Part shown: positions 1 to 64,000 of the stretch, piece after piece | Position numbering within the stretch: position 1 is the first letter of the stretch | Layout of the letters: every line of letters starts with the position of its first letter | NCBI GenBank assembly: GCA_033807695.1 | Contig: CM066301.1 | Coordinates: 4,030,001 to 4,094,000 of the forward strand | Direction of reading: 5' to 3' | DNA: 64,000 nucleotides | Source of the DNA: Daedaleopsis sinensis | Taxonomy: Eukaryota > Basidiomycota > Agaricomycetes > Polyporales > Polyporaceae | Position numbers and translations under genes: made by a program | The notes under the pieces: generated by a model | What the model saw: only the letters and a program-made list of their open reading frames with translations | Told to the model about the DNA's origin: nothing | Database searches by the model: none

Positions 1-1519
1 ACTCATACTCCTCGTACAGCATATCGAACTCAACTCCAAACACATCGTTCAAACCTGGGACGTCCACCGGATCGAACAGCGACCACGACGATTCTTGCTC
101 CACGCGTCTCATGCTGAAAAACGTCAGCACATGAACGTGAAGTGAAACAACATGCGTACAATATATCAGGCACCAGTACGCCAGGGAACATATGCACGGG
201 CCGATTCGGGGGAGCAACCTTCGTGGTCCTGCATGTTACGATAGAGCGTACCTCCGCGTGCCACATAGATATGTAAACGGCACCGGAGCAAGGACGACGG
301 GCCCCGCTGGCCGAGAGATACGCGGCATGACCGTCGTAGAGTCGCAAGAGATGCATCACACCCGGTGACGATGTAACTCCTGCCCTGTACATCACCGCGT
401 CAGATGTACCGAGACGGGATGGGATTGGACGCACCGTCGAGCGGGGACATCCGCGAACGACATCCCGACCCCACCCCCGGACCCCCACAGCAGATCGAGA
501 TCGGACGCGCCTCGTAGAAGATTGGAAGGACTGGAAACATCAGGCTGGAAGATATAACACGACGCGAAGTTAGGCTTGACCGTTCCTCCATTGCAAACAA
601 CGGGTGTCGCGTGCGTGTAGAGGCCACGGGATAGTACATCATACGTCTCCAAGACCCTGTGAATGTCCGAGCGGTGGATCCCAATGGCGACCCGCATATG
701 CACAAACTGAGGACGCTCCGCAGGGGCATCGACCAAGCTGGACCGGAGCAAATAGGACTGGACGAGTGAATTTGCACTAATACTGTGGGGGGGTCAGGTC
801 GAAACCGCACTACGACACGCAGTACGGGATATACGCACTACCCCATCCTATAGTCTCGCTTGTGAATAAGTGCGTTATCCAGCTGTACACCGTGCTGGAC
901 AACTGCCTCCAAGAGATCCGGATGGAGCGACAGGGACGATACTGCACGAACGACGGTCAGATCAGTTCCAGACAGGTACTAGGGATGGCCACCAACTATT
1001 GGAATGAACCCAACGAGAAAATGATTTTGCGACGACCTTGTGAATGTTTGCTACTAACATGCGCCCGGCCAACCGACTATAGTCCGGGTGGCGACCGGCG
1101 AGGCTGGCGATAGAAGACGCGGCGAAATTCTAGACCAACGTCAGACACGCAGAGACGAACTTGTAGCCGAACCGTTCTCACCTGCAGTTCGTACGTCGTG
1201 GTCTGCGGTCTGATGCCGGCGAGTATCGTTTTAAGAATTCTGAGAACACACGTAGTCAGTCCCGCGAGGAGCACACGCACTTGGAGATGGCAACACCCTC
1301 GGCCGTAAGGGGGACGTACAGCCGATAGTCAATATACTTTGGATCGAGATCCCAGGACAACTACCGCCACGGCCGTCAGCAAATTAAAACACGCCATAAC
1401 GGCCCGCCTCACTGACCAGTCGGATGGTGTGCAGTAACTGAAGAGGGTCAATTACACTAGTGCACAGCGAAGGGACCGTTACGGTACTGACTTTGCCAGC
1501 GTAGAAGGGTTGCGCTTCA
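1..1519 (-). CDS. Ribonucleotide reductase large subunit (class I, R1), divergent, 5' part
   Basis: Large subunit of class I ribonucleotide reductase, which makes deoxynucleotides from ribonucleoside diphosphates. Nine exons on the minus strand: about 1519-1492, then 1456-1417, 1360-1281, 1239-1182, 1129-997, 941-842, 782-435, 384-160 and 113-1, running off the left edge. Intron phases close throughout. Recognisable R1 landmarks in order are the ATP-cone region (LDPKYIDYRLYVPLTAEG), HPDYSRLAGRMLVANIHK, LDNALIHKRDY, SYLLR, ERPQFVHMRVAIGIH, THATPVVCNGGT followed by FASC (matching the catalytic cysteine of SSC in R1), LLRLYDGHAAY, and MRRVE...WSLFDP. Spacing between these blocks matches R1 closely, but many normally invariant positions differ (CNGGT for FNAGT). 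The start codon lies in an unidentified first exon upstream of 1519. The C-terminal active-site residues lie outside the window. A small subunit lies at 22.6 kb. Confidence 0.88.
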
Positions 1520-2753
1520 CTGTGAGGTTGTTAGGTCGTATTACGGAACATAGTACTGGTCAGTACAGACCCATCTACAACAAAGGGGCACGTCGGTCAG
1601 TCGCAATACTACCGGACTGGACGGTGCGCGTGCGATAAACGTACCTCGCTTCACGATATCAAACGCGGGGACTGCTACGGTAGCCATCACAGAGTAGGTT
1701 GCGACGATGGAAACAGGACAGTGTGGGGGTGAGGAGGTCGACGTCTTCCTATCGCAGGACCATGTGCATAATATATGGCACGCTCTGGCTGTATCAGTCG
1801 CCTGCTGCTGAATCTACCGTCCTCCTTTTCCTGGTAATCCTGTACGGCTCGCTACGGCAGTGCGCGTGTTGCACCACTCCAGGCCAAGCGGTTCGCGATC
1901 TGAGCACCGTGAACGGACGATCGACGGAATTAGCCCGGCATCGGTACATTACCGGAGTACCGCCATCACAATGCCCGTGCATCAATGCATCACGACTCAT
2001 CGCAGCCCGGGATATCGTGCATAACTGCGAAGCAGATGTACGCTCAGGGTCTCCTGCGGTGAATGGAAGAATGATATACGGTGACGCCGCGGAGCCCGGT
2101 AGCCAGTAGCAGCAGCCATGCGCTTCCACAAAGAACCAGGACCGCCGAGACGATTGTCCGGCCAACTGGTGTTGATGGTTCAGATGTAGTTGTACCCTGT
2201 GAGCTTCAGCGGAAACAATGACGAGATAGCTCGTCGCCGAACATTGAACAGTCATGGTGGCTCCATGCCGTCTTACGTTGCGTGCCACTGAAGCAGATGT
2301 CGCGACCTTGCTGTGTATGATCACCCGTCCCTTGCACGGGTAGTCGAGCTCGGCCGATTGTGCACATGATATCTGTCTTCACATGCATGCACCGACTAGA
2401 AATCGGATCCGGGGTGCCGCGCTCGTCTTGCGCCACAACAAGAGTCGACGTGGTATGAACGAGCTCCACTGCTCCTACCCCGTCTGGCACCACGCACGAG
2501 TCGATTTGTGGGGTAGCCACACGCGTACCCCCGCATCGGATTGTTCTGGTCCTGCGCGATTATAAGACGATGCGCGTGCCCGGCCACCGATTCGCGAGTG
2601 GCGGATGGGATACCGTGGCGAGAATAGTAGCGGCTGAGATAGTGTGCGAGGGAATATATCCTAGGCTTGAAGCTTGACGGATCAGACAGTGACAGGTAGA
2701 ATAGGGACCCGCAACTAGCGTGGAGTTGGAATCGATACGCTTCGGCTGGTTCG
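1520..2753. other. Stretch without an assigned gene; coding-like patch on minus strand
   Basis: No gene could be assigned. The first exon and promoter of the R1 gene should lie at the low end. On the minus strand near 2155-2125 the frame reads FFVEAHGCC, which matches FYVEAHGCC at the N-terminus of the Rep/helicase at 21.8 kb; most codon differences are third-base changes, so this may be part of a real exon or a decayed copy. The surrounding open frame (1794-2324) has no other recognisable content. Confidence 0.3.
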
Positions 2754-3077
2754 GACTGCCACAACCGCGACAGACAGCGGGTAAGTGGAAGCGTTCCCCG
2801 ATAATGCATGCACAAGTCCGTGTACCTCTCGTTCGCAGGGCGACGGCATGGTACGAGATCAGACTGCCACTATCGCGACAGCCAACGAGTAACCGGAAAT
2901 GTTCCCTGGTGATGCATGCACAGGTCTGTGTAACTCTCGTTAGCTGGGCGACGGCGCGGTATCACACCGGGCTGCCACCGTCGCGACAGGCAGCGAGTAC
3001 CCGGAAATGCTCCCTGATACTGCACGCACAAGTCCGTGTAGCTCTGGTTCGCTGGGTGACGGCGTGGTATCAGAACA
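2754..3077. repeat. Minisatellite, about three copies of a 108-bp unit
   Basis: The block starting gactgccacaaccgcgacag near 2754 recurs at 2862 and, with substitutions, at 2970, each time 108 bases apart. The whole unit is conserved, including the later parts gatgcatgcaca and gggcgacggc. Because 108 is a multiple of three, open frames run through on both strands; these are by-products of the repeat and I do not call them genes. The repeat lies just upstream of the gene at 3.1-4.7 kb. Confidence 0.85.
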
Positions 3078-3129
3078 TACCGAGCCGCGACCACATATAA
3101 CGAGGCCGGACTTACTGTTATATTTACAG

Positions 3130-4696
3130 TTCGGCTTCATTCTCTCCGCCCTCTATCCCATCAACCCGGGCATGGAATCCGCCGTTCGCAAGACCGTCGA
3201 GCTCTGGAAAGGCCGAACGCTACATGAAGGCGACATCCCGTTCGAGAAGGCTGCTATATCGGCCGGGAAAGTGGCACAGTTGTTCCAGGTTAACAGAGTC
3301 GGCGACGTTGAATGGGTGGTGAGCACACTCACACCTGACGCACAGCTGCGAGCTGACCTACAGCGCAGCTCTGCAAGCCCGGGGAAATAACTCCCGCTAC
3401 GTTCAGTTACGCCGCCGTTGTGTCGATCGCCGATCCCATGGAAACAGGAAATCTCGTCATCGACTCGGAAGTTCGACCGGACGGGATACCTGCAGGACGG
3501 GTGTCAGTGTTCACTGAATTTCCATTTAGGATGCTACTCAGACACCGATCACAGCGAAAGATGGGCTAACTACAAGTGTTCTTACACATACGTGTTTGAT
3601 ACGTCCAGGGACCACGGGCTATACACGCTGCAAGGGGTGAGTCTACGTTCCGGTGGACGAACATGGCACTTACTAGCGGCAGATGATGGACAGGTATATG
3701 GAGACACTCCCGGAATTCGAGACCACGGACCGTCTTCCTCGTCGCCTATGGCAGTCGGGCAGCCATGGCCAGGGACGAGACCAGTTCTGGATGCGCGTAC
3801 CCATGTTCATCCGTGTCCGTGAGGGCGAACAGAAGCCGGCTCCACCAGATACCGTGCACGACTGGGTGAAGATCGCGGACACCAGATCGATGTGGTATCG
3901 CGCTAACCCATCCCCCCCGCGAGTTCACGAACTTGTACATGGGGAACTGAAGCCGGTCGCCGAATGTCTACCTCCGAAACTGATGCGCGGGGACGTGGTC
4001 GTGATATCGTTCACGTTGCTATACGTCGTTGGCAGGAAAGACTGGTACCCGACATACTTCCTGACGCGGCTGGTTCGAGTGGCGAAGGGGACAAGTTTCA
4101 TCAAGTCCCAGGAAGGAGAAAATGCGAGAAGCGCGGAGGACGAACCGTCGCAGTCATATTCGGGTTCCCGGATGCACAGCGGCGTCGGTAAGCGAGCAGT
4201 ATATGTGTTAGTGTTCAACGTCGCGAGTTGAATTCACGCAGATGTCACGGGTGGACACGTGGAGTCTGAGATAGAGGGCAGTCAGCGGAAGCGCCCGCGC
4301 GAAGAGGAGAGTGTTCGGCGTGTAGAGGACGGGGGCGATGAGCCTCTAATAGAATGGCCTGCTTCGGACGAGGAACGACGCACCTCTCGGCCCCGTCTGG
4401 ACCCTACAGCTGCGGGTCCGTCGCATCATCCATTCCACGAGCGTGGTGACGACAAAGGGCGACCGTACCCCCTCCCGCCCATGGAACCAGCGACCCGCGG
4501 GAGTTCAGACGGAACACCGTCTTCGGTATCGTCGGTCAACACGACCTCCGAAGGCTCGTCCGACACCTGGAGCGTGTCTACTGGATTCGAGGCAGGTCCC
4601 AAGGAGCCTTTGACCGGGAGCGACGAGCAAGAGGATGTGAAAGGGAAGAAGACCGCAGATGGGACGGCACGGCGCCGAACGAGGGGGAGTCGCTAG
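3130..4696 (+). CDS. Fungal protein of unknown function, multi-exon, disordered charged tail
   Basis: A five-exon model closes in phase: 3130-3318, 3369-3502, 3555-3636, 3683-4187 and 4242-4696, with introns of 46 to 54 bases. The first exon starts right after an acceptor (tttacag), so an upstream start exon may be missing; an internal ATG at 3172 is the alternative start. The protein reads as a globular beta-rich part (blocks WANYKCSYTYVFDT, LPEFETTDRLPRRLW, FWMRVPMFIRVREGE, GDVVVISFTLLYVVG) followed by about 150 residues of serine-, glutamate- and arginine-rich, probably disordered sequence with a KRPREEE basic-acidic patch. The second intron is the weakest: reading through gives 22 open codons and then a frameshift. 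No function is recognised. The gene at 28 kb has a similar ending (GDIVLLECNV) and may be related. Confidence 0.6.
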
Positions 4697-6911
4697 CGGG
4701 ACGATGTGGAGGTCATGTCGAACGACGGGGCGAAGATTGGCCGTCACGGAAGATTCGTTGGCTGCCTGTATAGGACAATAGATTCAGCGTTGATGACCGA
4801 CCGAAACAATACATATTTGTCGCGGAATACGGATGCATGAGCTCGTCTCCAGCGAGATGATACAATGTCGTGGCGGACATGCAAAAGTGCGTCGACACGA
4901 CACGTGGACGTTCCGGTTGCGTTCTCGATATGGCAACGGCGAATCGGCCCGCAATCGGGACGGGACGCTATTGAGCATGACCACATATACCATGTAAGAA
5001 GAGTCAGGCACTAATGTAGTGCACCGTAATGACTCACGTTGCGGTGGGGCAAACTCGCGCCGCCACGCCGACATGTAATTCGTCGAGACTATCCAAGACG
5101 GCGCGGCCGACAGAGGTAGATGGTAGGTCAGACAACATGAGCGTATACTGTAGTATGTGGTGACTCACTATTAGCACGCTATCCCGAACTCACACCGATC
5201 TGCGAGGACATAACTCGTAGATAGTTGAACGCAGTATGGCATCTCCTATCCAACAGTTCTTACCATGATAATTGCCGGAGTCCAGCAACGCACCAGGCCT
5301 GCGTCGGTACCCGCAGAACAAACTCATGATACGACCAATAACTTTGTATTGGTAAAGAAGTGTCGTAGGCCAGCTGAGCACCACGACCGAATCTCTCAAG
5401 TGCTGTACCACCTACATCTTGTGCGCTTTGTTCGTGCGGAAGGTTTACCTCAGTTCAAGACACAGCCTGCACAGATAGCACTCACCACGGTACTCGCATA
5501 CGTACGCATGCGCGAATGCCGGTTAGCGCTCATAGAACCGAGTGTGCGCCTCGAGGTACCGCCGGAGCTCGATCGTGCGTGCGACGTTCAGATTCATACC
5601 CGGTACGCTGTGGATGAACGTTAGTTGGAGAAGACGAGCACCGAGAGAAGTGTACGCATGCACGAGCCCAATCCACCCTCGCAGCATTGGGGGACAGCGA
5701 ATGCACCAGCTTATGGCATCGTCCCATGACGTGAACCTGATGGCGTGCTGTCGAAAGGACCGGGTCGGAGGCTCGCACGGACTCCAGTCTATTGACGATG
5801 TATGCGTCGATGCACGCATACGTCAATGTGGATACAGGGACACTCACGATAAGACACCCGAGCAAATAGGTCCTGGACACGGCTGTGGAATAACGCGGAA
5901 GCGAAGATGCGGGAGCGTGTGAGCGAAGCCCGCGCGGTAGTTCGATAAAAAGTCGGCAGTTGGTCCTGGACGCGCGTGTCAGATCGAGGCAATACACCGT
6001 GACGGCAGATAACATGTTCACCTTCATCAACCCAACAGTCGAAGGTAGATTCACCAAGGGGGACTGAAAGGGTCTGAATGGCGTAGCGGTAGAACAGGAG
6101 TCCACCGTGATCCATCCGATGGACAGGAGCGTCCGCGTCCAGCTGCTACATTGTTATCATCTTGCTCCACGGGCTCCGCCCAAACCAGTGGCATTCGTAA
6201 GTTCTGAGAAGCTTCCGCTGATCCTAACGGCGGCTGATCAACGCCTGCGAACTCAGGTTTGTGAGCGGTAGCGAATTCGTGAAGGCAAGTTCCAACATAC
6301 AGTACCGGACGGCACCAGGCTACACGGAGTCGTATTCGGGACGCGTCGCCAGGGTATAGGGAATGGATGTGATCGATGGGCAGTGGATTGGCCTAAAAGG
6401 AGGGCGTCCGCGCGACCCGTGGACGGTACGGATGACATATAAACGATGGCACCGCCGCCGGCCGCGCGACGTCGACTCCAGCACCGAGCTCACGACGGTT
6501 CTGCGTGAAGGAAGATAAGAAGGTGCGGAGGTAACGGCACGTCTCCGTCTTCATCGCCGTGCCAGAGGATTCGCGAATGACACACACGAGTCGTAGGCTC
6601 CGACATTAATGTTCAGCGTCTTCCCGCTCGATTGCAAGGGATGGCGACAGGAACGACGCAACACAACTTGCGGCCTACTTACGTCCTTATGCCTCTGCAC
6701 CACCGAACCCGTCAGAGTACACGAAACGGACCCGATGTCTGGGACGGGAAGCCAAATTAATAATACAGTAGATACGACCTACACGTCGACGCGCGACGGA
6801 TCCGTATCTGTCTATAGCCCAGGAGCCATAATAAGCAGATCCGTTCGAGAACAAGTGATAATAAATGTGCGCACCTTCGACAACGCATGACCACGCTGTT
6901 CGATACTGCTG
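4697..6911. other. 2.2 kb with no recognisable gene
   Basis: Several open frames over 100 codons occur on both strands (for example 5265-5624 plus and 5530-6105 minus). None shows a known motif or convincing splice-linked continuity. After finding that neighbouring genes are split into short exons, I cannot exclude an undetected intron-rich gene here, but I see no positive evidence for one. Confidence 0.4.
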
Positions 6912-7842
6912 TCAACTCACGCAGACCGAGAGCGCCCAAACACGTACCTGTACAGGAAAGCAAGCTAATATCCTCCAACCATCGCCAGTATGGGCCACGG
7001 GAAGAGTTTCCGGACCGTGCTCCGCTTGATATCCGAAGCCAACGACGATGGCACCCATATGGCCAAATCCCCCTGCGTGTTCGCGACGTGACAAGTCGCT
7101 CAGGTCACATTGATGTAGCCGAAAGTCTCTATGAGCATATTTTGCGACTGCACTAACATCCCGGCTAGACAAAGGGTCACCCTTCACGCGGCCTCTGCGG
7201 GAAAACAAGTCACGAGGATACGAGCAGCCCGCTCCGCATGGCGCGATGAAATTCTTCACCAGAGTACACCAGAACCCTTGCAGCGGCGTAAGGGGACTGC
7301 TATTGGGACTCCGGATGGTGTCGACGAACCGTGCGGAAGGAGTTTGAAATCTCTGCAGTTCCTTCACGGATGAGACACCTGGTTGATCCGAGGACCGGGA
7401 CGTAGGGTGTATGAGGTCGCGCCTGGTGAACTGAAGGCGGGACACTACGGCTTCGACGAATTGGTCGAACATGTGATCGGGAACGTAGATATCAAGGTCT
7501 CCAGGTTCCCATGGTTCGGAGGGAAGAAAGTACTTCAGTGCGACCGAACCTGAGATTACGGCTCCGTGAACCCGCAGGACATCGTTGAACGATCGGAGGT
7601 CGGAAACAAAGGGTCGGATGGATAGTTCGTATCGGATACGCAACTCGGCACGCACTGCGGCGTATAGCACGGTGCAAGTTGCGCGCCATGACAAAAGAAG
7701 GATGAAGTCGCTGTTCTCGATGACCACGAAAAGGACGTCTGGTGGCACCCTAGGCGTTACACTTGGTCAACGGTCGGGGCACGGCAAGCATTTGTGCATA
7801 CCTCAAGTTCACATCAGAAAGCGACCCAAATACATTCGCCAT
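6912..7842 (-). CDS. F-box-like / nucleotidyltransferase-like family protein, copy 1
   Basis: Start ATG at 7842 in a 41-base exon (7842-7802), a 52-base intron, then a long exon from 7749. The N-terminus has an F-box-like pattern (VPPDVLFVVIE, LLLSWRATC). Around residues 80-104 it carries SGSVALKYFLP followed by GDLDIYVP, the GS...DxD arrangement of the nucleotidyltransferase fold. Further on, FNY-type and GCSYPR blocks align with LFNYV and FGCAYP of the paralogues at 12.3 and 24.5 kb. The last part (after about residue 210) does not align, so the true 3' exons may differ from the continuous frame, which stops at 6912. Activity is unknown: known members of this type in Agaricomycetes are uncharacterised. 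This copy is the only one of the three that keeps the acidic motif. Confidence 0.6.
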
Positions 7843-8768
7843 GACTCCACCATCGGGCACGACGGCAAGTCCGACCTGGGGGGGTCGAAACCCATGTGAG
7901 TGGCTTCGCAGAGCAGAACGGGTCCACGAACGTACGGAGCCTACCATTTCGTCCGGCATGTTTCGCTGATGCCTGGACGGAGAGAGAGCATAAATGTGAC
8001 GCCATGCCGCGGCAGCTATCCTGGAAATAGCTCTCCATTGTGACAGCGCTACGCGCAGACGGCGCAGCCGGCTGAAGGCCTTCAGCACCGAGAGGCTGGT
8101 AAGGAACTGCCAGGTCGCGGCTTCCGGCTTCTCATATGTTCCAAGGTTCCTGTCAAGGGACTGTGAGGCTGCATCATTGGAAGAAGCCTCCGAACCCAAG
8201 GACCCTGGCCGAGTACGTACAGGTACCGCCACGATTCCGTATGCACTCTCGGCGTCCACGCGACAAGTCATTTATGGCTAGGAGATGGCGACCAGCGGAT
8301 GCACAACGTCGAGTGGAAGCCTGCCCCTGCGGAAAATAGCTGTGGAGACCATGGTTAGCCGATTAGTTCGCGACAACCCCGGTCCGGTTCCCTTCCTCCC
8401 GAACTGCAAAGCAGTTCGGTTTCATGGCCGATGTGTGTCACGAATGCAACGGTGCGCGGCCATCCTACGGCTAGCAGAGTGGGGTAACAGGGGGTGGTCA
8501 TCGACACTCACGCCCCGTACCCCGTACGCCCATCGGGAACGGGTGACCCTTGCGACGCCACACACATGACAACTGAGCAGACGGCTCGCTGTGCAGAGCG
8601 CACTCGGCGGGTGCTGTGGCACGCCTGCCTGCGTTGTACTGTCCGCGCCGGAGAGTCTGCATGCAATCTTTCCATGCGACACGGCTAGAGCGCGGATTTG
8701 AACAAGTAATACGGGAATTCGTATGAATACATGTCCGAACGCTACCCTGTATAAAGCAAGTCGGAAGG
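7843..8768. other. Divergent intergenic region between copy 1 and the kinase
   Basis: About 0.9 kb between two divergently transcribed genes. It must hold both promoters. Open frames on both strands (for example 7750-8271 minus) overlap the first exon and intron of copy 1 and show no family resemblance. No repeat or RNA gene is seen. Confidence 0.4.
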
Positions 8769-10174
8769 ATGTCAGCGTATCTAACAAGTCACGGAACACG
8801 TCGCCAGAACGTACTGAACTTCCTACCGACTGGATCACGCTTCGCGAGCATGCCTATCCATCGTGAGTGAATATGTCCGTGTTGAACGTGTCGGTCAGTA
8901 ATGTTCCAGGCCCGCCTCCAGACGAGAACCTGATATACATCGCGGCCAGCCGCACGTCGACGGTGTACAGCACGGATCCGACACAGGGCGGCACGGTGCT
9001 TGTCGTAAAGGAGTATAACGAACTCGGCCGCGACGGCGGGGCTTGTGATGTCGAGAAATGGGCCTACCAGTTGACGGAGGAAGGCGATGGACCTGGAAAG
9101 AGGTGAACTCTCAACAGGGGTTTCGATACGGGACGGGAGTAACGCTCACCCGACACAAGCGCATTCCTCGCTGTTTTTTCCACAGGTGACTTATGTCGAC
9201 CTGACCGACTACTACTTCCGAAGAAAGACGGCACTCTCGCGGACCTGCTCGACGTGATACGGCCTGGCACGTTATACCTGCCAGACGTGCTCTCCATATC
9301 GGAGCAAATGCTAGCCGGAATAGAATGTGAGTTCGACGGCTCGCGACGACCGTGTCTAGCAACTAACGATCAGCAGATTTACATCACCTCTTGATCGCGC
9401 ACACCGACATCAAGCCCGAAAACATCGTGATGGACAGTCTGGAGACGACGCTCCTCGCCGCCAGTCAATCGCATCCCGAGACGGCGAAGGCGAGCACATT
9501 CGGCCAGTGAACGGACATGTTCTCTCGCTGACGACGGTACAGCTGAAATGCACGAAGATTTTCATCATCGATCTGGGCGATGTGGCCCCGACAGACACTG
9601 GATGCCTTGGATTGGCTGGGACGTCCCGGTACAGAGCTCCTGAAGTAACCCTTGGTGAGTTATTAATCAGATAAGACAGTGCGCACACTAACGGGTTATC
9701 ATACCAAAGGTTTGCCATGGGACGGAGCGGTGGACTGGTTCGCAGCGGGATGTGTCATGTTCGAGGCCGCCACGGGACGATCGCTGTTCCCTCGTACCAC
9801 CTCTCGGATAGCTCGCGTCGCAGCGATTGTGGCCGTACTCGGTCCGATCCCTAACTGGATGGGAAGACGGTTGGGGCGATGGTATTCGATACCATCGCCA
9901 GAAGCTGGTGTCGGTTCATTCAGAGTACGGTGTCCAAGACGTAATGTTCGCGAGGCAGTGGAGTGTGAGCATATATCCAGACTCCAGCGGCTGGAGGTAA
10001 GTTCGTTCGAGTTACAATGTCGCGATGATGATAACGATAGCATGACTCACGGAGTGGTAGGATGTACTGGAACAAGGATTCGTGCACTCGGTCTGCAGCC
10101 AGTTACTGCATATAAACCCTCGCCACCGCGCAAGCGCGGTACCTGCGATCATTCGCGATGGAAAGTTCCTTTGA
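8769..10174 (+). CDS. Serine/threonine protein kinase, SRPK/CLK-like, altered catalytic motifs
   Basis: Seven exons close in phase to a 362-residue protein: 8769-8862, 8910-9102, 9160-9326, 9377-9463, 9508-9654, 9710-9996 and 10061-10174. Kinase landmarks in order: the beta-3 lysine (VLVVKEY), a DGTLADLLD hinge region, LHHLLIAHTDIKPENIVMD for the catalytic loop, IIDLGD for the magnesium loop, SRYRAPEV for the APE motif, DWFAAGCVMFEAATG, VLGPIPNWM, and LLHINPRHRASA near the end. The LGPIP and YRAPE features recall the SRPK/CLK group. Two positions are unusual: HTD in place of HRD and DLG in place of DFG, though the catalytic and metal-binding aspartates and the lysine are present. The glycine loop is not recognisable (AASRTSTVYS). 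Substrates are unknown. It lies between two F-box/nucleotidyltransferase-like genes in the accessory island. Confidence 0.85.
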
Positions 10175-12326
10175 CGTGGCTGGTATATCGAACTGTCCTG
10201 CGCGTCGTTAATATTTTGCGCACGGACCAGCTGGACTCACCGCGTCCGGATTGCAACTCTAGGTGGCATCGTTACCCAGGCATATCCACGTCGCGAGACA
10301 CGACCGCGTATGCTTGTGCCCGGTCTCGATCTGCCCATGACGGATAGTTGACGGTTGTAGCATGAGTCGGATACCAATATGCATATCGTGATCTTGTGTC
10401 GTCGGACTGCCGGAACGTATGGAATGTGAAGGCGCCGTCCGAAACATTATTGCTGAACTTACGCCCTTGTGATCACTGTATTGTACACGGTAGGAAAACG
10501 AGGGCATGAAAAGGACCAAGTTCACCAGCACGAAACCGCGGTAGTGACTAGTCCGACCTGCAGGTAAAAGAACCGGTATATTTCGGGAGCACGATGCCGA
10601 CCACACCCGATGCCACGGACCGGGACGGACGAATCCGGATCGAAAACCCGCCAAATCCGGCGTGGACTCGAACTGTATCGAGCGCTTGACCGACGACATG
10701 CTGACAACGGCCATGTGAACGCACATGGTTTTCTCTCAGTCTACAAGTGCGACTATAATATAGTACATGCAGGAGTGAATTCCACATATCGTCACACCCC
10801 GGACGCTCTGAACGCGGTCTCGAGTGCGCGCAACATCTCCCTCTGCAGCTCCTGGGAGAAGAACACCCAAGTATTCCTCGGATGTCCTAACCCCCCTTCA
10901 AACCGACTAACGAAATGGACAGATACGGTAGGGACGATTCCACGGCCTCCACCGCGATCCGTCAACTGAATCGCCACGCGGAACGCCAACTACAAGAAGG
11001 TGAGTCTCGCGACATATCAGCAAGTGCAGTTTACATACGGGTTCCCCTCTGACAAGCAAGACCATATACTGGTCAAGCCTCGTCACTCCATCGTCATCGT
11101 AGGCCGAGTCTTCATGGTGCGTCGGGTGGGTTTCGCCAGCGACGACCTGCAGGTTTCCCAACTGCGGTGTGCCGCGCTGAACGCGAGGACTCATCCGCCT
11201 ACGACAGGAATCAACGTCTATCGGGACATAGACACATCGGCTCACGTACCATGGACCAATCGACGTAACAGGCCTCACAGAGCCAACTGGAATCGACATC
11301 ACGAATAGGTGCAAGCAACTGCCCATGAGTCAGCCACGAAGTACCGAGTATTTAAACGTGGTGCAGGCGCCGCACACAAAGAGGACATAGTGAGATGCAC
11401 CAGTCAGGGTCATCTCACGAGAAGAAGTTAACGACCGGACCCTTAATGGCTGCGCAAGGGTGTGTACCGTACACGACTCTCGCAAGCCATAGCTTGTACG
11501 TGTCAAGATATCTGCAAGCATGTAAAACGCTACGGGTACGTACATACCCGCTACGCGGCGGAGGCATTGTCTCACATCTGCGTGCAGCGGTCAGAACACC
11601 CATACACATCGGTCTCGGATGCCCTGAACAACGTCCAAGCCGATGTGCCTTTCACTCTTACCAGTCGTGTCAATGTGTTGCGACGTTGACGTAACGTGCG
11701 TGTCCGTCTAGTGCTATATCGCATTTCCAAGCCACTGCATGCCTCATATCAACCGCCTCCGCGTGCAGAGTGCATGATCGACAGACAATTACCCCCCTTA
11801 CGAAGGTGACTACCCATTCGAGCACGGAAATGGGAAATGCGGTTCGGATCGCGGCGGAATGCACACGTACACTCAGGGCCTCCACGCATGCACGTTCCGG
11901 GTATGCGCTACCACGTGCGGGGCATGCAGTCTCATGTAGATTACTGACCATGCGTACGCGACCTCACACGGAAGCAACAACTGCGCATGTACCCGTGCTG
12001 TCGCCGGCAACGGCAATCGCTCCCGTCCCCCGCCCCTCGTCGGAACACGGTCTGGTACCTTCACGTTCTGTATCGTACAATATAAGTGAAACTGACATTG
12101 CCACTCAGGACCCCAATAATTCGTACAGAAAGTCCGCTGCAACAGCTATCCGCACTTGTCCAGTCTACAATCGACACCCACTGTTTTCTCAGGTGCGCAG
12201 ACGGGACGCTAGCAATGAAGCTGCCGGTCTGATCTTTGTATACAGACCACAGCCATGTCTCGTCTGACGATGTCCCCGCTACTTGTGAGTGCAATGCGCA
12301 CATCTACCGAGTGAGTCGCAACATAC
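10175..12326. other. 2.1 kb without an assigned gene
   Basis: Several open frames on both strands, including a minus-strand stretch around 10990-10790 (TWVFFSQELQREMLRALETA) and its plus-strand complement starting MDRYGRDDSTASTAIRQLN at 10916. One of these is probably an exon, since the first is followed by a plausible 43-base intron and the second by a GTGAGT donor, but they are antisense to each other and I could not decide between them. Confidence 0.35.
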
Positions 12327-13547
12327 ATGCGCATCCGCCACACAGTATGCTCACTACACACAAGGTTGCCTCTCGAATTGCAGGATATCGTGTTCTCGTA
12401 CCTGACGCTGGTAGATGTCCTATCGTGGAGAAACACTGGCCGGAGAAGTTACGTTTCAGCAACGCTTTTCCTACGGCGGCGCCTCCAAGTTCTGCTCGCA
12501 CCCTTCGTCCCCGACACCACGTCTTTTCTCGGCGAGATTTTTCGCCAGCGGGCTCTGATAAGCGGCATGCTCGCGCTAGCATTCGTGATCGTCGATCGGG
12601 ACGTGAAATTCTCCATCGTCGACGTATACGCTCCCGACCTACTGTATCCCGCACTGGTAACCGCGCTTCACGCTATGTTTTATGAACGCCTGAAGAGCGT
12701 TACAGTCGTGTCCACCCTCTACGCATCATCCGTCCGAGCGGTTGTAGAGACGACTACATTCCGGTTTCACAGCGGTCGCGCGATTTCCGTGCATCGTTCG
12801 TCGACCTGGAGTCCGCTACTCGCGATATGCAGATCCCCTTCCTCGCTGTTGTTCAACTACGTCTCCCGAACATCATTCGGTTGTGCTTATCCCACCCTTA
12901 CCCTGCGCCACCGGGGCCTACTAGCGGATACCGCACTCTACCATGCACTGTCTCAAGACCTATACTCCATGAACGCTCTCGCAGAACAAGGCTTCAACGT
13001 CTCGTGGTCTCCTTCACGGTTCGCGAAAGAAGACCAGATCGCACGGCGCCTGCGATTGTTGAACCCCACGGTCTCCGTGGACCTGACGGTCGACGTGATC
13101 GCGTCGGAGCTTCGTTCGGACAGCTTGGACCGCCCAGTTACGCATACTAGGCGATTCCGTCCCATATGGGGTGCCCCACCCTTCCACGCGCAGCACACTT
13201 GGTCGTTCCTTCAAGGCACGCAGCAGTGCTTTAGCAGTCGGAACATGTGTCCACAACAGGTTCGGTTTTTTGGGGATGCATCATCGCTCGTCGACTTCCT
13301 GGATCCGATGTCAACCGATCGGCAAGAGCTCGAAGAGAAGTGCATGCCACCGTATGGAGCCGTCGTCGCGTGGAAGCTGTGCAGTTCCTACCGATGCGGC
13401 GGTGTAATCAAGTGCGGCCCCATCGAGCCCAATGTCATGCTACTCGACAACGGCTTTGTCCACCTTCCGGCCTTGAGCGGGAAGAACCGTTTCGACAGGA
13501 GTAACGGGCGGCACCACCCCCCTATATACCTGTACCACGCGTATTAA
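12327..13547 (+). CDS. F-box-like / pseudo-nucleotidyltransferase family protein, copy 2
   Basis: A single open frame of 406 codons starting MRIRHTVCSLHTR. An F-box-like segment follows (LPLELQDIVFSYL, VLSWRNTGRRS), then LLAPFVPD, and ISGMLALAFVI...VDVYAPDLLYPALVTAL. That last part aligns without gaps to SGSVALKYFL...LDIYVPDHMFDQFVEAV in copy 1, but the GS pair has become GM and the first acidic residue is gone, so it should not be a working nucleotidyltransferase. Shared downstream blocks with copy 3 at 24.5 kb are SPLLAICRSPSSLLFNYV, SFGCAYPTLTL, VSWSPSRFAKED, RYFGD-type (RFFGDASSLVDFLD), and PYGAVVAWKL. It is intronless over this span and lies opposite in direction to copy 3. Confidence 0.72.
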   Translation: MRIRHTVCSLHTRLPLELQDIVFSYLTLVDVLSWRNTGRRSYVSATLFLRRRLQVLLAPFVPDTTSFLGEIFRQRALISGMLALAFVIVDRDVKFSIVDVYAPDLLYPALVTALHAMFYERLKSVTVVSTLYASSVRAVVETTTFRFHSGRAISVHRSSTWSPLLAICRSPSSLLFNYVSRTSFGCAYPTLTLRHRGLLADTALYHALSQDLYSMNALAEQGFNVSWSPSRFAKEDQIARRLRLLNPTVSVDLTVDVIASELRSDSLDRPVTHTRRFRPIWGAPPFHAQHTWSFLQGTQQCFSSRNMCPQQVRFFGDASSLVDFLDPMSTDRQELEEKCMPPYGAVVAWKLCSSYRCGGVIKCGPIEPNVMLLDNGFVHLPALSGKNRFDRSNGRHHPPIYLYHAY

Positions 13548-15002
13548 GCCCTACCGACATGCAAGACCGCACCCGATCGGAGTACGTTGTGCACAGGACA
13601 CTGCAATCTGTAAGCAACAACCGTACGTCGTCGTGTGCCCTTGTTCAGTGATCGCCATATTGCACTACAGGCCGATAGGATGCAGAACAGCCGTGGCACG
13701 CCATAGAGTACTCTGCATATCCATACATGTACATCGAATCTCTTGAATCTACCCGAAGACGACACCTTAAACGTCACGAAACTCAAGACGAAGCGTCCGG
13801 TTAGAAATTGATGAGGCGCGTTGACCACCAGACCGGTATGCATATGGTATCCTCGACGCACAAACTATGCTCGGCCTTGCATTCGCCTTATCAGCGGCCC
13901 TCCGGCTGAACGATGTAAGAGCGAGCGACGACCTTCAGTATGTCTTATCACTCAATATTGCGCACATGTTCTGGCTTGGCAACATGTAGATGGAGAAGGC
14001 ACCGTGAGGGGAGGTGAGGGGACGGGCCTATAGGGTCTCCACTGGCAGTGTCGACTAGTGCAAAACTTGTGAGGAGGTATCGAACACAACGGCAGGAGTC
14101 TTTCGATTTATTGTATCGTGACCCTTATGTCACAGCGACGTGTCTCGTGTTGTCGGCAGTAGCCACTACATGCCATGGCCACTTGATCTGATTGTAGGCC
14201 AACGCACGACGACAAGCGCGTCATAGCGTGTATAGCAGCTGTGTATAGCAGACGTGATCGGCAGGCGCCGCTGATGTCGTCATCGGGACGGGCTGCAACC
14301 ACACGCTCGTGCGTCTCTGCCTTCACCAGACTTTCTCTTATCAATCCTCGGCGTTCGTTACAGCAGCGGCACTCTGAGTGTCGTCTCATCTCACCCCCCG
14401 CACGGATAGCCACGGACGGGCATCGCATCGCCTTCCGATGCTACGCACGAGAAATAGGCGCACCCGATACCCTGAGCGCAAGGTGTCCCGGCGGAGCCTC
14501 GGAGTCCCGAAGAGGAGAAACGTAAGGGTAAGGACAATAACAGTACGAAGGAAACACTTACTACAGTCTACGATCCTCCAGCTAAACATGCACCCGTGCA
14601 GCTCGAGCGGATCGCACCCTTGGTGTCGCTAATGTACTGCCAGCCGACTCGCTTGTGATCATCTGTTGCTTTCGAAAAAACGGGTCGACTAGGAGGGGAC
14701 GGGCTGTTGAAGACATGCAGATCAACTGAGCCGGAAAAGCACAGCGCGGAGTGGACATCGAATACGTTGTCTGCACACGTTAGGAAACGATACCAGTCTC
14801 GGTGCGTTCGCGTGACTCTTGAACAGTCCATGGCATCCGATGACAACAGACTCCAGCTTCGGCACATCCCACGCCGTTCTTGCATCCATTACGGCGCATC
14901 CGATTACTTACGATCGGCCTGCACACATCCACACTGCGAATCCCGACACTGCACAATCAACTCCTATTCCAGCTCTACGAAGTTGTGTCCTCTCGCTAAC
15001 CA
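13548..15002. other. 1.45 kb without an assigned gene
   Basis: Open frames occur on both strands. A minus-strand piece at 13861-13700 (TGRFVLSFVTFKV) faintly resembles the ISFT/LLEC block of the unknown genes at 4.0 and 28.0 kb, but it is too short to call. Upstream exons of the piece at 15.0 kb may lie in 14.8-15.0 kb. Confidence 0.3.
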
Positions 15003-15251
15003 GGGTTTATCCTCGCGTATTCCTGTCTCTCCGCCCGTGATGTCGTCCGGCAGGTCTCTGAATATGTCAATGAGACGTGGCTCCGGTACGTTTCTCCCAA
15101 GGGTCCATCCAAGTCCGAGGACTGGCTTCTCATCCAAGCATCATCGCTCTCGCGGCAACGGGACCTCATTCAACACACCCCCCTCGTGAATATGCCAGCA
15201 TGTACACGTGCATCGCCTGCATTCATACCTCAAACATCGAGAAACGCATGA
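15003..15251 (+). CDS. Probable internal exon of an unrecognised gene
   Basis: After a good fungal acceptor with branch-point-like sequence (gctaaccag) an open frame of 82 codons begins with no ATG. It reads GFILAYSCLSARDVVRQVSE, then YVNETWLRYVSPKG and SEDWLLIQASSLSRQRDLIQ, a normal-looking amphipathic protein. The TGA at 15249-15251 may be real or may lie in the next intron; a further open frame (to 15729) with low-complexity, Arg/Ser-rich sequence could be the C-terminal exon. No family is recognised. It lies downstream of, and convergent with, the Rep/helicase gene. Confidence 0.4.
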   Translation, partial: GFILAYSCLSARDVVRQVSEYVNETWLRYVSPKGPSKSEDWLLIQASSLSRQRDLIQHTPLVNMPACTRASPAFIPQTSRNA

Positions 15252-15928
15252 TCGGTACATGGCACACCGATCCGCAAGGATGACATGTGAACCTGCGCGC
15301 GAAGTGAGAAGAGGACGAGCTGAAGAAACACAACGGGACCGCACGACTCCGCTTGGGGCATCTGGGGCTACGGAGTCGGAACTGAGTGGGTGTCTTACGT
15401 CGCTTGCCGGTCGCATGTCCATGTATCCAGCGAGACCGCCCTTTGTGCCCCGACCCATCGAGCTAGATGCGAATTCCGAAGGCAGGAGAGAGGCCAGCCT
15501 CGGAGGGCAGCGCGAACGGTCAGACAACGCGGACGAATTCTTGTCCACGCTCGCGAAGCCCGCGCCGCAAGGGTCTCGACACCGCGGCAGAACATCGCCC
15601 TTCGTCGAGGCAGGGAGCTTCGGGTCCGAGCAACAGGCTAAGAGGCGCACGACATGGTCTTCCTTGCAGACATTAATACAAACATGTTGGGGTACGTATC
15701 ACAACCGTGGCGTTCATAGCTTGCACTGAAGCACTATCCATCCAGGCGACATTGGTTCCTTACCCGCCGTCTTGAGCGGATCTGTGCCGCGACCTGCACG
15801 GATGGAATCCGACGCGACCGTAAGAGCAGTAACGTGGTAGCCAGTATATACATAAAGATTCCCCACTTCCAACACGACAATATATATTCGAAACCGAAAC
15901 GTACGTGAACGCAGCTCGAGACCGAAAA

Positions 15929-18900
15929 CTACAACAACCTATACTCCCTGCGGATATACGATGCCTTGCATATCGCATCCAGACCCTCCAAGCGGGCAAG
16001 TTCGTCTCTGAGATCGTGTCGCAAGTACGTATGTAATTTCTTCCTCGCAAACGGTCTCAGGATGCCCAACCCACTGACACTTTTCACCCTTGACAACATC
16101 ACATACACGCCCTGCAGGCTTCGAGCAGATGCAACATCCACTATCGCGCTACTCAGCGACCGCCCCTGTGACTTGTAGTCTGTGTAGCAGTAAGCAGGAA
16201 GGAGAGGCAGTTGGGTCCTATTTACCTGATACGCCTCTTCAGGTACCCCATCACTCGCCCGAGTGCGGACCCATCGGAACGTTACACGCACAGGAAATAT
16301 CGGGACGATGTCGTTATCCAGAGCCGGGATAACGCGACCGGAGCCAGGTATGTCTACGTATACAACCAACGGGTACCGAATACCACCTTCGACGACATAC
16401 CGAATATCCTTCACCGTGCCTATGGCTCCGTTCACCACATGGTGCGAGAAAGCCAGGTTCTCCTGAACCATAACACGCATACCTGGGAATAACTGGATTT
16501 TCGGGGGCGAGTCCTTCGTCTGCTTCCCTCTCAATTTCCAGATCAATTCTCGATCCGGAGACTCTACATCGCGCCCACCGATAGAGTCCCTGGCGTGGTA
16601 GGTATGGACATCACGGTCCAAGCAGCGGGCGTGCCTACGAAGTAGCAACGTGTTGATAACATCTCTCGGTTCCTTTAGACCTACAATCACTGGTGTATCG
16701 GGGAACGGGGTCGATACTGCAGCAACGTCGGTCATTGTCCTCGACACCACGCGCTCCGTGAGGAAACTGTGGTCATCCGCCTCACGCCGAAAAAAGGCGC
16801 CGTCACACCCTCCAATGCGGACCCGGTCCAGTAAGTGCGCAAATGTCTGATCCCCTTCTTGCCTTTGATTCTTCCGAAGGATAACAACATTTCGAACCGA
16901 ACGCCATATATACACTCCCTTCAACGCTAGCACACCGGACCCGGAGGACGAGGCAGCGCGGTGGGAACGAACGTCCGAAACCAACTCGTGGCTATACAAA
17001 GCAGGCACCCTCACGGGTTTCAACTGGCCAAAGTCGCCTGTGAAAATTACATTCACGCCTCCGAACGGTCTGTCGCCCGACGCCGCCGAGTCGCCCTTGG
17101 CTTTCTGGATACGGGCAGATATCTCGGCCAACGTCGTAGCACCTACCATAGACACTTCATCCAATATCAGATACACGACATGTTCCCATATAGCGAGCAA
17201 AGCGGACAAGTCCTTAGGCAGTGCCTTCGGTAACATGACAAGCGAATGGATCGTGTATCCTCCTATCAGAATCGCTGCAGCACCTGTAGGTGCGGAAACC
17301 AATACTTCCCTCCTCCTCCCCATCAAGTCGAACAACCGGAGTATGGCATTCACTACATGCGACTTGCCTGTACCACCGACACCGCCTATGTACATCAGCA
17401 ACTGCTCGTCCTCCCCGAAACAAATGTGTCGAGCGACTGTCTCAAACACCCTACGTTGTTCTTCGTTGGAGTCCAGACCAAATTCGTCACTGACTTGCTT
17501 TATGTACACTGTCCACTGCTGGGGCCCATCCAGCCCCTGATATAGATCTCCGCTCGAGGACGTTCCCGCGAGACGCGATGTATCGACGATGGCCGGATAA
17601 GGAGCGGAATTCGGTCTGCGCCGCTTCACAGGAGGCGGGACAGTTCTTTCAAATGTAGGTCGTCTTCTTTTGCGAATATCAGTCATCTCCTTCTGCTCAC
17701 TTTCTAGTGCTGCCATCTCCTCAGGCGTAACCTCTCTCGCAGTACCGTCCACGGACGGCCCGGCGAGATGTACCGTCAGAGGAAACCGTTGCTCTAGTGC
17801 AACCCTGGCTGGGAGACTGATGATCTGGTCGAGTTTATCTATCAATCGATGGTCCGGATCGTCCGCTTGAGGAGGATCAAATACAGCAATATCAAACAAT
17901 GGCTCATCAGCGTCCGCATTCAAGGCACCTTCAACTTCCCGGCGCATGCGCATTCGCTCTGCGGCGTCGAGTCTCGCCGAACGTTGCTCCTCTCTGTTTC
18001 GGTCCCTCACGTCTCTACATTCCGACAGGACGTTAATGTTCCCTACAATCCTCGCGAATTCCGGTGCGATCGACCCACTCTGCCTAACGTATGCATCGTG
18101 CCACGACTCACCCACTTCTTTCAGGTCCGCAGGGCTTCTCCAGGGTACGAATAGCGAAAGCACCGACTTCGACCAGATCTCCCTGTCTTGGTCGCCTGCA
18201 TCTGGCCTAGGTATCGCACTGCCGAGCAACACAGGAACGACCCACAGCACACGCCTACGTACCATATGTGTGTCGCGCTGTGGATGATTCCCAGTGAACA
18301 TGCCTCGCATCTGAGCAGGGCGTCCACGCCTCCGTCCTTCGGACCTACCACTTCCGCCACTCAATCGCGTACGCTCACTAGAGCACGATATCTTTTCCGT
18401 TAAACCGACAAACTGATACAGACACATACTATCAAATGGCTCGACATCCGGCCGCAACGAGTAGTCTTGTTCTTGACTCACCGCAGTGCATAAACCGTTG
18501 TCCAACGTCAAGAGCACCGTTTCGTCTGCATCCTCACGACCGGGCTGTTGATCTACAACACGTGGCTCGTCAACGCCGTCTAGATCGGCATCATCTTCAT
18601 CATGCCCTATGTCTAGATCAATTGCACCGTCGCCATCCACCCCGGGGTCACCATCCGCACCCGCAGGGCCTCGCTCAGTCAGCGCAGGGCTCCAATAATG
18701 ATCTATAATCTTCGTGAACTTCGTGAGGTACAGTACTCGAAACCGATGACTAGTGTAGTAGTCACCCCCACCTACCAGGTAACTCATGACCTGCTGGTGG
18801 GAAACCTCCATCCGGCTTAACATACTATTTACTACCGTGTTCATAGCGGATCGCTCGGCCGATGGAGTCCAGTCCGGATGCTCACCAAAGCGTACGTTGG

Positions 18901-21847
18901 TCCTCTGAATGGCGTGGGTCAACGCTGCCAGACCCAAGTGAGCTGGGATGGCTGCCTTTGTGATGTAGTCCGTGATGTAGTAAATAAGGGCCTTCGCGCC
19001 TTCCCCCGAACCAATATGCTTGACGTCCATGTTACATTTCATGAGAAACACAACTAGGTCATTATAGTTTGCAATCATACCGTGAAACCTTCTCAACATG
19101 ATCGAGCCGGTCTCGTCGTCAATCGCAGTGGCAGCTCGCGTAGAGCCATCCATTCTCATCCGACAGTTACCGTCAGTTCTTGCATCACCACGTCGTAGGT
19201 ACTTCCAGCATGTCTCCGTGTGCTCGTGCCAGTTATATCTTTCCACGAGAAGATTGACGTACGACTCATACCGTGCCGCGAAGACCGCCGGCGGCATGTC
19301 ATCGCACAACAACGGCCCGGTCACTGCGCCCGGATGAATGAAGCCTTCGCTTTCTGGCCGCACCGGCCTCTGCGGTGCGTCAGAACCGGAGGGAGGAGGC
19401 CCCGCAGTACCGAGGAATTCAGACTTGATGATGCTTTCCAGCCACGCGAACATTTCGGACTGGTACTGCTCAGATTCAACCATCATCCGCCTCATATCAT
19501 GGGGTGAAGGATGCCCATCGATCCAGATCAGCATATGACAATGCAGCGTACCTCGCACCTGACACTCCACGGTGCCGTAGTAGGCGGAACATTTCCCGAA
19601 GACCCCACATTCCGGTTTGTTGTATCTGAGAATAACATCAACGAAGAGGGTAATCATGACATGGAAAAACCTGGCACACGGACCAGGATTGCGCGCCACC
19701 AGCAGTCTCCGGTCCCACTCGTTCAGGACTTCACCTCCCTCCAACCTGGTCAAGTCGATGTCCTCGCCGGACAGAAGACGTACCAGCGGATGGGTCACGT
19801 CTGATGGATTGAGCGTGACAAAGAAAGCCGGGGTACCATGGAAGTGGACCAACGACCTGATTTCGTTCCGCAAACGTAGACGGTAACCGGTCGTACCAGG
19901 CAACTCCGTGAGCACGGCTCCCACGCTGCTCACCAACTGTAGCAGCTCTCGCTCGCGTGGACAATCACTACGATACGTAGGATTATTGCAAAACTTGTGG
20001 ACTAATCCATCCAGGAGAACCCGGTCTACCGACATCAACCGCTGGACGATGGAATGCTGCTGAGATGCCTTCACGCGAAACCGAATCGATTCACATACCT
20101 TCTTCTTTCTCATGATGTTGAAATACACGAACGCAAAGTCGCTATCTCGCTCGAATATGCCATGGTGTAACTGCAGCATATAACGCAATTGCTCTTCCAT
20201 CGAAACCGGAACCGCCCGATCCGGATGATGAAAACCTCCGATGCCCCACGGGTCTAGATGAGGGAACAGCCACGTCAATAGTTTCGAATTCTCAAAGTCG
20301 GGAACCACCCACTCCCCCGCCCTCGAACGCACAAACTTGCCGCGATTAAGACAGTGAGATAGAGCCCGCATCTTCATCTCCCGATAGCTATCAGGCGAAT
20401 CGTCACCCGCTGTATAGCCAACGCTCTCCATCAGGATCTCGGAGCCGACGGCGGGAACGTTCTCGTACGTGTTCCGAGTACTGTAGTCTTCAGAGCTTTC
20501 GTCCGTGACGATGCCTTCGTGCACGAAACCGACGTCCAGCGAGCATGGCACTCCGACACCGAGCTCCTTGTCTGGTTCTGACAACAGACCTTCCAGATTT
20601 CGCGCGCTGTAGCCGTGGAACTCGGTATCGCTCACGTAGTGCGCGTTCGATCCGACCAGAAACAATATGATCTTACGGACTGTAGATGGTCGGACCAAAA
20701 CGGGGCTGATCTTTCGGATAGTGTCCTTCGTAGGCATAGTCCTACCCACGAACACGGCACACGCGGCGTCCCTTACCTCGCTAGGCGGTGGAGGAAGGAC
20801 GGTGTGCAGGAAAGTAGAATCCTGGGGCATTATCACTACGTTCCCCTTCACGAAACGCTGTTCTGCCGACCGATCGCCGCCGGACCTCCGCCCACTCGAC
20901 AACTCGCTGAACCTGAAGGATACGCGGCTTGCTCTAGCCCTCGCGACCATGAGCCGATCGAACTGACTGCTCGACTGGAACGCAGCCTTCACGTCGTCTG
21001 GTAGGGCATCGTGGCCATAATACAGCCAGTTCGCGAGACACAGCCGCGGCATCCTCTTCTTCTGAACGAGATCCCTATCGCACTCGTGGCACACGGAGAT
21101 ATCCGCCCGTCGCCACGGATCTTCCATACCGACCGGGTCCAAGATTGCATGCTCGTACAGAGCCATGTCGTACCCACGAGGCAAACACCGAACAGGGAGG
21201 CTCCGATTTTGCAACAGTGTGAGGTCTACCTCGGAGCACGACACCATACGAGCAGCATCTTTCGAACACCTCCGTGCACACACCGCACATGCCTTGACAA
21301 CGAATGTAGAACTCCTCATCTGGTTCTGCCACTCACCTATGATTAGTTTCCGTGTGGCGTCGTTGATCGGTTGCATGAACGACCTGTCAAAACCGTCCAC
21401 CCCAGAGGCCCAAATCTCGCGCTTGCGTTGCACTGTGGGATGTGGCCTGACTTCCTGGAGCGGTGAAAATATCAGCGCCGTGCGTCCACATTTCTCAGAA
21501 CAACGATGGCCAAGCAGCTTCGCACGAATGTCCAGTAAACCGTCCCGTACCCGGTACTGTACCTCATGATACCGGGCAAGCTCGCGCACGTCCCCCCCGC
21601 GCCACAGGCTGAACATGTCAAACACGACAGACAGCGAGCTGCATACCAGGACATCGCCCGTGTCCATAGAAAGATACTGAACAGTGACATCCCCACGCAG
21701 AGGCACCAATCGAGAGAAACGGTGAGTGAAGTCCATCGACTGAGCCGGATCATCATTAAGACACAGACGGGATGTCCCATTCGATTCGCGCCGGAGCACG
21801 GCTACGAACACACAACAACATCCGTGAGCTTCGACATAGAAAGCCAT
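15929..21847 (-). mobile_element. Helitron-type Rep/helicase (DUF6570 - HUH Rep - Pif1), intact single frame
   Basis: One uninterrupted frame of 1972 residues. A cysteine-rich N-terminal part (CAVCARRC about 187-194, CHEC about 253-256, then KRMPRLCLANWLYYG) matches the DUF6570 domain that precedes Helitron-like Rep domains in fungi. The Rep part has PAFFVTLNPSD (about 673), the HUH motif in RGTLHCHMLIW (histidines about 769 and 771) and the catalytic-tyrosine motif YYITDYITK (about 956-964). The Pif1-family superfamily 1 helicase follows: Walker A GGVGGTGKS (about 1488), Walker B LILDEVSM (about 1560), FTGDFGQLKPV, and C-terminal DYKSQGRS and VMLSRVKS. All motifs for rolling-circle transposition are present and there are no stops or frameshifts, so the protein may be functional. 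I could not identify the expected TC 5' end or the hairpin plus CTRR 3' end, so element borders are unknown. Confidence 0.9.
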
Positions 21848-22640
21848 AAGTCAGCACACTCACCACAGAGCGAATCTCCACCGGACATTGTATGATCGCG
21901 GCCAGAGAGCATATCAACAATTGCTATGCGACACACCGTCAGTTAGATGCACAGATATAGTAAACCGCTTCAACTCACATGTAATCTCATCGGCCTCCAC
22001 CGGGAGATGGGAAGATCGGTCCGTGGCGAGGCCACTGGGGTCAGCTACAACGAACTCGTCAGGTCTATCACTAGTAATCACATGACGTGACATACAAACG
22101 ACCAGATCTGTCCCACCGGCAGACGACGAGAAAACGACGTCTGCAGAGAAATGAGCAATATCAGAATAGGTTGAAGACTCCATGAGTGGGTAACGCACCT
22201 GCAGCGCAACGAGTCATATATGCACCACACTCGCCGGCACCACGAAGCCGCCCATACGCGATCTGACCCGAGCTCCCGGAGATAGCGATCGGGAGTTGAC
22301 GCACGGAATCTCACTTTTCCAGCCACAGGAATGCAACGTCGAACATTGTCAGTGCTGACTACCCGGTGAACCGGTTATCCAACGAACCTGAACATTCTTC
22401 GTGCGTGCATGCATAGGTCGCCTGAAGCGCAGCAATGTCGAATGGTTCTCGACGTCCGCGCCCATCTTTGTCTCGCCACACCTCATACTACAGCCCACCG
22501 GAGAATTTGCTTCGTATATCGTCCGTGATCCGGTGCACATCAGCGACATACGTCCTCAGCTTGACGCTCCACGCTGCATAAGCAATCATCAGCTGCCTAT
22601 ACACATAAGACCGCCGCACCAAGACCCAGAAACGCAACCC
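21848..22640. other. Divergent intergenic region between Rep/helicase and RNR small subunit
   Basis: About 0.8 kb between two divergent starts. It must contain the promoters of both genes. The plus-strand frame is open from 22401 but the part before 22641 does not look like ribonucleotide reductase. No Helitron terminal hairpin was recognised. Confidence 0.4.
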
Positions 22641-23832
22641 ATGGACCAACCGTCACCGAACATGTCTATGAACCACGACGATGCCGATGTCATCCCACTT
22701 CTTCCATACCGGTCCCCGTATGTGCTGTTCCCGATAGAGTATCCGGCGGTACGTCCAACGGCATATCCGATGCTCCGTGCTCACTGCGCGCAGATATGGG
22801 ACGCATACAAACTTGCACAAGCGTCGTTCTGGAACGCGGATGAAGTGGATCTGGCCGAAGATACAGTGCAGTGGCGCACCCTGCTCAGCGAAGAGGAACG
22901 AGAATTTCTCTCGGTTATACTGGGCTTCTTTGCGGCCGCCGATGGGATCGTCTCCGAAAACCTCGCTCTGCGGTTCTGCAATGAGATCCAGATGCCCGAA
23001 GCAAAGTGTTTCTACGCCATGCAACAGGCAACGTGAGTGATGTCCGGTCCGACGTTATAGATGTTGACATACCACATCAGCGAGAACGTCCACGCGGAAG
23101 TCTACAGTCGTTTGATCCAGGAACTCATCGATGACGCCACGGTGCAGGCCAAACTCTTCCACGCCATCGAACTCCTCCCTGCCGTGAAAGCAAAAGCGGA
23201 ATGGTGCCTTCACTGGACAAACTCTACGAACCTCAGCTTCTCCACCAGGCTGGTGGCTTTCGCGATAGTCGAAGGAATCTTCTTTTCCTCCTCGTTCGCT
23301 GCCGTTTTCTGGCTCAGGGACCGGAACCTCATGCCTGGATTAACATTCGCGAATGAGCTCATCGCCCGAGACGAAGGGCAGCACAGCGACTTCGCTTGCC
23401 TCCTATACAATCATCTTCCCGAGAGGCTCACAGAATCGGAGGTCCACGACATGATCAAGGATGCCGTGCGGCTCGAGCACGACTTCTTTTCCAGTAAGAC
23501 ATGCATTATAGCCGATGCAACGATACGTACTCACCGGTTCTCATAGGCGCACTGCGTGGTCCTCTGACCGGATTGAATGTCGATATGATGCTCGACTATG
23601 TCAAGTTCATCGCGGACTACCTCCTCGCTCAGCTGGGGTATTCCGCCATATACAACAAGAACAACCCAGTCAGTACGCTGCCGCAAACGATACAACCAGT
23701 TACTCACGACGAGCGCAGTTTCCTTACATAGACAGGACGGTTCTTGACGTGAAGACGAACTTCTTCGAGCGGTCCGTTAGCGAGTACAGTGTCGGGAACG
23801 TGGCGCAGCGACATCCGGTCCACAAACAGTGA
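22641..23832 (+). CDS. Ribonucleotide reductase small subunit (class I, R2), four exons
   Basis: Radical-generating small subunit of class I ribonucleotide reductase. Exons 22641-23032, 23081-23493, 23547-23672 and 23732-23832 close in phase to 343 residues; introns are 48, 53 and 59 bases. Metal and radical sites are all visible: the first aspartate in EVDLAED, E and H plus the radical tyrosine in ENVHAEVY, the next glutamate in [10 protein letters not shown], and E and H in [30 protein letters not shown] and KTNFFER are also typical. I chose the ATG at 22641 ([11 protein letters not shown]); the frame is open further upstream from 22401 but that part does not resemble R2. The usual acidic C-terminal tail that docks on R1 (ending DxDF in eukaryotes) is absent: the protein ends AQRHPVHKQ, unless another exon exists. 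Pairs logically with the R1 gene at the left edge. Confidence 0.9.
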
Positions 23833-24524
23833 GGAGATCCACCCGATCGTGTCGAGAAACACTTGAGTCCAATGTACGATAGCTCGGATACGTTATAGAT
23901 GGAATGGCTGTCCAGTTCGTGCTCTAGCCAAGGCCCGCCGCAAAAAAAAACGGAAATGCCAGTAGACTCACATATATCTGCTAAACACCGTCGTTAGCTT
24001 GTACGTGGAAAACAAAGACACGCCGGTCGAGGAAGTACTCAGCTCGTCAACCAGCCGCCGCCCACATTCTATGGAGCAGACCTCGTGTGCTAAGCAACTT
24101 CAGCTATGCCCACCAGTAGTACTTGGTACGAGTCCCAGACACAGCCACGCGAACTTGTCCGTCAGCAGTCTGATACGGTAATCACGTGACGACTCACACG
24201 CACCGGCGAGGCTGGTTCAACATCATCAGTCGACGCGTCGACCTTGGAATGAATGACGGGCAACAGCCACAGACCTGGAGGCCTGATGCACCGTCCACCG
24301 AATGGCTAAGGATGATATATAGAGATAAGTCCCAGTCTCGACTGTACCCGACGTGTCATTCGTGAAACAAGGACTTCGGATACGTCAACTATACAAACTT
24401 CTCGCGCATGGTGGCTAACTACTACGCATACACAGTCTAATATACATCGCAAGTACGCCGCGCCGCACCAGCGTCACATCTAAATTTCAGCATCAAGCCC
24501 CAGCTCTTGAGGTAACCGACCAGT
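23833..24524. other. 0.7 kb without a recognisable gene
   Basis: Lies between convergent genes, so it should hold two 3' ends. No open frame over 60 codons with convincing content. A run of nine A residues occurs near 23942. Confidence 0.5.
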
Positions 24525-25724
24525 CTACCCACGATGATACAGGTAACTACACGGCAACTGTTCGTCCACCATACGGTACTTACCAACCATTCCCGGAACG
24601 GCGGGGAGCCATACTACGCCACCTCGAACCATTGCCGCCTCTGCGTCAAGCACCCAACACACGTCGCGGCGGGTACACAGATACGAAGAGCCCAAGCGCC
24701 ATGCAACCACCGTTCCGAACGGAGCTACGTCGCCTTCTTCGAGTGTAGCCCGATCCGAAGACAGGCAATCGATGATGTCAACGAACGACCCGGCGTCACC
24801 AAAGTACCGCAACTCCCGAGGGCACATCCCAGCGCCAGCGTAACAGTCACGCTCAAGCCGGAAAGCCCGCCCACGCCTATCCCAACCAACGGGAACCGTT
24901 TCCCCGCGTCGACGGCGAAACTCTGCGGCAACCACAGCGTCCACGAGAGTACCAGACGGTCCAGCGGCGAATGCGATGCTTGCGAATTGATACAACGCGG
25001 CTGTGACAATGCGCGGAGGCGGCGTGAACCGGACAAATCCACGAGTGGCCATGATATCCTCCTTGGCGAACCTCCCAGGCGACCACGACACGTCCACACC
25101 GTTGGTGGCGAGACATTGCATAACCGTGATGTCGAAGGGGAGAGAGAACCGGAGGGATTCATCCGCGACCAGACTACGACGAGCAAGAGTTAACGCTGGA
25201 TACGCACACCCAAACGACCACGGTGTAACGTAGTTGAATAGTGCGGTGGACGGGGAAGCGCAGATCGGCCATAAGGGAGACCAATTCCTCGACTGGTAAA
25301 GGACGACCCGACGCCCATCCTCGAGAACGAACAGAGTGCAGTCGGACACGCCTCGCCTCCTCCTCGCGGCGGCATCCATGTACACCGGGACTATCTTGAT
25401 CTTCCCTCTCAGATGCTCGACGATCGCCACGCGCAAGTCGTAGTACAACAGATCCGACGCGAACAACTCCAGTATCTTGAACGGAAACGGACCATCTCGG
25501 AGAAGGAAGGCGACTGCGAAGAGGCCTCCCAATAGAGCTTTGTAGCGGCCAACACAGACCAGGAAATCCGCCGGGTCCACGACGTACGGGGCGAGCAGCA
25601 TCCTCATCCGGCGTCGCAGAGACTGTACCGCGAGACGATACGCAGCACGGCACGTACCGCGCCACGCCGTGAAGTCTCTGATATCGGCAGTCCCGAAAGA
25701 CAACTCGACCACTTCCGACGGCAT
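24525..25724 (-). CDS. F-box-like / pseudo-nucleotidyltransferase family protein, copy 3
   Basis: A single open frame of 399 codons, clearly paralogous to copy 2: the F-box-like start MPSEVVELSFGTADIRDF and TAWRGTCRAAYRL align without gaps to LPLELQDIVFSYLTLVDV and the rest, followed by RMLLAPYVVD, LLGGLFAVAFLL...LELFASDLLYYDLRVAI, NWSPLWPICASPSTALFNYV, SFGCAYPALTLARRSLVAD, VSWSPGRFAKED, RYFGDAGSFVDIID and PFGTVVAWRLGSSY. The nucleotidyltransferase-type acidic motif is lost (LELFASD where copy 1 has LDIYVPD). The first methionine aligns with the LP that opens the F-box in copy 2, so a short 5' exon may be missing; a small minus-strand gene ends just upstream at 25746. Function unknown. Confidence 0.7.
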   Translation of the reverse strand: MPSEVVELSFGTADIRDFTAWRGTCRAAYRLAVQSLRRRMRMLLAPYVVDPADFLVCVGRYKALLGGLFAVAFLLRDGPFPFKILELFASDLLYYDLRVAIVEHLRGKIKIVPVYMDAAARRRRGVSDCTLFVLEDGRRVVLYQSRNWSPLWPICASPSTALFNYVTPWSFGCAYPALTLARRSLVADESLRFSLPFDITVMQCLATNGVDVSWSPGRFAKEDIMATRGFVRFTPPPRIVTAALYQFASIAFAAGPSGTLVDAVVAAEFRRRRGETVPVGWDRRGRAFRLERDCYAGAGMCPRELRYFGDAGSFVDIIDCLSSDRATLEEGDVAPFGTVVAWRLGSSYLCTRRDVCWVLDAEAAMVRGGVVWLPAVPGMVGKYRMVDEQLPCSYLYHRG

Positions 25725-25745
25725 ACTGGATCGAAAGGCATGCTG

Positions 25746-26171
25746 TCAGTAACTGCCTTGACAATCGAATCGGAAGAGATCATACTCGTTCATCAGATCC
25801 ATCCCTAGGACCGTCGAGACCGCGCGCACGTTGCGTGAAGACCTGTAACTGCTCAAAACGGTCAGAACGTCGATCCACGACAAGGAGACACCTCCTACCA
25901 CTGTTGCTGCTGCACAAGACAACGCCGCAATCCCCACCGGCCAGACCTCACCTATATGCTGTAGGGCGGCGCGACGTACGTAACACATCCGCCGCGATGC
26001 CACGTTACTACCAACAACACCACCAAGGTCCCCGCGGCATCGTCGCTGGTACTTCACGCACCGTCCGGGACCATACACACTAGCATACTCCATCTCGCGG
26101 GCACGAATGGCAGCCATGAATTCTCCACTGCCGGATTCCGACTCGTCCGTAGCCGGACGGTCATCCCACAT
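25746..26171 (-). CDS. Hypothetical protein, possibly 5' exons of copy 3
   Basis: Open frame starting MWDDRPATDESESGSGEFMA and ending FDCQGSY. The later half (EVWPVGIAALSCAAATVVGG, SLSWIDVLTVLSS, LGMDLMNEYDLFRFDCQ) looks like protein, while the middle contains a GTGTAT donor and an ATATAG acceptor and may be intron. It stops only 22 bases before copy 3 starts on the same strand, with an acceptor-like gatccag between them, so both may be one gene. No family recognised. Confidence 0.35.
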   Translation of the reverse strand: MWDDRPATDESESGSGEFMAAIRAREMEYASVYGPGRCVKYQRRCRGDLGGVVGSNVASRRMCYVRRAALQHIGEVWPVGIAALSCAAATVVGGVSLSWIDVLTVLSSYRSSRNVRAVSTVLGMDLMNEYDLFRFDCQGSY

Positions 26172-26807
26172 CCATAAACCAACTCACATCGCAAGATCAC
26201 CTACATGTTTCTATATACAGCGGACGCTGGCCAGCGACCCCGCATAACCCGTCCATCGGCACGAGTATTCCCCATATCCGGAGAACCCTAGGGATGCGGC
26301 GACCCTCTTCGAGCCAGCGCCAACCATTATGTATCGAGCCTAGAACCCCACGAATTACGTGACATGAGAGCCAGCAGGACTCCGCAGTCATGCATCATGT
26401 ACCGCCCCCCTAGCCGTGAACTCCATCAGCAATCGAAGTCCGTCGCAACTGCACTCGTTACCCATCAGTCGGTAGCATCTCCGTGGATTTGTGGCCGCAG
26501 TCACAATTGTGTTCCTCCACGATGTGCTCATTCAAATCAAATTCCTCATGGACGGCATGCGAAGCACCAGTAACCACTCCGCCCACCTCCGAATACACGC
26601 TAATGTGTCGATACCAGCCGCCCGAGCCGCCTGCCGGGCCAGAGGGAGCAGAACTCCACGAACATTCTGCCACTTCGCAACATCCGCTGGATGTTCCGGT
26701 CACGTTCAACTCCTATTCATTGGACGCCGGTTTGCAGTACATCGGACCACATCGCGCCCACACGCATTCACGATACTCCTCTCGCTATCCACGTTTGCTT
26801 GTACAGA
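26172..26807. other. 0.6 kb without an assigned gene
   Basis: Open frames overlap on both strands (26458-26709 minus ends EEFDLNEHIVEEHNCDCG; 26491-27363 plus runs antisense to the gene at 26.8-27.4 kb). Neither could be tied to a neighbour by splice phase. Nothing else is seen. Confidence 0.35.
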
Positions 26808-27428
26808 CTACACGATCGACGCCAGATATGCTAACACAGTAGTAATGTCAGCCGGAGCAACGTCAACGAACTCCGACCTTCGACCTCCCTTGTATCTCAA
26901 CACCACGATAGGACCGTACCATCGCACGACATCCCCACGTTCGCCTACATACGGGACACCACATACATTGGTCGCCCCCGTCCTATCCCGTAGCGACGCC
27001 GGGCATATCCACACGGAGAGCGGGCAACGATTCTTTCCTCCTTCCGCACCTTTACGAAGCACGAACTCTGCAGGAGTACGTCCGTCGAAGAATGGGTGCA
27101 GGTCAGGCACCGGGAGGACCACCCGTTCAAGGCCCGTTCCACCCGGTGTGTACGTGACTCTCTCCTCCGTGAACTCATCTGTCAATGCCCGTTATTGCAC
27201 TCCACATATGCAGAGCCACACGTACACCCACTCACCATTCGTCGGTAAGAACGCGTACGCCTTCGCAACAGCCTGCGACCGACCCGGCACAACCATCTCC
27301 GGAACATTCACGATCTTGTTCTGGTGCGGGACACAGCTTCGGGCGTGCTCGGGCCAATCCTAGACGTCGACGTGAGCTCGGCCAACTTACCGTCTTGTGA
27401 ACGAACCACTCACATCGGTGATATGCAT
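26808..27428 (-). CDS. Small conserved-looking fungal protein of unknown function
   Basis: Three exons close in phase to 169 residues: 27428-27414 (only MHITD), 27359-27236 and 27178-26808, with introns of 54 and 57 bases. The protein starts MHITDDWPEHARSCVPHQN, continues VNVPEMVVPGRSQAVAKAYA, PDLHPFFDGRTPAEFVLRKG and ends with RWYGPIVVLRYKG, DVAPADITTVLAYLASIV. From memory, related proteins of this kind with a short WPEHA start are common and uncharacterised in polypore genomes; I cannot name a domain. It has no signal peptide or membrane segment. The very short first exon makes this gene easy to miss with plain frame scanning, where the plus strand shows a longer but antisense frame. Confidence 0.6.
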
Positions 27429-27867
27429 GGGTGAACAGTACCACACTCGGTAGCAACGAGAACAACAGAAGGGCGACGCAGTCCCGCAAAAGCTGCAAGG
27501 ACCGAGGATAGCACTGGGATTCATGGAGCTCGCGTTGTTGCGCGTCCATAGCCCGCAGACACACATACTTTATACAATACGGGGATGACGCCCGTCACAG
27601 ACAGCAACGCAGCATAACTATCCACGCCCCGATTTAATCAACTAGCGGACCCTACAAAGAACCTCGCACATAGTCAGACCGGCGCGACATTCCCACTCGT
27701 CCACTAACACGTACCACGCCGCAAAAGATCCCACAGGTTCCCTTCACGTCGAAATCGCTTAAGCCGAATGTCATATCATAGCATGCACACATCATATCCC
27801 ACACGACGTAGCACGCACGTCATCGACATCTACACCGGAACTTATAGTACATTCGTACATGATCGGA

Positions 27868-28684
27868 CTACCAGAACGAGTCGCAGACAGATTCTCTCAC
27901 GGCCTTCCGCAGCACCGTCATCCCCCGTAAATGGATGTGAGGCTCTAGTGTGGCGTTGCGGACGACATTGCACTCCAACAACACAATGTCCCCCTCGTCC
28001 ACCGTCTCCAGCGAGATTGATTGGCCTCTTCGCCCTGCCCGAGCATCCCAGACCGGTACAAAGGACCCATCCCTGGAGAGCTTGCCAACCACCAACATAC
28101 GACCGGACGTTTCGTCTGCACATGAGTTCGCCGAGCAAACAGAAATGAGCACAGTACCACAGACACATCCGATAAGCAATCTGGAGACTGGATCGCAGAG
28201 GACACGTACCACCCCCGAGCCCGAACCTGTCCCGTAGACGACGGAGACCCTCCTCATCCACCCTTCGCAGGACGACTACCTCGACGTCGACATGTGGCCT
28301 CCTGTCCCGCGGGAATCGCAAGGCCGAACAGAACAAGGCCGGGATATAGACGAGTAACGGACTACCGCCGTCGTACAAGACATGATCTGCGAAGCCCTCG
28401 CCCCATTCGGATGAATCGGCAGCGCGCGCCAACGTCCTCACGATGCCGGCGCGCGGTCGAGTCCGTAGAAGACGGCGGAAACGGCTAAGAGGTCTGTAAG
28501 TAGACTGCTGCACGAGCCACAACTCTACTGACCTTATGTTGTGAATCAAGTCGTGTTCTATCGAACTGTAACAGTCTCCGCCGTCACCGAAAAAGGACGA
28601 GTCGGCAGGAAAGTCAATGTTGATCGACAACGCGTGATACTCTTCAGACTGGACGACGTGCTCTTCGTGCTCTATGCTAGACAT
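27868..28684 (-). CDS. Fungal protein of unknown function, two exons
   Basis: Exons 28684-28210 and 28115-27868 join in phase across a 94-base intron (GTACGT donor, GTGCAG acceptor) to 240 residues. Blocks include SVELWLVQQSTYRPLSRFRR, YDGGSPLLVYIPALFCSAL, GRMLVVGKLSRDGSFVPVWD, GDIVLLECNVVRNA and HIHLRGMTVLRKAV. The order and the GDIV(L)-(S/E)(F/C) block followed by a short basic end resemble the gene at 3.1-4.7 kb (FWMRVPMFIRVREGE, GDVVVISFTLLYVVG, TRLVRVAKG), suggesting a shared beta-rich domain. The start is uncertain: the ATG at 28684 overlaps a possible acceptor (tctagcatag), and a minus-strand frame at 29135-28812 ending in a GTGAGC donor could supply upstream exons. Function unknown. 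Confidence 0.55.
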
Positions 28685-29384
28685 GGAGGAGATATTGAGC
28701 TAGCGAAACCAGCAGTATGTCCTCACCTTCATATATACGCACTTGCCGCGTGCTAGAGCGCGCACCATCAATATCCGTGACTGCACTTCCACCTCCATCC
28801 ACCAATGCCGTTCACGAACGTATCGGCTCACCACCATACTGCATCAGTAGAGCGATTCCACTCCCCTTCACGACTCCAAACCGGTCCGTACTCGTTTGGG
28901 ACATGTCTTCCGCCAGAGGAGCACTCATTGATTCAGACACCATCTCGTAACAGGCGGACGAAGGCCTTCGATCTAGTCGCGCCACATCGTGCCGTCGAGA
29001 ATATTTGCTCCGCAAACCGCGTACCGAATTTTTCATTAGCAGACTCACGCACTTAAACCGGGAGCGCACGCCGAGCGGCCGTAAATCCCTGAGCACCTTC
29101 ACAGAACCCTCGACGACGGAAGCTTCGCCGCCCATCTTCCTGTCTAGAACTACTATATTCGCAATCTATTCCTGGCCTGCCGATTACACTGACCGTTCAT
29201 CGCAACCCCATTCGGAACTACTTGTCAAACCTAATCACGTTCTTCCACCAGCCGATAGTTATACTTCCATACATCCTCTGCATTATCGACTCCGCAGCTC
29301 CAGAACCTCGCAAGGCCAGAAACGGGTGCTCAGATCGCGCCACTAATCCAGCAGAAATCGATACCACTTACCACACCAACCACG

Positions 29385-30453
29385 TCGCACCTCGGACCAT
29401 CCACCTCGTGCGTCGGCATCGATGCCTGCATGGCCTCTGGCCCCGTCAGGGTCCATCGCTACGCGCCCGACGAAATACTCCACATCGAGAAGTACCACAC
29501 AGTCGGTTCCATCACTTTCCCGCTCCCACCGACGTCCACCGTCGCAGAACGGGGCACGGTGCCTGCCCGGGCCATACCCGCCACTCCCATGTTCCATCCG
29601 CTCACTGTCGTGTTCGACATGCCTCCTGATCTCGAGCTCGACCAGCTGTAGAACCGCAGAGACCGCGCCAGCACATAAACGCACGCAACACCCACGGCGC
29701 GGTTCAGTGAGCACAAAACAGCCTCCTGCGGAAGCCACGCCTCACGCCATTGTCCTACACACCACCATGCTCATACCACTCATGCTCCCTCCCCCGACTC
29801 TCATCTACCCTACGTCCACTACAACCGCGACTTGTCCACCTGCCCCAGCACCGCGTCCGCCGCTCCACCGAGCGGTCCCTCCACTGGACGTGTTCATCGT
29901 CGGCGAACGAGACGTCCACGGATCAGCTCCACATGGCAGCAACGCTGGCGATGGAATATTGGCGTGCACTGCCATTATACGACCCGATACGCCCTTGCGG
30001 GTTGGGATGACCATACGACTTGTCCCCGTGCGACATAGCCGAGCCACATCCGCGTCGACTCGATCGTCCCACTCCAGCTACAAAGCGTACCGTCCCCTCA
30101 TCGGCGGCGTAATCGCGTCCATCCTGTCCAACGAACGCCGCACGATCACGTTCGTTGTACAGAACCAGCTCGTGATACCCTCCCGGTTTGCGCTCGCTCA
30201 CTTATCCATATCCTTCGATCACGGCACCACCGTCCGTCTCGGTCTCTTCTCTCGCCTGTGGCGCACACTGCGCTCTCGATCCTTGCCTGATTCCAGGGTC
30301 GTGCCCATCGATCATACCCGGTACCCATCCATCGACTTCACCGACCTCGACAACAAATCGAATCCGAAGAACCTGGACGAGGACGACTCCTTCGACAGTA
30401 TGGCAGGCCCGTGTCGCGTCTCCCCTACCTCTACCGACCCCGGACCGTACTAA
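29385..30453 (+). CDS. Unknown fungal gene whose 3' end is cut by a hAT-type element
   Basis: Two protein-like stretches in different frames imply at least one intron: about 29385-29651 (MASGPVRVHRYAPDEILHIE, SITFPLPPTST, FHPLTVVFDMPPDLEL) and about 29885-30450 (LDVFIVGERDVHG, GILACTAIIRPDTPL, TITFVVQNQLVIPSRFALAH, acidic NLDEDDSFDS end). The stop TAA at 30451-30453 is the first three bases of the inserted element, so the gene was shortened by the insertion. After the element the same frame continues for 21 codons from 31305 to a TAG at 31368-31370, consistent with the original end. The gene is of the beta-rich unknown type seen elsewhere in the island, but I cannot assign a family. Strand choice is moderately secure; a long minus-strand frame overlaps. 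Confidence 0.5.
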
Positions 30454-31296
30454 GGCTGAACAATAGGTCAGGTCACGCGCAGGTAGATCCGGATCCGACC
30501 CGGCGCTTGACCTGTAGGTCCGGATCTTCCGGATCCAGATCAAGCGCCGGGTCGGATCATTCCGGATCTAGGTCGGACCTTTGTGATTTCGTCCCGGATC
30601 CAGGTCGGATCTTCGCAATTTTACAGATCTGTAAACAGCGATCTGCAGCCCGCAGAGGGTGTACTTCCGGTGCGAATCTCTCGACATTTTGAACAATGTT
30701 ACCTTACTAGAGGTCCTATAGGTCTACAAAGTATCATTCAAATCGGTTAAGTATTCGATATTCTACAAATGTTACGATGTATCCCCGTTCTGCACCCTTG
30801 TGCGGGACATACTAATCAAAGATATGCATCTAGCACTACGTTTCATGCACAAATAAATGCTCAAAATATTTTCAAGTGCTTGGTTTACTGCCGGCAGCCA
30901 ACCGTCCAAAGACGAGAGCTTCGTTCCCTTAATTGCTCTCAGGATCTGTGATTTACTGACTAATGGGCTATAACCGCCTTCGCTTGGGGAGCATGGAATG
31001 ATTCACTTGTATCTCGCTCAGTTGTGGACGGATTCTCACGAACCTAGGTTCATTGTGTGCGTTGTGGGCATCGGTACCTACGTACAAATAACGAGAGGTT
31101 CGTCTCAATAAACGCCTCCGGTATATCATTTCGCGGATCTCTGCGCAGGTCGACCTGTAGGTACCGGATCCGGATCGTCCGGATCCGGATCAAGCGCCGG
31201 ATCGGATCTTTCCGGGTCTAGGTAGGACCCCGAGGGACCCTCTGACCTGTAGGTCCGGGTCCGGATAACCTACGGATCGATCCGTGTTCAGCCTTA
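30451..31296. mobile_element. Non-autonomous hAT-type element (MITE-like), 846 bp, perfect ends
   Basis: The element starts TAAGGCTGAACA and ends TGTTCAGCCTTA, a perfect 12-base terminal inverted repeat. It is flanked by an exact 8-base direct repeat, gaccgtac, at 30443-30450 and 31297-31304. An 8-bp target duplication with ends of this kind is the mark of hAT superfamily elements. No transposase frame is present, so movement would need an enzyme from elsewhere. Both subterminal regions carry related GATCCGG-rich repeats (gacctgtaggtccgg recurs near 30509, 31148 and 31238). The unmutated ends and target duplication suggest recent insertion. Confidence 0.92.
30492..30558. repeat. Perfect 19-bp inverted repeat inside the hAT-type element
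   Basis: GATCCGACCCGGCGCTTGA at 30492-30510 is followed, after 29 bases, by its exact reverse complement at 30540-30558. The loop contains further ccggatc motifs. A related imperfect arrangement lies near the right end (about 31150-31215). Such subterminal repeats may serve as transposase-binding sites, which is inference. Confidence 0.85.
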
Positions 31297-31304
31297 GACC
31301 GTAC

Positions 31305-34013
31305 CCCATCGACGTATCGGGCAACTCGGAGGATAACCTCATGCAAGACCCATTCCGCGTCCATCACTAGAACGTGCAGCATCACCCTTTCGCCACGACG
31401 ACCACGCAGTACATATACGTGTAGTACCATGCGGCGACCCGTAGTGTTTGCGTAGTATCTGCCCATAGGACCGAGTATTGTCCCCTTTCCCGACAACGTT
31501 ACCGCCTTCGGTTTACGGACCCTATCTACATCGCGCATCCGAAACCACCATGCCCATTTTACTGTCACGTGATGTATCCCATTCCATGATCCCAATGACG
31601 GCAGTACGTCTGCAATTCACGTATGCTCGCCTCCAGTCCACACGTCCGAAACCGATGTGTCTCTCACAGGTCTTCCGAGCGGCGACACCGATCAAGATTC
31701 AGAAAGGTCACATACAATCTACAACGGTCCACGTCGATTTAGCTACCGGCCGTGGATGGGCGGAGTCACCTCATATATCATATTGCCACAGTGCGTGCTC
31801 GTACGACCAACCAAAGCAGTGCACTTCGAAAGCCCATACATGCAACGACTTAGAGAACATCTGGACTGATAAGCACCTGACGCACCTCCCCCGACGTACA
31901 ACCACCGCTCCAGCCGCTCGACCCCACCTCTTCGATATGCGTGACGGTGACTCGTACTGGCTCGGGTCGACGGCGTCGAACAAGGTAATAGTAAAGACAA
32001 CATACCAGCAAACTCTCCGAAACCTCTGTATGACAGACTCTCCCACAGCACGTTGTTAACATCGTCGTGCCACCTCGAGCAGTGTAACCAAATCATAAAG
32101 AAAGACCGAATAAGACCACTCATCGTACTTGCGTCATTATACGGCTCCGCAACGCAGACACAGTGAGATAGCAATATGGGAACTCGAACGCGGGAGGAAT
32201 ACAAGATCGGAGACGGGTAGATAACAGTGGAGCTGAGAATGATTGGCTGTAGTCCGAACCTCAACGTCGGCGCCACCACAATCGGACATAACCGGAAATA
32301 ATGCCCACCGGCGCTCGCGGACGTCACGGCGCCGGTACTACCAAACTGCTGCAAAAACGCGTGATGTCCCATCTCCATACCGTCTTACACGCACAAGCTC
32401 AACATGTATCATATATCATGCCGCCGAGCATACCCGGACAAGCGACGACACACCATTTCCAGTGAGGAACGTAAACGGCACCGTGCCCTATAATACATAG
32501 AAAGCTACTTAACCATAGAGCACCTACGAGTCAATCTCGCACGCCAAGACTATGTCGCACAGCTTATAACTGGTCTGGACCATCGTGTGCACGCAAGTGC
32601 ACTAATAGTAGCCTGTCGGACGTTCTCGGAGGAGCTTGACTGACACTCGGGTAAACATTGCCACGCTACAACTTCCATATAAGGAGCGTGGGACCTCCAA
32701 GGAAACACAATTTGCAGTTGTCGTCTGCTACGCCGTCACCACCAGCTATCCTCCTACGGGCAATACCTGCCTAACCAGCCTCGCAATCCCTGGAGCCCGA
32801 ATGATGTATCGGTTCACCAGAACGCATTTCGCGGTGCAAAACGGAGCGGTCAATACGAGGGTTCCATACCATCGGCACATTTATCCTTCCCCAAGCCCTC
32901 CACCTCCAGCAATAAGCGTGTCCATGGTGTCCATCTCCGACTCGATGATTGGATCACTTGCAGGACACGAATGCAGACATCTGTCAGGTCTGCCTCCCAA
33001 TCTATAAGTGGGCAAGTATCGCGGTAACAGTTCCAGACGAAGAAACGGGTCAGCCTGCATCACCAATGCACCCGAGAGCTCAAACACATATAGCCTGCAT
33101 AAGGGTAGGCTTATACAACCGGATGTGCATACTCATGGATGAGATTGTTCACTACATAGATTCCCATGTAGGAAACACACAAACCGTTTTCACAGGTCGC
33201 ATTCTGTCCCATGGATTGTTACCTGCCACAAGCTGGCCAGTGGTTCCCGGACGAGAGGTAAGTGTAATGGTGAATCATAGATCCTCATTTACTAACATAC
33301 AGTCAGCTCCTAGCGTAGAGGCGGACAAGAACCGTATCAGCGCAGTTTTCGATGCAGGACAACACTGTAATGGGGCTTGCCACATGTTCACTCTACTCAT
33401 GCGTCAATGTTACACGCGAACAGTATACATATTACAGTCACAAGTTGATTCACAACTCCTCACCTGCACCCCGAACCGGTACATTTCCGAATGAGCCGCG
33501 GTAGCAGACTAAAATTCCTAGCTACCATCGCTACAGACGATCCGCACCAACAATCCCAGCCAGTTCTCGAATTCACCAAGACCACACAATCACGCGAATT
33601 GCCCACAAAGTAATCATACCCCGCCGTATCGAGTGGCCTTGCACAAAAAAAAGGCTGCGACCGCCTTCACCCTTCGATTCCTCTCTGGCTAGGATTATAG
33701 TTCGGATCCAAGCACCATCGGTCCAGTCACCATCCTGACCGTCTCCAACTCCGACGTGCCCAATCATTGACGACCGAAACCTTCAACTGCCTGCAACCCA
33801 CCTTGACTGGACCGCTCCGATTAGCTGGCGCCCATACTCTCTACCAACCTTTTCGTTCACCGGTTTTGGTCCAATGCGGCACCGTACGTTTAAAGGTACG
33901 TTCAGATTGTATACGCAGTGCCTAGTACTCGGTTGCCGCTGTCGACAGCAGCAGATACCAGACCGGAAGTTACTCACATGCACGCTCACGTACACGACAA
34001 CCGACACATACAG
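31305..34013. other. 2.7 kb of low coding content
   Basis: Apart from the displaced 21-codon end of the interrupted gene (31305-31370), no gene is assigned. Open frames such as 31478-32059 and 32949-33494 (plus) and 31218-31595 (minus) look protein-like in parts but have no family match and no consistent splice linkage. Base composition is less GC-rich than the rest of the island, as expected for decaying sequence. Upstream exons of the GIY-YIG gene may lie in 33.8-34.0 kb. Confidence 0.4.
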
Positions 34014-34735
34014 GACCGCGGCTCGTTCGCTGTTCCGGACTCACGACTCAGGGCACGCGATGTCCCGAATTCCTGTCGACACCCTACTCGCTTTCATATC
34101 CGAGTCGCCCACGCCTGCCACACTTCTGCCCTTACCACCTGGATGACATACTACGACATTCGCACTTCATATCCCCGAAAACAGGGTCGCTCGTCGCCTA
34201 CCGCGGCAAGTACAGGCTACATACTCGACAACTACTACTAACAGACTCGAACGGCACAGACTACGTGCCAACCTATATCGACAAACGCACGCAGGTCCTG
34301 ATACGGCGAGAAATGTTCCGGCATGTCTCGCCGGCCGAACGTCAAGGTCGTGTGTACGCCTTCTGCCTCCGCCTACCACGTGTGTCATTCACGTCAGTCA
34401 CGCCAATGTTCTCACTCACCAGCAGGTACAGGACCTCGCGGGCGGGGGCGGTTCGTCGCGGTAAAGGTCGGTCGAACTAACAATGTCCCGAGGCGACTAC
34501 GAGAATGGCGGAGGCGCTGTACGACAGCTCGACCTGCCTTATTGGGGTCACTGTCGACAAGCAAAGCGCGGCTGCTCGAGCAACTCGTTCATTTGGAGCT
34601 GCACGATATCGCTGTCAATGCGCCATATATACATCCCCTTTTCCCCGCGGTACCGGGAAATCTTCGGTTTGGGCCCCAACACGCACGCACCGCTTGTCTC
34701 GACTGTGAGCAAAGTCCTCCATTCGTCGCATTGCA
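34014..34735 (+). CDS. GIY-YIG (T5orf172 / DUF1766-type) domain protein, 5' end incomplete
   Basis: An exon from about 34014 (after acatacag) to 34379 carries a cysteine-rich start (CSGLTTQGTRC, HFCPYHLDDIL), the linker VPTYIDKRTQVLIRREMF, and GRVYAFCLRLP, the GIY half. A 43-base intron (34380-34422) joins in phase to FVAVKVGRTNNVPRRLREWR, the YIG half with its arginine, then RLLEQLVHLELHDIAVNAPY and CLDC. This is the arrangement of fungal T5orf172/GIY-YIG proteins, in which a CxGxTxxGxRC zinc-type motif precedes the nuclease-like fold. The stop is after ALH at 34733-34735; the usual final CxDCxxxHxEIF is cut short, so a last exon may be missing. Known GIY-YIG domains cut DNA, but activity of this fungal group is not established. 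An upstream start exon is not identified. Confidence 0.72.
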
Positions 34736-35930
34736 TTGACATGTAGCGATTTCGGTAGGTGGATCCACACATCAAGAGATTTTCTGGCTTCGCTCTCCCT
34801 CTGCCAACCCTCGGGACGTATGGAGATACATCGTGCGGCCTGTCGTTGCACGATACGCCGATTTCCTCGAAGCACACCGGTAACGAGCTACTACCGAGAT
34901 ATCTACAATCCACAAGTATACAAGAAACCTCGCACCCTTTTTGCCATTTGAGCGTTCATGCACAACTATAGTACAACACGTTGAATTCAGTGAATATGTA
35001 TACTTACAGAGCTGCCGCTACAACTCCAACAAACACCAAGGGACGTTGCACCTTGAAGTCGGTACTCCCCACGTATACGTCGAAAGAGTACGCAGGCAGT
35101 ATTCGAGTCTGAACGCTATACCGTCAACAACCGTTCAACACTAGTACATGATATGATAATGGCACTGCTCGCCACATCGCCGATTCAATTCACACCTCCT
35201 CCTCATCCTCGGCGTGGATTCAGCAACCTGAGAGCCAACCCCATGTAGTAGTGACCGTGACCTCATCAGAGTCGATCAGCGAAGCGTCAACACACCCTCG
35301 CGCCCTCATGCCTCGGACCGCACAGGAAGCTACCCCAACCACGCCCTCCCGAAACCCCCTCCACCGCCAGCGCGTCCGAGATGGGTATCCGGGGTCGGGG
35401 TGCCAAAAGTCACGTGAAGTGGACTTGACTTTCCTGATCCCAAGACCTGTACACTGATCGTGTCCAGGAATAGCATCACATATCATCCCGTCCTTCCATG
35501 CATCTTTGACACCGGTGTGTCGGGTCTCCGCCGCGCAGCATCAACTCGTGACTCGTAATCAACCTCTAACTTCCCTCCTCCCTTCATCTGCGGTGACAGG
35601 ACGTATGAGGGTCGATCCGAAGGTAAAGATAGCTGTGGAGAAACCGGAGTAACCAGTGCATTGTCGATGACACTTGCAGGGAATATTAACAGCATGTATG
35701 TGTGCCGGTGCCGTTCAGCCACCCGTGAGCAAGACAGGCCCGAATATATCCTTGCTTATTGTATTGAATTGGTAGTTTTAGTTGCGCCCCACAGCGGAGA
35801 GAGGTGTGTGATCAGGTTGTCGCAACGGCGCAACGTCAAAGAATTATGGAACACTACGCTACACTACTCTCGGCTTGTCCGGCGTTTTGCTCGTCCGGCG
35901 GAAAAGTGTTGCGTCGCGCATCCTTGACAG
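34736..35930. other. 1.2 kb without a gene, edge of the accessory island
   Basis: No protein-like frame with support on either strand. This stretch separates the island from the tandem duplication and the gene-dense region. Confidence 0.5.
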
Positions 35931-35938
35931 TATATAAT
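35931..35938 (+). promoter_or_regulatory. TATA box, copy A
   Basis: TATATAAT 235 bases upstream of the ATG of small protein A. The same octamer with matching flanks (later cagctcctc) lies 248 bases upstream of small protein B. The long leader and an acceptor-like catag directly before the ATG suggest a 5' UTR intron. Confidence 0.6.
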
Positions 35939-36165
35939 GCGAGGTGCAGTAGCTCTACTACTGCATCACACAGCTCCTCGTACTCGACGCCTGGGTAAGG
36001 AGCTTCAGTCTCTTGGTCATCGTCGCGGTGCACTGATTCCACTGTAGTTGACCACCGCACTTCGTACACATACTCCTCACCACCACACACACACAACCAC
36101 AGTCCAAGGTGCGCTGCCCTCGCTGGCTACATCTCCTCTGAATAGCACTCACCTGAGCTTCATAG

Positions 36166-36417
36166 ATGGGTAACGGCAGCATGCAGATCCAGAACAAGTC
36201 CAACTGCCGCGTCGTGTGCTTCGTCTCGACGTACAGCATCAAGGACGGCAGCGACGCCTGGTACACCCTCTCCCCCCATTCCGGCGATACGTGGATCCGG
36301 ACGAGCTGGGAGCTCGTTGCCTTCAGGGACGAAGACGACACCAGGCGGGCAGGGGTCTACGTCCCCGTGAACTCCAGGATCATTTTCCACTCCTTCGACA
36401 ACATCGTCGTTGAGTGA
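36166..36417 (+). CDS. Small Agaricomycete protein of unknown function, copy A
   Basis: 83 residues, starting MGNGSMQIQNKSNCRVVCF and ending SFDNIVVE. Conserved with copy B: GSDAWY, a D(T/S)W block, WE(L/T)VAF, DD/NDT(R/K)RAG(V/I)YVP(V/I)NS and (I/V)IF(H/Y)SFDNI. The alternating hydrophobic pattern suggests a small all-beta fold. There is no signal peptide. I recall short proteins of this pattern in other mushrooms but know of no assigned function. Confidence 0.75.
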   Translation: MGNGSMQIQNKSNCRVVCFVSTYSIKDGSDAWYTLSPHSGDTWIRTSWELVAFRDEDDTRRAGVYVPVNSRIIFHSFDNIVVE

Positions 36418-36965
36418 GCATCCAACGCGCGGATAAGGCGGATAGCTACTGTCTCTCACAGACAATGATACGAGAATCAGTTCGAAATGTTGCGTAGTAT
36501 ATATAGTGGAAAACATACAAGAGCGTTGCGTCGAGCTTCGTGTGGTGGGCCTCGGACTGAAGTACAAGTAACATTCCGTGAGCGGATAGAGTACCGGCGC
36601 TGTAGGGTGTTATGCAGAGATAAGAGTTTGCGTGTAGATTTAGCGATGTATGTCGTGAAAAGGGGCGCAACACACCATCCTCTGTAGGTGCGGATCGGGG
36701 CCTTTGGTGATATGTTGCATCTGATGCGGGCTGTGTGATACAGCGCGTATTGGGTGTATACTCTATAATGGAACTCACTCCTGATGGTGTTAGTTCCAGC
36801 AACTAGGAACCACTGTCGCTGTGAATGTTTGGGCCGTCGGACCACAGAAAATCGGCGTCGCGAAGCACAAAATTGGAGCGTCGTAGCAAGTACAGTGCCA
36901 AGCCAGGTCAGCGCAAGCCGAGAGTATTCAATATTCACCAGTCGAGCTACTACTAGTACCGGAAG

Positions 36966-36998
36966 TTGACGTTGAACGTTGAACGTTGAAACGTTGAT
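36966..36998. repeat. Short heptamer repeat (gttgaac)n
   Basis: gttgacgttgaacgttgaac and following bases form about four imperfect heptamer units between copy A of the small gene and the dead SRPRB 5' end. Confidence 0.6.
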
Positions 36999-37029
36999 GG
37001 TGGAGGTGAGTAGTAGTTCTCTAGCGCCC

Positions 37030-37330
37030 ACAATGTTTGCTGCTGTTGACCAAGGGCCCGCAAACCTAACACGTATAAACAGACAATCACAAGATCGACC
37101 GACTCTTACTATAGCTAGATCTTACTACTTACTACTATTTCAACTAAGCCGGGTCCTGCTTAATCTCATCCAACGACGCTATCGCACGGCATCGACGGCG
37201 AGAGGCTCCACAGCAACGTATACGCCAGTAACAGCATCTACAATTGCACCTCAAATGCAAGTAACACAGCGCTCATTCAACTTGCTCTATTTTCCGTCAT
37301 CGGTCCGTTTCATAACTGCATCGATATGAT
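37030..37330 (+). pseudogene. Dead 5' end of SRPRB in the left duplication copy
   Basis: Aligned with the first exon of SRPRB at 38939, this stretch keeps the shape cacctcaaatgcaagtaacac but the start ATG (ctATGgacggc in the live gene) is changed to gcatcgacggc and the membrane-segment codons are altered. No downstream GTPase exons follow. It is a remnant left by the tandem duplication. Confidence 0.6.
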
Positions 37331-37952
37331 ACTAACCAGAGCTGGGGGTCTTCGTATCGGTGACTCCGTCATGCTATCTCATATCTCAGCGTTATCGTCG
37401 TAATAATTGGGACAACTGACACACTTCCCTGCTTTCCTCACTTGCGATGACATAGTGTGTGAGCTCAGTTACTTCGATGGTATGTGCATGCATGCGACGC
37501 TAGGTCACGTAAATGATTGGGCAGTGCCGGAATTATCAATAGACCTGACTTGCGGGTTATGCCTAGGCAGGTATGTAGATGCGCGACTCAATCACACCAA
37601 GGTAGGATACCGGGCCCGGGACGGTTAGTCGGCTCTCCTTGCTTTAGCGATGATTTCTGGCTGCTTGGTGCATGCTCACCCCGCACCGTTGATGCTTACA
37701 GATATTGAAGGTGCGTGGCATATGACCATCCTCTGACGGAGCTTCCGTGCATCGTTGACGTCGGGATTTTCTGCTCACCGGAAGTGACGCTCACTGAACG
37801 CCGTCGTTAACCTCACGCGCGCATCGATAGTGTGTCTTGGGGTCCCACATGTGGCGACCCTAGGTCAAATCAGTGGAGGGCACGCATCGGTTTGGAATAT
37901 GATCCGGTACTTGCTGAATCCCCCAGACGAAGAAGCGCCTTCCTCACTACGG

Positions 37953-37960
37953 TATATAAT
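37953..37960 (+). promoter_or_regulatory. TATA box, copy B
   Basis: TATATAAT 248 bases before the ATG of small protein B, homologous in position to the TATA box of copy A. Confidence 0.6.
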
Positions 37961-38200
37961 CTCACCTCTTGCTCTGCTAAACTGCAGAGCTCCTCAGAGT
38001 CGCAACCACTGTCAGTACTCTTATCAGGTCTCGTCCAATCGCGTTCTGAAGCCCCCCGTCCCCATACAGTCTGACACTCATCAATCCCAATACACTTCAA
38101 GTTACCTGCACAGAAACTCCATACAGTCATCTTTCAAGGTACCGTGTCTCCCAGACATCTCTCTGAAAGCGGACTCTGACCATGTATGTGTCGTATCCAG

Positions 38201-38446
38201 ATGGGTAGCATTATCGTCCACAACCAGTCCAACTCCGCCGTCTCGTGCTTCATCTCGAAGTGGACCAACGACAACGGCAGCGACGCGTGGTACCCGCTCG
38301 GCGTGGACAGTCGCGACTCGTGGAGTCGGAGTGGGTGGGAGACCGTCGCGTTCAAGAACGAGAACGACACGAAGCGGGCGGGAATCTACGTCCCCATCAA
38401 CTCCACGGTTATATTCTACTCCTTCGACAACATCAAGGTCGAGTGA
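38201..38446 (+). CDS. Small Agaricomycete protein of unknown function, copy B
   Basis: 81 residues, starting MGSIIVHNQSNSAVSCFI and ending SFDNIKVE. I prefer the ATG at 38201 to the in-frame one at 38186 because it aligns with the start of copy A and directly follows an acceptor-like atccag. See copy A for the shared motifs. Both reading frames are intact and substitutions between copies are mostly conservative, which suggests both are under selection. Confidence 0.75.
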   Translation: MGSIIVHNQSNSAVSCFISKWTNDNGSDAWYPLGVDSRDSWSRSGWETVAFKNENDTKRAGIYVPINSTVIFYSFDNIKVE

Positions 38447-38938
38447 TCGTCCCACGCGGTGTTTGACACTCGTTGTATAACATGCTGTTCGGCTGGTGGC
38501 GAATGCATTGCAATGTAATGTGGTTGATCACGGAGTCTGGTGTGCCGCATCTGTTGTGTTAGGATACACTGTCGACGTCGACGCAGCATTCGTTGTCCAG
38601 GTGGGATGTTCGGCGTCGGATGATCCTGAGGTCACGGTGGCACTAAGGTCTAATGGTCTGTACCGCGCTGTAGTAGATTATTGAGTTACTTTTCGCATAC
38701 TATCAGCACGTTAGGCGAAATGTGACGGTGGCAGTCACTGTGCTAGCGGCAGGAGTCCGAGTCACAGCGAATGGCGATTGTTTGCTGGTGTTGACCAAGA
38801 GCTTCTGAATCTAACATGCACAAATAAACGATCCAGATCTCGGAGTATAGACGTCAGTATAGTAGCTACTACTACCCCGGCCCGTGTCACCCTCTTCAAC
38901 TGTTCCTTGGACTCACCTGGCGACGACCATTGCACGCT

Positions 38939-39934
38939 ATGGACGGCGGCGAACCCAGTCCCGAAGTACTTTCGCCGGCAACAGCCTTTACACCTCAACT
39001 GCAAGTAATTGCAGCGCTAGTGCTTGCTGTTGTCCTCGTCATCAGTCCGTATCACAGCTATTCTTGTCCGGCCATGCGTTGACAAACCCTCAGTCTCTGT
39101 GTTCCTTGCCCGAAGGAAGTCTACTCAGCGGGGAGATGCTGTGATTCTAGCTGGCTGTTCGGATGCAGGGAAGACAGCTATCCTCTCCACGGTGAGTTGC
39201 AGCGTCATCTGTGTCATGAGCATACCTATATGAGCCTGCGCAGCTTCTCTACCAGCAAACGCTCCCGACAAATACCTCAATGCAGACAAACGCGGCACTC
39301 GTGGCCCTTCCTTCCGCCCACAAGGCACTTCGCCTCATCGACGTCCCAGGGCATCCCCGTATCCGAGACCAATTCCAAGAATACCTCCCTCACTCAAAGG
39401 CCATTGCATTCGTCGTTGATTCGAGCACTATCTCACGAAACGGCCCAGCCGTCGCCGAGTACGTGTTCAGCCCTACAATATTGATGCTCACTTTGCGAAC
39501 TGTCGCCGCACAGGCATATGCACATGATTCTGAACGCGCTGGCCTCGCTTCCTCCATCGCACGCTCCCCCCGCACTCGCCGTCGTCGCGCACAAATGCGA
39601 CCTGCTCAAGCCCACCGCGAGCGCATCCGCAGAGCAGCTCGCGATCAACCGCGTGCGTACCATCCTCGAGCGGGAGCTGGAGAAGCGGCGCGCATCGCAC
39701 GCGAACGGGGTCGGGATGGAGAGCCTGGGGTCGGAGGAAGCGGACTCGCAGGTTGGCGGGCTGGAGTGCACGGGCGGGGGAGAGTTCAAGTTCGCGGAGT
39801 GGGAAGGAGGGGAGATCGCGTTCATTGGGACGTCCGTGGCGGTAGGCAAGGCCGCTCCTGCCGCTGTGGACGAAAAGCATCTGGAGGGCGATGGGCTGAC
39901 GCCTCTCCGCGAATGGCTAGAAGGCCTTTCGTGA
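38939..39934 (+). CDS. SRP102: Signal recognition particle receptor subunit beta
   Basis: Membrane-anchored small GTPase that holds the SRP receptor alpha subunit on the endoplasmic reticulum. Four exons close in phase to 279 residues: 38939-39044, 39094-39191, 39244-39458 and 39514-39934. After MDGGEPSPEVLSPATAFTPQ comes a transmembrane segment (VIAALVLAVVLVI), FLARRKS, then the GTPase motifs: G1 GCSDAGKTAILS, the switch region TSMQTN, G3 LIDVPGHPRIRDQF, FVVDSSTISRN, G4 VAHKCDLL, and G5-like IGTSVAVG near the end. The first exon overlaps the right copy of the tandem duplication; a dead copy of it lies at 37.0-37.3 kb. Confidence 0.92.
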
Positions 39935-40268
39935 TGTTGTTTTTGTAGGAGAGTCGTTCTGAGGTTCGGGCCGTATAATCCAGAATAGTCTGCTGATACT
40001 CCCCGACGTTGGATGTCGTGATCTTGAGTCCAGACTTTTATAAAGGTACTCAATGATCGCGTTCTGGTGCTGAGTCCGTAGCCGACCGAATGTAGTAAAC
40101 CTGTTGAAGAAGGAATGAGGGAGATCTACCAGAGAGCATACTGTTCGGAGCTGTCGAGACTCGAGAGGGCCTCTCAGGCCGGGCAAGCCGGGCCGGTGGA
40201 GTGGATGACGGTGGCAGGAGATTCATAACTTGCGTCCTCCATCCATGTCCTAGTCTACTGCTTCAGCC
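39935..40268. other. Short intergenic region
   Basis: 334 bases between two plus-strand genes. It should contain the 3' end of SRPRB and the promoter of the phosphatase gene. No repeat or small gene is seen. Confidence 0.5.
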
Positions 40269-42141
40269 ATGTCACACGACCCGCAATCTACACGGCCTCT
40301 AGTCCAAATTGCATCTTACAACACCAACCTTCAAGCAGAACGCGGTCTTCCCCAGGACCTCGTCGACTGGCTGGCACCCACACTCCAGGTCTCGACCTTC
40401 CTTGCGCGCGAGCGCCGAGCCCCGGATATCGTTGCGGTCGGCTTTCAGGAGCTCCTGCCATTACATCTCGGATGTGAGTATGTGTCTACGTTCACCTGCC
40501 CTGCATGCTCAACCCAAAACAGTGGCCGGCCTCTCCAAGCATGTTATAGAGAGCCGCAACGCGCTCATCCTCTCCCAGATCGAGGCGCATGCCCCCAATA
40601 AGGAGCGGTATTCGCTCATAGCCAAGATCGTCAACATCGGTGTCGCTCTGCTCGTCTACGGCCGGGACGACGGGGTCGGGCGTAGAGCATGCGACGTGCA
40701 GACGAGCTGGACTGGGTGTGGGCCTGGCTACATGGGCAACAAGGGCGCGGTCGGCGTGCGCTTCCGTGTGCCGGACGAGGAGGGCGGCGTCGGTGAAGTC
40801 TACACGTACGTCCAGAACAGACCCTCCCCATTCGCCCTGAGGGCATCGCCCCACTTGAAATGCAACTCTCAGTTATATTCTAGTTGCATTGCGATTAAGA
40901 CCCGAATGCAATTTGGAGAGCGACGTTCATTCGGTCGGGGTCCGTTAAGGGTGACTTGGTGGAGATGCAAAAGCTCCTCAAGAGGCGTTTTCTTGAATAT
41001 ATGCGCATGTGAACAACGGACACCGTGTCCAAAATGTGACGCATCTGCGCACAGGAGACATCTGAACCTTGCGGTGACTGGGATTTAACTGCTTGGCTAT
41101 ATTGCTCGATCTCCCCGGTGTCGTTGCTCGAGTGATGGACCTAATGCTCTGCCAATAGGTTCGTCTGTGCGCACCTCACCGCGCACGCGCACAAGAACGC
41201 GTCCCGGATACAGGACTACCATTACATCGTCGGCAGCCTCCTCTTCCCCCCGCTCTCCACACCGCAGTCGTCGTCCGGGCCGCACGCTCCCACAACGATG
41301 TTCGCCACCTCGCACCTGTTCTACTTCGGCGACCTCAACTTCCGCCTCGCCCTGCCGCCCACGCACGCGCTCGCCGCGCCCGAGCAGCTCCCGCAGTTCG
41401 TCGAGACTATTTCCACCGACAGCGGGCGCGCGTCCCTGCGGGAGTTCGACCAGCTCGTGCGCGAGCGCGACGTCCACCGCACGATCTTCCAGGGCTTCCG
41501 CGAGGGCGAGTTCTGGCGGTTCAAGTGCAGCTACAAGTACCGGCTCGGCGAGGTGGACACATACGAGTGCGCACGCGTCCGTCCATCCCGTGTCCCGCAC
41601 ACTCATACTCACACGCACACTCACCCTGCAGCCCGAAGCGCATGCCGGCGTGGACGGACCGCGTCATGTATGCGACCCACACTGACGCACCAGACGCAGG
41701 TGCCTACGAGTCCGCGATCACCAACGTGCTCTACACCACCGTGCCCTCATACACGACGTCCGACCACGTACGTCTCCTCTCCCTCTTTCTCTTCCCGCTC
41801 TCGCCCTAGATCTCAGTATTTGACCCCCGACCCTCGCTCGCCTGCAGAAACCCATCGTAGCCGTGCTCCTCCTCCCTCCCGCCCCGCCCACCTCCTCTGC
41901 AGGGGTCCCGCTGCTCCGGCTCCCCGACGGGTACCGCCCCGCGCCCGACCCGTGGGCGCCGGCGAAGCGGTACGCGGGGCGCACGCTCGACCGCCTCGTC
42001 GGCTATGTGTGGTGGCTGCTCACGCTGCTCGGCGCGGGCTCCGCGCTGTTCGGGCTCGGGAACGTCGTCCTCAGCCTCGGGCTCTGGCGCTGGTGGGACT
42101 GGCGCGGGCGCGCGGGCGAGGGCGAGGTGCGCCTGCCGTGA
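40269..42141 (+). CDS. Inositol polyphosphate 5-phosphatase, tail-anchored (INP54-like)
   Basis: Hydrolyses the 5-phosphate of phosphoinositides. Five exons close in phase to 441 residues: 40269-40473, 40523-40805, 41159-41566, 41632-41767 and 41848-42141. Catalytic motifs of the family are present in order: ASYNTNLQ, VGFQELLPLH, GYMGNKGAVGVRF, FYFGDLNFRL, YDPKRMPAWTDRV and TSDHKPIVAV. A C-terminal hydrophobic segment (VWWLLTLLGAGSALFGLGNV) close to the end suggests a tail anchor in the endoplasmic reticulum, as in yeast Inp54. Intron 2 (40806-41158) is 353 bases against 49 to 80 for the others and may hold an insertion. Confidence 0.9.
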
Positions 42142-42584
42142 CTCTGAGTCGTGAGCCCGCTCGCGAGCCTCTCGGCCCTTCTTCTGGCGATTCCATTCAG
42201 GACGCCGCTTCGATCTCTTGTCTGCATACCTCTCTCTGTTGTACGTTGTATGTTGATACCGGACCTTGTACAACTACATACGGATCTCGAGCTGTATGCT
42301 TCGCATGTCGTTTCCCTGCGAGAACGTGTTGGCATCGAGTTCTTACTCCACAAGAGAGTGGCTGCACGATTGATGATCGTGGAGGAGTATGAAATCCTGT
42401 CCTCGGCCCCTCGTCCTGTTGCCCACTCGCAGCGCAGCGGGCAATCTCTAGAGCGCACAGCGCCAGTCCCGGGTGCGCAGTAAAACGAGCAGCAAGCGCG
42501 TTGTGCCCAATCCCATAATTGCAACGAACCCTGTCTTAAAAATTACTGTACACTGTACCCATACCCTCTTAATCATTCACGGAT
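42142..42584. other. Convergent 3' region
   Basis: 443 bases between the convergent phosphatase and transporter genes. It holds both 3' UTRs; an open frame (42151-42483) exists but is within the UTR region and shows no family features. Confidence 0.5.
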
Positions 42585-45335
42585 TCACGGATTCACAACC
42601 TTCCGCCCCCGGTCCTCGCGCTCGTCCTCGTCCTCATCCTCTATGACGATCAGCGGCCCCGGCACCTCGACGAGCGTGTCCTCGCGCGCGACGCGCTGCA
42701 CCTGCTCCTCGACGTCCCGCCCCGGCCCCGGGTCCGCGTCCCCCTGCGGGATGCGGACGAGCATGAGGAGCACGAAGGCGAGCGTGACCGCGCACGCCGC
42801 CATCACGAAGATCGTCTTCGGGAACGTGCCGACCGTGCGCGCGTACGTGAGTCCGTATACGAACGGCCCGAACACCTGCGAGCTGCACACACAAACCATC
42901 GTCAGCGTCAGCGCTAGTTTTGTCAGAGGAGAGGTAGAAGAGAGGGGGAACGCACCTCATAGCCTGCACGACGCTCATCGCGCCGAACAGGCGCCCCGAG
43001 TCGCGCCCGCCGCGGCGGTTGTAGAGCGTGAGCGCGACGGCCTGCACCGCGGGCCCGAAGCCCATGCCGAGCGCGCCCAGCGCGCTCGTCGCGGCGAACA
43101 TGAGCCCGCTCGTGCTGCAGACGAGCAGCGTGTACACGGCGATCTCGACCGCGAGCGAGTAGCGCGCGATGCGCAGGTCGAAGTGCGGCGAGTGCGGCGC
43201 GCGCCGCCCGAGGGAGCGTGCGCGTGCGCGGACCGGAGCAGGGCGAGAGGGCGAGGGCGAGGGCGCGCGCAGCCCTGCCGGGCTGTTCAGCGGCTCTTGG
43301 GGCTCGACCGGGAGCTGGATGGGCGATTTGGGCTTGAAGTAGCTGACGATGACTGGGTGGGAGCGCGGTGTGAGGGCGATGGGCGGAAGGAAGGAAGGAG
43401 GAGGATGGAAGCTGCTTACCGGGGAAAATGAGAGTGAGGAAGACTGCGCGTGCAACTCCGACGGAGCTGAACCAGTAGCTGACCTGTCACGTCTGGTCAG
43501 CGGGGTGTGCACACTCTGAGGGAGAAAGGAGCTGCTTACTTGTTCCGTGTTCCAACCGTATGTACCGGTGAGATATTGTATGATGTACATGTACAAACCC
43601 TAGAGCAATGTGATTTCAGGGTGACGGCGGCGCATAGGGAGATACTGACGTACGATAAGCGACTGAACACATCCGAGTGACACGATCAGGAAAAGCAGAC
43701 TCCAGTCCCGTTTCTTGCCCTTGAGGGGGTTGCCTCCGTTGAGGTCAATAGGCAGGAAGACACCTAGCGGGGTCAAGAAGGCGAACATCCGCTTGAAGAA
43801 CACCAGAAGCCCCCCATGAGCATGCGCGGAGCGGTACTCTTCGAGTTCCGTCTTGTAGCGCGCCTGTGCGTCGCGCATCTCCGCGCGCGACAGCGACTCC
43901 GGGATCACGAACCAGACCAAACATGCATATATGGTGTGCAGTGCGGCGGATATGTAGAAGACATTGATGAAGTCCTTGGTGAGGCGTATCACGACACCGC
44001 CGAGCGTCGGCCCAATGCCGACTCCGACGAACACGAGCCCTAGCTGTAGCGAGAAAATGCCCGAGCTGCTTTTCGTGAGCACCGGACTGTTAGCGTAGGG
44101 TGGAATCGTACTCACCGCCTTGCGGGAGGTGTACAGTCGGACATGTATGCATGAATTGCTCCACTGATGAGTGCCTGGCCTACGAGACATATTTAGCGGC
44201 TGATAGGGTTGGTTTGCCAGTCCCAGATAGCACACCACTCACCACCGAGGAACCCCTCAACGACCGGTCCTAACACGAGGAACCAGTAACCACCAGGGAT
44301 ATAGTCGTAGAACCAGAACACGGAGAGGAAAGACAGATCCATGGTCAAAACACCAACGACCGCACAACCCAACACTCTCGTGCGACCGTACCGGTCGGAC
44401 ATCTATCGATCACGCGGACGCGAGCCCGTCAGTCCCAGTCAAGTGAGGTGCAATCTCGAAGCGGGAGACGTACCGAGCCCCACCAGGCGGTGGTCATGCA
44501 TGAGAGGACGCCCATGGTGGTGGTCATGATGACCGACAGCTTGGCGACAGCAGCCTGCACGACGGGGTCGTGCGCGCACTCTCGCTGGCTTCCCGGCGCT
44601 GCACGAACGTCTCAACTCAAAACCCGCAACATACAAACGCAACCGCGGCGGAGACGCACCTGTTACATACGCCGAGACGGCCTCGCCTGCCATCCGCACG
44701 AGGAGCGCGCCCGCGCCCGCGCCCTGGCCGTCGGGGTTCACCACGGGCCGGTGGACCTGGCAGGCGAGGTACGTGAAGAGCTCGACCTTGGCGGCGGCGG
44801 TGATGGTCATCGCAATGGCCCCGAACGGGACGTACGCGAGGAACCTGCGGGGGCGGAGAGAGACTTGAGCACACGCGCACGGGCAGACGTCGTCTCACGG
44901 AGCATGTGCTGAGCTGAAGAGCACTGACCATACGGGAGACGGCCGCCTCCACCAGGGCAGCTTCTCCCGCCATTCGTCGTCGTACGGCTCTGTGCCCTCG
45001 AGCTCGCTTGAGCTGTCTTCGCCATCGCCGTCGTTATCACCTTCGCCGTCCACGAGCGTGTCCTCGACAGCGTGGTGATGGTGCTGGGCATGGAAGTGCG
45101 GGTTCACGAAGTCCTGGAGGAGCTCTGCGTCTTCCTCGTTGATCTGCGCGACGGCAGGGTTGATGATGTCTTCAGGGGCATAGCCTATGCTTGGAATCGA
45201 GTTGTTCGTGGGGTGCCGCGACGCGCGCGGACGCGAACCAGGACGTGACCCGGGACGCGACCCGGGGCGCGAGCGCGACCTGGCGTCGGGTCGAAGCAGA
45301 GGGACGTGGACGTCCTGGGAGGAGGCGCGAGACAT
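42585..45335 (-). CDS. Major facilitator superfamily transporter 1
   Basis: Multi-exon gene starting MSRASSQDVHVPLLRPDAR with a long soluble N-terminus containing a RPGSRPGSRPGSRPR repeat, a HAQHHHHAVED histidine run and acidic stretches, then WFLAYVPFGAIAMTITAA as the first membrane segment. The loop 2-3 signature reads SDRYGRTRVLG (MFS motif A). Further segments include GLVFVGVGIGPTLGGVVIRL, NVFYISAALHTIYACLVWFV, the central loop ending GKKRDWSLLFLIVSLGC, and a C-terminal half ending FVLLMLVRIPQG with a charged cytosolic tail. About twelve membrane segments are expected. Substrate is unknown. It is the tandem paralogue of the next gene and transcribed in the same direction. Confidence 0.82.
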
Positions 45336-45964
45336 GGTGGGAGGCCGGTCCGGCGCGGCGGGCGCGTGAGATGTCTGCTACAAACTTGCGGTCCTGCGCA
45401 CACCGAGCTTGAGTGCGACAAGGAGGAGGACACTGTTTGCGAGTGCGAGGACAAGGGGTTTATAGGGGCAAGGCGAGGAGAGAGATAGGGAGAGAGGGGA
45501 AGGGGGGCGGAGCGGAGGAGGAACGCGGTGGCTTGGGTCTGGGTAATGTATGTCATCATCTATATCCTGCCGTGCGATTACGATCCCCTGCCCGCGCACG
45601 GCCTCCCTGTCCGCGCGTGTGCCACGCGTGCATGTCAACTTCCTCACAACTCTCATTGAAGCTTATGCTGTACTCCAAGTGGATTACTTACTGCGCGTGC
45701 GCACAGGCAGCGCAGTCTCCCATAAATCCCGACCGACACCATCCTCGGTATCTGCAGTAGTATTCACGATCGACCATGATGAGCTATACTCTACATGGAA
45801 AATCTAGGGCCCCTTGCTGACGATGCGCTGACCAAATGGTGTATCTACACAGTTTATCGGTCTACTCTAATAGTTCTTCCGCACCTCTAATCACCTCTAG
45901 GTTTGTAAAGCAAAGTAAGTCGTAAGTACCCTCCCGGTCGCCCGACGTCTTCAAGCGACAATTC
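45336..45964. other. Intergenic region between tandem transporters
   Basis: About 0.6 kb that should hold the promoter of transporter 1 and the 3' end of transporter 2. Short purine-rich runs are present (45470-45520). Nothing else is seen. Confidence 0.5.
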
Positions 45965-48948
45965 CTAACGCTGTCTATCCCCCACCTCTTCAGCATCTGG
46001 GACGACCGAGCCCCCCTGCGGCTCGAGCGCACCCTCCTCCGAGTCCGCAGTCCCCTTCTCATTCCCGGGCAGCCGGATGAACATCAGCAGCACGAAGCTC
46101 GTGAACACCGCTGCGCACTGCAGCAGGTAGAACGCGCCAGGCACCGTCCCAACCGTCTTCATGTAAATCAGCCCGAACAGCGCAGGCCCAACGATGTGCG
46201 AGCTGCGGGCAAATATTTCAGTTCAGCATTCTCAGGTCATGCTCCATGACACATCCTCGGTGCATGGCCCGAGTACCCCAGAGTACCCCCCGTCGCAAAC
46301 GTCTGCTGTGCGTTACAGTCCGAGCAGACGTTTGCCACAAGGGGCCGGTACCAGACCGCGCAAGAAGCAACACCGACAGCAGCGAACGCCGAACACTCAC
46401 CTCAAGGCAGACACGACCGTCAGCGCCCCGAGCAGCCGCCCCGTGTCCGTCCCGCCGCGCCGCGCGTACACGTCGAGCGCGAGGCTCTGCACCGTCGGCC
46501 CAAAGTGCGTCCCGAGCGCGATCCCGCTCGTGTACACCGCGTAGAGCGCCCCGGAGCGCGTCGCGAACGTGAGCGCGTAGAACACGAGGTCCGTGAGCAT
46601 CGCGCCGCGCGCGAGCACCAGGTCCAGCGCCGCGATCGGGGTGCCCTTCTTCGACTTCGGCCGCGCGGGGCCGGATGCGTCTTCCTCGAGGAGCGGGCGG
46701 GCCTCGTCGGCGGAGGGATCGGGCTCGTGGTGCGCGTGTTGGCGGCGCGACCACACGACGGTGAGGAACTTGATGAGAGCTGCGTGATCTGTGAGACGAT
46801 GGTATACGCATGTTGTAGCTCAGTGCGCGTACCAGGGAAGAGCACCGTGAGGTACACGGCTTTGGCGGTGTGCATGGCCCCGAGCCAATAGCTCACCTGC
46901 ACGACCGGTCAGCCTGACGGCACGGAAGTCAAAACAGAGGCAGCACGCACAATGTCAGAGCTCCACCCAAACACCGCGGACGCGTACTGTATCTGCTGGT
47001 ATATCGCCGCCTGTGCGAATGTACGATCATAAGCAGGAGCCACGGCGCAAGCGAACGCGCACGCACCTGGATGAGCACCCCGAACCCGTACGCAAGCCCA
47101 AGAACAGGCATGCTCCAGTCGAGCGCGCTCTTCCGCCCCGCGCGCGCGACCCTCCTGGGGAGCAGCACCGAGAGCGGCGAGACGACGTCGAACGTGCTGC
47201 CCACGCGCTTCACCCACCCGAGCGCGGCGAGCCGCTGCGTGCGCGCCGCGCGGTGGCGCTGCATCTCCGCGCGCGGCATCGACTCGGGCAGGACGAACCA
47301 GACGGTGAGCGAGACCGTGGCGTCGATCGCGGTCGTGATGTAGAACACGGGGAGCAGCTCGCCTGTCGTGCGCATGATGTACCCCGAGAGGAGCGGGCCG
47401 ACGCTCATCCCGACGAAGAGCAGCCCCATGAGCTGGGAGAACGCGCGCAGCCTGCGGGTCCCAGGTTCAAGTTGTCAGGCAAAATCGAACGCGGGAGAGG
47501 GTAAGGGGGATTGACCTGGTTGTCGGATCTGTGCAGTCCGAGATGTACGCGTGCATGGTGCTCGACGCGACGGAGATGCCTGAAATTATCATTCGTCGCC
47601 GCTATCAGTCGATTGCAAGGAGACCGACGCGCGGGAGTGGGTCGCTCACCGCCTGTGATGCCCTCGAAGATGGCCCCCAGGGCGAACCACCAGTACGTGC
47701 CTGGGAGGCTCTCCCAGAGGTGTGCCACACTCAGGAAGCAGAAGTCGGCGAGCATGAGCCCGGCGACGCCGCACGCCAACACCCATATCCGCCCGTAGCA
47801 GTCGGACAGCTGTAGGGAGCTTATCGTCAGTACTGCGGCGGATGCATGCACACAGGTTACACGACGTCCAATGTCAAACTCATCAAGACACTTTCCGGCC
47901 ATTGGGCCCGGTCACCTTTCTAGCTACTCATTCACAGCTGTGAAACGGTTCGAAATGGACGAACTTTCCTTGCTTGGAGATCTCTCAGAAATTGGCCGGA
48001 GTGCGTCATGTTCCAATCAATTTCTCAAAGATCTCTGAACATTGTAATCGGCAAACTAGGCCTGAGGGGGTGATTTTGACGAGATTCAGGGTATACGGAC
48101 TCCGGGAAGCTTTTGTCTGTCAAAAGCAAAGGCAGTCCTCAAAATTGGGGCCTACTTTGACCTCCCCAGATGATTTTCTGCCGCCGACATATGATCAAGA
48201 ACCCTGCTGTGAGGCCTTGAGGTGTCTTCAGACCCTTCGAACATCTTGAAAAGCATAATCTCGCTCCCCCGTTGCAAAAGCTCTTCCGGACTCGCTCTCA
48301 AAGAATCTGCGATCCTGAGCAAAACCGCCCTAAGCGCCTGGTTCCCAAGCAAATCCGAAGACGATTTTGCAGACAGCGCGTCGCCAGAATCCGTCCGAGA
48401 TCGCATCAAAATCGAGCAATTCAGAACGAGACTCACAGAACCCCACCACGCAGCCGTCACGGTCGACATGAGGCCGTTGACGGTGGACATAATCGCCATG
48501 AGCTGCGCGGCAGACGCCTGGACCGTACGGTCCGCCCTGCACTCCGCGGGGCTCATGTCCGGGTTGTACGTGTGGCAGATGGTGCGGGTGTAGATCTCGA
48601 CGCGCGGGGCGACGGTGCCCGAGGTCGATATCGCGGCAATTGCGATCCAGGTGAGCATCCTGCACGGAAGAAAGGTGTTAGTATCGCGGTGGCTTGAGCA
48701 GCAACGGAAGTCCGAAACGTACCATGTTGGGGAGGGCTTCAAGTTGATGTTGAACCACCGAGAGGCGTATGGTTTCGGAGGCAGGCCGGCGTGGGCTTCG
48801 GCACCATTTTCAAGAAGCCCTTCCGCCGCCATGACAGCTGTTACGGAGGCGTGCGTTCACATCCACGCGAGGTCTTTGAGGATTGCAACTGCGTAAGAGA
48901 CGTACCCTCCGTCGAGATCTCGTCCTCGAACAATGGTGCGGACGACAT
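45965..48948 (-). CDS. Major facilitator superfamily transporter 2
   Basis: Multi-exon paralogue of transporter 1. Two start models exist: ATG at 48948 (MSSAPLFEDEISTEG) joined by a 40-base intron to LLENGAEAHAGLPPKPYAS, or ATG at 48832 in that second exon. Membrane segments and motifs in order: MLTWIAIAAISTSG, ASAAQLMAIMSTVNGLMSTV, LSDCYGRIWVLACG (motif A), TYWWFALGAIFEGITGG, MGLLFVGMSVGPLLSGYIM, FYITTAIDATVSLTVWFVLP, MPVLGLAYGFGVLIQ, VSYWLGAMHTAKAVYLTVL, LDLVLARGAMLTDLVFYAL, and SFVLLMFIRLPGNEKG near the end. The intron between 48436 and 47810 is about 627 bases, far longer than its neighbours, and contains an imperfect inverted repeat. Substrate unknown. Confidence 0.82.
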
Positions 48949-49308
48949 GGTGGTCCTGGTCAAGTTTGATGATAAGTCCGCTGACTGCTACCGCGAGAAG
49001 CTGTCCTCGCTGTTCCGGGATAGGATCATTTGCAGCATAAAAATCTGTCGGTCATGGTGGGCGCAGTTGATAACCTCCGGCGAGAAATAATGAAGACCGT
49101 CCTGTCCACCAATCAGAGTGCGTATATGGATCAGAATTCTCGGGATACTATCTTATCTTATCAGATAAACCGGGTATCTATACTACGGGCGCAGTTTGTG
49201 CGATCCATCAAGAGTAAGTGCACTGCGTCAGTGCACGGTGCAACTACTCTCAGTACTTACCAGTTTACTAGCTACCCTCCCACTCCAGTGCAGCAATCGA
49301 GTTACAAC

Positions 49309-50002
49309 ATGGTCTGTGCCCTTCACGTCCACAGAGGACACACTGATCCCAACCGATGCCTCGCAACACCCTCCGATGGACAACCAATTAATACTAGTCC
49401 CGCACGGTCGACATCCCGCAGGAGCTCAAGACCTCCCTCCGCAAGTTCCGCTTCGCGAGGCGCAACGCGGGCCACGCCGCGATCGTGATCAAGATCAACA
49501 AGCAGCAGCTCGTCATGGAGGAGGTCGAGCAGTTCGACGACATCAGCATCGACGACCTCGCTGAAGGTGTGTGTGCATAATCATTGCTCTCCCCGTCCGC
49601 CACATCGTCCGAAGTTCAACTTCCTCCCCCTCCCCCTCCCCACCCCTTGTGCTGTCGTCATGATACGCGTCTCCTGTGCGGACAGAGCTCCCGGAGAACT
49701 CGCCGCGGTACGTCGTGCTCTCATACGAGCTCAACCACAGCGACGGCCGCAAGAGCTTCCCGCTCGTGCTCATCAACTGGGCGCCGACCTCGAGCGAGAT
49801 GGGCCTCCTGACGCTCCACGCGAGTGCTTTCCTCGACTTCCAATCCACGGTGCGTCACCAGCGCAGTCCCCTCCTCTGCGTGCGCACGTCGTACTAATGG
49901 GAGCCCACCCCTCAGGCGGACGTGAGCAAGGTGATCGAGGTCCGCGACGGCGCGGAGGGCTTCACGAAGGATCTCATCGACCAGAAGCTCCTCCACGGTT
50001 GA
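49309..50002 (+). CDS. Glia maturation factor homologue (ADF-H domain, Arp2/3 debranching)
   Basis: Small ADF-homology protein of the GMF group, known to bind Arp2/3 and promote actin debranching. Four exons close in phase to 140 residues: 49309-49311, which is only the ATG, 49398-49566, 49686-49849 and 49916-50002. The protein reads SRTVDIPQELKTSLRKFRF, AAIVIKINKQQLVMEE, ELPENSPRYVVLSYELNHSD, SFPLVLINWAPTSSEMG, and ends KVIEVRDGAEGFTK. The length matches the family. The start-codon-only exon is set by the GMF alignment (M then S-x-T-V-D-I) and by a GTCTGT donor directly after the ATG. Confidence 0.9.
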
Positions 50003-50133
50003 GCGATGGCGAGCGCATCTGCCGGCGGTGGTGGGGTGGAGTGAGCAGTCAAGCACACTGTACGATACCGGATCCAGAAGTGTTTGGGGCCTTGCATTGT
50101 AGCGCTATCGGAACGACACAACCCTTCCTTTCT

Positions 50134-51791
50134 CTATCTCCTGTACGCATCCATGATGCCCGCAAGCACCCAGCAGTTGCCCACGACGTACACCAGCCCG
50201 CGCACCCAGAGCGCAAAGAACACGTTCTGCCCAAGAAACTCGAGTTTGTACGCCTCCGCGAGCCACACTGCCTGCGTCCCGATCCACACCGCCCCATACG
50301 CGGCCGCGCGCCGTGCAGACATCGACAGCTGCGGCACGAGTAGAGGCAGAAACAGGGTATACCACAGGAAGTACTGTCGAGCGAGCGGCATCTCAGAATA
50401 ACGTCCGGCCGTGTGATGCGCTGAACGGAAGGGACGTACCTGCGATGTGCAGACCTTGTTGAACACAACGAACACGAACGTCTGCACGAACCACGCGAAC
50501 ACGAGCTCGTCCGCCCGCCGCCCGAACAGCAGGCCCGTCCCGAGCGCGAGCCCCATCTGCGGCGCGAAGCCCGTCAGCGGCGACCTGAGCAGCTGCTTCC
50601 ACCACGCCGCCGCCCCAGGCGACGGCGACGGCGAGCCCGGGTACGTGAGGTACGCCTGGTAGAAGTACGGCGAGAAGTTGTGGCGGTGGTCGAGCCGGTG
50701 TAGGTGGTAGAGGTACGACTCCTCGAGGAACGGCGCGCCCCATCTGTCGCATGCGTCAGTGATCACGACATGACATGGCACACAATAGCAGCGCACCGCT
50801 GTGCGCACTCACATCGCATACATGCCCGCCCCGAGCGCGACGAACGTCGCTCCGCTCACCAACCCAAAGCGGACCGCCCGCGGACAGAGGACAGAGCGCA
50901 GCCAACCCCCACCCCCGCGCCCGTGCCCGTGTCCGATCACACCGAGGCAGGCGGCCCCGTAGACGAACGGGTAGATCTTCCAATGCGTGGCGAGCCCGAG
51001 GAGGACTGCGGCCGCATCCCAGCGGCCGCGCAGCGCGCAGTAGAGCGTTGCGAGCACGAAGAGCGAAAGCACGGACTCGGACGAGCCGCGCGTGGAGATC
51101 GTGAACACGAGCGGGCTGAGCAGGTGCAGCGACGCGAGCACCGTCGCCTGCCGGCGCACGGCCGCCCTCTGTGTTGGGGCTGGGGTCGGTGTTGGTGCCG
51201 GCTCGTCTGGGGCCTTTCCTAGGGGCGGCGCAGGCTCAAGAGCAGACTGAGGCTCGCTGCTGGTTGGAGGAGAGTGTTGCTGGGCCGCCACGCGGGGGAG
51301 GATGACGGAGACGAGGAGCTTGTACATCAGCACGCCCGCGAGGATGTCCGCCGCGGCGAAGACGAACTTGCCAAAAGACGGATGGAGCCATTCGTTCGGC
51401 ACGAGAAGGACGGCGAGCAGCGGCGTGTAGCGGTACGTCGCGCGCGTGTACGGGCTGTGGGGGTGTGATTCGGCGGGCGGTCAGCCTTCGAGTTCCGTGG
51501 ACGCAGACGCAGATGCGATAGAGTATCGGGGACGACAAGCTCGACGACTCACCTCCCGACATCGAGCAGGCTCGCTAGGGGACCTTCCGCCCGGTTCCCG
51601 TCCGAGGGGTTGAGCACGAACCGCGCTGCGTCACTGAAGACGCGATAGTCGACGTCTGTGTACTTCACGATAGAGTGTGCGTCGTGCCATTCGCTGTAGA
51701 TGATGAGCGCGATACGCAGCAGCGATGATATGAGGAGGATGCTAGAGAACGAAGGGACATGCTGGAGGATGCGGTTCGAGTACAAGGACAT
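50134..51791 (-). CDS. GPI14: GPI mannosyltransferase 1 (PIG-M / GPI14)
   Basis: Adds the first mannose to the GPI anchor precursor in the endoplasmic reticulum. Start ATG at 51791 ([20 protein letters not shown]) with longer upstream ATGs rejected because they precede the typical hydrophobic start. The luminal acidic motif [16 protein letters not shown] is the family's DXD site, followed by [18 protein letters not shown]. Later blocks are [20 protein letters not shown], a proline-rich loop, [100 protein letters not shown] and a final [19 protein letters not shown]. At least four exons. Confidence 0.9.
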
Positions 51792-52200
51792 GACGCATGG
51801 CGCGCCAGTCGAGCGCGTTGATTCGGACAGCGGTTCGGGCGACGGGAACACGACCCAGCTCCACGAACTCCGTCGCGTATACGTACAGCGAGTATATTCC
51901 ATCGGCCACTTATTCAGCTGGGTCGTGCGCGTGAACATTTGAAACGCGTGACACTTGGCTACTGCAGTGAATTAAGCATACATCTGTGGGAGCAGCGAGA
52001 TTCGTGTCGTCGAGCAACACGGAAGACACGACGTCCCAAGCACGTACTATACGAGGAGAAAAGGAACCGAGATAAAATTCCACAACATGAAGTAGGGAAC
52101 AATGTCAGACTAGTAGGAAACACGTAGGTCTACGCCGGAAACTGACTACGAGTAGTACTTTAGCCATAGGATATCGAGACAAGTCCGACCAGCATGTCGC

Positions 52201-53111
52201 TCAGATCTGCAAAAAAGCAAGGTGGTCAGTGACTATCGCTCTGTCGCATGCTGCACAGACACGTACGTATTGTGAGAGCCACCGGAAGCCCTCTCCGTAG
52301 CCCTGTCGCTGTACAACCGAGCACATGAAGATCTCAATGGGGCGGATGTCGTTGAGGGGGACCTTGCCCTGCGATGACGGTATGAGAAGACGCAGCCCCA
52401 CGTCCGGCAAGGATAGCTCACCTTCCCAGTGGTCTGGTAGAGGCCCAGTTGATGCCGGAGCTCATCCTCGCTCACAGCCCCGGGCGCGTCGATCTTGTTG
52501 CCGAGGATCAGGAAGGGGACTTTCGACAGCTCCTCGATAGAGAGGAGAGCGTCGAGCTCCGCCTTGGACTCGGAGAACCGCTCAAAGTCAGCGCTGTCGA
52601 CGAGGAAGATGATGCCGTCGACCTCCGGGAAGTAGTCCCGCCAGAGGCGGCGCGCTGTTCGCACGCTGTTGAGCATGGAGATTGATTGGGAAGAATGGCA
52701 TGCGTAACGTACCCTGCTGGTGACCACCCAGGTCGTAGGTCGTGAACTTGACGTTACCGATAGCGAGCTCCTCCGACGCTGCAGGCCCGCATGAACGAGC
52801 TGAGGGAAGGGTGTATACATAGTTACTCACTGGGGTGGAGCGTCGGCTGCAGGGTCGCGAGACGGTCGTTCTTCAACATGTGGAGGAGAGTCTGATAGCA
52901 GGCACTCTCAGTCAGCGTCGTTCGTTACAGTCGTGCGCACTAGTGCCCTACCGTCTTGCCAGCATTGTCCAGTCCAAGGAAGAGGATTTTGGCGTTCTTG
53001 TGCAGAAGGCCTGGGGGATATTGATTAATTGTCGCGAACCAGAAAGGGCAGTAGAGTGCAAGACAGACCGAGCTGAGCAAGAACGTCCCAGAACCAGTTG
53101 ATGATGAACAT
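52201..53111 (-). CDS. SAR1: Sar1 GTPase (COPII coat assembly)
   Basis: Small GTPase that starts COPII vesicle budding at the endoplasmic reticulum. Seven exons close in phase to 189 residues, the normal length: 53111-53069, 53010-52952, 52891-52831, 52778-52713, 52654-52422, 52368-52267 and 52206-52201. The N-terminal amphipathic start is [17 protein letters not shown]1 is LGLDNAGKT; then TLHPTSEEL, the G3 region [27 protein letters not shown]4 [15 protein letters not shown], and [20 protein letters not shown]. The last exon contributes only isoleucine and the stop codon, giving the canonical C-terminus SQYI. Confidence 0.94.
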
Positions 53112-55210
53112 GTTGTCGTCGAGGATGGAGGGGGAGGAGGGATCTCAAGAGAAGGTGACGAGACGAGAGGAAAGTGGCTGAGAGACCGTCTCTGGAGCGT
53201 GCTCTTACAGTGACGTGGACGTAGACGCCCAGTCTCACACTGCCCATTAATCCAGAGCAATCGAGAAACACATGTGCCTCGCTCACCATATACGTGGCTA
53301 CAGCTCGTCGAAGATCTTTGCGAAGAAATGGGCGAGTGCCAAAACATTCGAGTTCCTTGTGTAGACAATGTGTAGAAGAGAAGACATACGGGCTCGGAGG
53401 AGAGTGAAAGTTGTACAATTCCATGGCCAGCTTGAGAAAACCGTAGCTTAGCCTGCATTGTGTTCAATCAAATCACAACTTCAAATGTGCATCCATGGTC
53501 GATGATAATCGATAAGCTGCAGAGATATATTATAGAACGAAGTGCTAGCTGGAAGATGTGGGGAGGTTCTGACACTCACTACACCAAGGCATCTCGAAAG
53601 AAGGGTGCGTAAGCTCTTATTCCTCCCCATCCTGAAGGGACCTACTCTCCGCATAACCGAATCGCCGTGTCCTCTGTTGCAGACATCGGAGGGACAGGCA
53701 CTGTCTAAAAGGCTGCGTGAGGAAGGAGAGCTGTCCAAGTGTCTGACTTTATACCTTTTTCGTATTTGTCTCTGTTTGTATCCTCCGGATGCACGGGCCA
53801 CTCAGCCGGAAATTATCGCCTCGGCGGAGTCTCGGAGTGAGCGCTTCCAGCCTGCGGAATTCTCCTTCCTCCATGCCGTCGGTCAAGAAAGACTCTGCAG
53901 ACCAGCTATAGAGCTGCTACATGATTTATCATCATACAGGCGACAGTGAATAGGTGAATATTCTCCCAGTCACACATCAGGGTCGCCGCCAGAGAAGAGG
54001 GCGAATGTTTTGGATTGGGGTACATTGGGGTACGTTATCCTCACCACCTACGCGTCCCTCTAGTAGACTCGAAGCAGGTGGTTATGTCTGCTATACGGTA
54101 TAAGACTGGCTTGCATCGACGCACGTCGCACTCCGAGTCGTGTAGCTATACGATGAACGCAGAGTGCACTCTGAACGTTGAACTCTGACATGTTTACATT
54201 GCAGAAGAGTTGCGGTGAGGACCCCAATTACAATTACTCTTCAGTCTGTACTGACCAGCGGCGATCCCCGTCTCAGGGCTCGGCTGACTGCGCCATCGCG
54301 AATCGGGCGATAGCAACGTGCCTTGCTCAGGGAAAAGGCCCAACGCGCGCTCGAGCTTCGAAGTGAATAGGCCCTCCGATCGTCAAGCGGGAGCCTCGGG
54401 GGAATTCCAAATTTGTGGAAGTCGCTGGGACATGTCGTACGAGAAAACCTGAAAGGCAAACAGATCCATTCAGTCAGGCTCATCAAAGCGACCCGCCCGC
54501 TGCGGTTCGGTTAAGTAGGACTTGCGACCTCTTACGACCCTTGAAGCTTGAATTCCACTCGAACTATGTACATATCGGTGCCGAAGTTAGTCATACCCAT
54601 CATTTCTCTCAGAGGGTGTGCATATACTTACATACTGACTTTTGCCGCTGCGGCATCTGCCTGACTTGAACCGTGCTATTTTCGTCGAGCACCACCAGCC
54701 AAGTTCAGTCGACCACCTTCCTGAAGTTTGCTCGCCGTATGCCCTTCAGATTCAAGCTTGCCAAGTCGCAGTCGCCTATATCCGTCGCATGTACCGGCTG
54801 TTGGCCAACACCAGACACAACGCAGGTACATAGCAGTGCCCACTTGCCTCGGGTCTGGTGTTTAGTACTTACTCTAACCAGTGCTAACCGGAGATTAGGT
54901 TCGGTTACCGCTGTTCAACGTTCAGGGTCGTGGTCGATCGTGAAACCCGAAGGGCCATGAGGTTCGTTGCTAACCGCAAGCGCCTCCGAAGCCTCGTGTC
55001 GCTATCGAACTTGTTTGGCAGGCTCCGGGGACCGGATCCTAAACGCCGTGTCGCTAACCCCGGAGGCCGACGACGCAAGGCTTGGAGGACCCTGAGCAAG
55101 AACTGCACCGCGCGGCCCCGGGACGAGTAGCGAGCCCTTTTTCTAGAGGCCTTCATGCGGGCGCGGGCCCCAGTCAAGCCTCCCTTCTTTCTGTTCGTTG
55201 CATACAGGAG
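53112..55210. other. 2.1 kb without an assigned gene
   Basis: A plus-strand frame at 53542-53949 and smaller ones near 54.2-54.8 kb lack family features and codon regularity. The 5' side should hold the Sar1 promoter. Short palindromic pieces (agtgcactct, about 54165) are seen but no transposon ends. Confidence 0.45.
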
Positions 55211-56897
55211 ATGCCACCCGACATCCCGGAGGATGTCGCGTTGTTGTGAGTGTTGACGATCCGCCCCCCCATATATACCGTTGCTCGCTGGTGGCCATGG
55301 TGACTTACCTCATTGTTTTCTCTAGGGCTGGACCTCAAGTGAGCGTTGACGACCAACTCTCCCAGGCCGAGTTTGTGGCGGTCGCGATGCACGAGTACTT
55401 ACAGTGGCGCGCCAACAGCTTTTTGGACACCTGTTCAACTACGGTCTTTTCGGTATCTTGACTGTTCAAGTATGTGAGTGCTCACCGGTCAGGGTCTCCG
55501 AGTCTTCGCCTGCGGTGCATCCCCTCTGACTACGCGGTGCTAGACTTCTACCACCTCTCGTTTCCCAGTGATCCCACTCGTTTGAAAATTCTCAGTGAAG
55601 TGTCATCCTCTTCCCATTAGATAGAAGATCCTCATTGTCGACCGTGTACACAGTCTATCTGCTCTACTCGCTAGAATGCGTCCAAATCGTCATGGCCACC
55701 TACGACGCCTACCAAGTGCTAGGCGCAGGCTGGGGAGACACGGAAGCACTGGACAAGGCGCACTTACTTTGGTTTGATACACCGCTGATGACTGGAATCG
55801 GTGAGTTTTCCGACTACAACGTGTAACCAGTTCTCAGATTAACATCCACGCTAGTGTCGGCTATCGTTCAATGTTACTTCTCCTGGAGGATATACATCTT
55901 GAGCACCTCTGCGATACTGAGCGGGATCATTTGCTTGGTACGTCTCAAGCCACTTACACTCTCGCTCTCGCTTCTGTGGTTTGCTCATCTCGTCCCGCGT
56001 AGATCGCGTTTACGCAGGGTTGTGCGGCCATAGCCACCGGCATCATGGTGAGCCTATCTCAAACTTTGATATTCGACAGTCGGTTTCACCGATGTATCTC
56101 GGATAGTCTCGGCTCGTGAACGACAACGCTCGCCTACAAGAGAAGACTCTGGCGTCGTCCGTCATCTGGCTGGTCGGGAGTGCTGTGTGTGACATCCTGA
56201 TCGCGCTCTGCATGCTATACTTCGTGCGTCGTCTCCCCACCCCGCACTCAGTGTCCTCCGCTGATGCGCGGCTACGTGTGCCCAGCTCTCGCGCGGGAAG
56301 GGCGGGACAGTCTCCGACGTGCTGCTGTCGCGCCTCATCCACCTGACGGTCGAGACCGGCAGCCTAACGGCGTCCGTGGCCTCCCTCGACCTCATCTTCT
56401 TCGTCGCAGTCAAGCACAGCAACCTGTACATGACCCCGTGAGCCCCCTCCCTCTCGCAGCCGGTGTCGTGTCGATGCTCACATGCCCGCGCCGCGCCCAG
56501 CGCGCTCATGTTGACCAAGGTATACACGAACACGCTGCTCATGCTCATCAACAACCGCGCGCGGATGCGCACGATGATGCGGCGCGAGTCCGCGAACTTG
56601 GACATCAGTATGAGCCCGCGCATACAGTGGACGATGGACTCCCCCGCGCCCGTTAGCCCCACCTCGCCGATCCAGCCCCCGGACGGCGGCCACGAGCTCA
56701 TGACGTTCCGCGTGAAGACGCCGATCGTCGAGAACTATCCGGACATCGCTGTACAAGACGGAAGGCTCCAAGTGTCGACGAGCAGGAAGACGCCGTCGAG
56801 AGGTGAGCCTTGTCCTCTCTTGACCTGCGCCCCACCAGGCTGTAACTGACGACTTTGTGCAGCGAGCATGCGCGAAGAAGAATCGCAAACCCTGTAG
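55211..56897 (+). CDS. DUF6534-type seven-helix membrane protein
   Basis: Typical basidiomycete multi-pass membrane protein of unknown role. Start MPPDIPEDVALL at 55211; exons 55211-55245, a 13-base exon 55326-55338 (completing L-A-G-P-Q), 55419-55473 (LFGHLFNYGLFGILTVQV), then FYHLSFPSDPTRLKIL, YLLYSLECVQIVMATYDAYQ, WFDTPLMTGI, SAIVQCYFSWRIYILS, SGIICL, IAFTQGCAAIATGIM, VIWLVGSAVCDILIALCMLY, LLSRLIHLTVETGSLTASVA, ALMLTKVYTNTLLMLINNRA and a polar C-terminal tail ending REEESQTL. The intron after KIL is probably 55595-55653. The position of several middle splice sites is approximate. Confidence 0.8.
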
Positions 56898-57147
56898 ACT
56901 GTAGTATATAGAAACGCCCGCGCATCGGTATTAGAGTACATCATCCATACTTAATGCTCACCGAACAATCAAGTAATCAGACATAATTCATGGCGTGCTG
57001 CCACTATCTTTATCTTAAGCTTGCCATTATGAAGCCTAGTGGCGGAGGATACTCAGGAAATCAGAGAACAGCAGATAAATTGCGATGACATCCAAAATTA
57101 TGCTACAGATATACAAGATGATACAAGAGTTGACGGGTCTCATCGTC

Positions 57148-58611
57148 CTAGCGTTGTTCTGGGCCGACCGCAGCGACTTGAGGTGCGCGGTGACGGTCAG
57201 ACATCCCCTTGAAAGCAGCGCCAAGGATGTTGGGATAACGAGCCATGGATTGGCGAGTGCGCAGCGACTCCTCGTACCGCTGAATCTTCTCCGGGGAGGA
57301 TTGCAAGTCGAACGAATGTCTCTGGAGCGCAGATGAGCGAGCGTACAGATACTCGATGCAAGACACTCACGGCGTCCGCTTCTCGTTTAGCCCGCGCCTC
57401 ATTCCGCATCTTATTTAGTTCCTTCTTGCGTTCCTCCTCCTTTTGCTTCCTGTTCAAGCCGGAGTTTGGCGTTATTCCACCGGGCTAGAGCGTAGTGTCA
57501 ACACGCGTCGCTAGGACTGGGTGAACGGACGTATCATACCGCGCTTTTGAAAAGTTCCGAGTAGACAGAAGAGTCGAGGAGGTTGATGTCTGAGGACGCC
57601 CCTGCGGGTTTCCGCGTGCCCACTTGGTTACTCGTTAGAGCAGGGGTGAACGTCTCTTTCTTGTCTGCGGGAGGTGCGGGAGGCTTGGCAGAAGAGTTGG
57701 ATTGCGCAGTTGAGCTCGAGCCCGCAGGTTTGTTCTTCTTCATTGTTGGAAGCTTCCGCTTCTTGGGTATGGGTTCATCCAAAGGATCCGGGGCTACGGT
57801 CTTCGCAGGCTCATCTTCGAACCTGGTATGTGCGTCCTCGTCAGGTCTGAATCGTTTGTCTTCTTCGAGTTTGACACGCTTTGAGGAGTCCGGGATGGGC
57901 GGGGGTGGAGGAAGCTTGCGTTCGTCGCGGAATACGATCTCCTTCTCATCCTTCTTCGTGGTCCCCGCCGCCTTTCCCTTCCCCTTCCCAAGCACCAGCT
58001 TCACGCTCCTGCCCTTCACACCCTTCTTGCTTGATGCATGGTTGGGCTCCGGTTCGAAGTCATCGTCGTCGGTAACGACCACGTCCGGGTCCTCGAACTC
58101 CTCCTCCGAGTCCGTGAACACCACATGCCTCTTCGGTTTCTTCACCGTAACCTTGCTACTCTTAGCGGGTTTCACCTCCCTCTCCTTCTCCTTCGGGCGA
58201 GACTTGCTCGACGACGCACCAGCAGTAGAGAATTTGAGCTTCAAGCTCGGCTGAGCGGGAGAGATAGAACGGGAGGCGATAGGCTGGGGCTCAGGTAGAA
58301 AGCGGGTGTCCTCGATGTCCCCGTCAATATCCACATCCTCATCCTCGGCCGCCACAGCGTACTGGTCGTCCGCAGAGTCGGCTGAAGCACCTCTGCTGAA
58401 GGTGCGTGCCTTCTTCGACCGTCGTGGTGGGATGTCTGGAACGTACGATGGGGAACCGCCTGGGCCTTCATCCTCGTCGGACTCGATCCGTTGAATGCGG
58501 CGCTTGGAAGGTTTGGCTTCGGAAGGCTGGTAGTTATGTGAGAGATGCTGATGAACCCGTAGATAGTGGGCTCACGATGTTTTGTCTGTGGATTTTGATC
58601 TTGAGAGACAT
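57148..58611 (-). CDS. Charged, mostly disordered nuclear-type protein, unknown function
   Basis: Four exons close in phase to 436 residues: 58611-58576 (MSLKIKIHRQNI), 58526-57540, 57484-57371 and 57321-57148. The long second exon is rich in lysine, serine and acidic residues with nuclear-localisation-like patches (KPSKRRIQRI, RRSKKAR, KKPKRHVVF, IPKKRKLPTMKKNK) and acidic runs (SEEEFEDPD, TDDDDFEPE). The third exon is a charged helix (RKQKEEERKKELNKMRNEAR) and the C-terminus has a compact conserved-looking block (YEESLRTRQSMARYPNILGA). I considered chromatin-complex subunits but recognise no defining domain. Confidence 0.7.
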
Positions 58612-59094
58612 GATTGTGTTGGGAGGAACACGCGAAGGGAGGTCCTGAAGGGAACGTGCCGATAACGCAGGAACTATGGACGCTCAGATATAGACGCGCT
58701 TCGTCACGGACACGTGCACCGTGTCACATCCTACTCAACGCCGATCAGGAGTTATCTGATCAAGTAGCTTCAGCCCGAAGTGCGGAATGTCTTTTGATTC
58801 CGCGCGTGCCAAGATATGTCAGACATAATGGATTGCTATTTTTCAAGGTTTTATATAGGTTTTAACGTCTTAATTGCGCTTCAAAGTATGGGCAACCCCG
58901 AGTCTGAGGCTGCAACTCAGTAGGAGAATGTAATTAAATACGACGACAAAGGGTATATGTAGTATAGTATGCATATGTCACATCATAACATGCCTAGTAA
59001 TGCGTTCACATCTTCGCATTGTTATACAATATTTATGACCTGGCGAATGGTCTCTACTGTTGGCTCCGAACTGACAGCCTGTAGAAGTTAGCGA

Positions 59095-59555
59095 TTAGAA
59101 ATGTGCAACTCGCCCGATAGAGAAGAAGTGGGCAACAAAAAGCAAAGCATGTCCAGGAGTCATTGTGCTCGGGACCTTCACGGTGTAATTCTGGAACTCA
59201 GTCGTGCTAGTAGGCAGAGGCTGAGGCGTATAGTCGCCTTTAAAAAGTACCGGGCTAAACGTCCCCGTGTTGACAGGAGCGTTGCAGTCCGCCCGACCGC
59301 AAGATTGATTGAAGTCCAATGGCAACTGATACATCTGTGGACGGGGATATCGAGCCCTGCGATCGCAGAGACAGGCGAGTGAGTGACACGGCGGTGGGTA
59401 CCGTAGCGGGTGAGATATCGACGTACAGGTTTCTAGATATCAACGATTAGGTTGCTTCCGGCTGGAACGCCTGCAAATTCAGAGGGTGCAGCAATTTTGA
59501 CGCTCTGGGCGAACGCAGAGGCGGCGAGGGCGAGGAAGACAAATGCAAACTGCAT
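59095..59555 (-). pseudogene. Broken gene for a small basidiomycete secreted protein
   Basis: Starts with a clean signal peptide, MQFAFVFLALAASAFAQ, then IAAPSEFAGVPAGSNLIVDI, a pattern I recognise from small secreted proteins of wood-decay fungi. Two defects follow. First, an in-frame TAG comes directly after DI, before the intron donor. Second, caatcaatc near 59300 looks like a tandem 4-base duplication that shifts the frame; the expected downstream text DCNAPVNTGTFSPVLFKGDY and FQNYTVKVPSTM continues only in another frame. The end also lacks the usual closing block. I call it a pseudogene; a different splice pattern could rescue the first defect but not easily the second. Confidence 0.6.
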
Positions 59556-60713
59556 CACCGAAGAATGTGAAATTTAAAGTAGAAGTTCAGCGATGGAAGA
59601 AGAAAGGGAAGAGGGAAGCTGAAAATAAGAGCTCTGCATACTTAGTGCCAGCATATATACGTGCCGCACGCCAGCCAGTGACCAGACGAACGGCGAGAGC
59701 AACCCGCAATGTGTATCTTTGGACTGAATACGCTCGAAAATGTCTAGCGGTAGGGCTTATTGCTCCGTACTCACCTTTACCCGTCTACTCTGAGGTGTAG
59801 CCGCAGCGCACGCCGCAGAATAGCGGTCACAGGTGCATGGCCTACTACGCCTTCTGGCGGTGAAGATTGCATTCAAGCCCTGCCGCTCCTAAATATAGGG
59901 AATGAATGAGACGGCCTTTTGGATCGTTAACGTGCCTACGTACCGGTGTTTGACCCGAGCGAGACTATGATGATCCACAGCTGCCACGGAAAACGGATCA
60001 ATGGTAGTGGCTCATATTAGACGTAACGTGCCAACTGCTTATGTACCGAGTTATTGATTCAGTTGCAATACTTTTTGCAGCCGACATATGAAAGACCCAC
60101 AAAGTGATTGTTTGAACGGTAGCTCTTTGCAGAGCGGTCGTCAGTCAAAACTTGAAGCGTGAGTGATTATTGGTTCCGGGTCCACGGAACAACGCGCCTC
60201 TTTCAAAGAAAATGATCGACGAGCGTCGACTCAGTCCCCTTGAACATCGTCACGACGTGAGCGCCTCGGTAACGTCGACGCCGCGGCTGGACCCTCTAGG
60301 CTGCATTCGACCAAATTCGCCTGGCCTCGACTTGAACATTAAATATGGTATGTTTATGTTTAGCTGGTCTTGACTACTGACGGCCCTTGTCACTCACTGT
60401 GCAGTCTAGCGGTAGTTGGTGACCCATCTACAGCCGCCAATAAACTCCTTTACATCAAACCGGGTGGCTGCCAGTGGGCGACGTGATAGAGAACACGGCA
60501 TCGATGTTGTTATGCTGTAGGTGGTCATTCTGCATTGAATGTACCCACACAATCTACATAAGATAGAGCCAATGGTACAATGCGGGCGATGATAGATCGT
60601 CGCTCGTTGTTCTACGTCATAAACACTGTACACGCAAGAGATGTCCGGGAAGGATCGTCATGATCATGAAGACGCAGCTTGACTTGTCCATGCCACGTTC
60701 TGGAGCAGAGACA
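59556..60713. other. 1.2 kb without a gene
   Basis: No frame with protein-like content. It should hold the promoter of the secreted-protein pseudogene and the 3' UTR of UFD1. Confidence 0.5.
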
Positions 60714-62427
60714 CTAGTCGCTGTCATATTCCATGTAGTTCTCGTCGTCATCGTCCACGCCGAAATCTGGCGTCGGGCTCCGCTTTCGCTCTGCTTGCCC
60801 TTGTTGGCTCCGGGAAGGCAGGATGGGCACCGACGCACCGCCGGCTCCGAACGCCCGTGGTTGCGTGATTGCAGCTGCTGGGGCCGGACGGCGACCTAAG
60901 GATTGGCCACCTGAGCCCCACGATGCTGACGCGGCAGCTTGCTCCCTGCCTTTGCCCTTCCCAGGGGAAGAGCCCTGTATGTTACCGCCTGAAAGGGTGT
61001 TCCCAGAGCCGGAGAACACGTTGGACTGCTTGAGGTGTCATGTAACGTGAGTTTTCGGTTGAGCCATTTGTGCTGCTGAACAACATACCTGTTCCGGTGA
61101 GCTTGAAGGAGCCTGCGGCGGCACATATGTCTGCACATTGAACCCGAAGAGGAGCTTGCCGAATGGCAGATTCAGAGGCGCAGGCACATATACATCGTCC
61201 TCCAGGCTACTATTTGTCACCACTCTATGCTTGCTGAAGACCGGTCAGCTATCTGTATTGCCGTTGGAGGAAGCGAACTCACTCGGTGCGAATGATCTTA
61301 CTATCGTCTGGGACTTCCTCGGCCTTTCTATGGCTGACGCCCTTCCCCTTCGTCTTGCGCCCTCCCAACGTCTCGCCTTTTCCCTTGAAGCTTTCCCACT
61401 GGTCGCCTCCTTTGCTGATACCGGCTCTGGAAGCTGCACCAGAGAACGCACCAGCCATTGACGAGGAAGGACGGGAGGAGCCGGGTGTGGAGGAACTGAG
61501 ATCAATGTTCAGCTTGGACGCCATAGTAGGTTGTGGGGCAGCCTTCGGACGTTCGGGCTCGACATAACCAACGGGAGCGGCGAAGTCGACCTCTAAGTCG
61601 GTGTCTAGAACACTGATCCCTTCGCCACCTGGATGTGTCTCCATGACAAGCAAGCCAAAGACGATTGTGTTGTAGGAGATCTCGATGATGTCACCTTGTG
61701 TGAGAGCGGAGAAGTTGCGCAGAGCTTGTTCGAGGCTGCAGATGACATGAGAATTAGAGTTGCTTGAAAGAAAAAAAGTATACTTACACGGCTTTGGGAT
61801 CGGATATCTCGAGGAAATCGACCGTTTGTGCCTGGAGCTTAACCATCTTGCCTTTAGGTAGTTCGCAGCCAGTGACTCGAATAGGGTCGCCTTCGTTCAG
61901 CCGTAGAGTCTGCATCATCCACTGGGGTAGATGCACGCATCCCTCCTCGGCGATGAATTCGAGCACACCAGCATGCGTGGACGCAGCCGGATTGGCGGGG
62001 TTACGAAGCTTGAACATCCAAGGGGACTCGAGCTCCATGTTGCTGAGGAGGGCGACAGCAGATTGAGGCATAATGACTGTGCGAGTCCAGGTTGCATGAA
62101 TATGTGATGTGGATAGCGCACGGTGTTAGAAGACATACTCTTGCCACCATAGCTGACATTATCCCGCTGCCTTCCAGGAAGCAAAGCGACGCTATAAGCC
62201 TTGAAGTATTCATCGTAAGCCCTAGGATTTGGTCGTCCGATGCGATGAGCCGGGTGTCCACCGAATCCTCTATCCGCGGGTGAGTGGAAGCCGTCCGCAC
62301 ATAGATGTAGCGAACGTACAGATGAGCGAACAATCCGGCAGGACCTCCACCAGCAAATTGATCTTGATCAAACTAGTTCATAATCAGAGCAGGTAGCACA
62401 AGGTAAATGTGGACGTACGAAAGCCAT
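60714..62427 (-). CDS. UFD1: Ubiquitin fusion degradation protein 1 (Cdc48 cofactor)
   Basis: Part of the Cdc48-Npl4-Ufd1 complex that extracts ubiquitinated proteins, including in ER-associated degradation. The first coding exon is only ATG GCT TTC (62427-62419). The N-terminal double-psi barrel domain is clear: YFKAYSVALLPGRQRDNVSY, IIMPQSAVALLSNMELESPW, FKLRNPANPAASTHAGVLEF, EEGCVHLPQWMMQTLRLNEG, LPKGKMVKLQAQTVDFLEIS, LEQALRNFSALTQGDIIEIS and YNTIVFGLLVMETHPGGEGI, then DTDLEVDFAAPVGYVEPERP. The C-terminal part is serine- and glycine-rich and disordered, with a block NLPFGKLLFGFNV, and ends FGVDDDDENYMEYDSD. At least seven exons. It is divergent from the chaperonin gene, with 177 bases between starts. 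Confidence 0.92.
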
Positions 62428-62604
62428 GGTAGGGAGATGGTGGTCGGAGTACAAGAATTGAATTGAGCAGGACGCGGCGGGAGGCCCAACGCCGCAACGC
62501 GTAATTGGGCGCTTGTCCTCACGTGTGCGACACTGGGCGCCAATACCGCGTCTTGCAGCTTTGCGCATTTCGAGGCCGACTTCGATCCATCTTCCCCGTC
62601 CACC
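62428..62604. promoter_or_regulatory. Bidirectional promoter region of UFD1 and CCT4
   Basis: Only 177 bases separate the two divergent start codons, so promoter elements must be shared or interleaved. No TATA box is visible, which fits a housekeeping promoter. Confidence 0.55.
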
Positions 62605-64000
62605 ATGTCTGTCGCCGCCCCTTTTGCCCCTCCTGCTGTCTCCGGGTCAAACAAATCCTTCAATGACAAGGTACGTACCGAGGCTGGCATGTTGCGATCT
62701 CCAACTGACCGACTACTACCAGGGTAAACCTATGGAAGTGCGCCTGTCTAACATGGTCGCTGCGAAGGGTACGGTCAATTGGGATTCTCGTTATCATGGT
62801 GCGCGAACACTCAAAGGACGCGTGAATAGCGATTAGCGACGCAGTGCGGACATCATTAGGCCCGAGGGGTATGGACAAGATGGTGCGTACCGTCTAACGA
62901 TGATTTTGGTATCCCCAACTCATGGTTGCTGCGATCTATGTCAGATTCAAACCTCAAAGGGCGAGCTCATTATCACTAATGACGGCGCAACGATCTTGAA
63001 GAGTATTCAGGCATTGCACCCTGCTGCCAAAATGGTGTGTACTCTGTCCTACTCTTTTATTTGCAGAACCTTAACAGGTGATCAGCTTGTCGATCTATCC
63101 GCGGCGCAAGACGTTGAAGCCGGCGATGGTACAACGTCTGTAGTTGTCCTTGCTGGAAGCTTCCTTGGCGCTGCAGAGAAGATGCTCCAAAAAGGAATGC
63201 ACCCAACTGTGATCGCAGAATCGTTCCAAAAAGCGTCGGCGAAGGCAGTCGAGTTTTTGACGGAGCTCTCCACCCCAATCAACCTGGACGATAAGACATC
63301 ACTCCTGCGCGCCGCTACTACCTCTTTGAACTCGAAAGTCAGTGAAATATGCGACTTAGGTCGAAGATGTCTCACTGAATGCGCATTCACCAATAGATTG
63401 TGTCCCAATACTCGTCCACCCTTGCACCTATTGCCGTCGCTGCTGTCCTTCGTCTTGTGACCCCTACTTCCTCCAACGTCGACCTCCGAGACATCCGGGT
63501 AGTGAAGAAAGTGGGCGGAACGATCGAGGATACCGAGCTGGTCGACGGTGTAGTCCTTAACCAAAATGTTGTCACCACAGTCGGCGGTCCAACCCGGATC
63601 GAGAAGGCGAAAATCGGCATTATCCAGTTTCAATTGAGCGCGCCCAAACCTGACGTGCGCGGCGCATACCGTTATTCGTCTTCAATACTAATGAAGAAAT
63701 TTGTAGATGGATAACACCGTCGTGATCAACGACTACCGTCAAATGGACAAGGTGATCAAAGAGGGCCGGCAATACCTCCTCAACATGTGCAAGAAGATCA
63801 AGAAGGCAAACTGCAACGTTCTTCTCATTCAAAAATCCATCCTCCGCGACGCCGTCGACGACATCTCCCTTACCTTCCTGAAGCGGCTCAACATCCTCGC
63901 TGTTAAGGACGTCGAGCGTGACGAGATCGAGTTCCTCTCAAAGAGCTTAGGCGCAAAGCCCATAGCAGACATAGACGGGTTCACGGAGGACAAGCTCGGG
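62605..64000 (+). CDS. CCT4: T-complex protein 1 subunit delta (CCT4), 5' part
   Basis: Subunit of the cytosolic CCT chaperonin that folds actin and tubulin. Seven exons so far, all in phase: 62605-62670, 62723-62768, 62830-62882, 62945-63034, 63086-63337, 63397-63654 and 63707 to the window edge. [20 protein letters not shown] is followed by [26 protein letters not shown], the ATP-site motif [101 protein letters not shown] and [20 protein letters not shown]. The YRQMDKV and PIADID blocks are diagnostic for the delta subunit. The 3' part lies outside the window. Confidence 0.94.

Follow-up and report, generated by a model that had tools for sequence, protein, structure and literature searches.

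A family of giant, probably Helitron-type elements carrying genes for both ribonucleotide reductase subunits in the polypore Daedaleopsis sinensis

The left part of the window, i.e., of the 64,000-nucleotide stretch of Daedaleopsis sinensis DNA analysed here, is best read as part of one member of a family of giant Helitron-type transposons that are autonomous and have their own dNTP supply, a reading to which we assign a probability of about 0.8. The element transposes as a whole unit, has conserved ends, encodes an intact Rep/Pif1 protein (RepHel), and carries the large (R1) and small (R2) subunits of ribonucleotide reductase (RNR) as constant parts that are evidently under purifying selection.

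Extent and copies of the element

The island is one mobile unit, with a second copy on contig C1 that is ~99.7% identical to it across ~48 kb (59 differences in 30,450 aligned bases) and lies between flanks unrelated to those of the window copy. The sequence-only reading had drawn the unit from 1 to 35000; the match borders of the C1 copy place it instead at C2:4016448-4065471, which amounts to 49,024 bp on the contig that contains the window, with positions 1 to 35471 inside the window, the right end at 35471 and the left end 13,553 bases beyond window base 1. Another candidate for the left border, C2:4016571, was rejected: the C1 copy carries a MITE-like insertion of 210 bp that had masked 120 further shared bases, and starting from that point had given the false picture of an unconserved left end, which is conserved when read from C2:4016448. 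The window copy contains a nested insert of 846 bp (30451 to 31296) that is missing from the C1 copy, and this insert has inverted ends TAAGGCTGAACA and the 8-base repeat GACCGTAC at each border. Seven large elements measured end to end span 49,024, 48,121, 44,442, 42,864, 46,407, 46,934 and 50,489 bp (range 42.9-50.5 kb), and five short relatives of 361-373 bp bear the same ends as the giant element. In a second family, leftward tracing with 60-base probes reached C2:4191772, with the left border still beyond.

Across the genome, 26 loci on eleven contigs combine a Helitron Rep/Pif1 match with R2 and R1, and the midpoints of the Rep and R2 matches are 3.2-3.6 kb apart in every one of them; the association is therefore not due to chance. 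Within this genome, 26 of the 27 R1 loci and 26 of the 29 R2 loci fall within such units, which is the opposite of the scattered, individually syntenic genes that would have refuted the sequence-only reading. The Rep-R2 block is flipped relative to R1 in 7 of the 26 loci, and one Rep without R2 (C9:1522292) sits within a 53-kb locus.

Segmental duplications, or a gene-capture hotspot around an ordinary small Helitron, might be suspected from the 46 further Helitron Rep matches in the genome that have no R2 close by. The hotspot, one of the options raised from the sequence alone, does not fit because the layout is collinear and repeated, and the explanation as a whole is contradicted by the exact ends that the copies share, together with their unrelated flanks and the 26 loci, spread over eleven contigs, at which this set of genes recurs; we regard it as scarcely credible.

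Termini and the Rep/Pif1 protein

The right end of the element, which is its 5′ end in the sense of Rep, occupies 35384 to 35471 on the reverse strand and reads inward ATTCCTGGACACGATC; it was found at 35 places in the genome, with an identical first base in all 22 copies read. The left end was found 22 times, and the 13 copies read share both an identical first base and the palindrome GCCCGGAGGGC; the folding of this 3′ palindrome region, calculated for the left end with regard to the hairpins that Helitron2 has at its two termini, was no better than that of shuffled sequence (z = -0.79). In the window copy, the 13-base motif CCTGGACACGATC starts at nucleotide 4 of one end, and its inverted counterpart starts at nucleotide 24 of the other. 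The right copy occupies 35456 to 35468 (reverse strand), whereas the left copy, the one that starts at nucleotide 24, is outside the window. The core CCTGGACACG of the inverted motif was present in every end read. The element has, in other words, an asymmetric terminal inverted repeat, which is a described trait of Helitron2 in the accessible text of PMC5148889. The canonical Helitron1 ends (5′-TC, 3′-CTRR) were not found at these termini, the 3′ end being CCCTACGTAT, and the 5′ end could begin with TC after AT. Helitrons insert at A^T or similar sites and leave no target-site duplication; here both ends carry AT, so that the site is seen as W-A-T, with T in 19 of 22 cases, which would suit such an insertion as well as one with a 2-bp duplication, and the flanks differ. 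A right-end match, taken as the nearest one and not checked singly, lies at a distance of up to 60 kb at 17 of the 26 loci, and a left-end match at 7; the remaining loci may have different or diverged ends.

The Rep/Pif1 protein is encoded by a single frame of 1973 aa (15929 to 21850, reverse strand) that matches PF14214 (1.4e-32), PF05970 (1e-22) and PF20209 (8e-23). Its motifs, i.e., the HUH-type HCH, YITDYITK and GGTGKS, are intact in the window, and HCH and YITDYITK were present in all five further Rep loci examined. This combination of a predicted HUH Rep with an SF1/Pif1 helicase is that of the Helitron superfamily. The frame is open over at least 1,965 aa in 21 of the 26 loci and short in the other 5, and the Rep of the twin C1 copy is interrupted by a stop.

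Ribonucleotide reductase and the other element genes

The sequence-only reading had listed R1, R2, Rep/Pif1, a kinase and a GIY-YIG protein in the block, and each of the five was located and has Pfam matches. The N-terminal exons of R1 occupy 1 to 1129 on the reverse strand (PF02867/PF00317); the C-terminal exons are beyond the left border of the window, and that part contains the motifs SSNLCTEI..AVCTLAS and MPTAST, which were found in each of the eight element loci that were inspected for them. R2 (22641 to 23832, forward strand; PF00268) consists of four exons that we joined across introns at 23033-23080, 23494-23546 and 23669-23718, and exon 1 probably holds one more in-frame intron. Exon 2 of R2 matches 18 solved RNR small-subunit sequences. 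The R2 metal ligands and radical tyrosine, as well as the thiyl and redox cysteines of R1, are in place as in a class I RNR. An ATP-cone profile run against the whole genome gave no candidate for the element R1, and it likewise missed the host R1.

Between element families, dN/dS was ~0.05-0.15 for R2 exon 2 and 0.07-0.08 for R1, at dS values of 1.4-2.4 that are near saturation, and the R1 value comes from three element pairs, two of which have one partner and a twin copy in common, because pairs with a synonymous proportion of at least 0.72 were left out. These ratios indicate that R1 and R2 are under purifying selection. The element R2 is not a recent copy of the host R2: in a tree it falls, with 100% support, into one clade with R2 paralogs from other Polyporales.

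Giant fungal transposons such as the Starships often carry cargo that serves the host, and an RNR is metabolically useful; it could have been retained for host benefit (e.g., to provide more dNTPs during stress or in the presence of an RNR inhibitor) and not for replication of the element. The host, however, already has one R1 (C9:2927269) and two R2 genes (C6) outside the elements, and the occurrence of R1 and R2 in 26 of 26 loci, with R2 always beside Rep, is unlike variable cargo, and we consider this explanation highly improbable. The earlier label of a large cargo-carrying Helitron-related element therefore holds for the Helitron, given the duplicated unit, unrelated flanks, conserved ends, short relatives and 26 loci, whereas the word cargo is misleading because the RNR is constant and under apparent purifying selection.

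The kinase gene is a partial exon set at about 8873 to 10035 (forward strand; PF00069, E 1.9e-14), with exons joined by eye and the motifs HTDIKPEN, DLG and APE, and its last exons are kept in a divergent copy. Gene A (3094 to 4084, forward strand) is spliced and conserved, with no assigned function, and its exons share 39-61% of amino acids with the divergent copy at C2:4207740-4208750. An orphan family, termed FN, is represented by FN1 (12315 to 13547, forward strand, a 410 aa frame with relatives near 26 of 26 loci), FN2 (24525 to 25745, reverse strand, a 406 aa frame) and FN3 (6912 to 7766, reverse strand), which has no Pfam match; by eye and from known motifs, we take FN3 to have an F-box-like start and a nucleotidyltransferase-like GS..DLDIYV. 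Between two and five FN genes were counted per element, FN genes occur near all 26 loci, and 95 of 101 FN loci fall within intervals that make up 2.8% of the genome, i.e., the family is almost confined to these elements. A word-based search of 5.8 billion proteins with FN1 revealed no relative. The small protein family BB (29347 to 30453, forward strand, domain at 29899-30309), presumably strand-rich from its appearance, has two further members left of the window; alignment profiles of FN and BB gave best matches of E 1.1-1.4 against solved structures. The GIY-YIG protein (T5orf172/MUG113; 34302 to 34739, forward strand; PF10544 6.6e-9, PF13455 3.8e-8) may be accessory, since comparison with a single divergent copy, in which R1, R2, Rep, kinase and orphan genes are all kept, gave no conserved match to it.

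RNR, kinase and GIY-YIG genes are similar to the accessory genes that large DNA viruses carry. The size of 43-50 kb, the ten or so genes or more and the divergent families would also suit such a virus, endogenised or integrating, which would replicate and integrate by means of a Helitron-like Rep and have the genomic copies as its proviruses. A virus remnant had been among the options of the sequence-only reading, which had itself noted the lack of a capsid, packaging ATPase and B-family polymerase. None of these, nor an integrase, all of them hallmarks of large DNA viruses (Nucleocytoviricota) or of Polintons/Mavericks, was matched by the 36 distinct translated pieces searched against Pfam, a search that short exons and novel folds could escape; FN and BB, which match no known fold, might conceivably include a novel structural protein. 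A pattern-based scan of IMG/VR with Rep gave five pattern matches and no confirmed relative, the phage records among the matches listed align to the helicase part of Rep alone (24-25%), and the ends and ~365-bp copies are transposon-like. A viral origin is therefore very unlikely in our view.

Proposed mechanism and relation to known elements

For a Helitron-type transposon, RepHel would nick the conserved 5′ end and start rolling-circle copying, and the asymmetric inverted motif, together with the conserved GCCCGGAGGGC palindrome, would mark the 3′ end. Large DNA viruses use RNR genes to boost the supply of dNTPs; by analogy, the class I RNR of the element may raise this supply, so that an element of ~50 kb could be copied when the host supply is limiting, and the host may be adjusted by the kinase and by the orphan family with its F-box/nucleotidyltransferase-like features. 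A further-reading version, which we find rather doubtful, would make the element a self-sufficient nuclear replicon of a grade between transposon and large DNA virus, an extrachromosomal circle amplified outside the host S phase by means of its own RNR, host-modifying kinase and F-box-like proteins and moving between polypore species.

Among known systems, in as far as the accessible portions of the sources describe them, FoHeli of Fusarium oxysporum, of the Helitron2 type (PMC5148889), is similar in its RepHel, its asymmetric terminal inverted repeat, whose 3′ copy is set back by ~20-40 bp from the end, its short non-autonomous copies and an ORF orientation that flips among relatives. It differs in measuring ~11 kb at most as opposed to 43-50 kb, and in its listed insertion sites as opposed to W-A-T, and it is R1, R2, kinase and orphan families that are constant parts here. 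The gene-capturing Helitrons of Pleurotus ostreatus (PMC4289320) share the Agaricomycete host, the rolling-circle type and the presence of additional genes. A review (PMC6431247) puts fungal Helitrons at 6-7 to 14 kb and those of maize at up to 39 kb, describes gene fragments in them and regards full-length host genes as exceptionally rare, whereas here full-length genes are conserved across long divergence. Fungal TET/JBP Helitrons (PMC12730594) also carry a conserved enzyme other than the transposase, but this is a dioxygenase against silencing and not an RNR, and the main text, as far as available, does not contain the word "reductase". Plant Helitrons with a gene for a single-strand-binding protein (PMC4683698, in its accessible part) likewise bear a replication accessory gene, in contrast to dNTP synthesis here. 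The Starships of the Pezizomycotina, from what is accessible on them, are giant fungal mobile elements with additional genes as well, but they have a tyrosine recombinase captain and belong to a different fungal class; Pfam scans of the element pieces gave no tyrosine recombinase.

To our knowledge, no eukaryotic transposon has a complete ribonucleotide reductase of its own, and genes for dNTP synthesis otherwise mark large DNA viruses and phages. No earlier description of an RNR-carrying Helitron was found in the literature searched. With both RNR subunits, a kinase and an orphan family as fixed components, the elements exceed the limits of Helitron size and gene content given in the accessible text of PMC6431247. 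The question whether host dNTP pools limit transposons becomes testable with them, and they would account for the numerous divergent R2 paralogs in the annotations of Polyporales genomes if Rep adjoins those paralogs there.

Structure and termini of a mobile unit

The window corresponds to C2:4030001–4094000. The giant Helitron-type element that ends at window position 35471 is 49,024 bp long (C2:4016448–4065471) and has a near-identical twin of 48,121 bp on contig C1, the two being 99.6–100% identical in pieces and set in unrelated flanks. It is mobile as a unit, with its own ends, its own gene content and selection on its genes, all four of which are observed. Over window 1–30450, the C1 copy differs at 59 of 30,450 bases; 42 of these changes are transitions and 31 fall at CpG. 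The copies differ by an 846-bp insert found only in the window copy (30451–31296), which is terminated by inverted TAAGGCTGAACA sequences and flanked on both sides by the 8-base repeat GACCGTAC, an 8-bp duplication being hAT-like, and by a 210-bp MITE-like insert (TGTCGG..CCGACA at TA) found only in the C1 copy (C1:4872707–4872916), at the site of which the window copy carries ATAA between TAs, resembling an excision footprint.

The HUH-type Rep/Pif1 protein (RepHel) is encoded on the minus strand (15929–21850) as a single frame of 1973 aa with Helitron_like_N, DUF6570 and PIF1 domains, uninterrupted in the window copy and with one stop codon in the C1 copy. It adjoins the divergently oriented gene of the ribonucleotide reductase (RNR) small subunit, R2 (22641–23832); that of the large subunit, R1, spans the left window edge. 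The sequence-only reading of 1–35000 as an accessory island had also claimed a kinase and a GIY-YIG protein, and both were recovered (8873–10035 and, of T5orf172 type, 34302–34739). A 108-bp tandem repeat in three copies (2752–3072) lies between R1 and the conserved spliced gene A. In the left part of the element, a Copia-type gag fragment (L028:957–1490; PF14223, E 4e-12) is a nested retroelement remnant. The DNA to the right of the element is ordinary host DNA, with a frame at 39220 that resembles the beta subunit of the SRP receptor (E 5.4e-10).

The last ~60–90 bases of the right end are present at 35 places in the genome. In all 22 right ends that were read (20 fetched, plus the window and C1 copies) the border is ATTCCTGGACACG and the flanks differ; the base before the border is T in 19 and A in three. 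The left end recurs at 22 places over its first 31–54 bases (120 for the window/C1 pair), every match beginning at base 1, and ATACGTAGGGCCCTCCGGGC was found in 12 of the 13 left ends read, with a single change in the other. CCTGGACACGATC begins at nucleotide 4 in the right end and recurs in inverted orientation from nucleotide 24 in the left end, and is followed by a CGTGACTTT block at both. An asymmetric terminal inverted repeat is the hallmark of Helitron2 according to the available part of PMC5148889, and is present here as CCTGGACACGATC. Both ends also delimit five more large elements (44.4, 42.9, 46.4, 46.9 and 50.5 kb) and five short copies of 361–373 bp, which are non-autonomous relatives. 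At C7:4081267–4145766 there are six left-end matches (one of them read) spaced by ~10.7–11.1 kb or double, perhaps a tandem array, for example rDNA in which an insertion has been homogenised, or an array produced in tandem by rolling-circle copying.

Genome-wide census of the element genes

In the 51.6-Mb genome (24 contigs), profile searches, with exon matches of one gene merged and counts to be read as lower bounds, gave 27 R1 loci (PF02867), 29 R2 loci (PF00268) and 72 Helitron_like_N matches, one below the cut-off. Rep, R2 and R1 are united at 26 loci, where the distance between the midpoints of the Rep and R2 matches is invariably 3.2–3.6 kb and R1 lies 16–53 kb from R2. R1 is situated beyond Rep in 19 loci and beyond R2 in seven, indicating that the Rep–R2 block is inverted in a subset. 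The Rep frame is open over at least 1,965 aa in 21 loci and over 688–1,295 aa in the other five. No R2 lies within 5 kb of any of the remaining 46 Rep matches; the one at C9:1522292 sits within a 53-kb locus, in which it may be nested. Outside the 26 loci are an extra R2 (C3:1008427) and the genes taken as those of the host, namely R1 at C9:2927269 and the adjacent R2 pair C6:1327491 and C6:1329456, which are divergent, ~3 kb apart or less, and 88% identical in exon 2. In a relative of the window element (C11:3179600/3199136), R1 is interrupted by other DNA over ~19.5 kb, and the two flanking matches share 7 bases of the query, as expected from a 7-bp target duplication. A second element family carries a ~70-bp repeat in many copies left of R1 (L040:4365–8366).

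The orphan protein family FN follows these loci closely. An FN1 query (102 of 135 candidates scored) gave 140 matches merged to 101 loci, 95 of which are no more than 14 kb away from one of the 26 element loci, at 2–5 per element, in intervals making up 2.8% of the genome; of the other six, three are just beyond the interval edges and three elsewhere. From its motifs, FN looks F-box-like at its start, followed by a partly degenerate nucleotidyltransferase-like fold, a reading for which searches of Pfam and PDB gave no support. The small protein family BB occurs near 24 of the 26 loci and is not element-specific, since 23 of its 54 matches lie elsewhere.

Constancy, selection and the origin of the RNR genes

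A divergent copy, compared over C2:4199.6–4239.1 kb, has R1, gene A, FN3, kinase, FN1, Rep and R2 collinear at ~40–68% amino acid identity, BB-like genes at 32–39%, and the same terminus as the window copy. The elements closest to the latter by FN1 (C10:1387k, C3:3295k, C1:864k, C8:913k and C10:3044k) are also the nearest five by BB and by left end, which shows that genes and ends are passed on together. Between element families, with pairs above a synonymous proportion of 0.72 omitted, dN/dS is 0.05–0.15 for R2 exon 2 (dS 1.4–2.4) and 0.07–0.08 for R1 (dS 1.9–2.3, three pairs); the value of 0.3 for a near-identical R2 pair rests on almost no changes. The R1 motifs SSNLCTEI (TSNLCTEI at one locus), AVCTLAS and MPTAST are kept at all eight element loci examined, and HCH and YITDYITK of Rep at all five examined besides the window.

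The best 120 R2 relatives outside the genome, from 8,000 candidates scored, include at least 13 Earliella scabrosa clusters and R2 paralogs of other Polyporales (Daedaleopsis nitida, Polyporus arcularius, Lentinus, Cerioporus, Sparassis). A 39-sequence tree, where the C1 twin represents the window, unites six of the 26 element R2 proteins and 23 polypore paralogs in one clade (support 100), and the host R2 genes fall outside it with Rickenella and Parasitella (84; 99 in a smaller tree). Judged by this separation, the element R2 is an old lineage of its own and was not captured recently from the host; the deeper placement of the clade has support of only 67–71. Among the 273 Rep relatives at E ≤0.001, the best 120 are mostly metagenomic proteins, together with Trametes, Plicaturopsis, Psilocybe, Gymnopilus and Coprinellus.

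A proposed role for RNR in transposition

Among the matches listed in open-licence PubMed Central, none described RNR in a Helitron or in any other transposon of eukaryotes; "reductase" is absent from the available main text of PMC4289320 and PMC12730594, and "ribonucleotide" from the available part of PMC6431247. Following general knowledge and the accessible portions of the Helitron literature (PMC6431247, PMC5148889), RepHel would nick the 5′ end, its Pif1-like helicase would displace one strand, and a circular intermediate would be formed. The element's own R1 and R2 would supply dNTPs for the copying of ~50 kb, and the kinase and FN proteins may tune the host.
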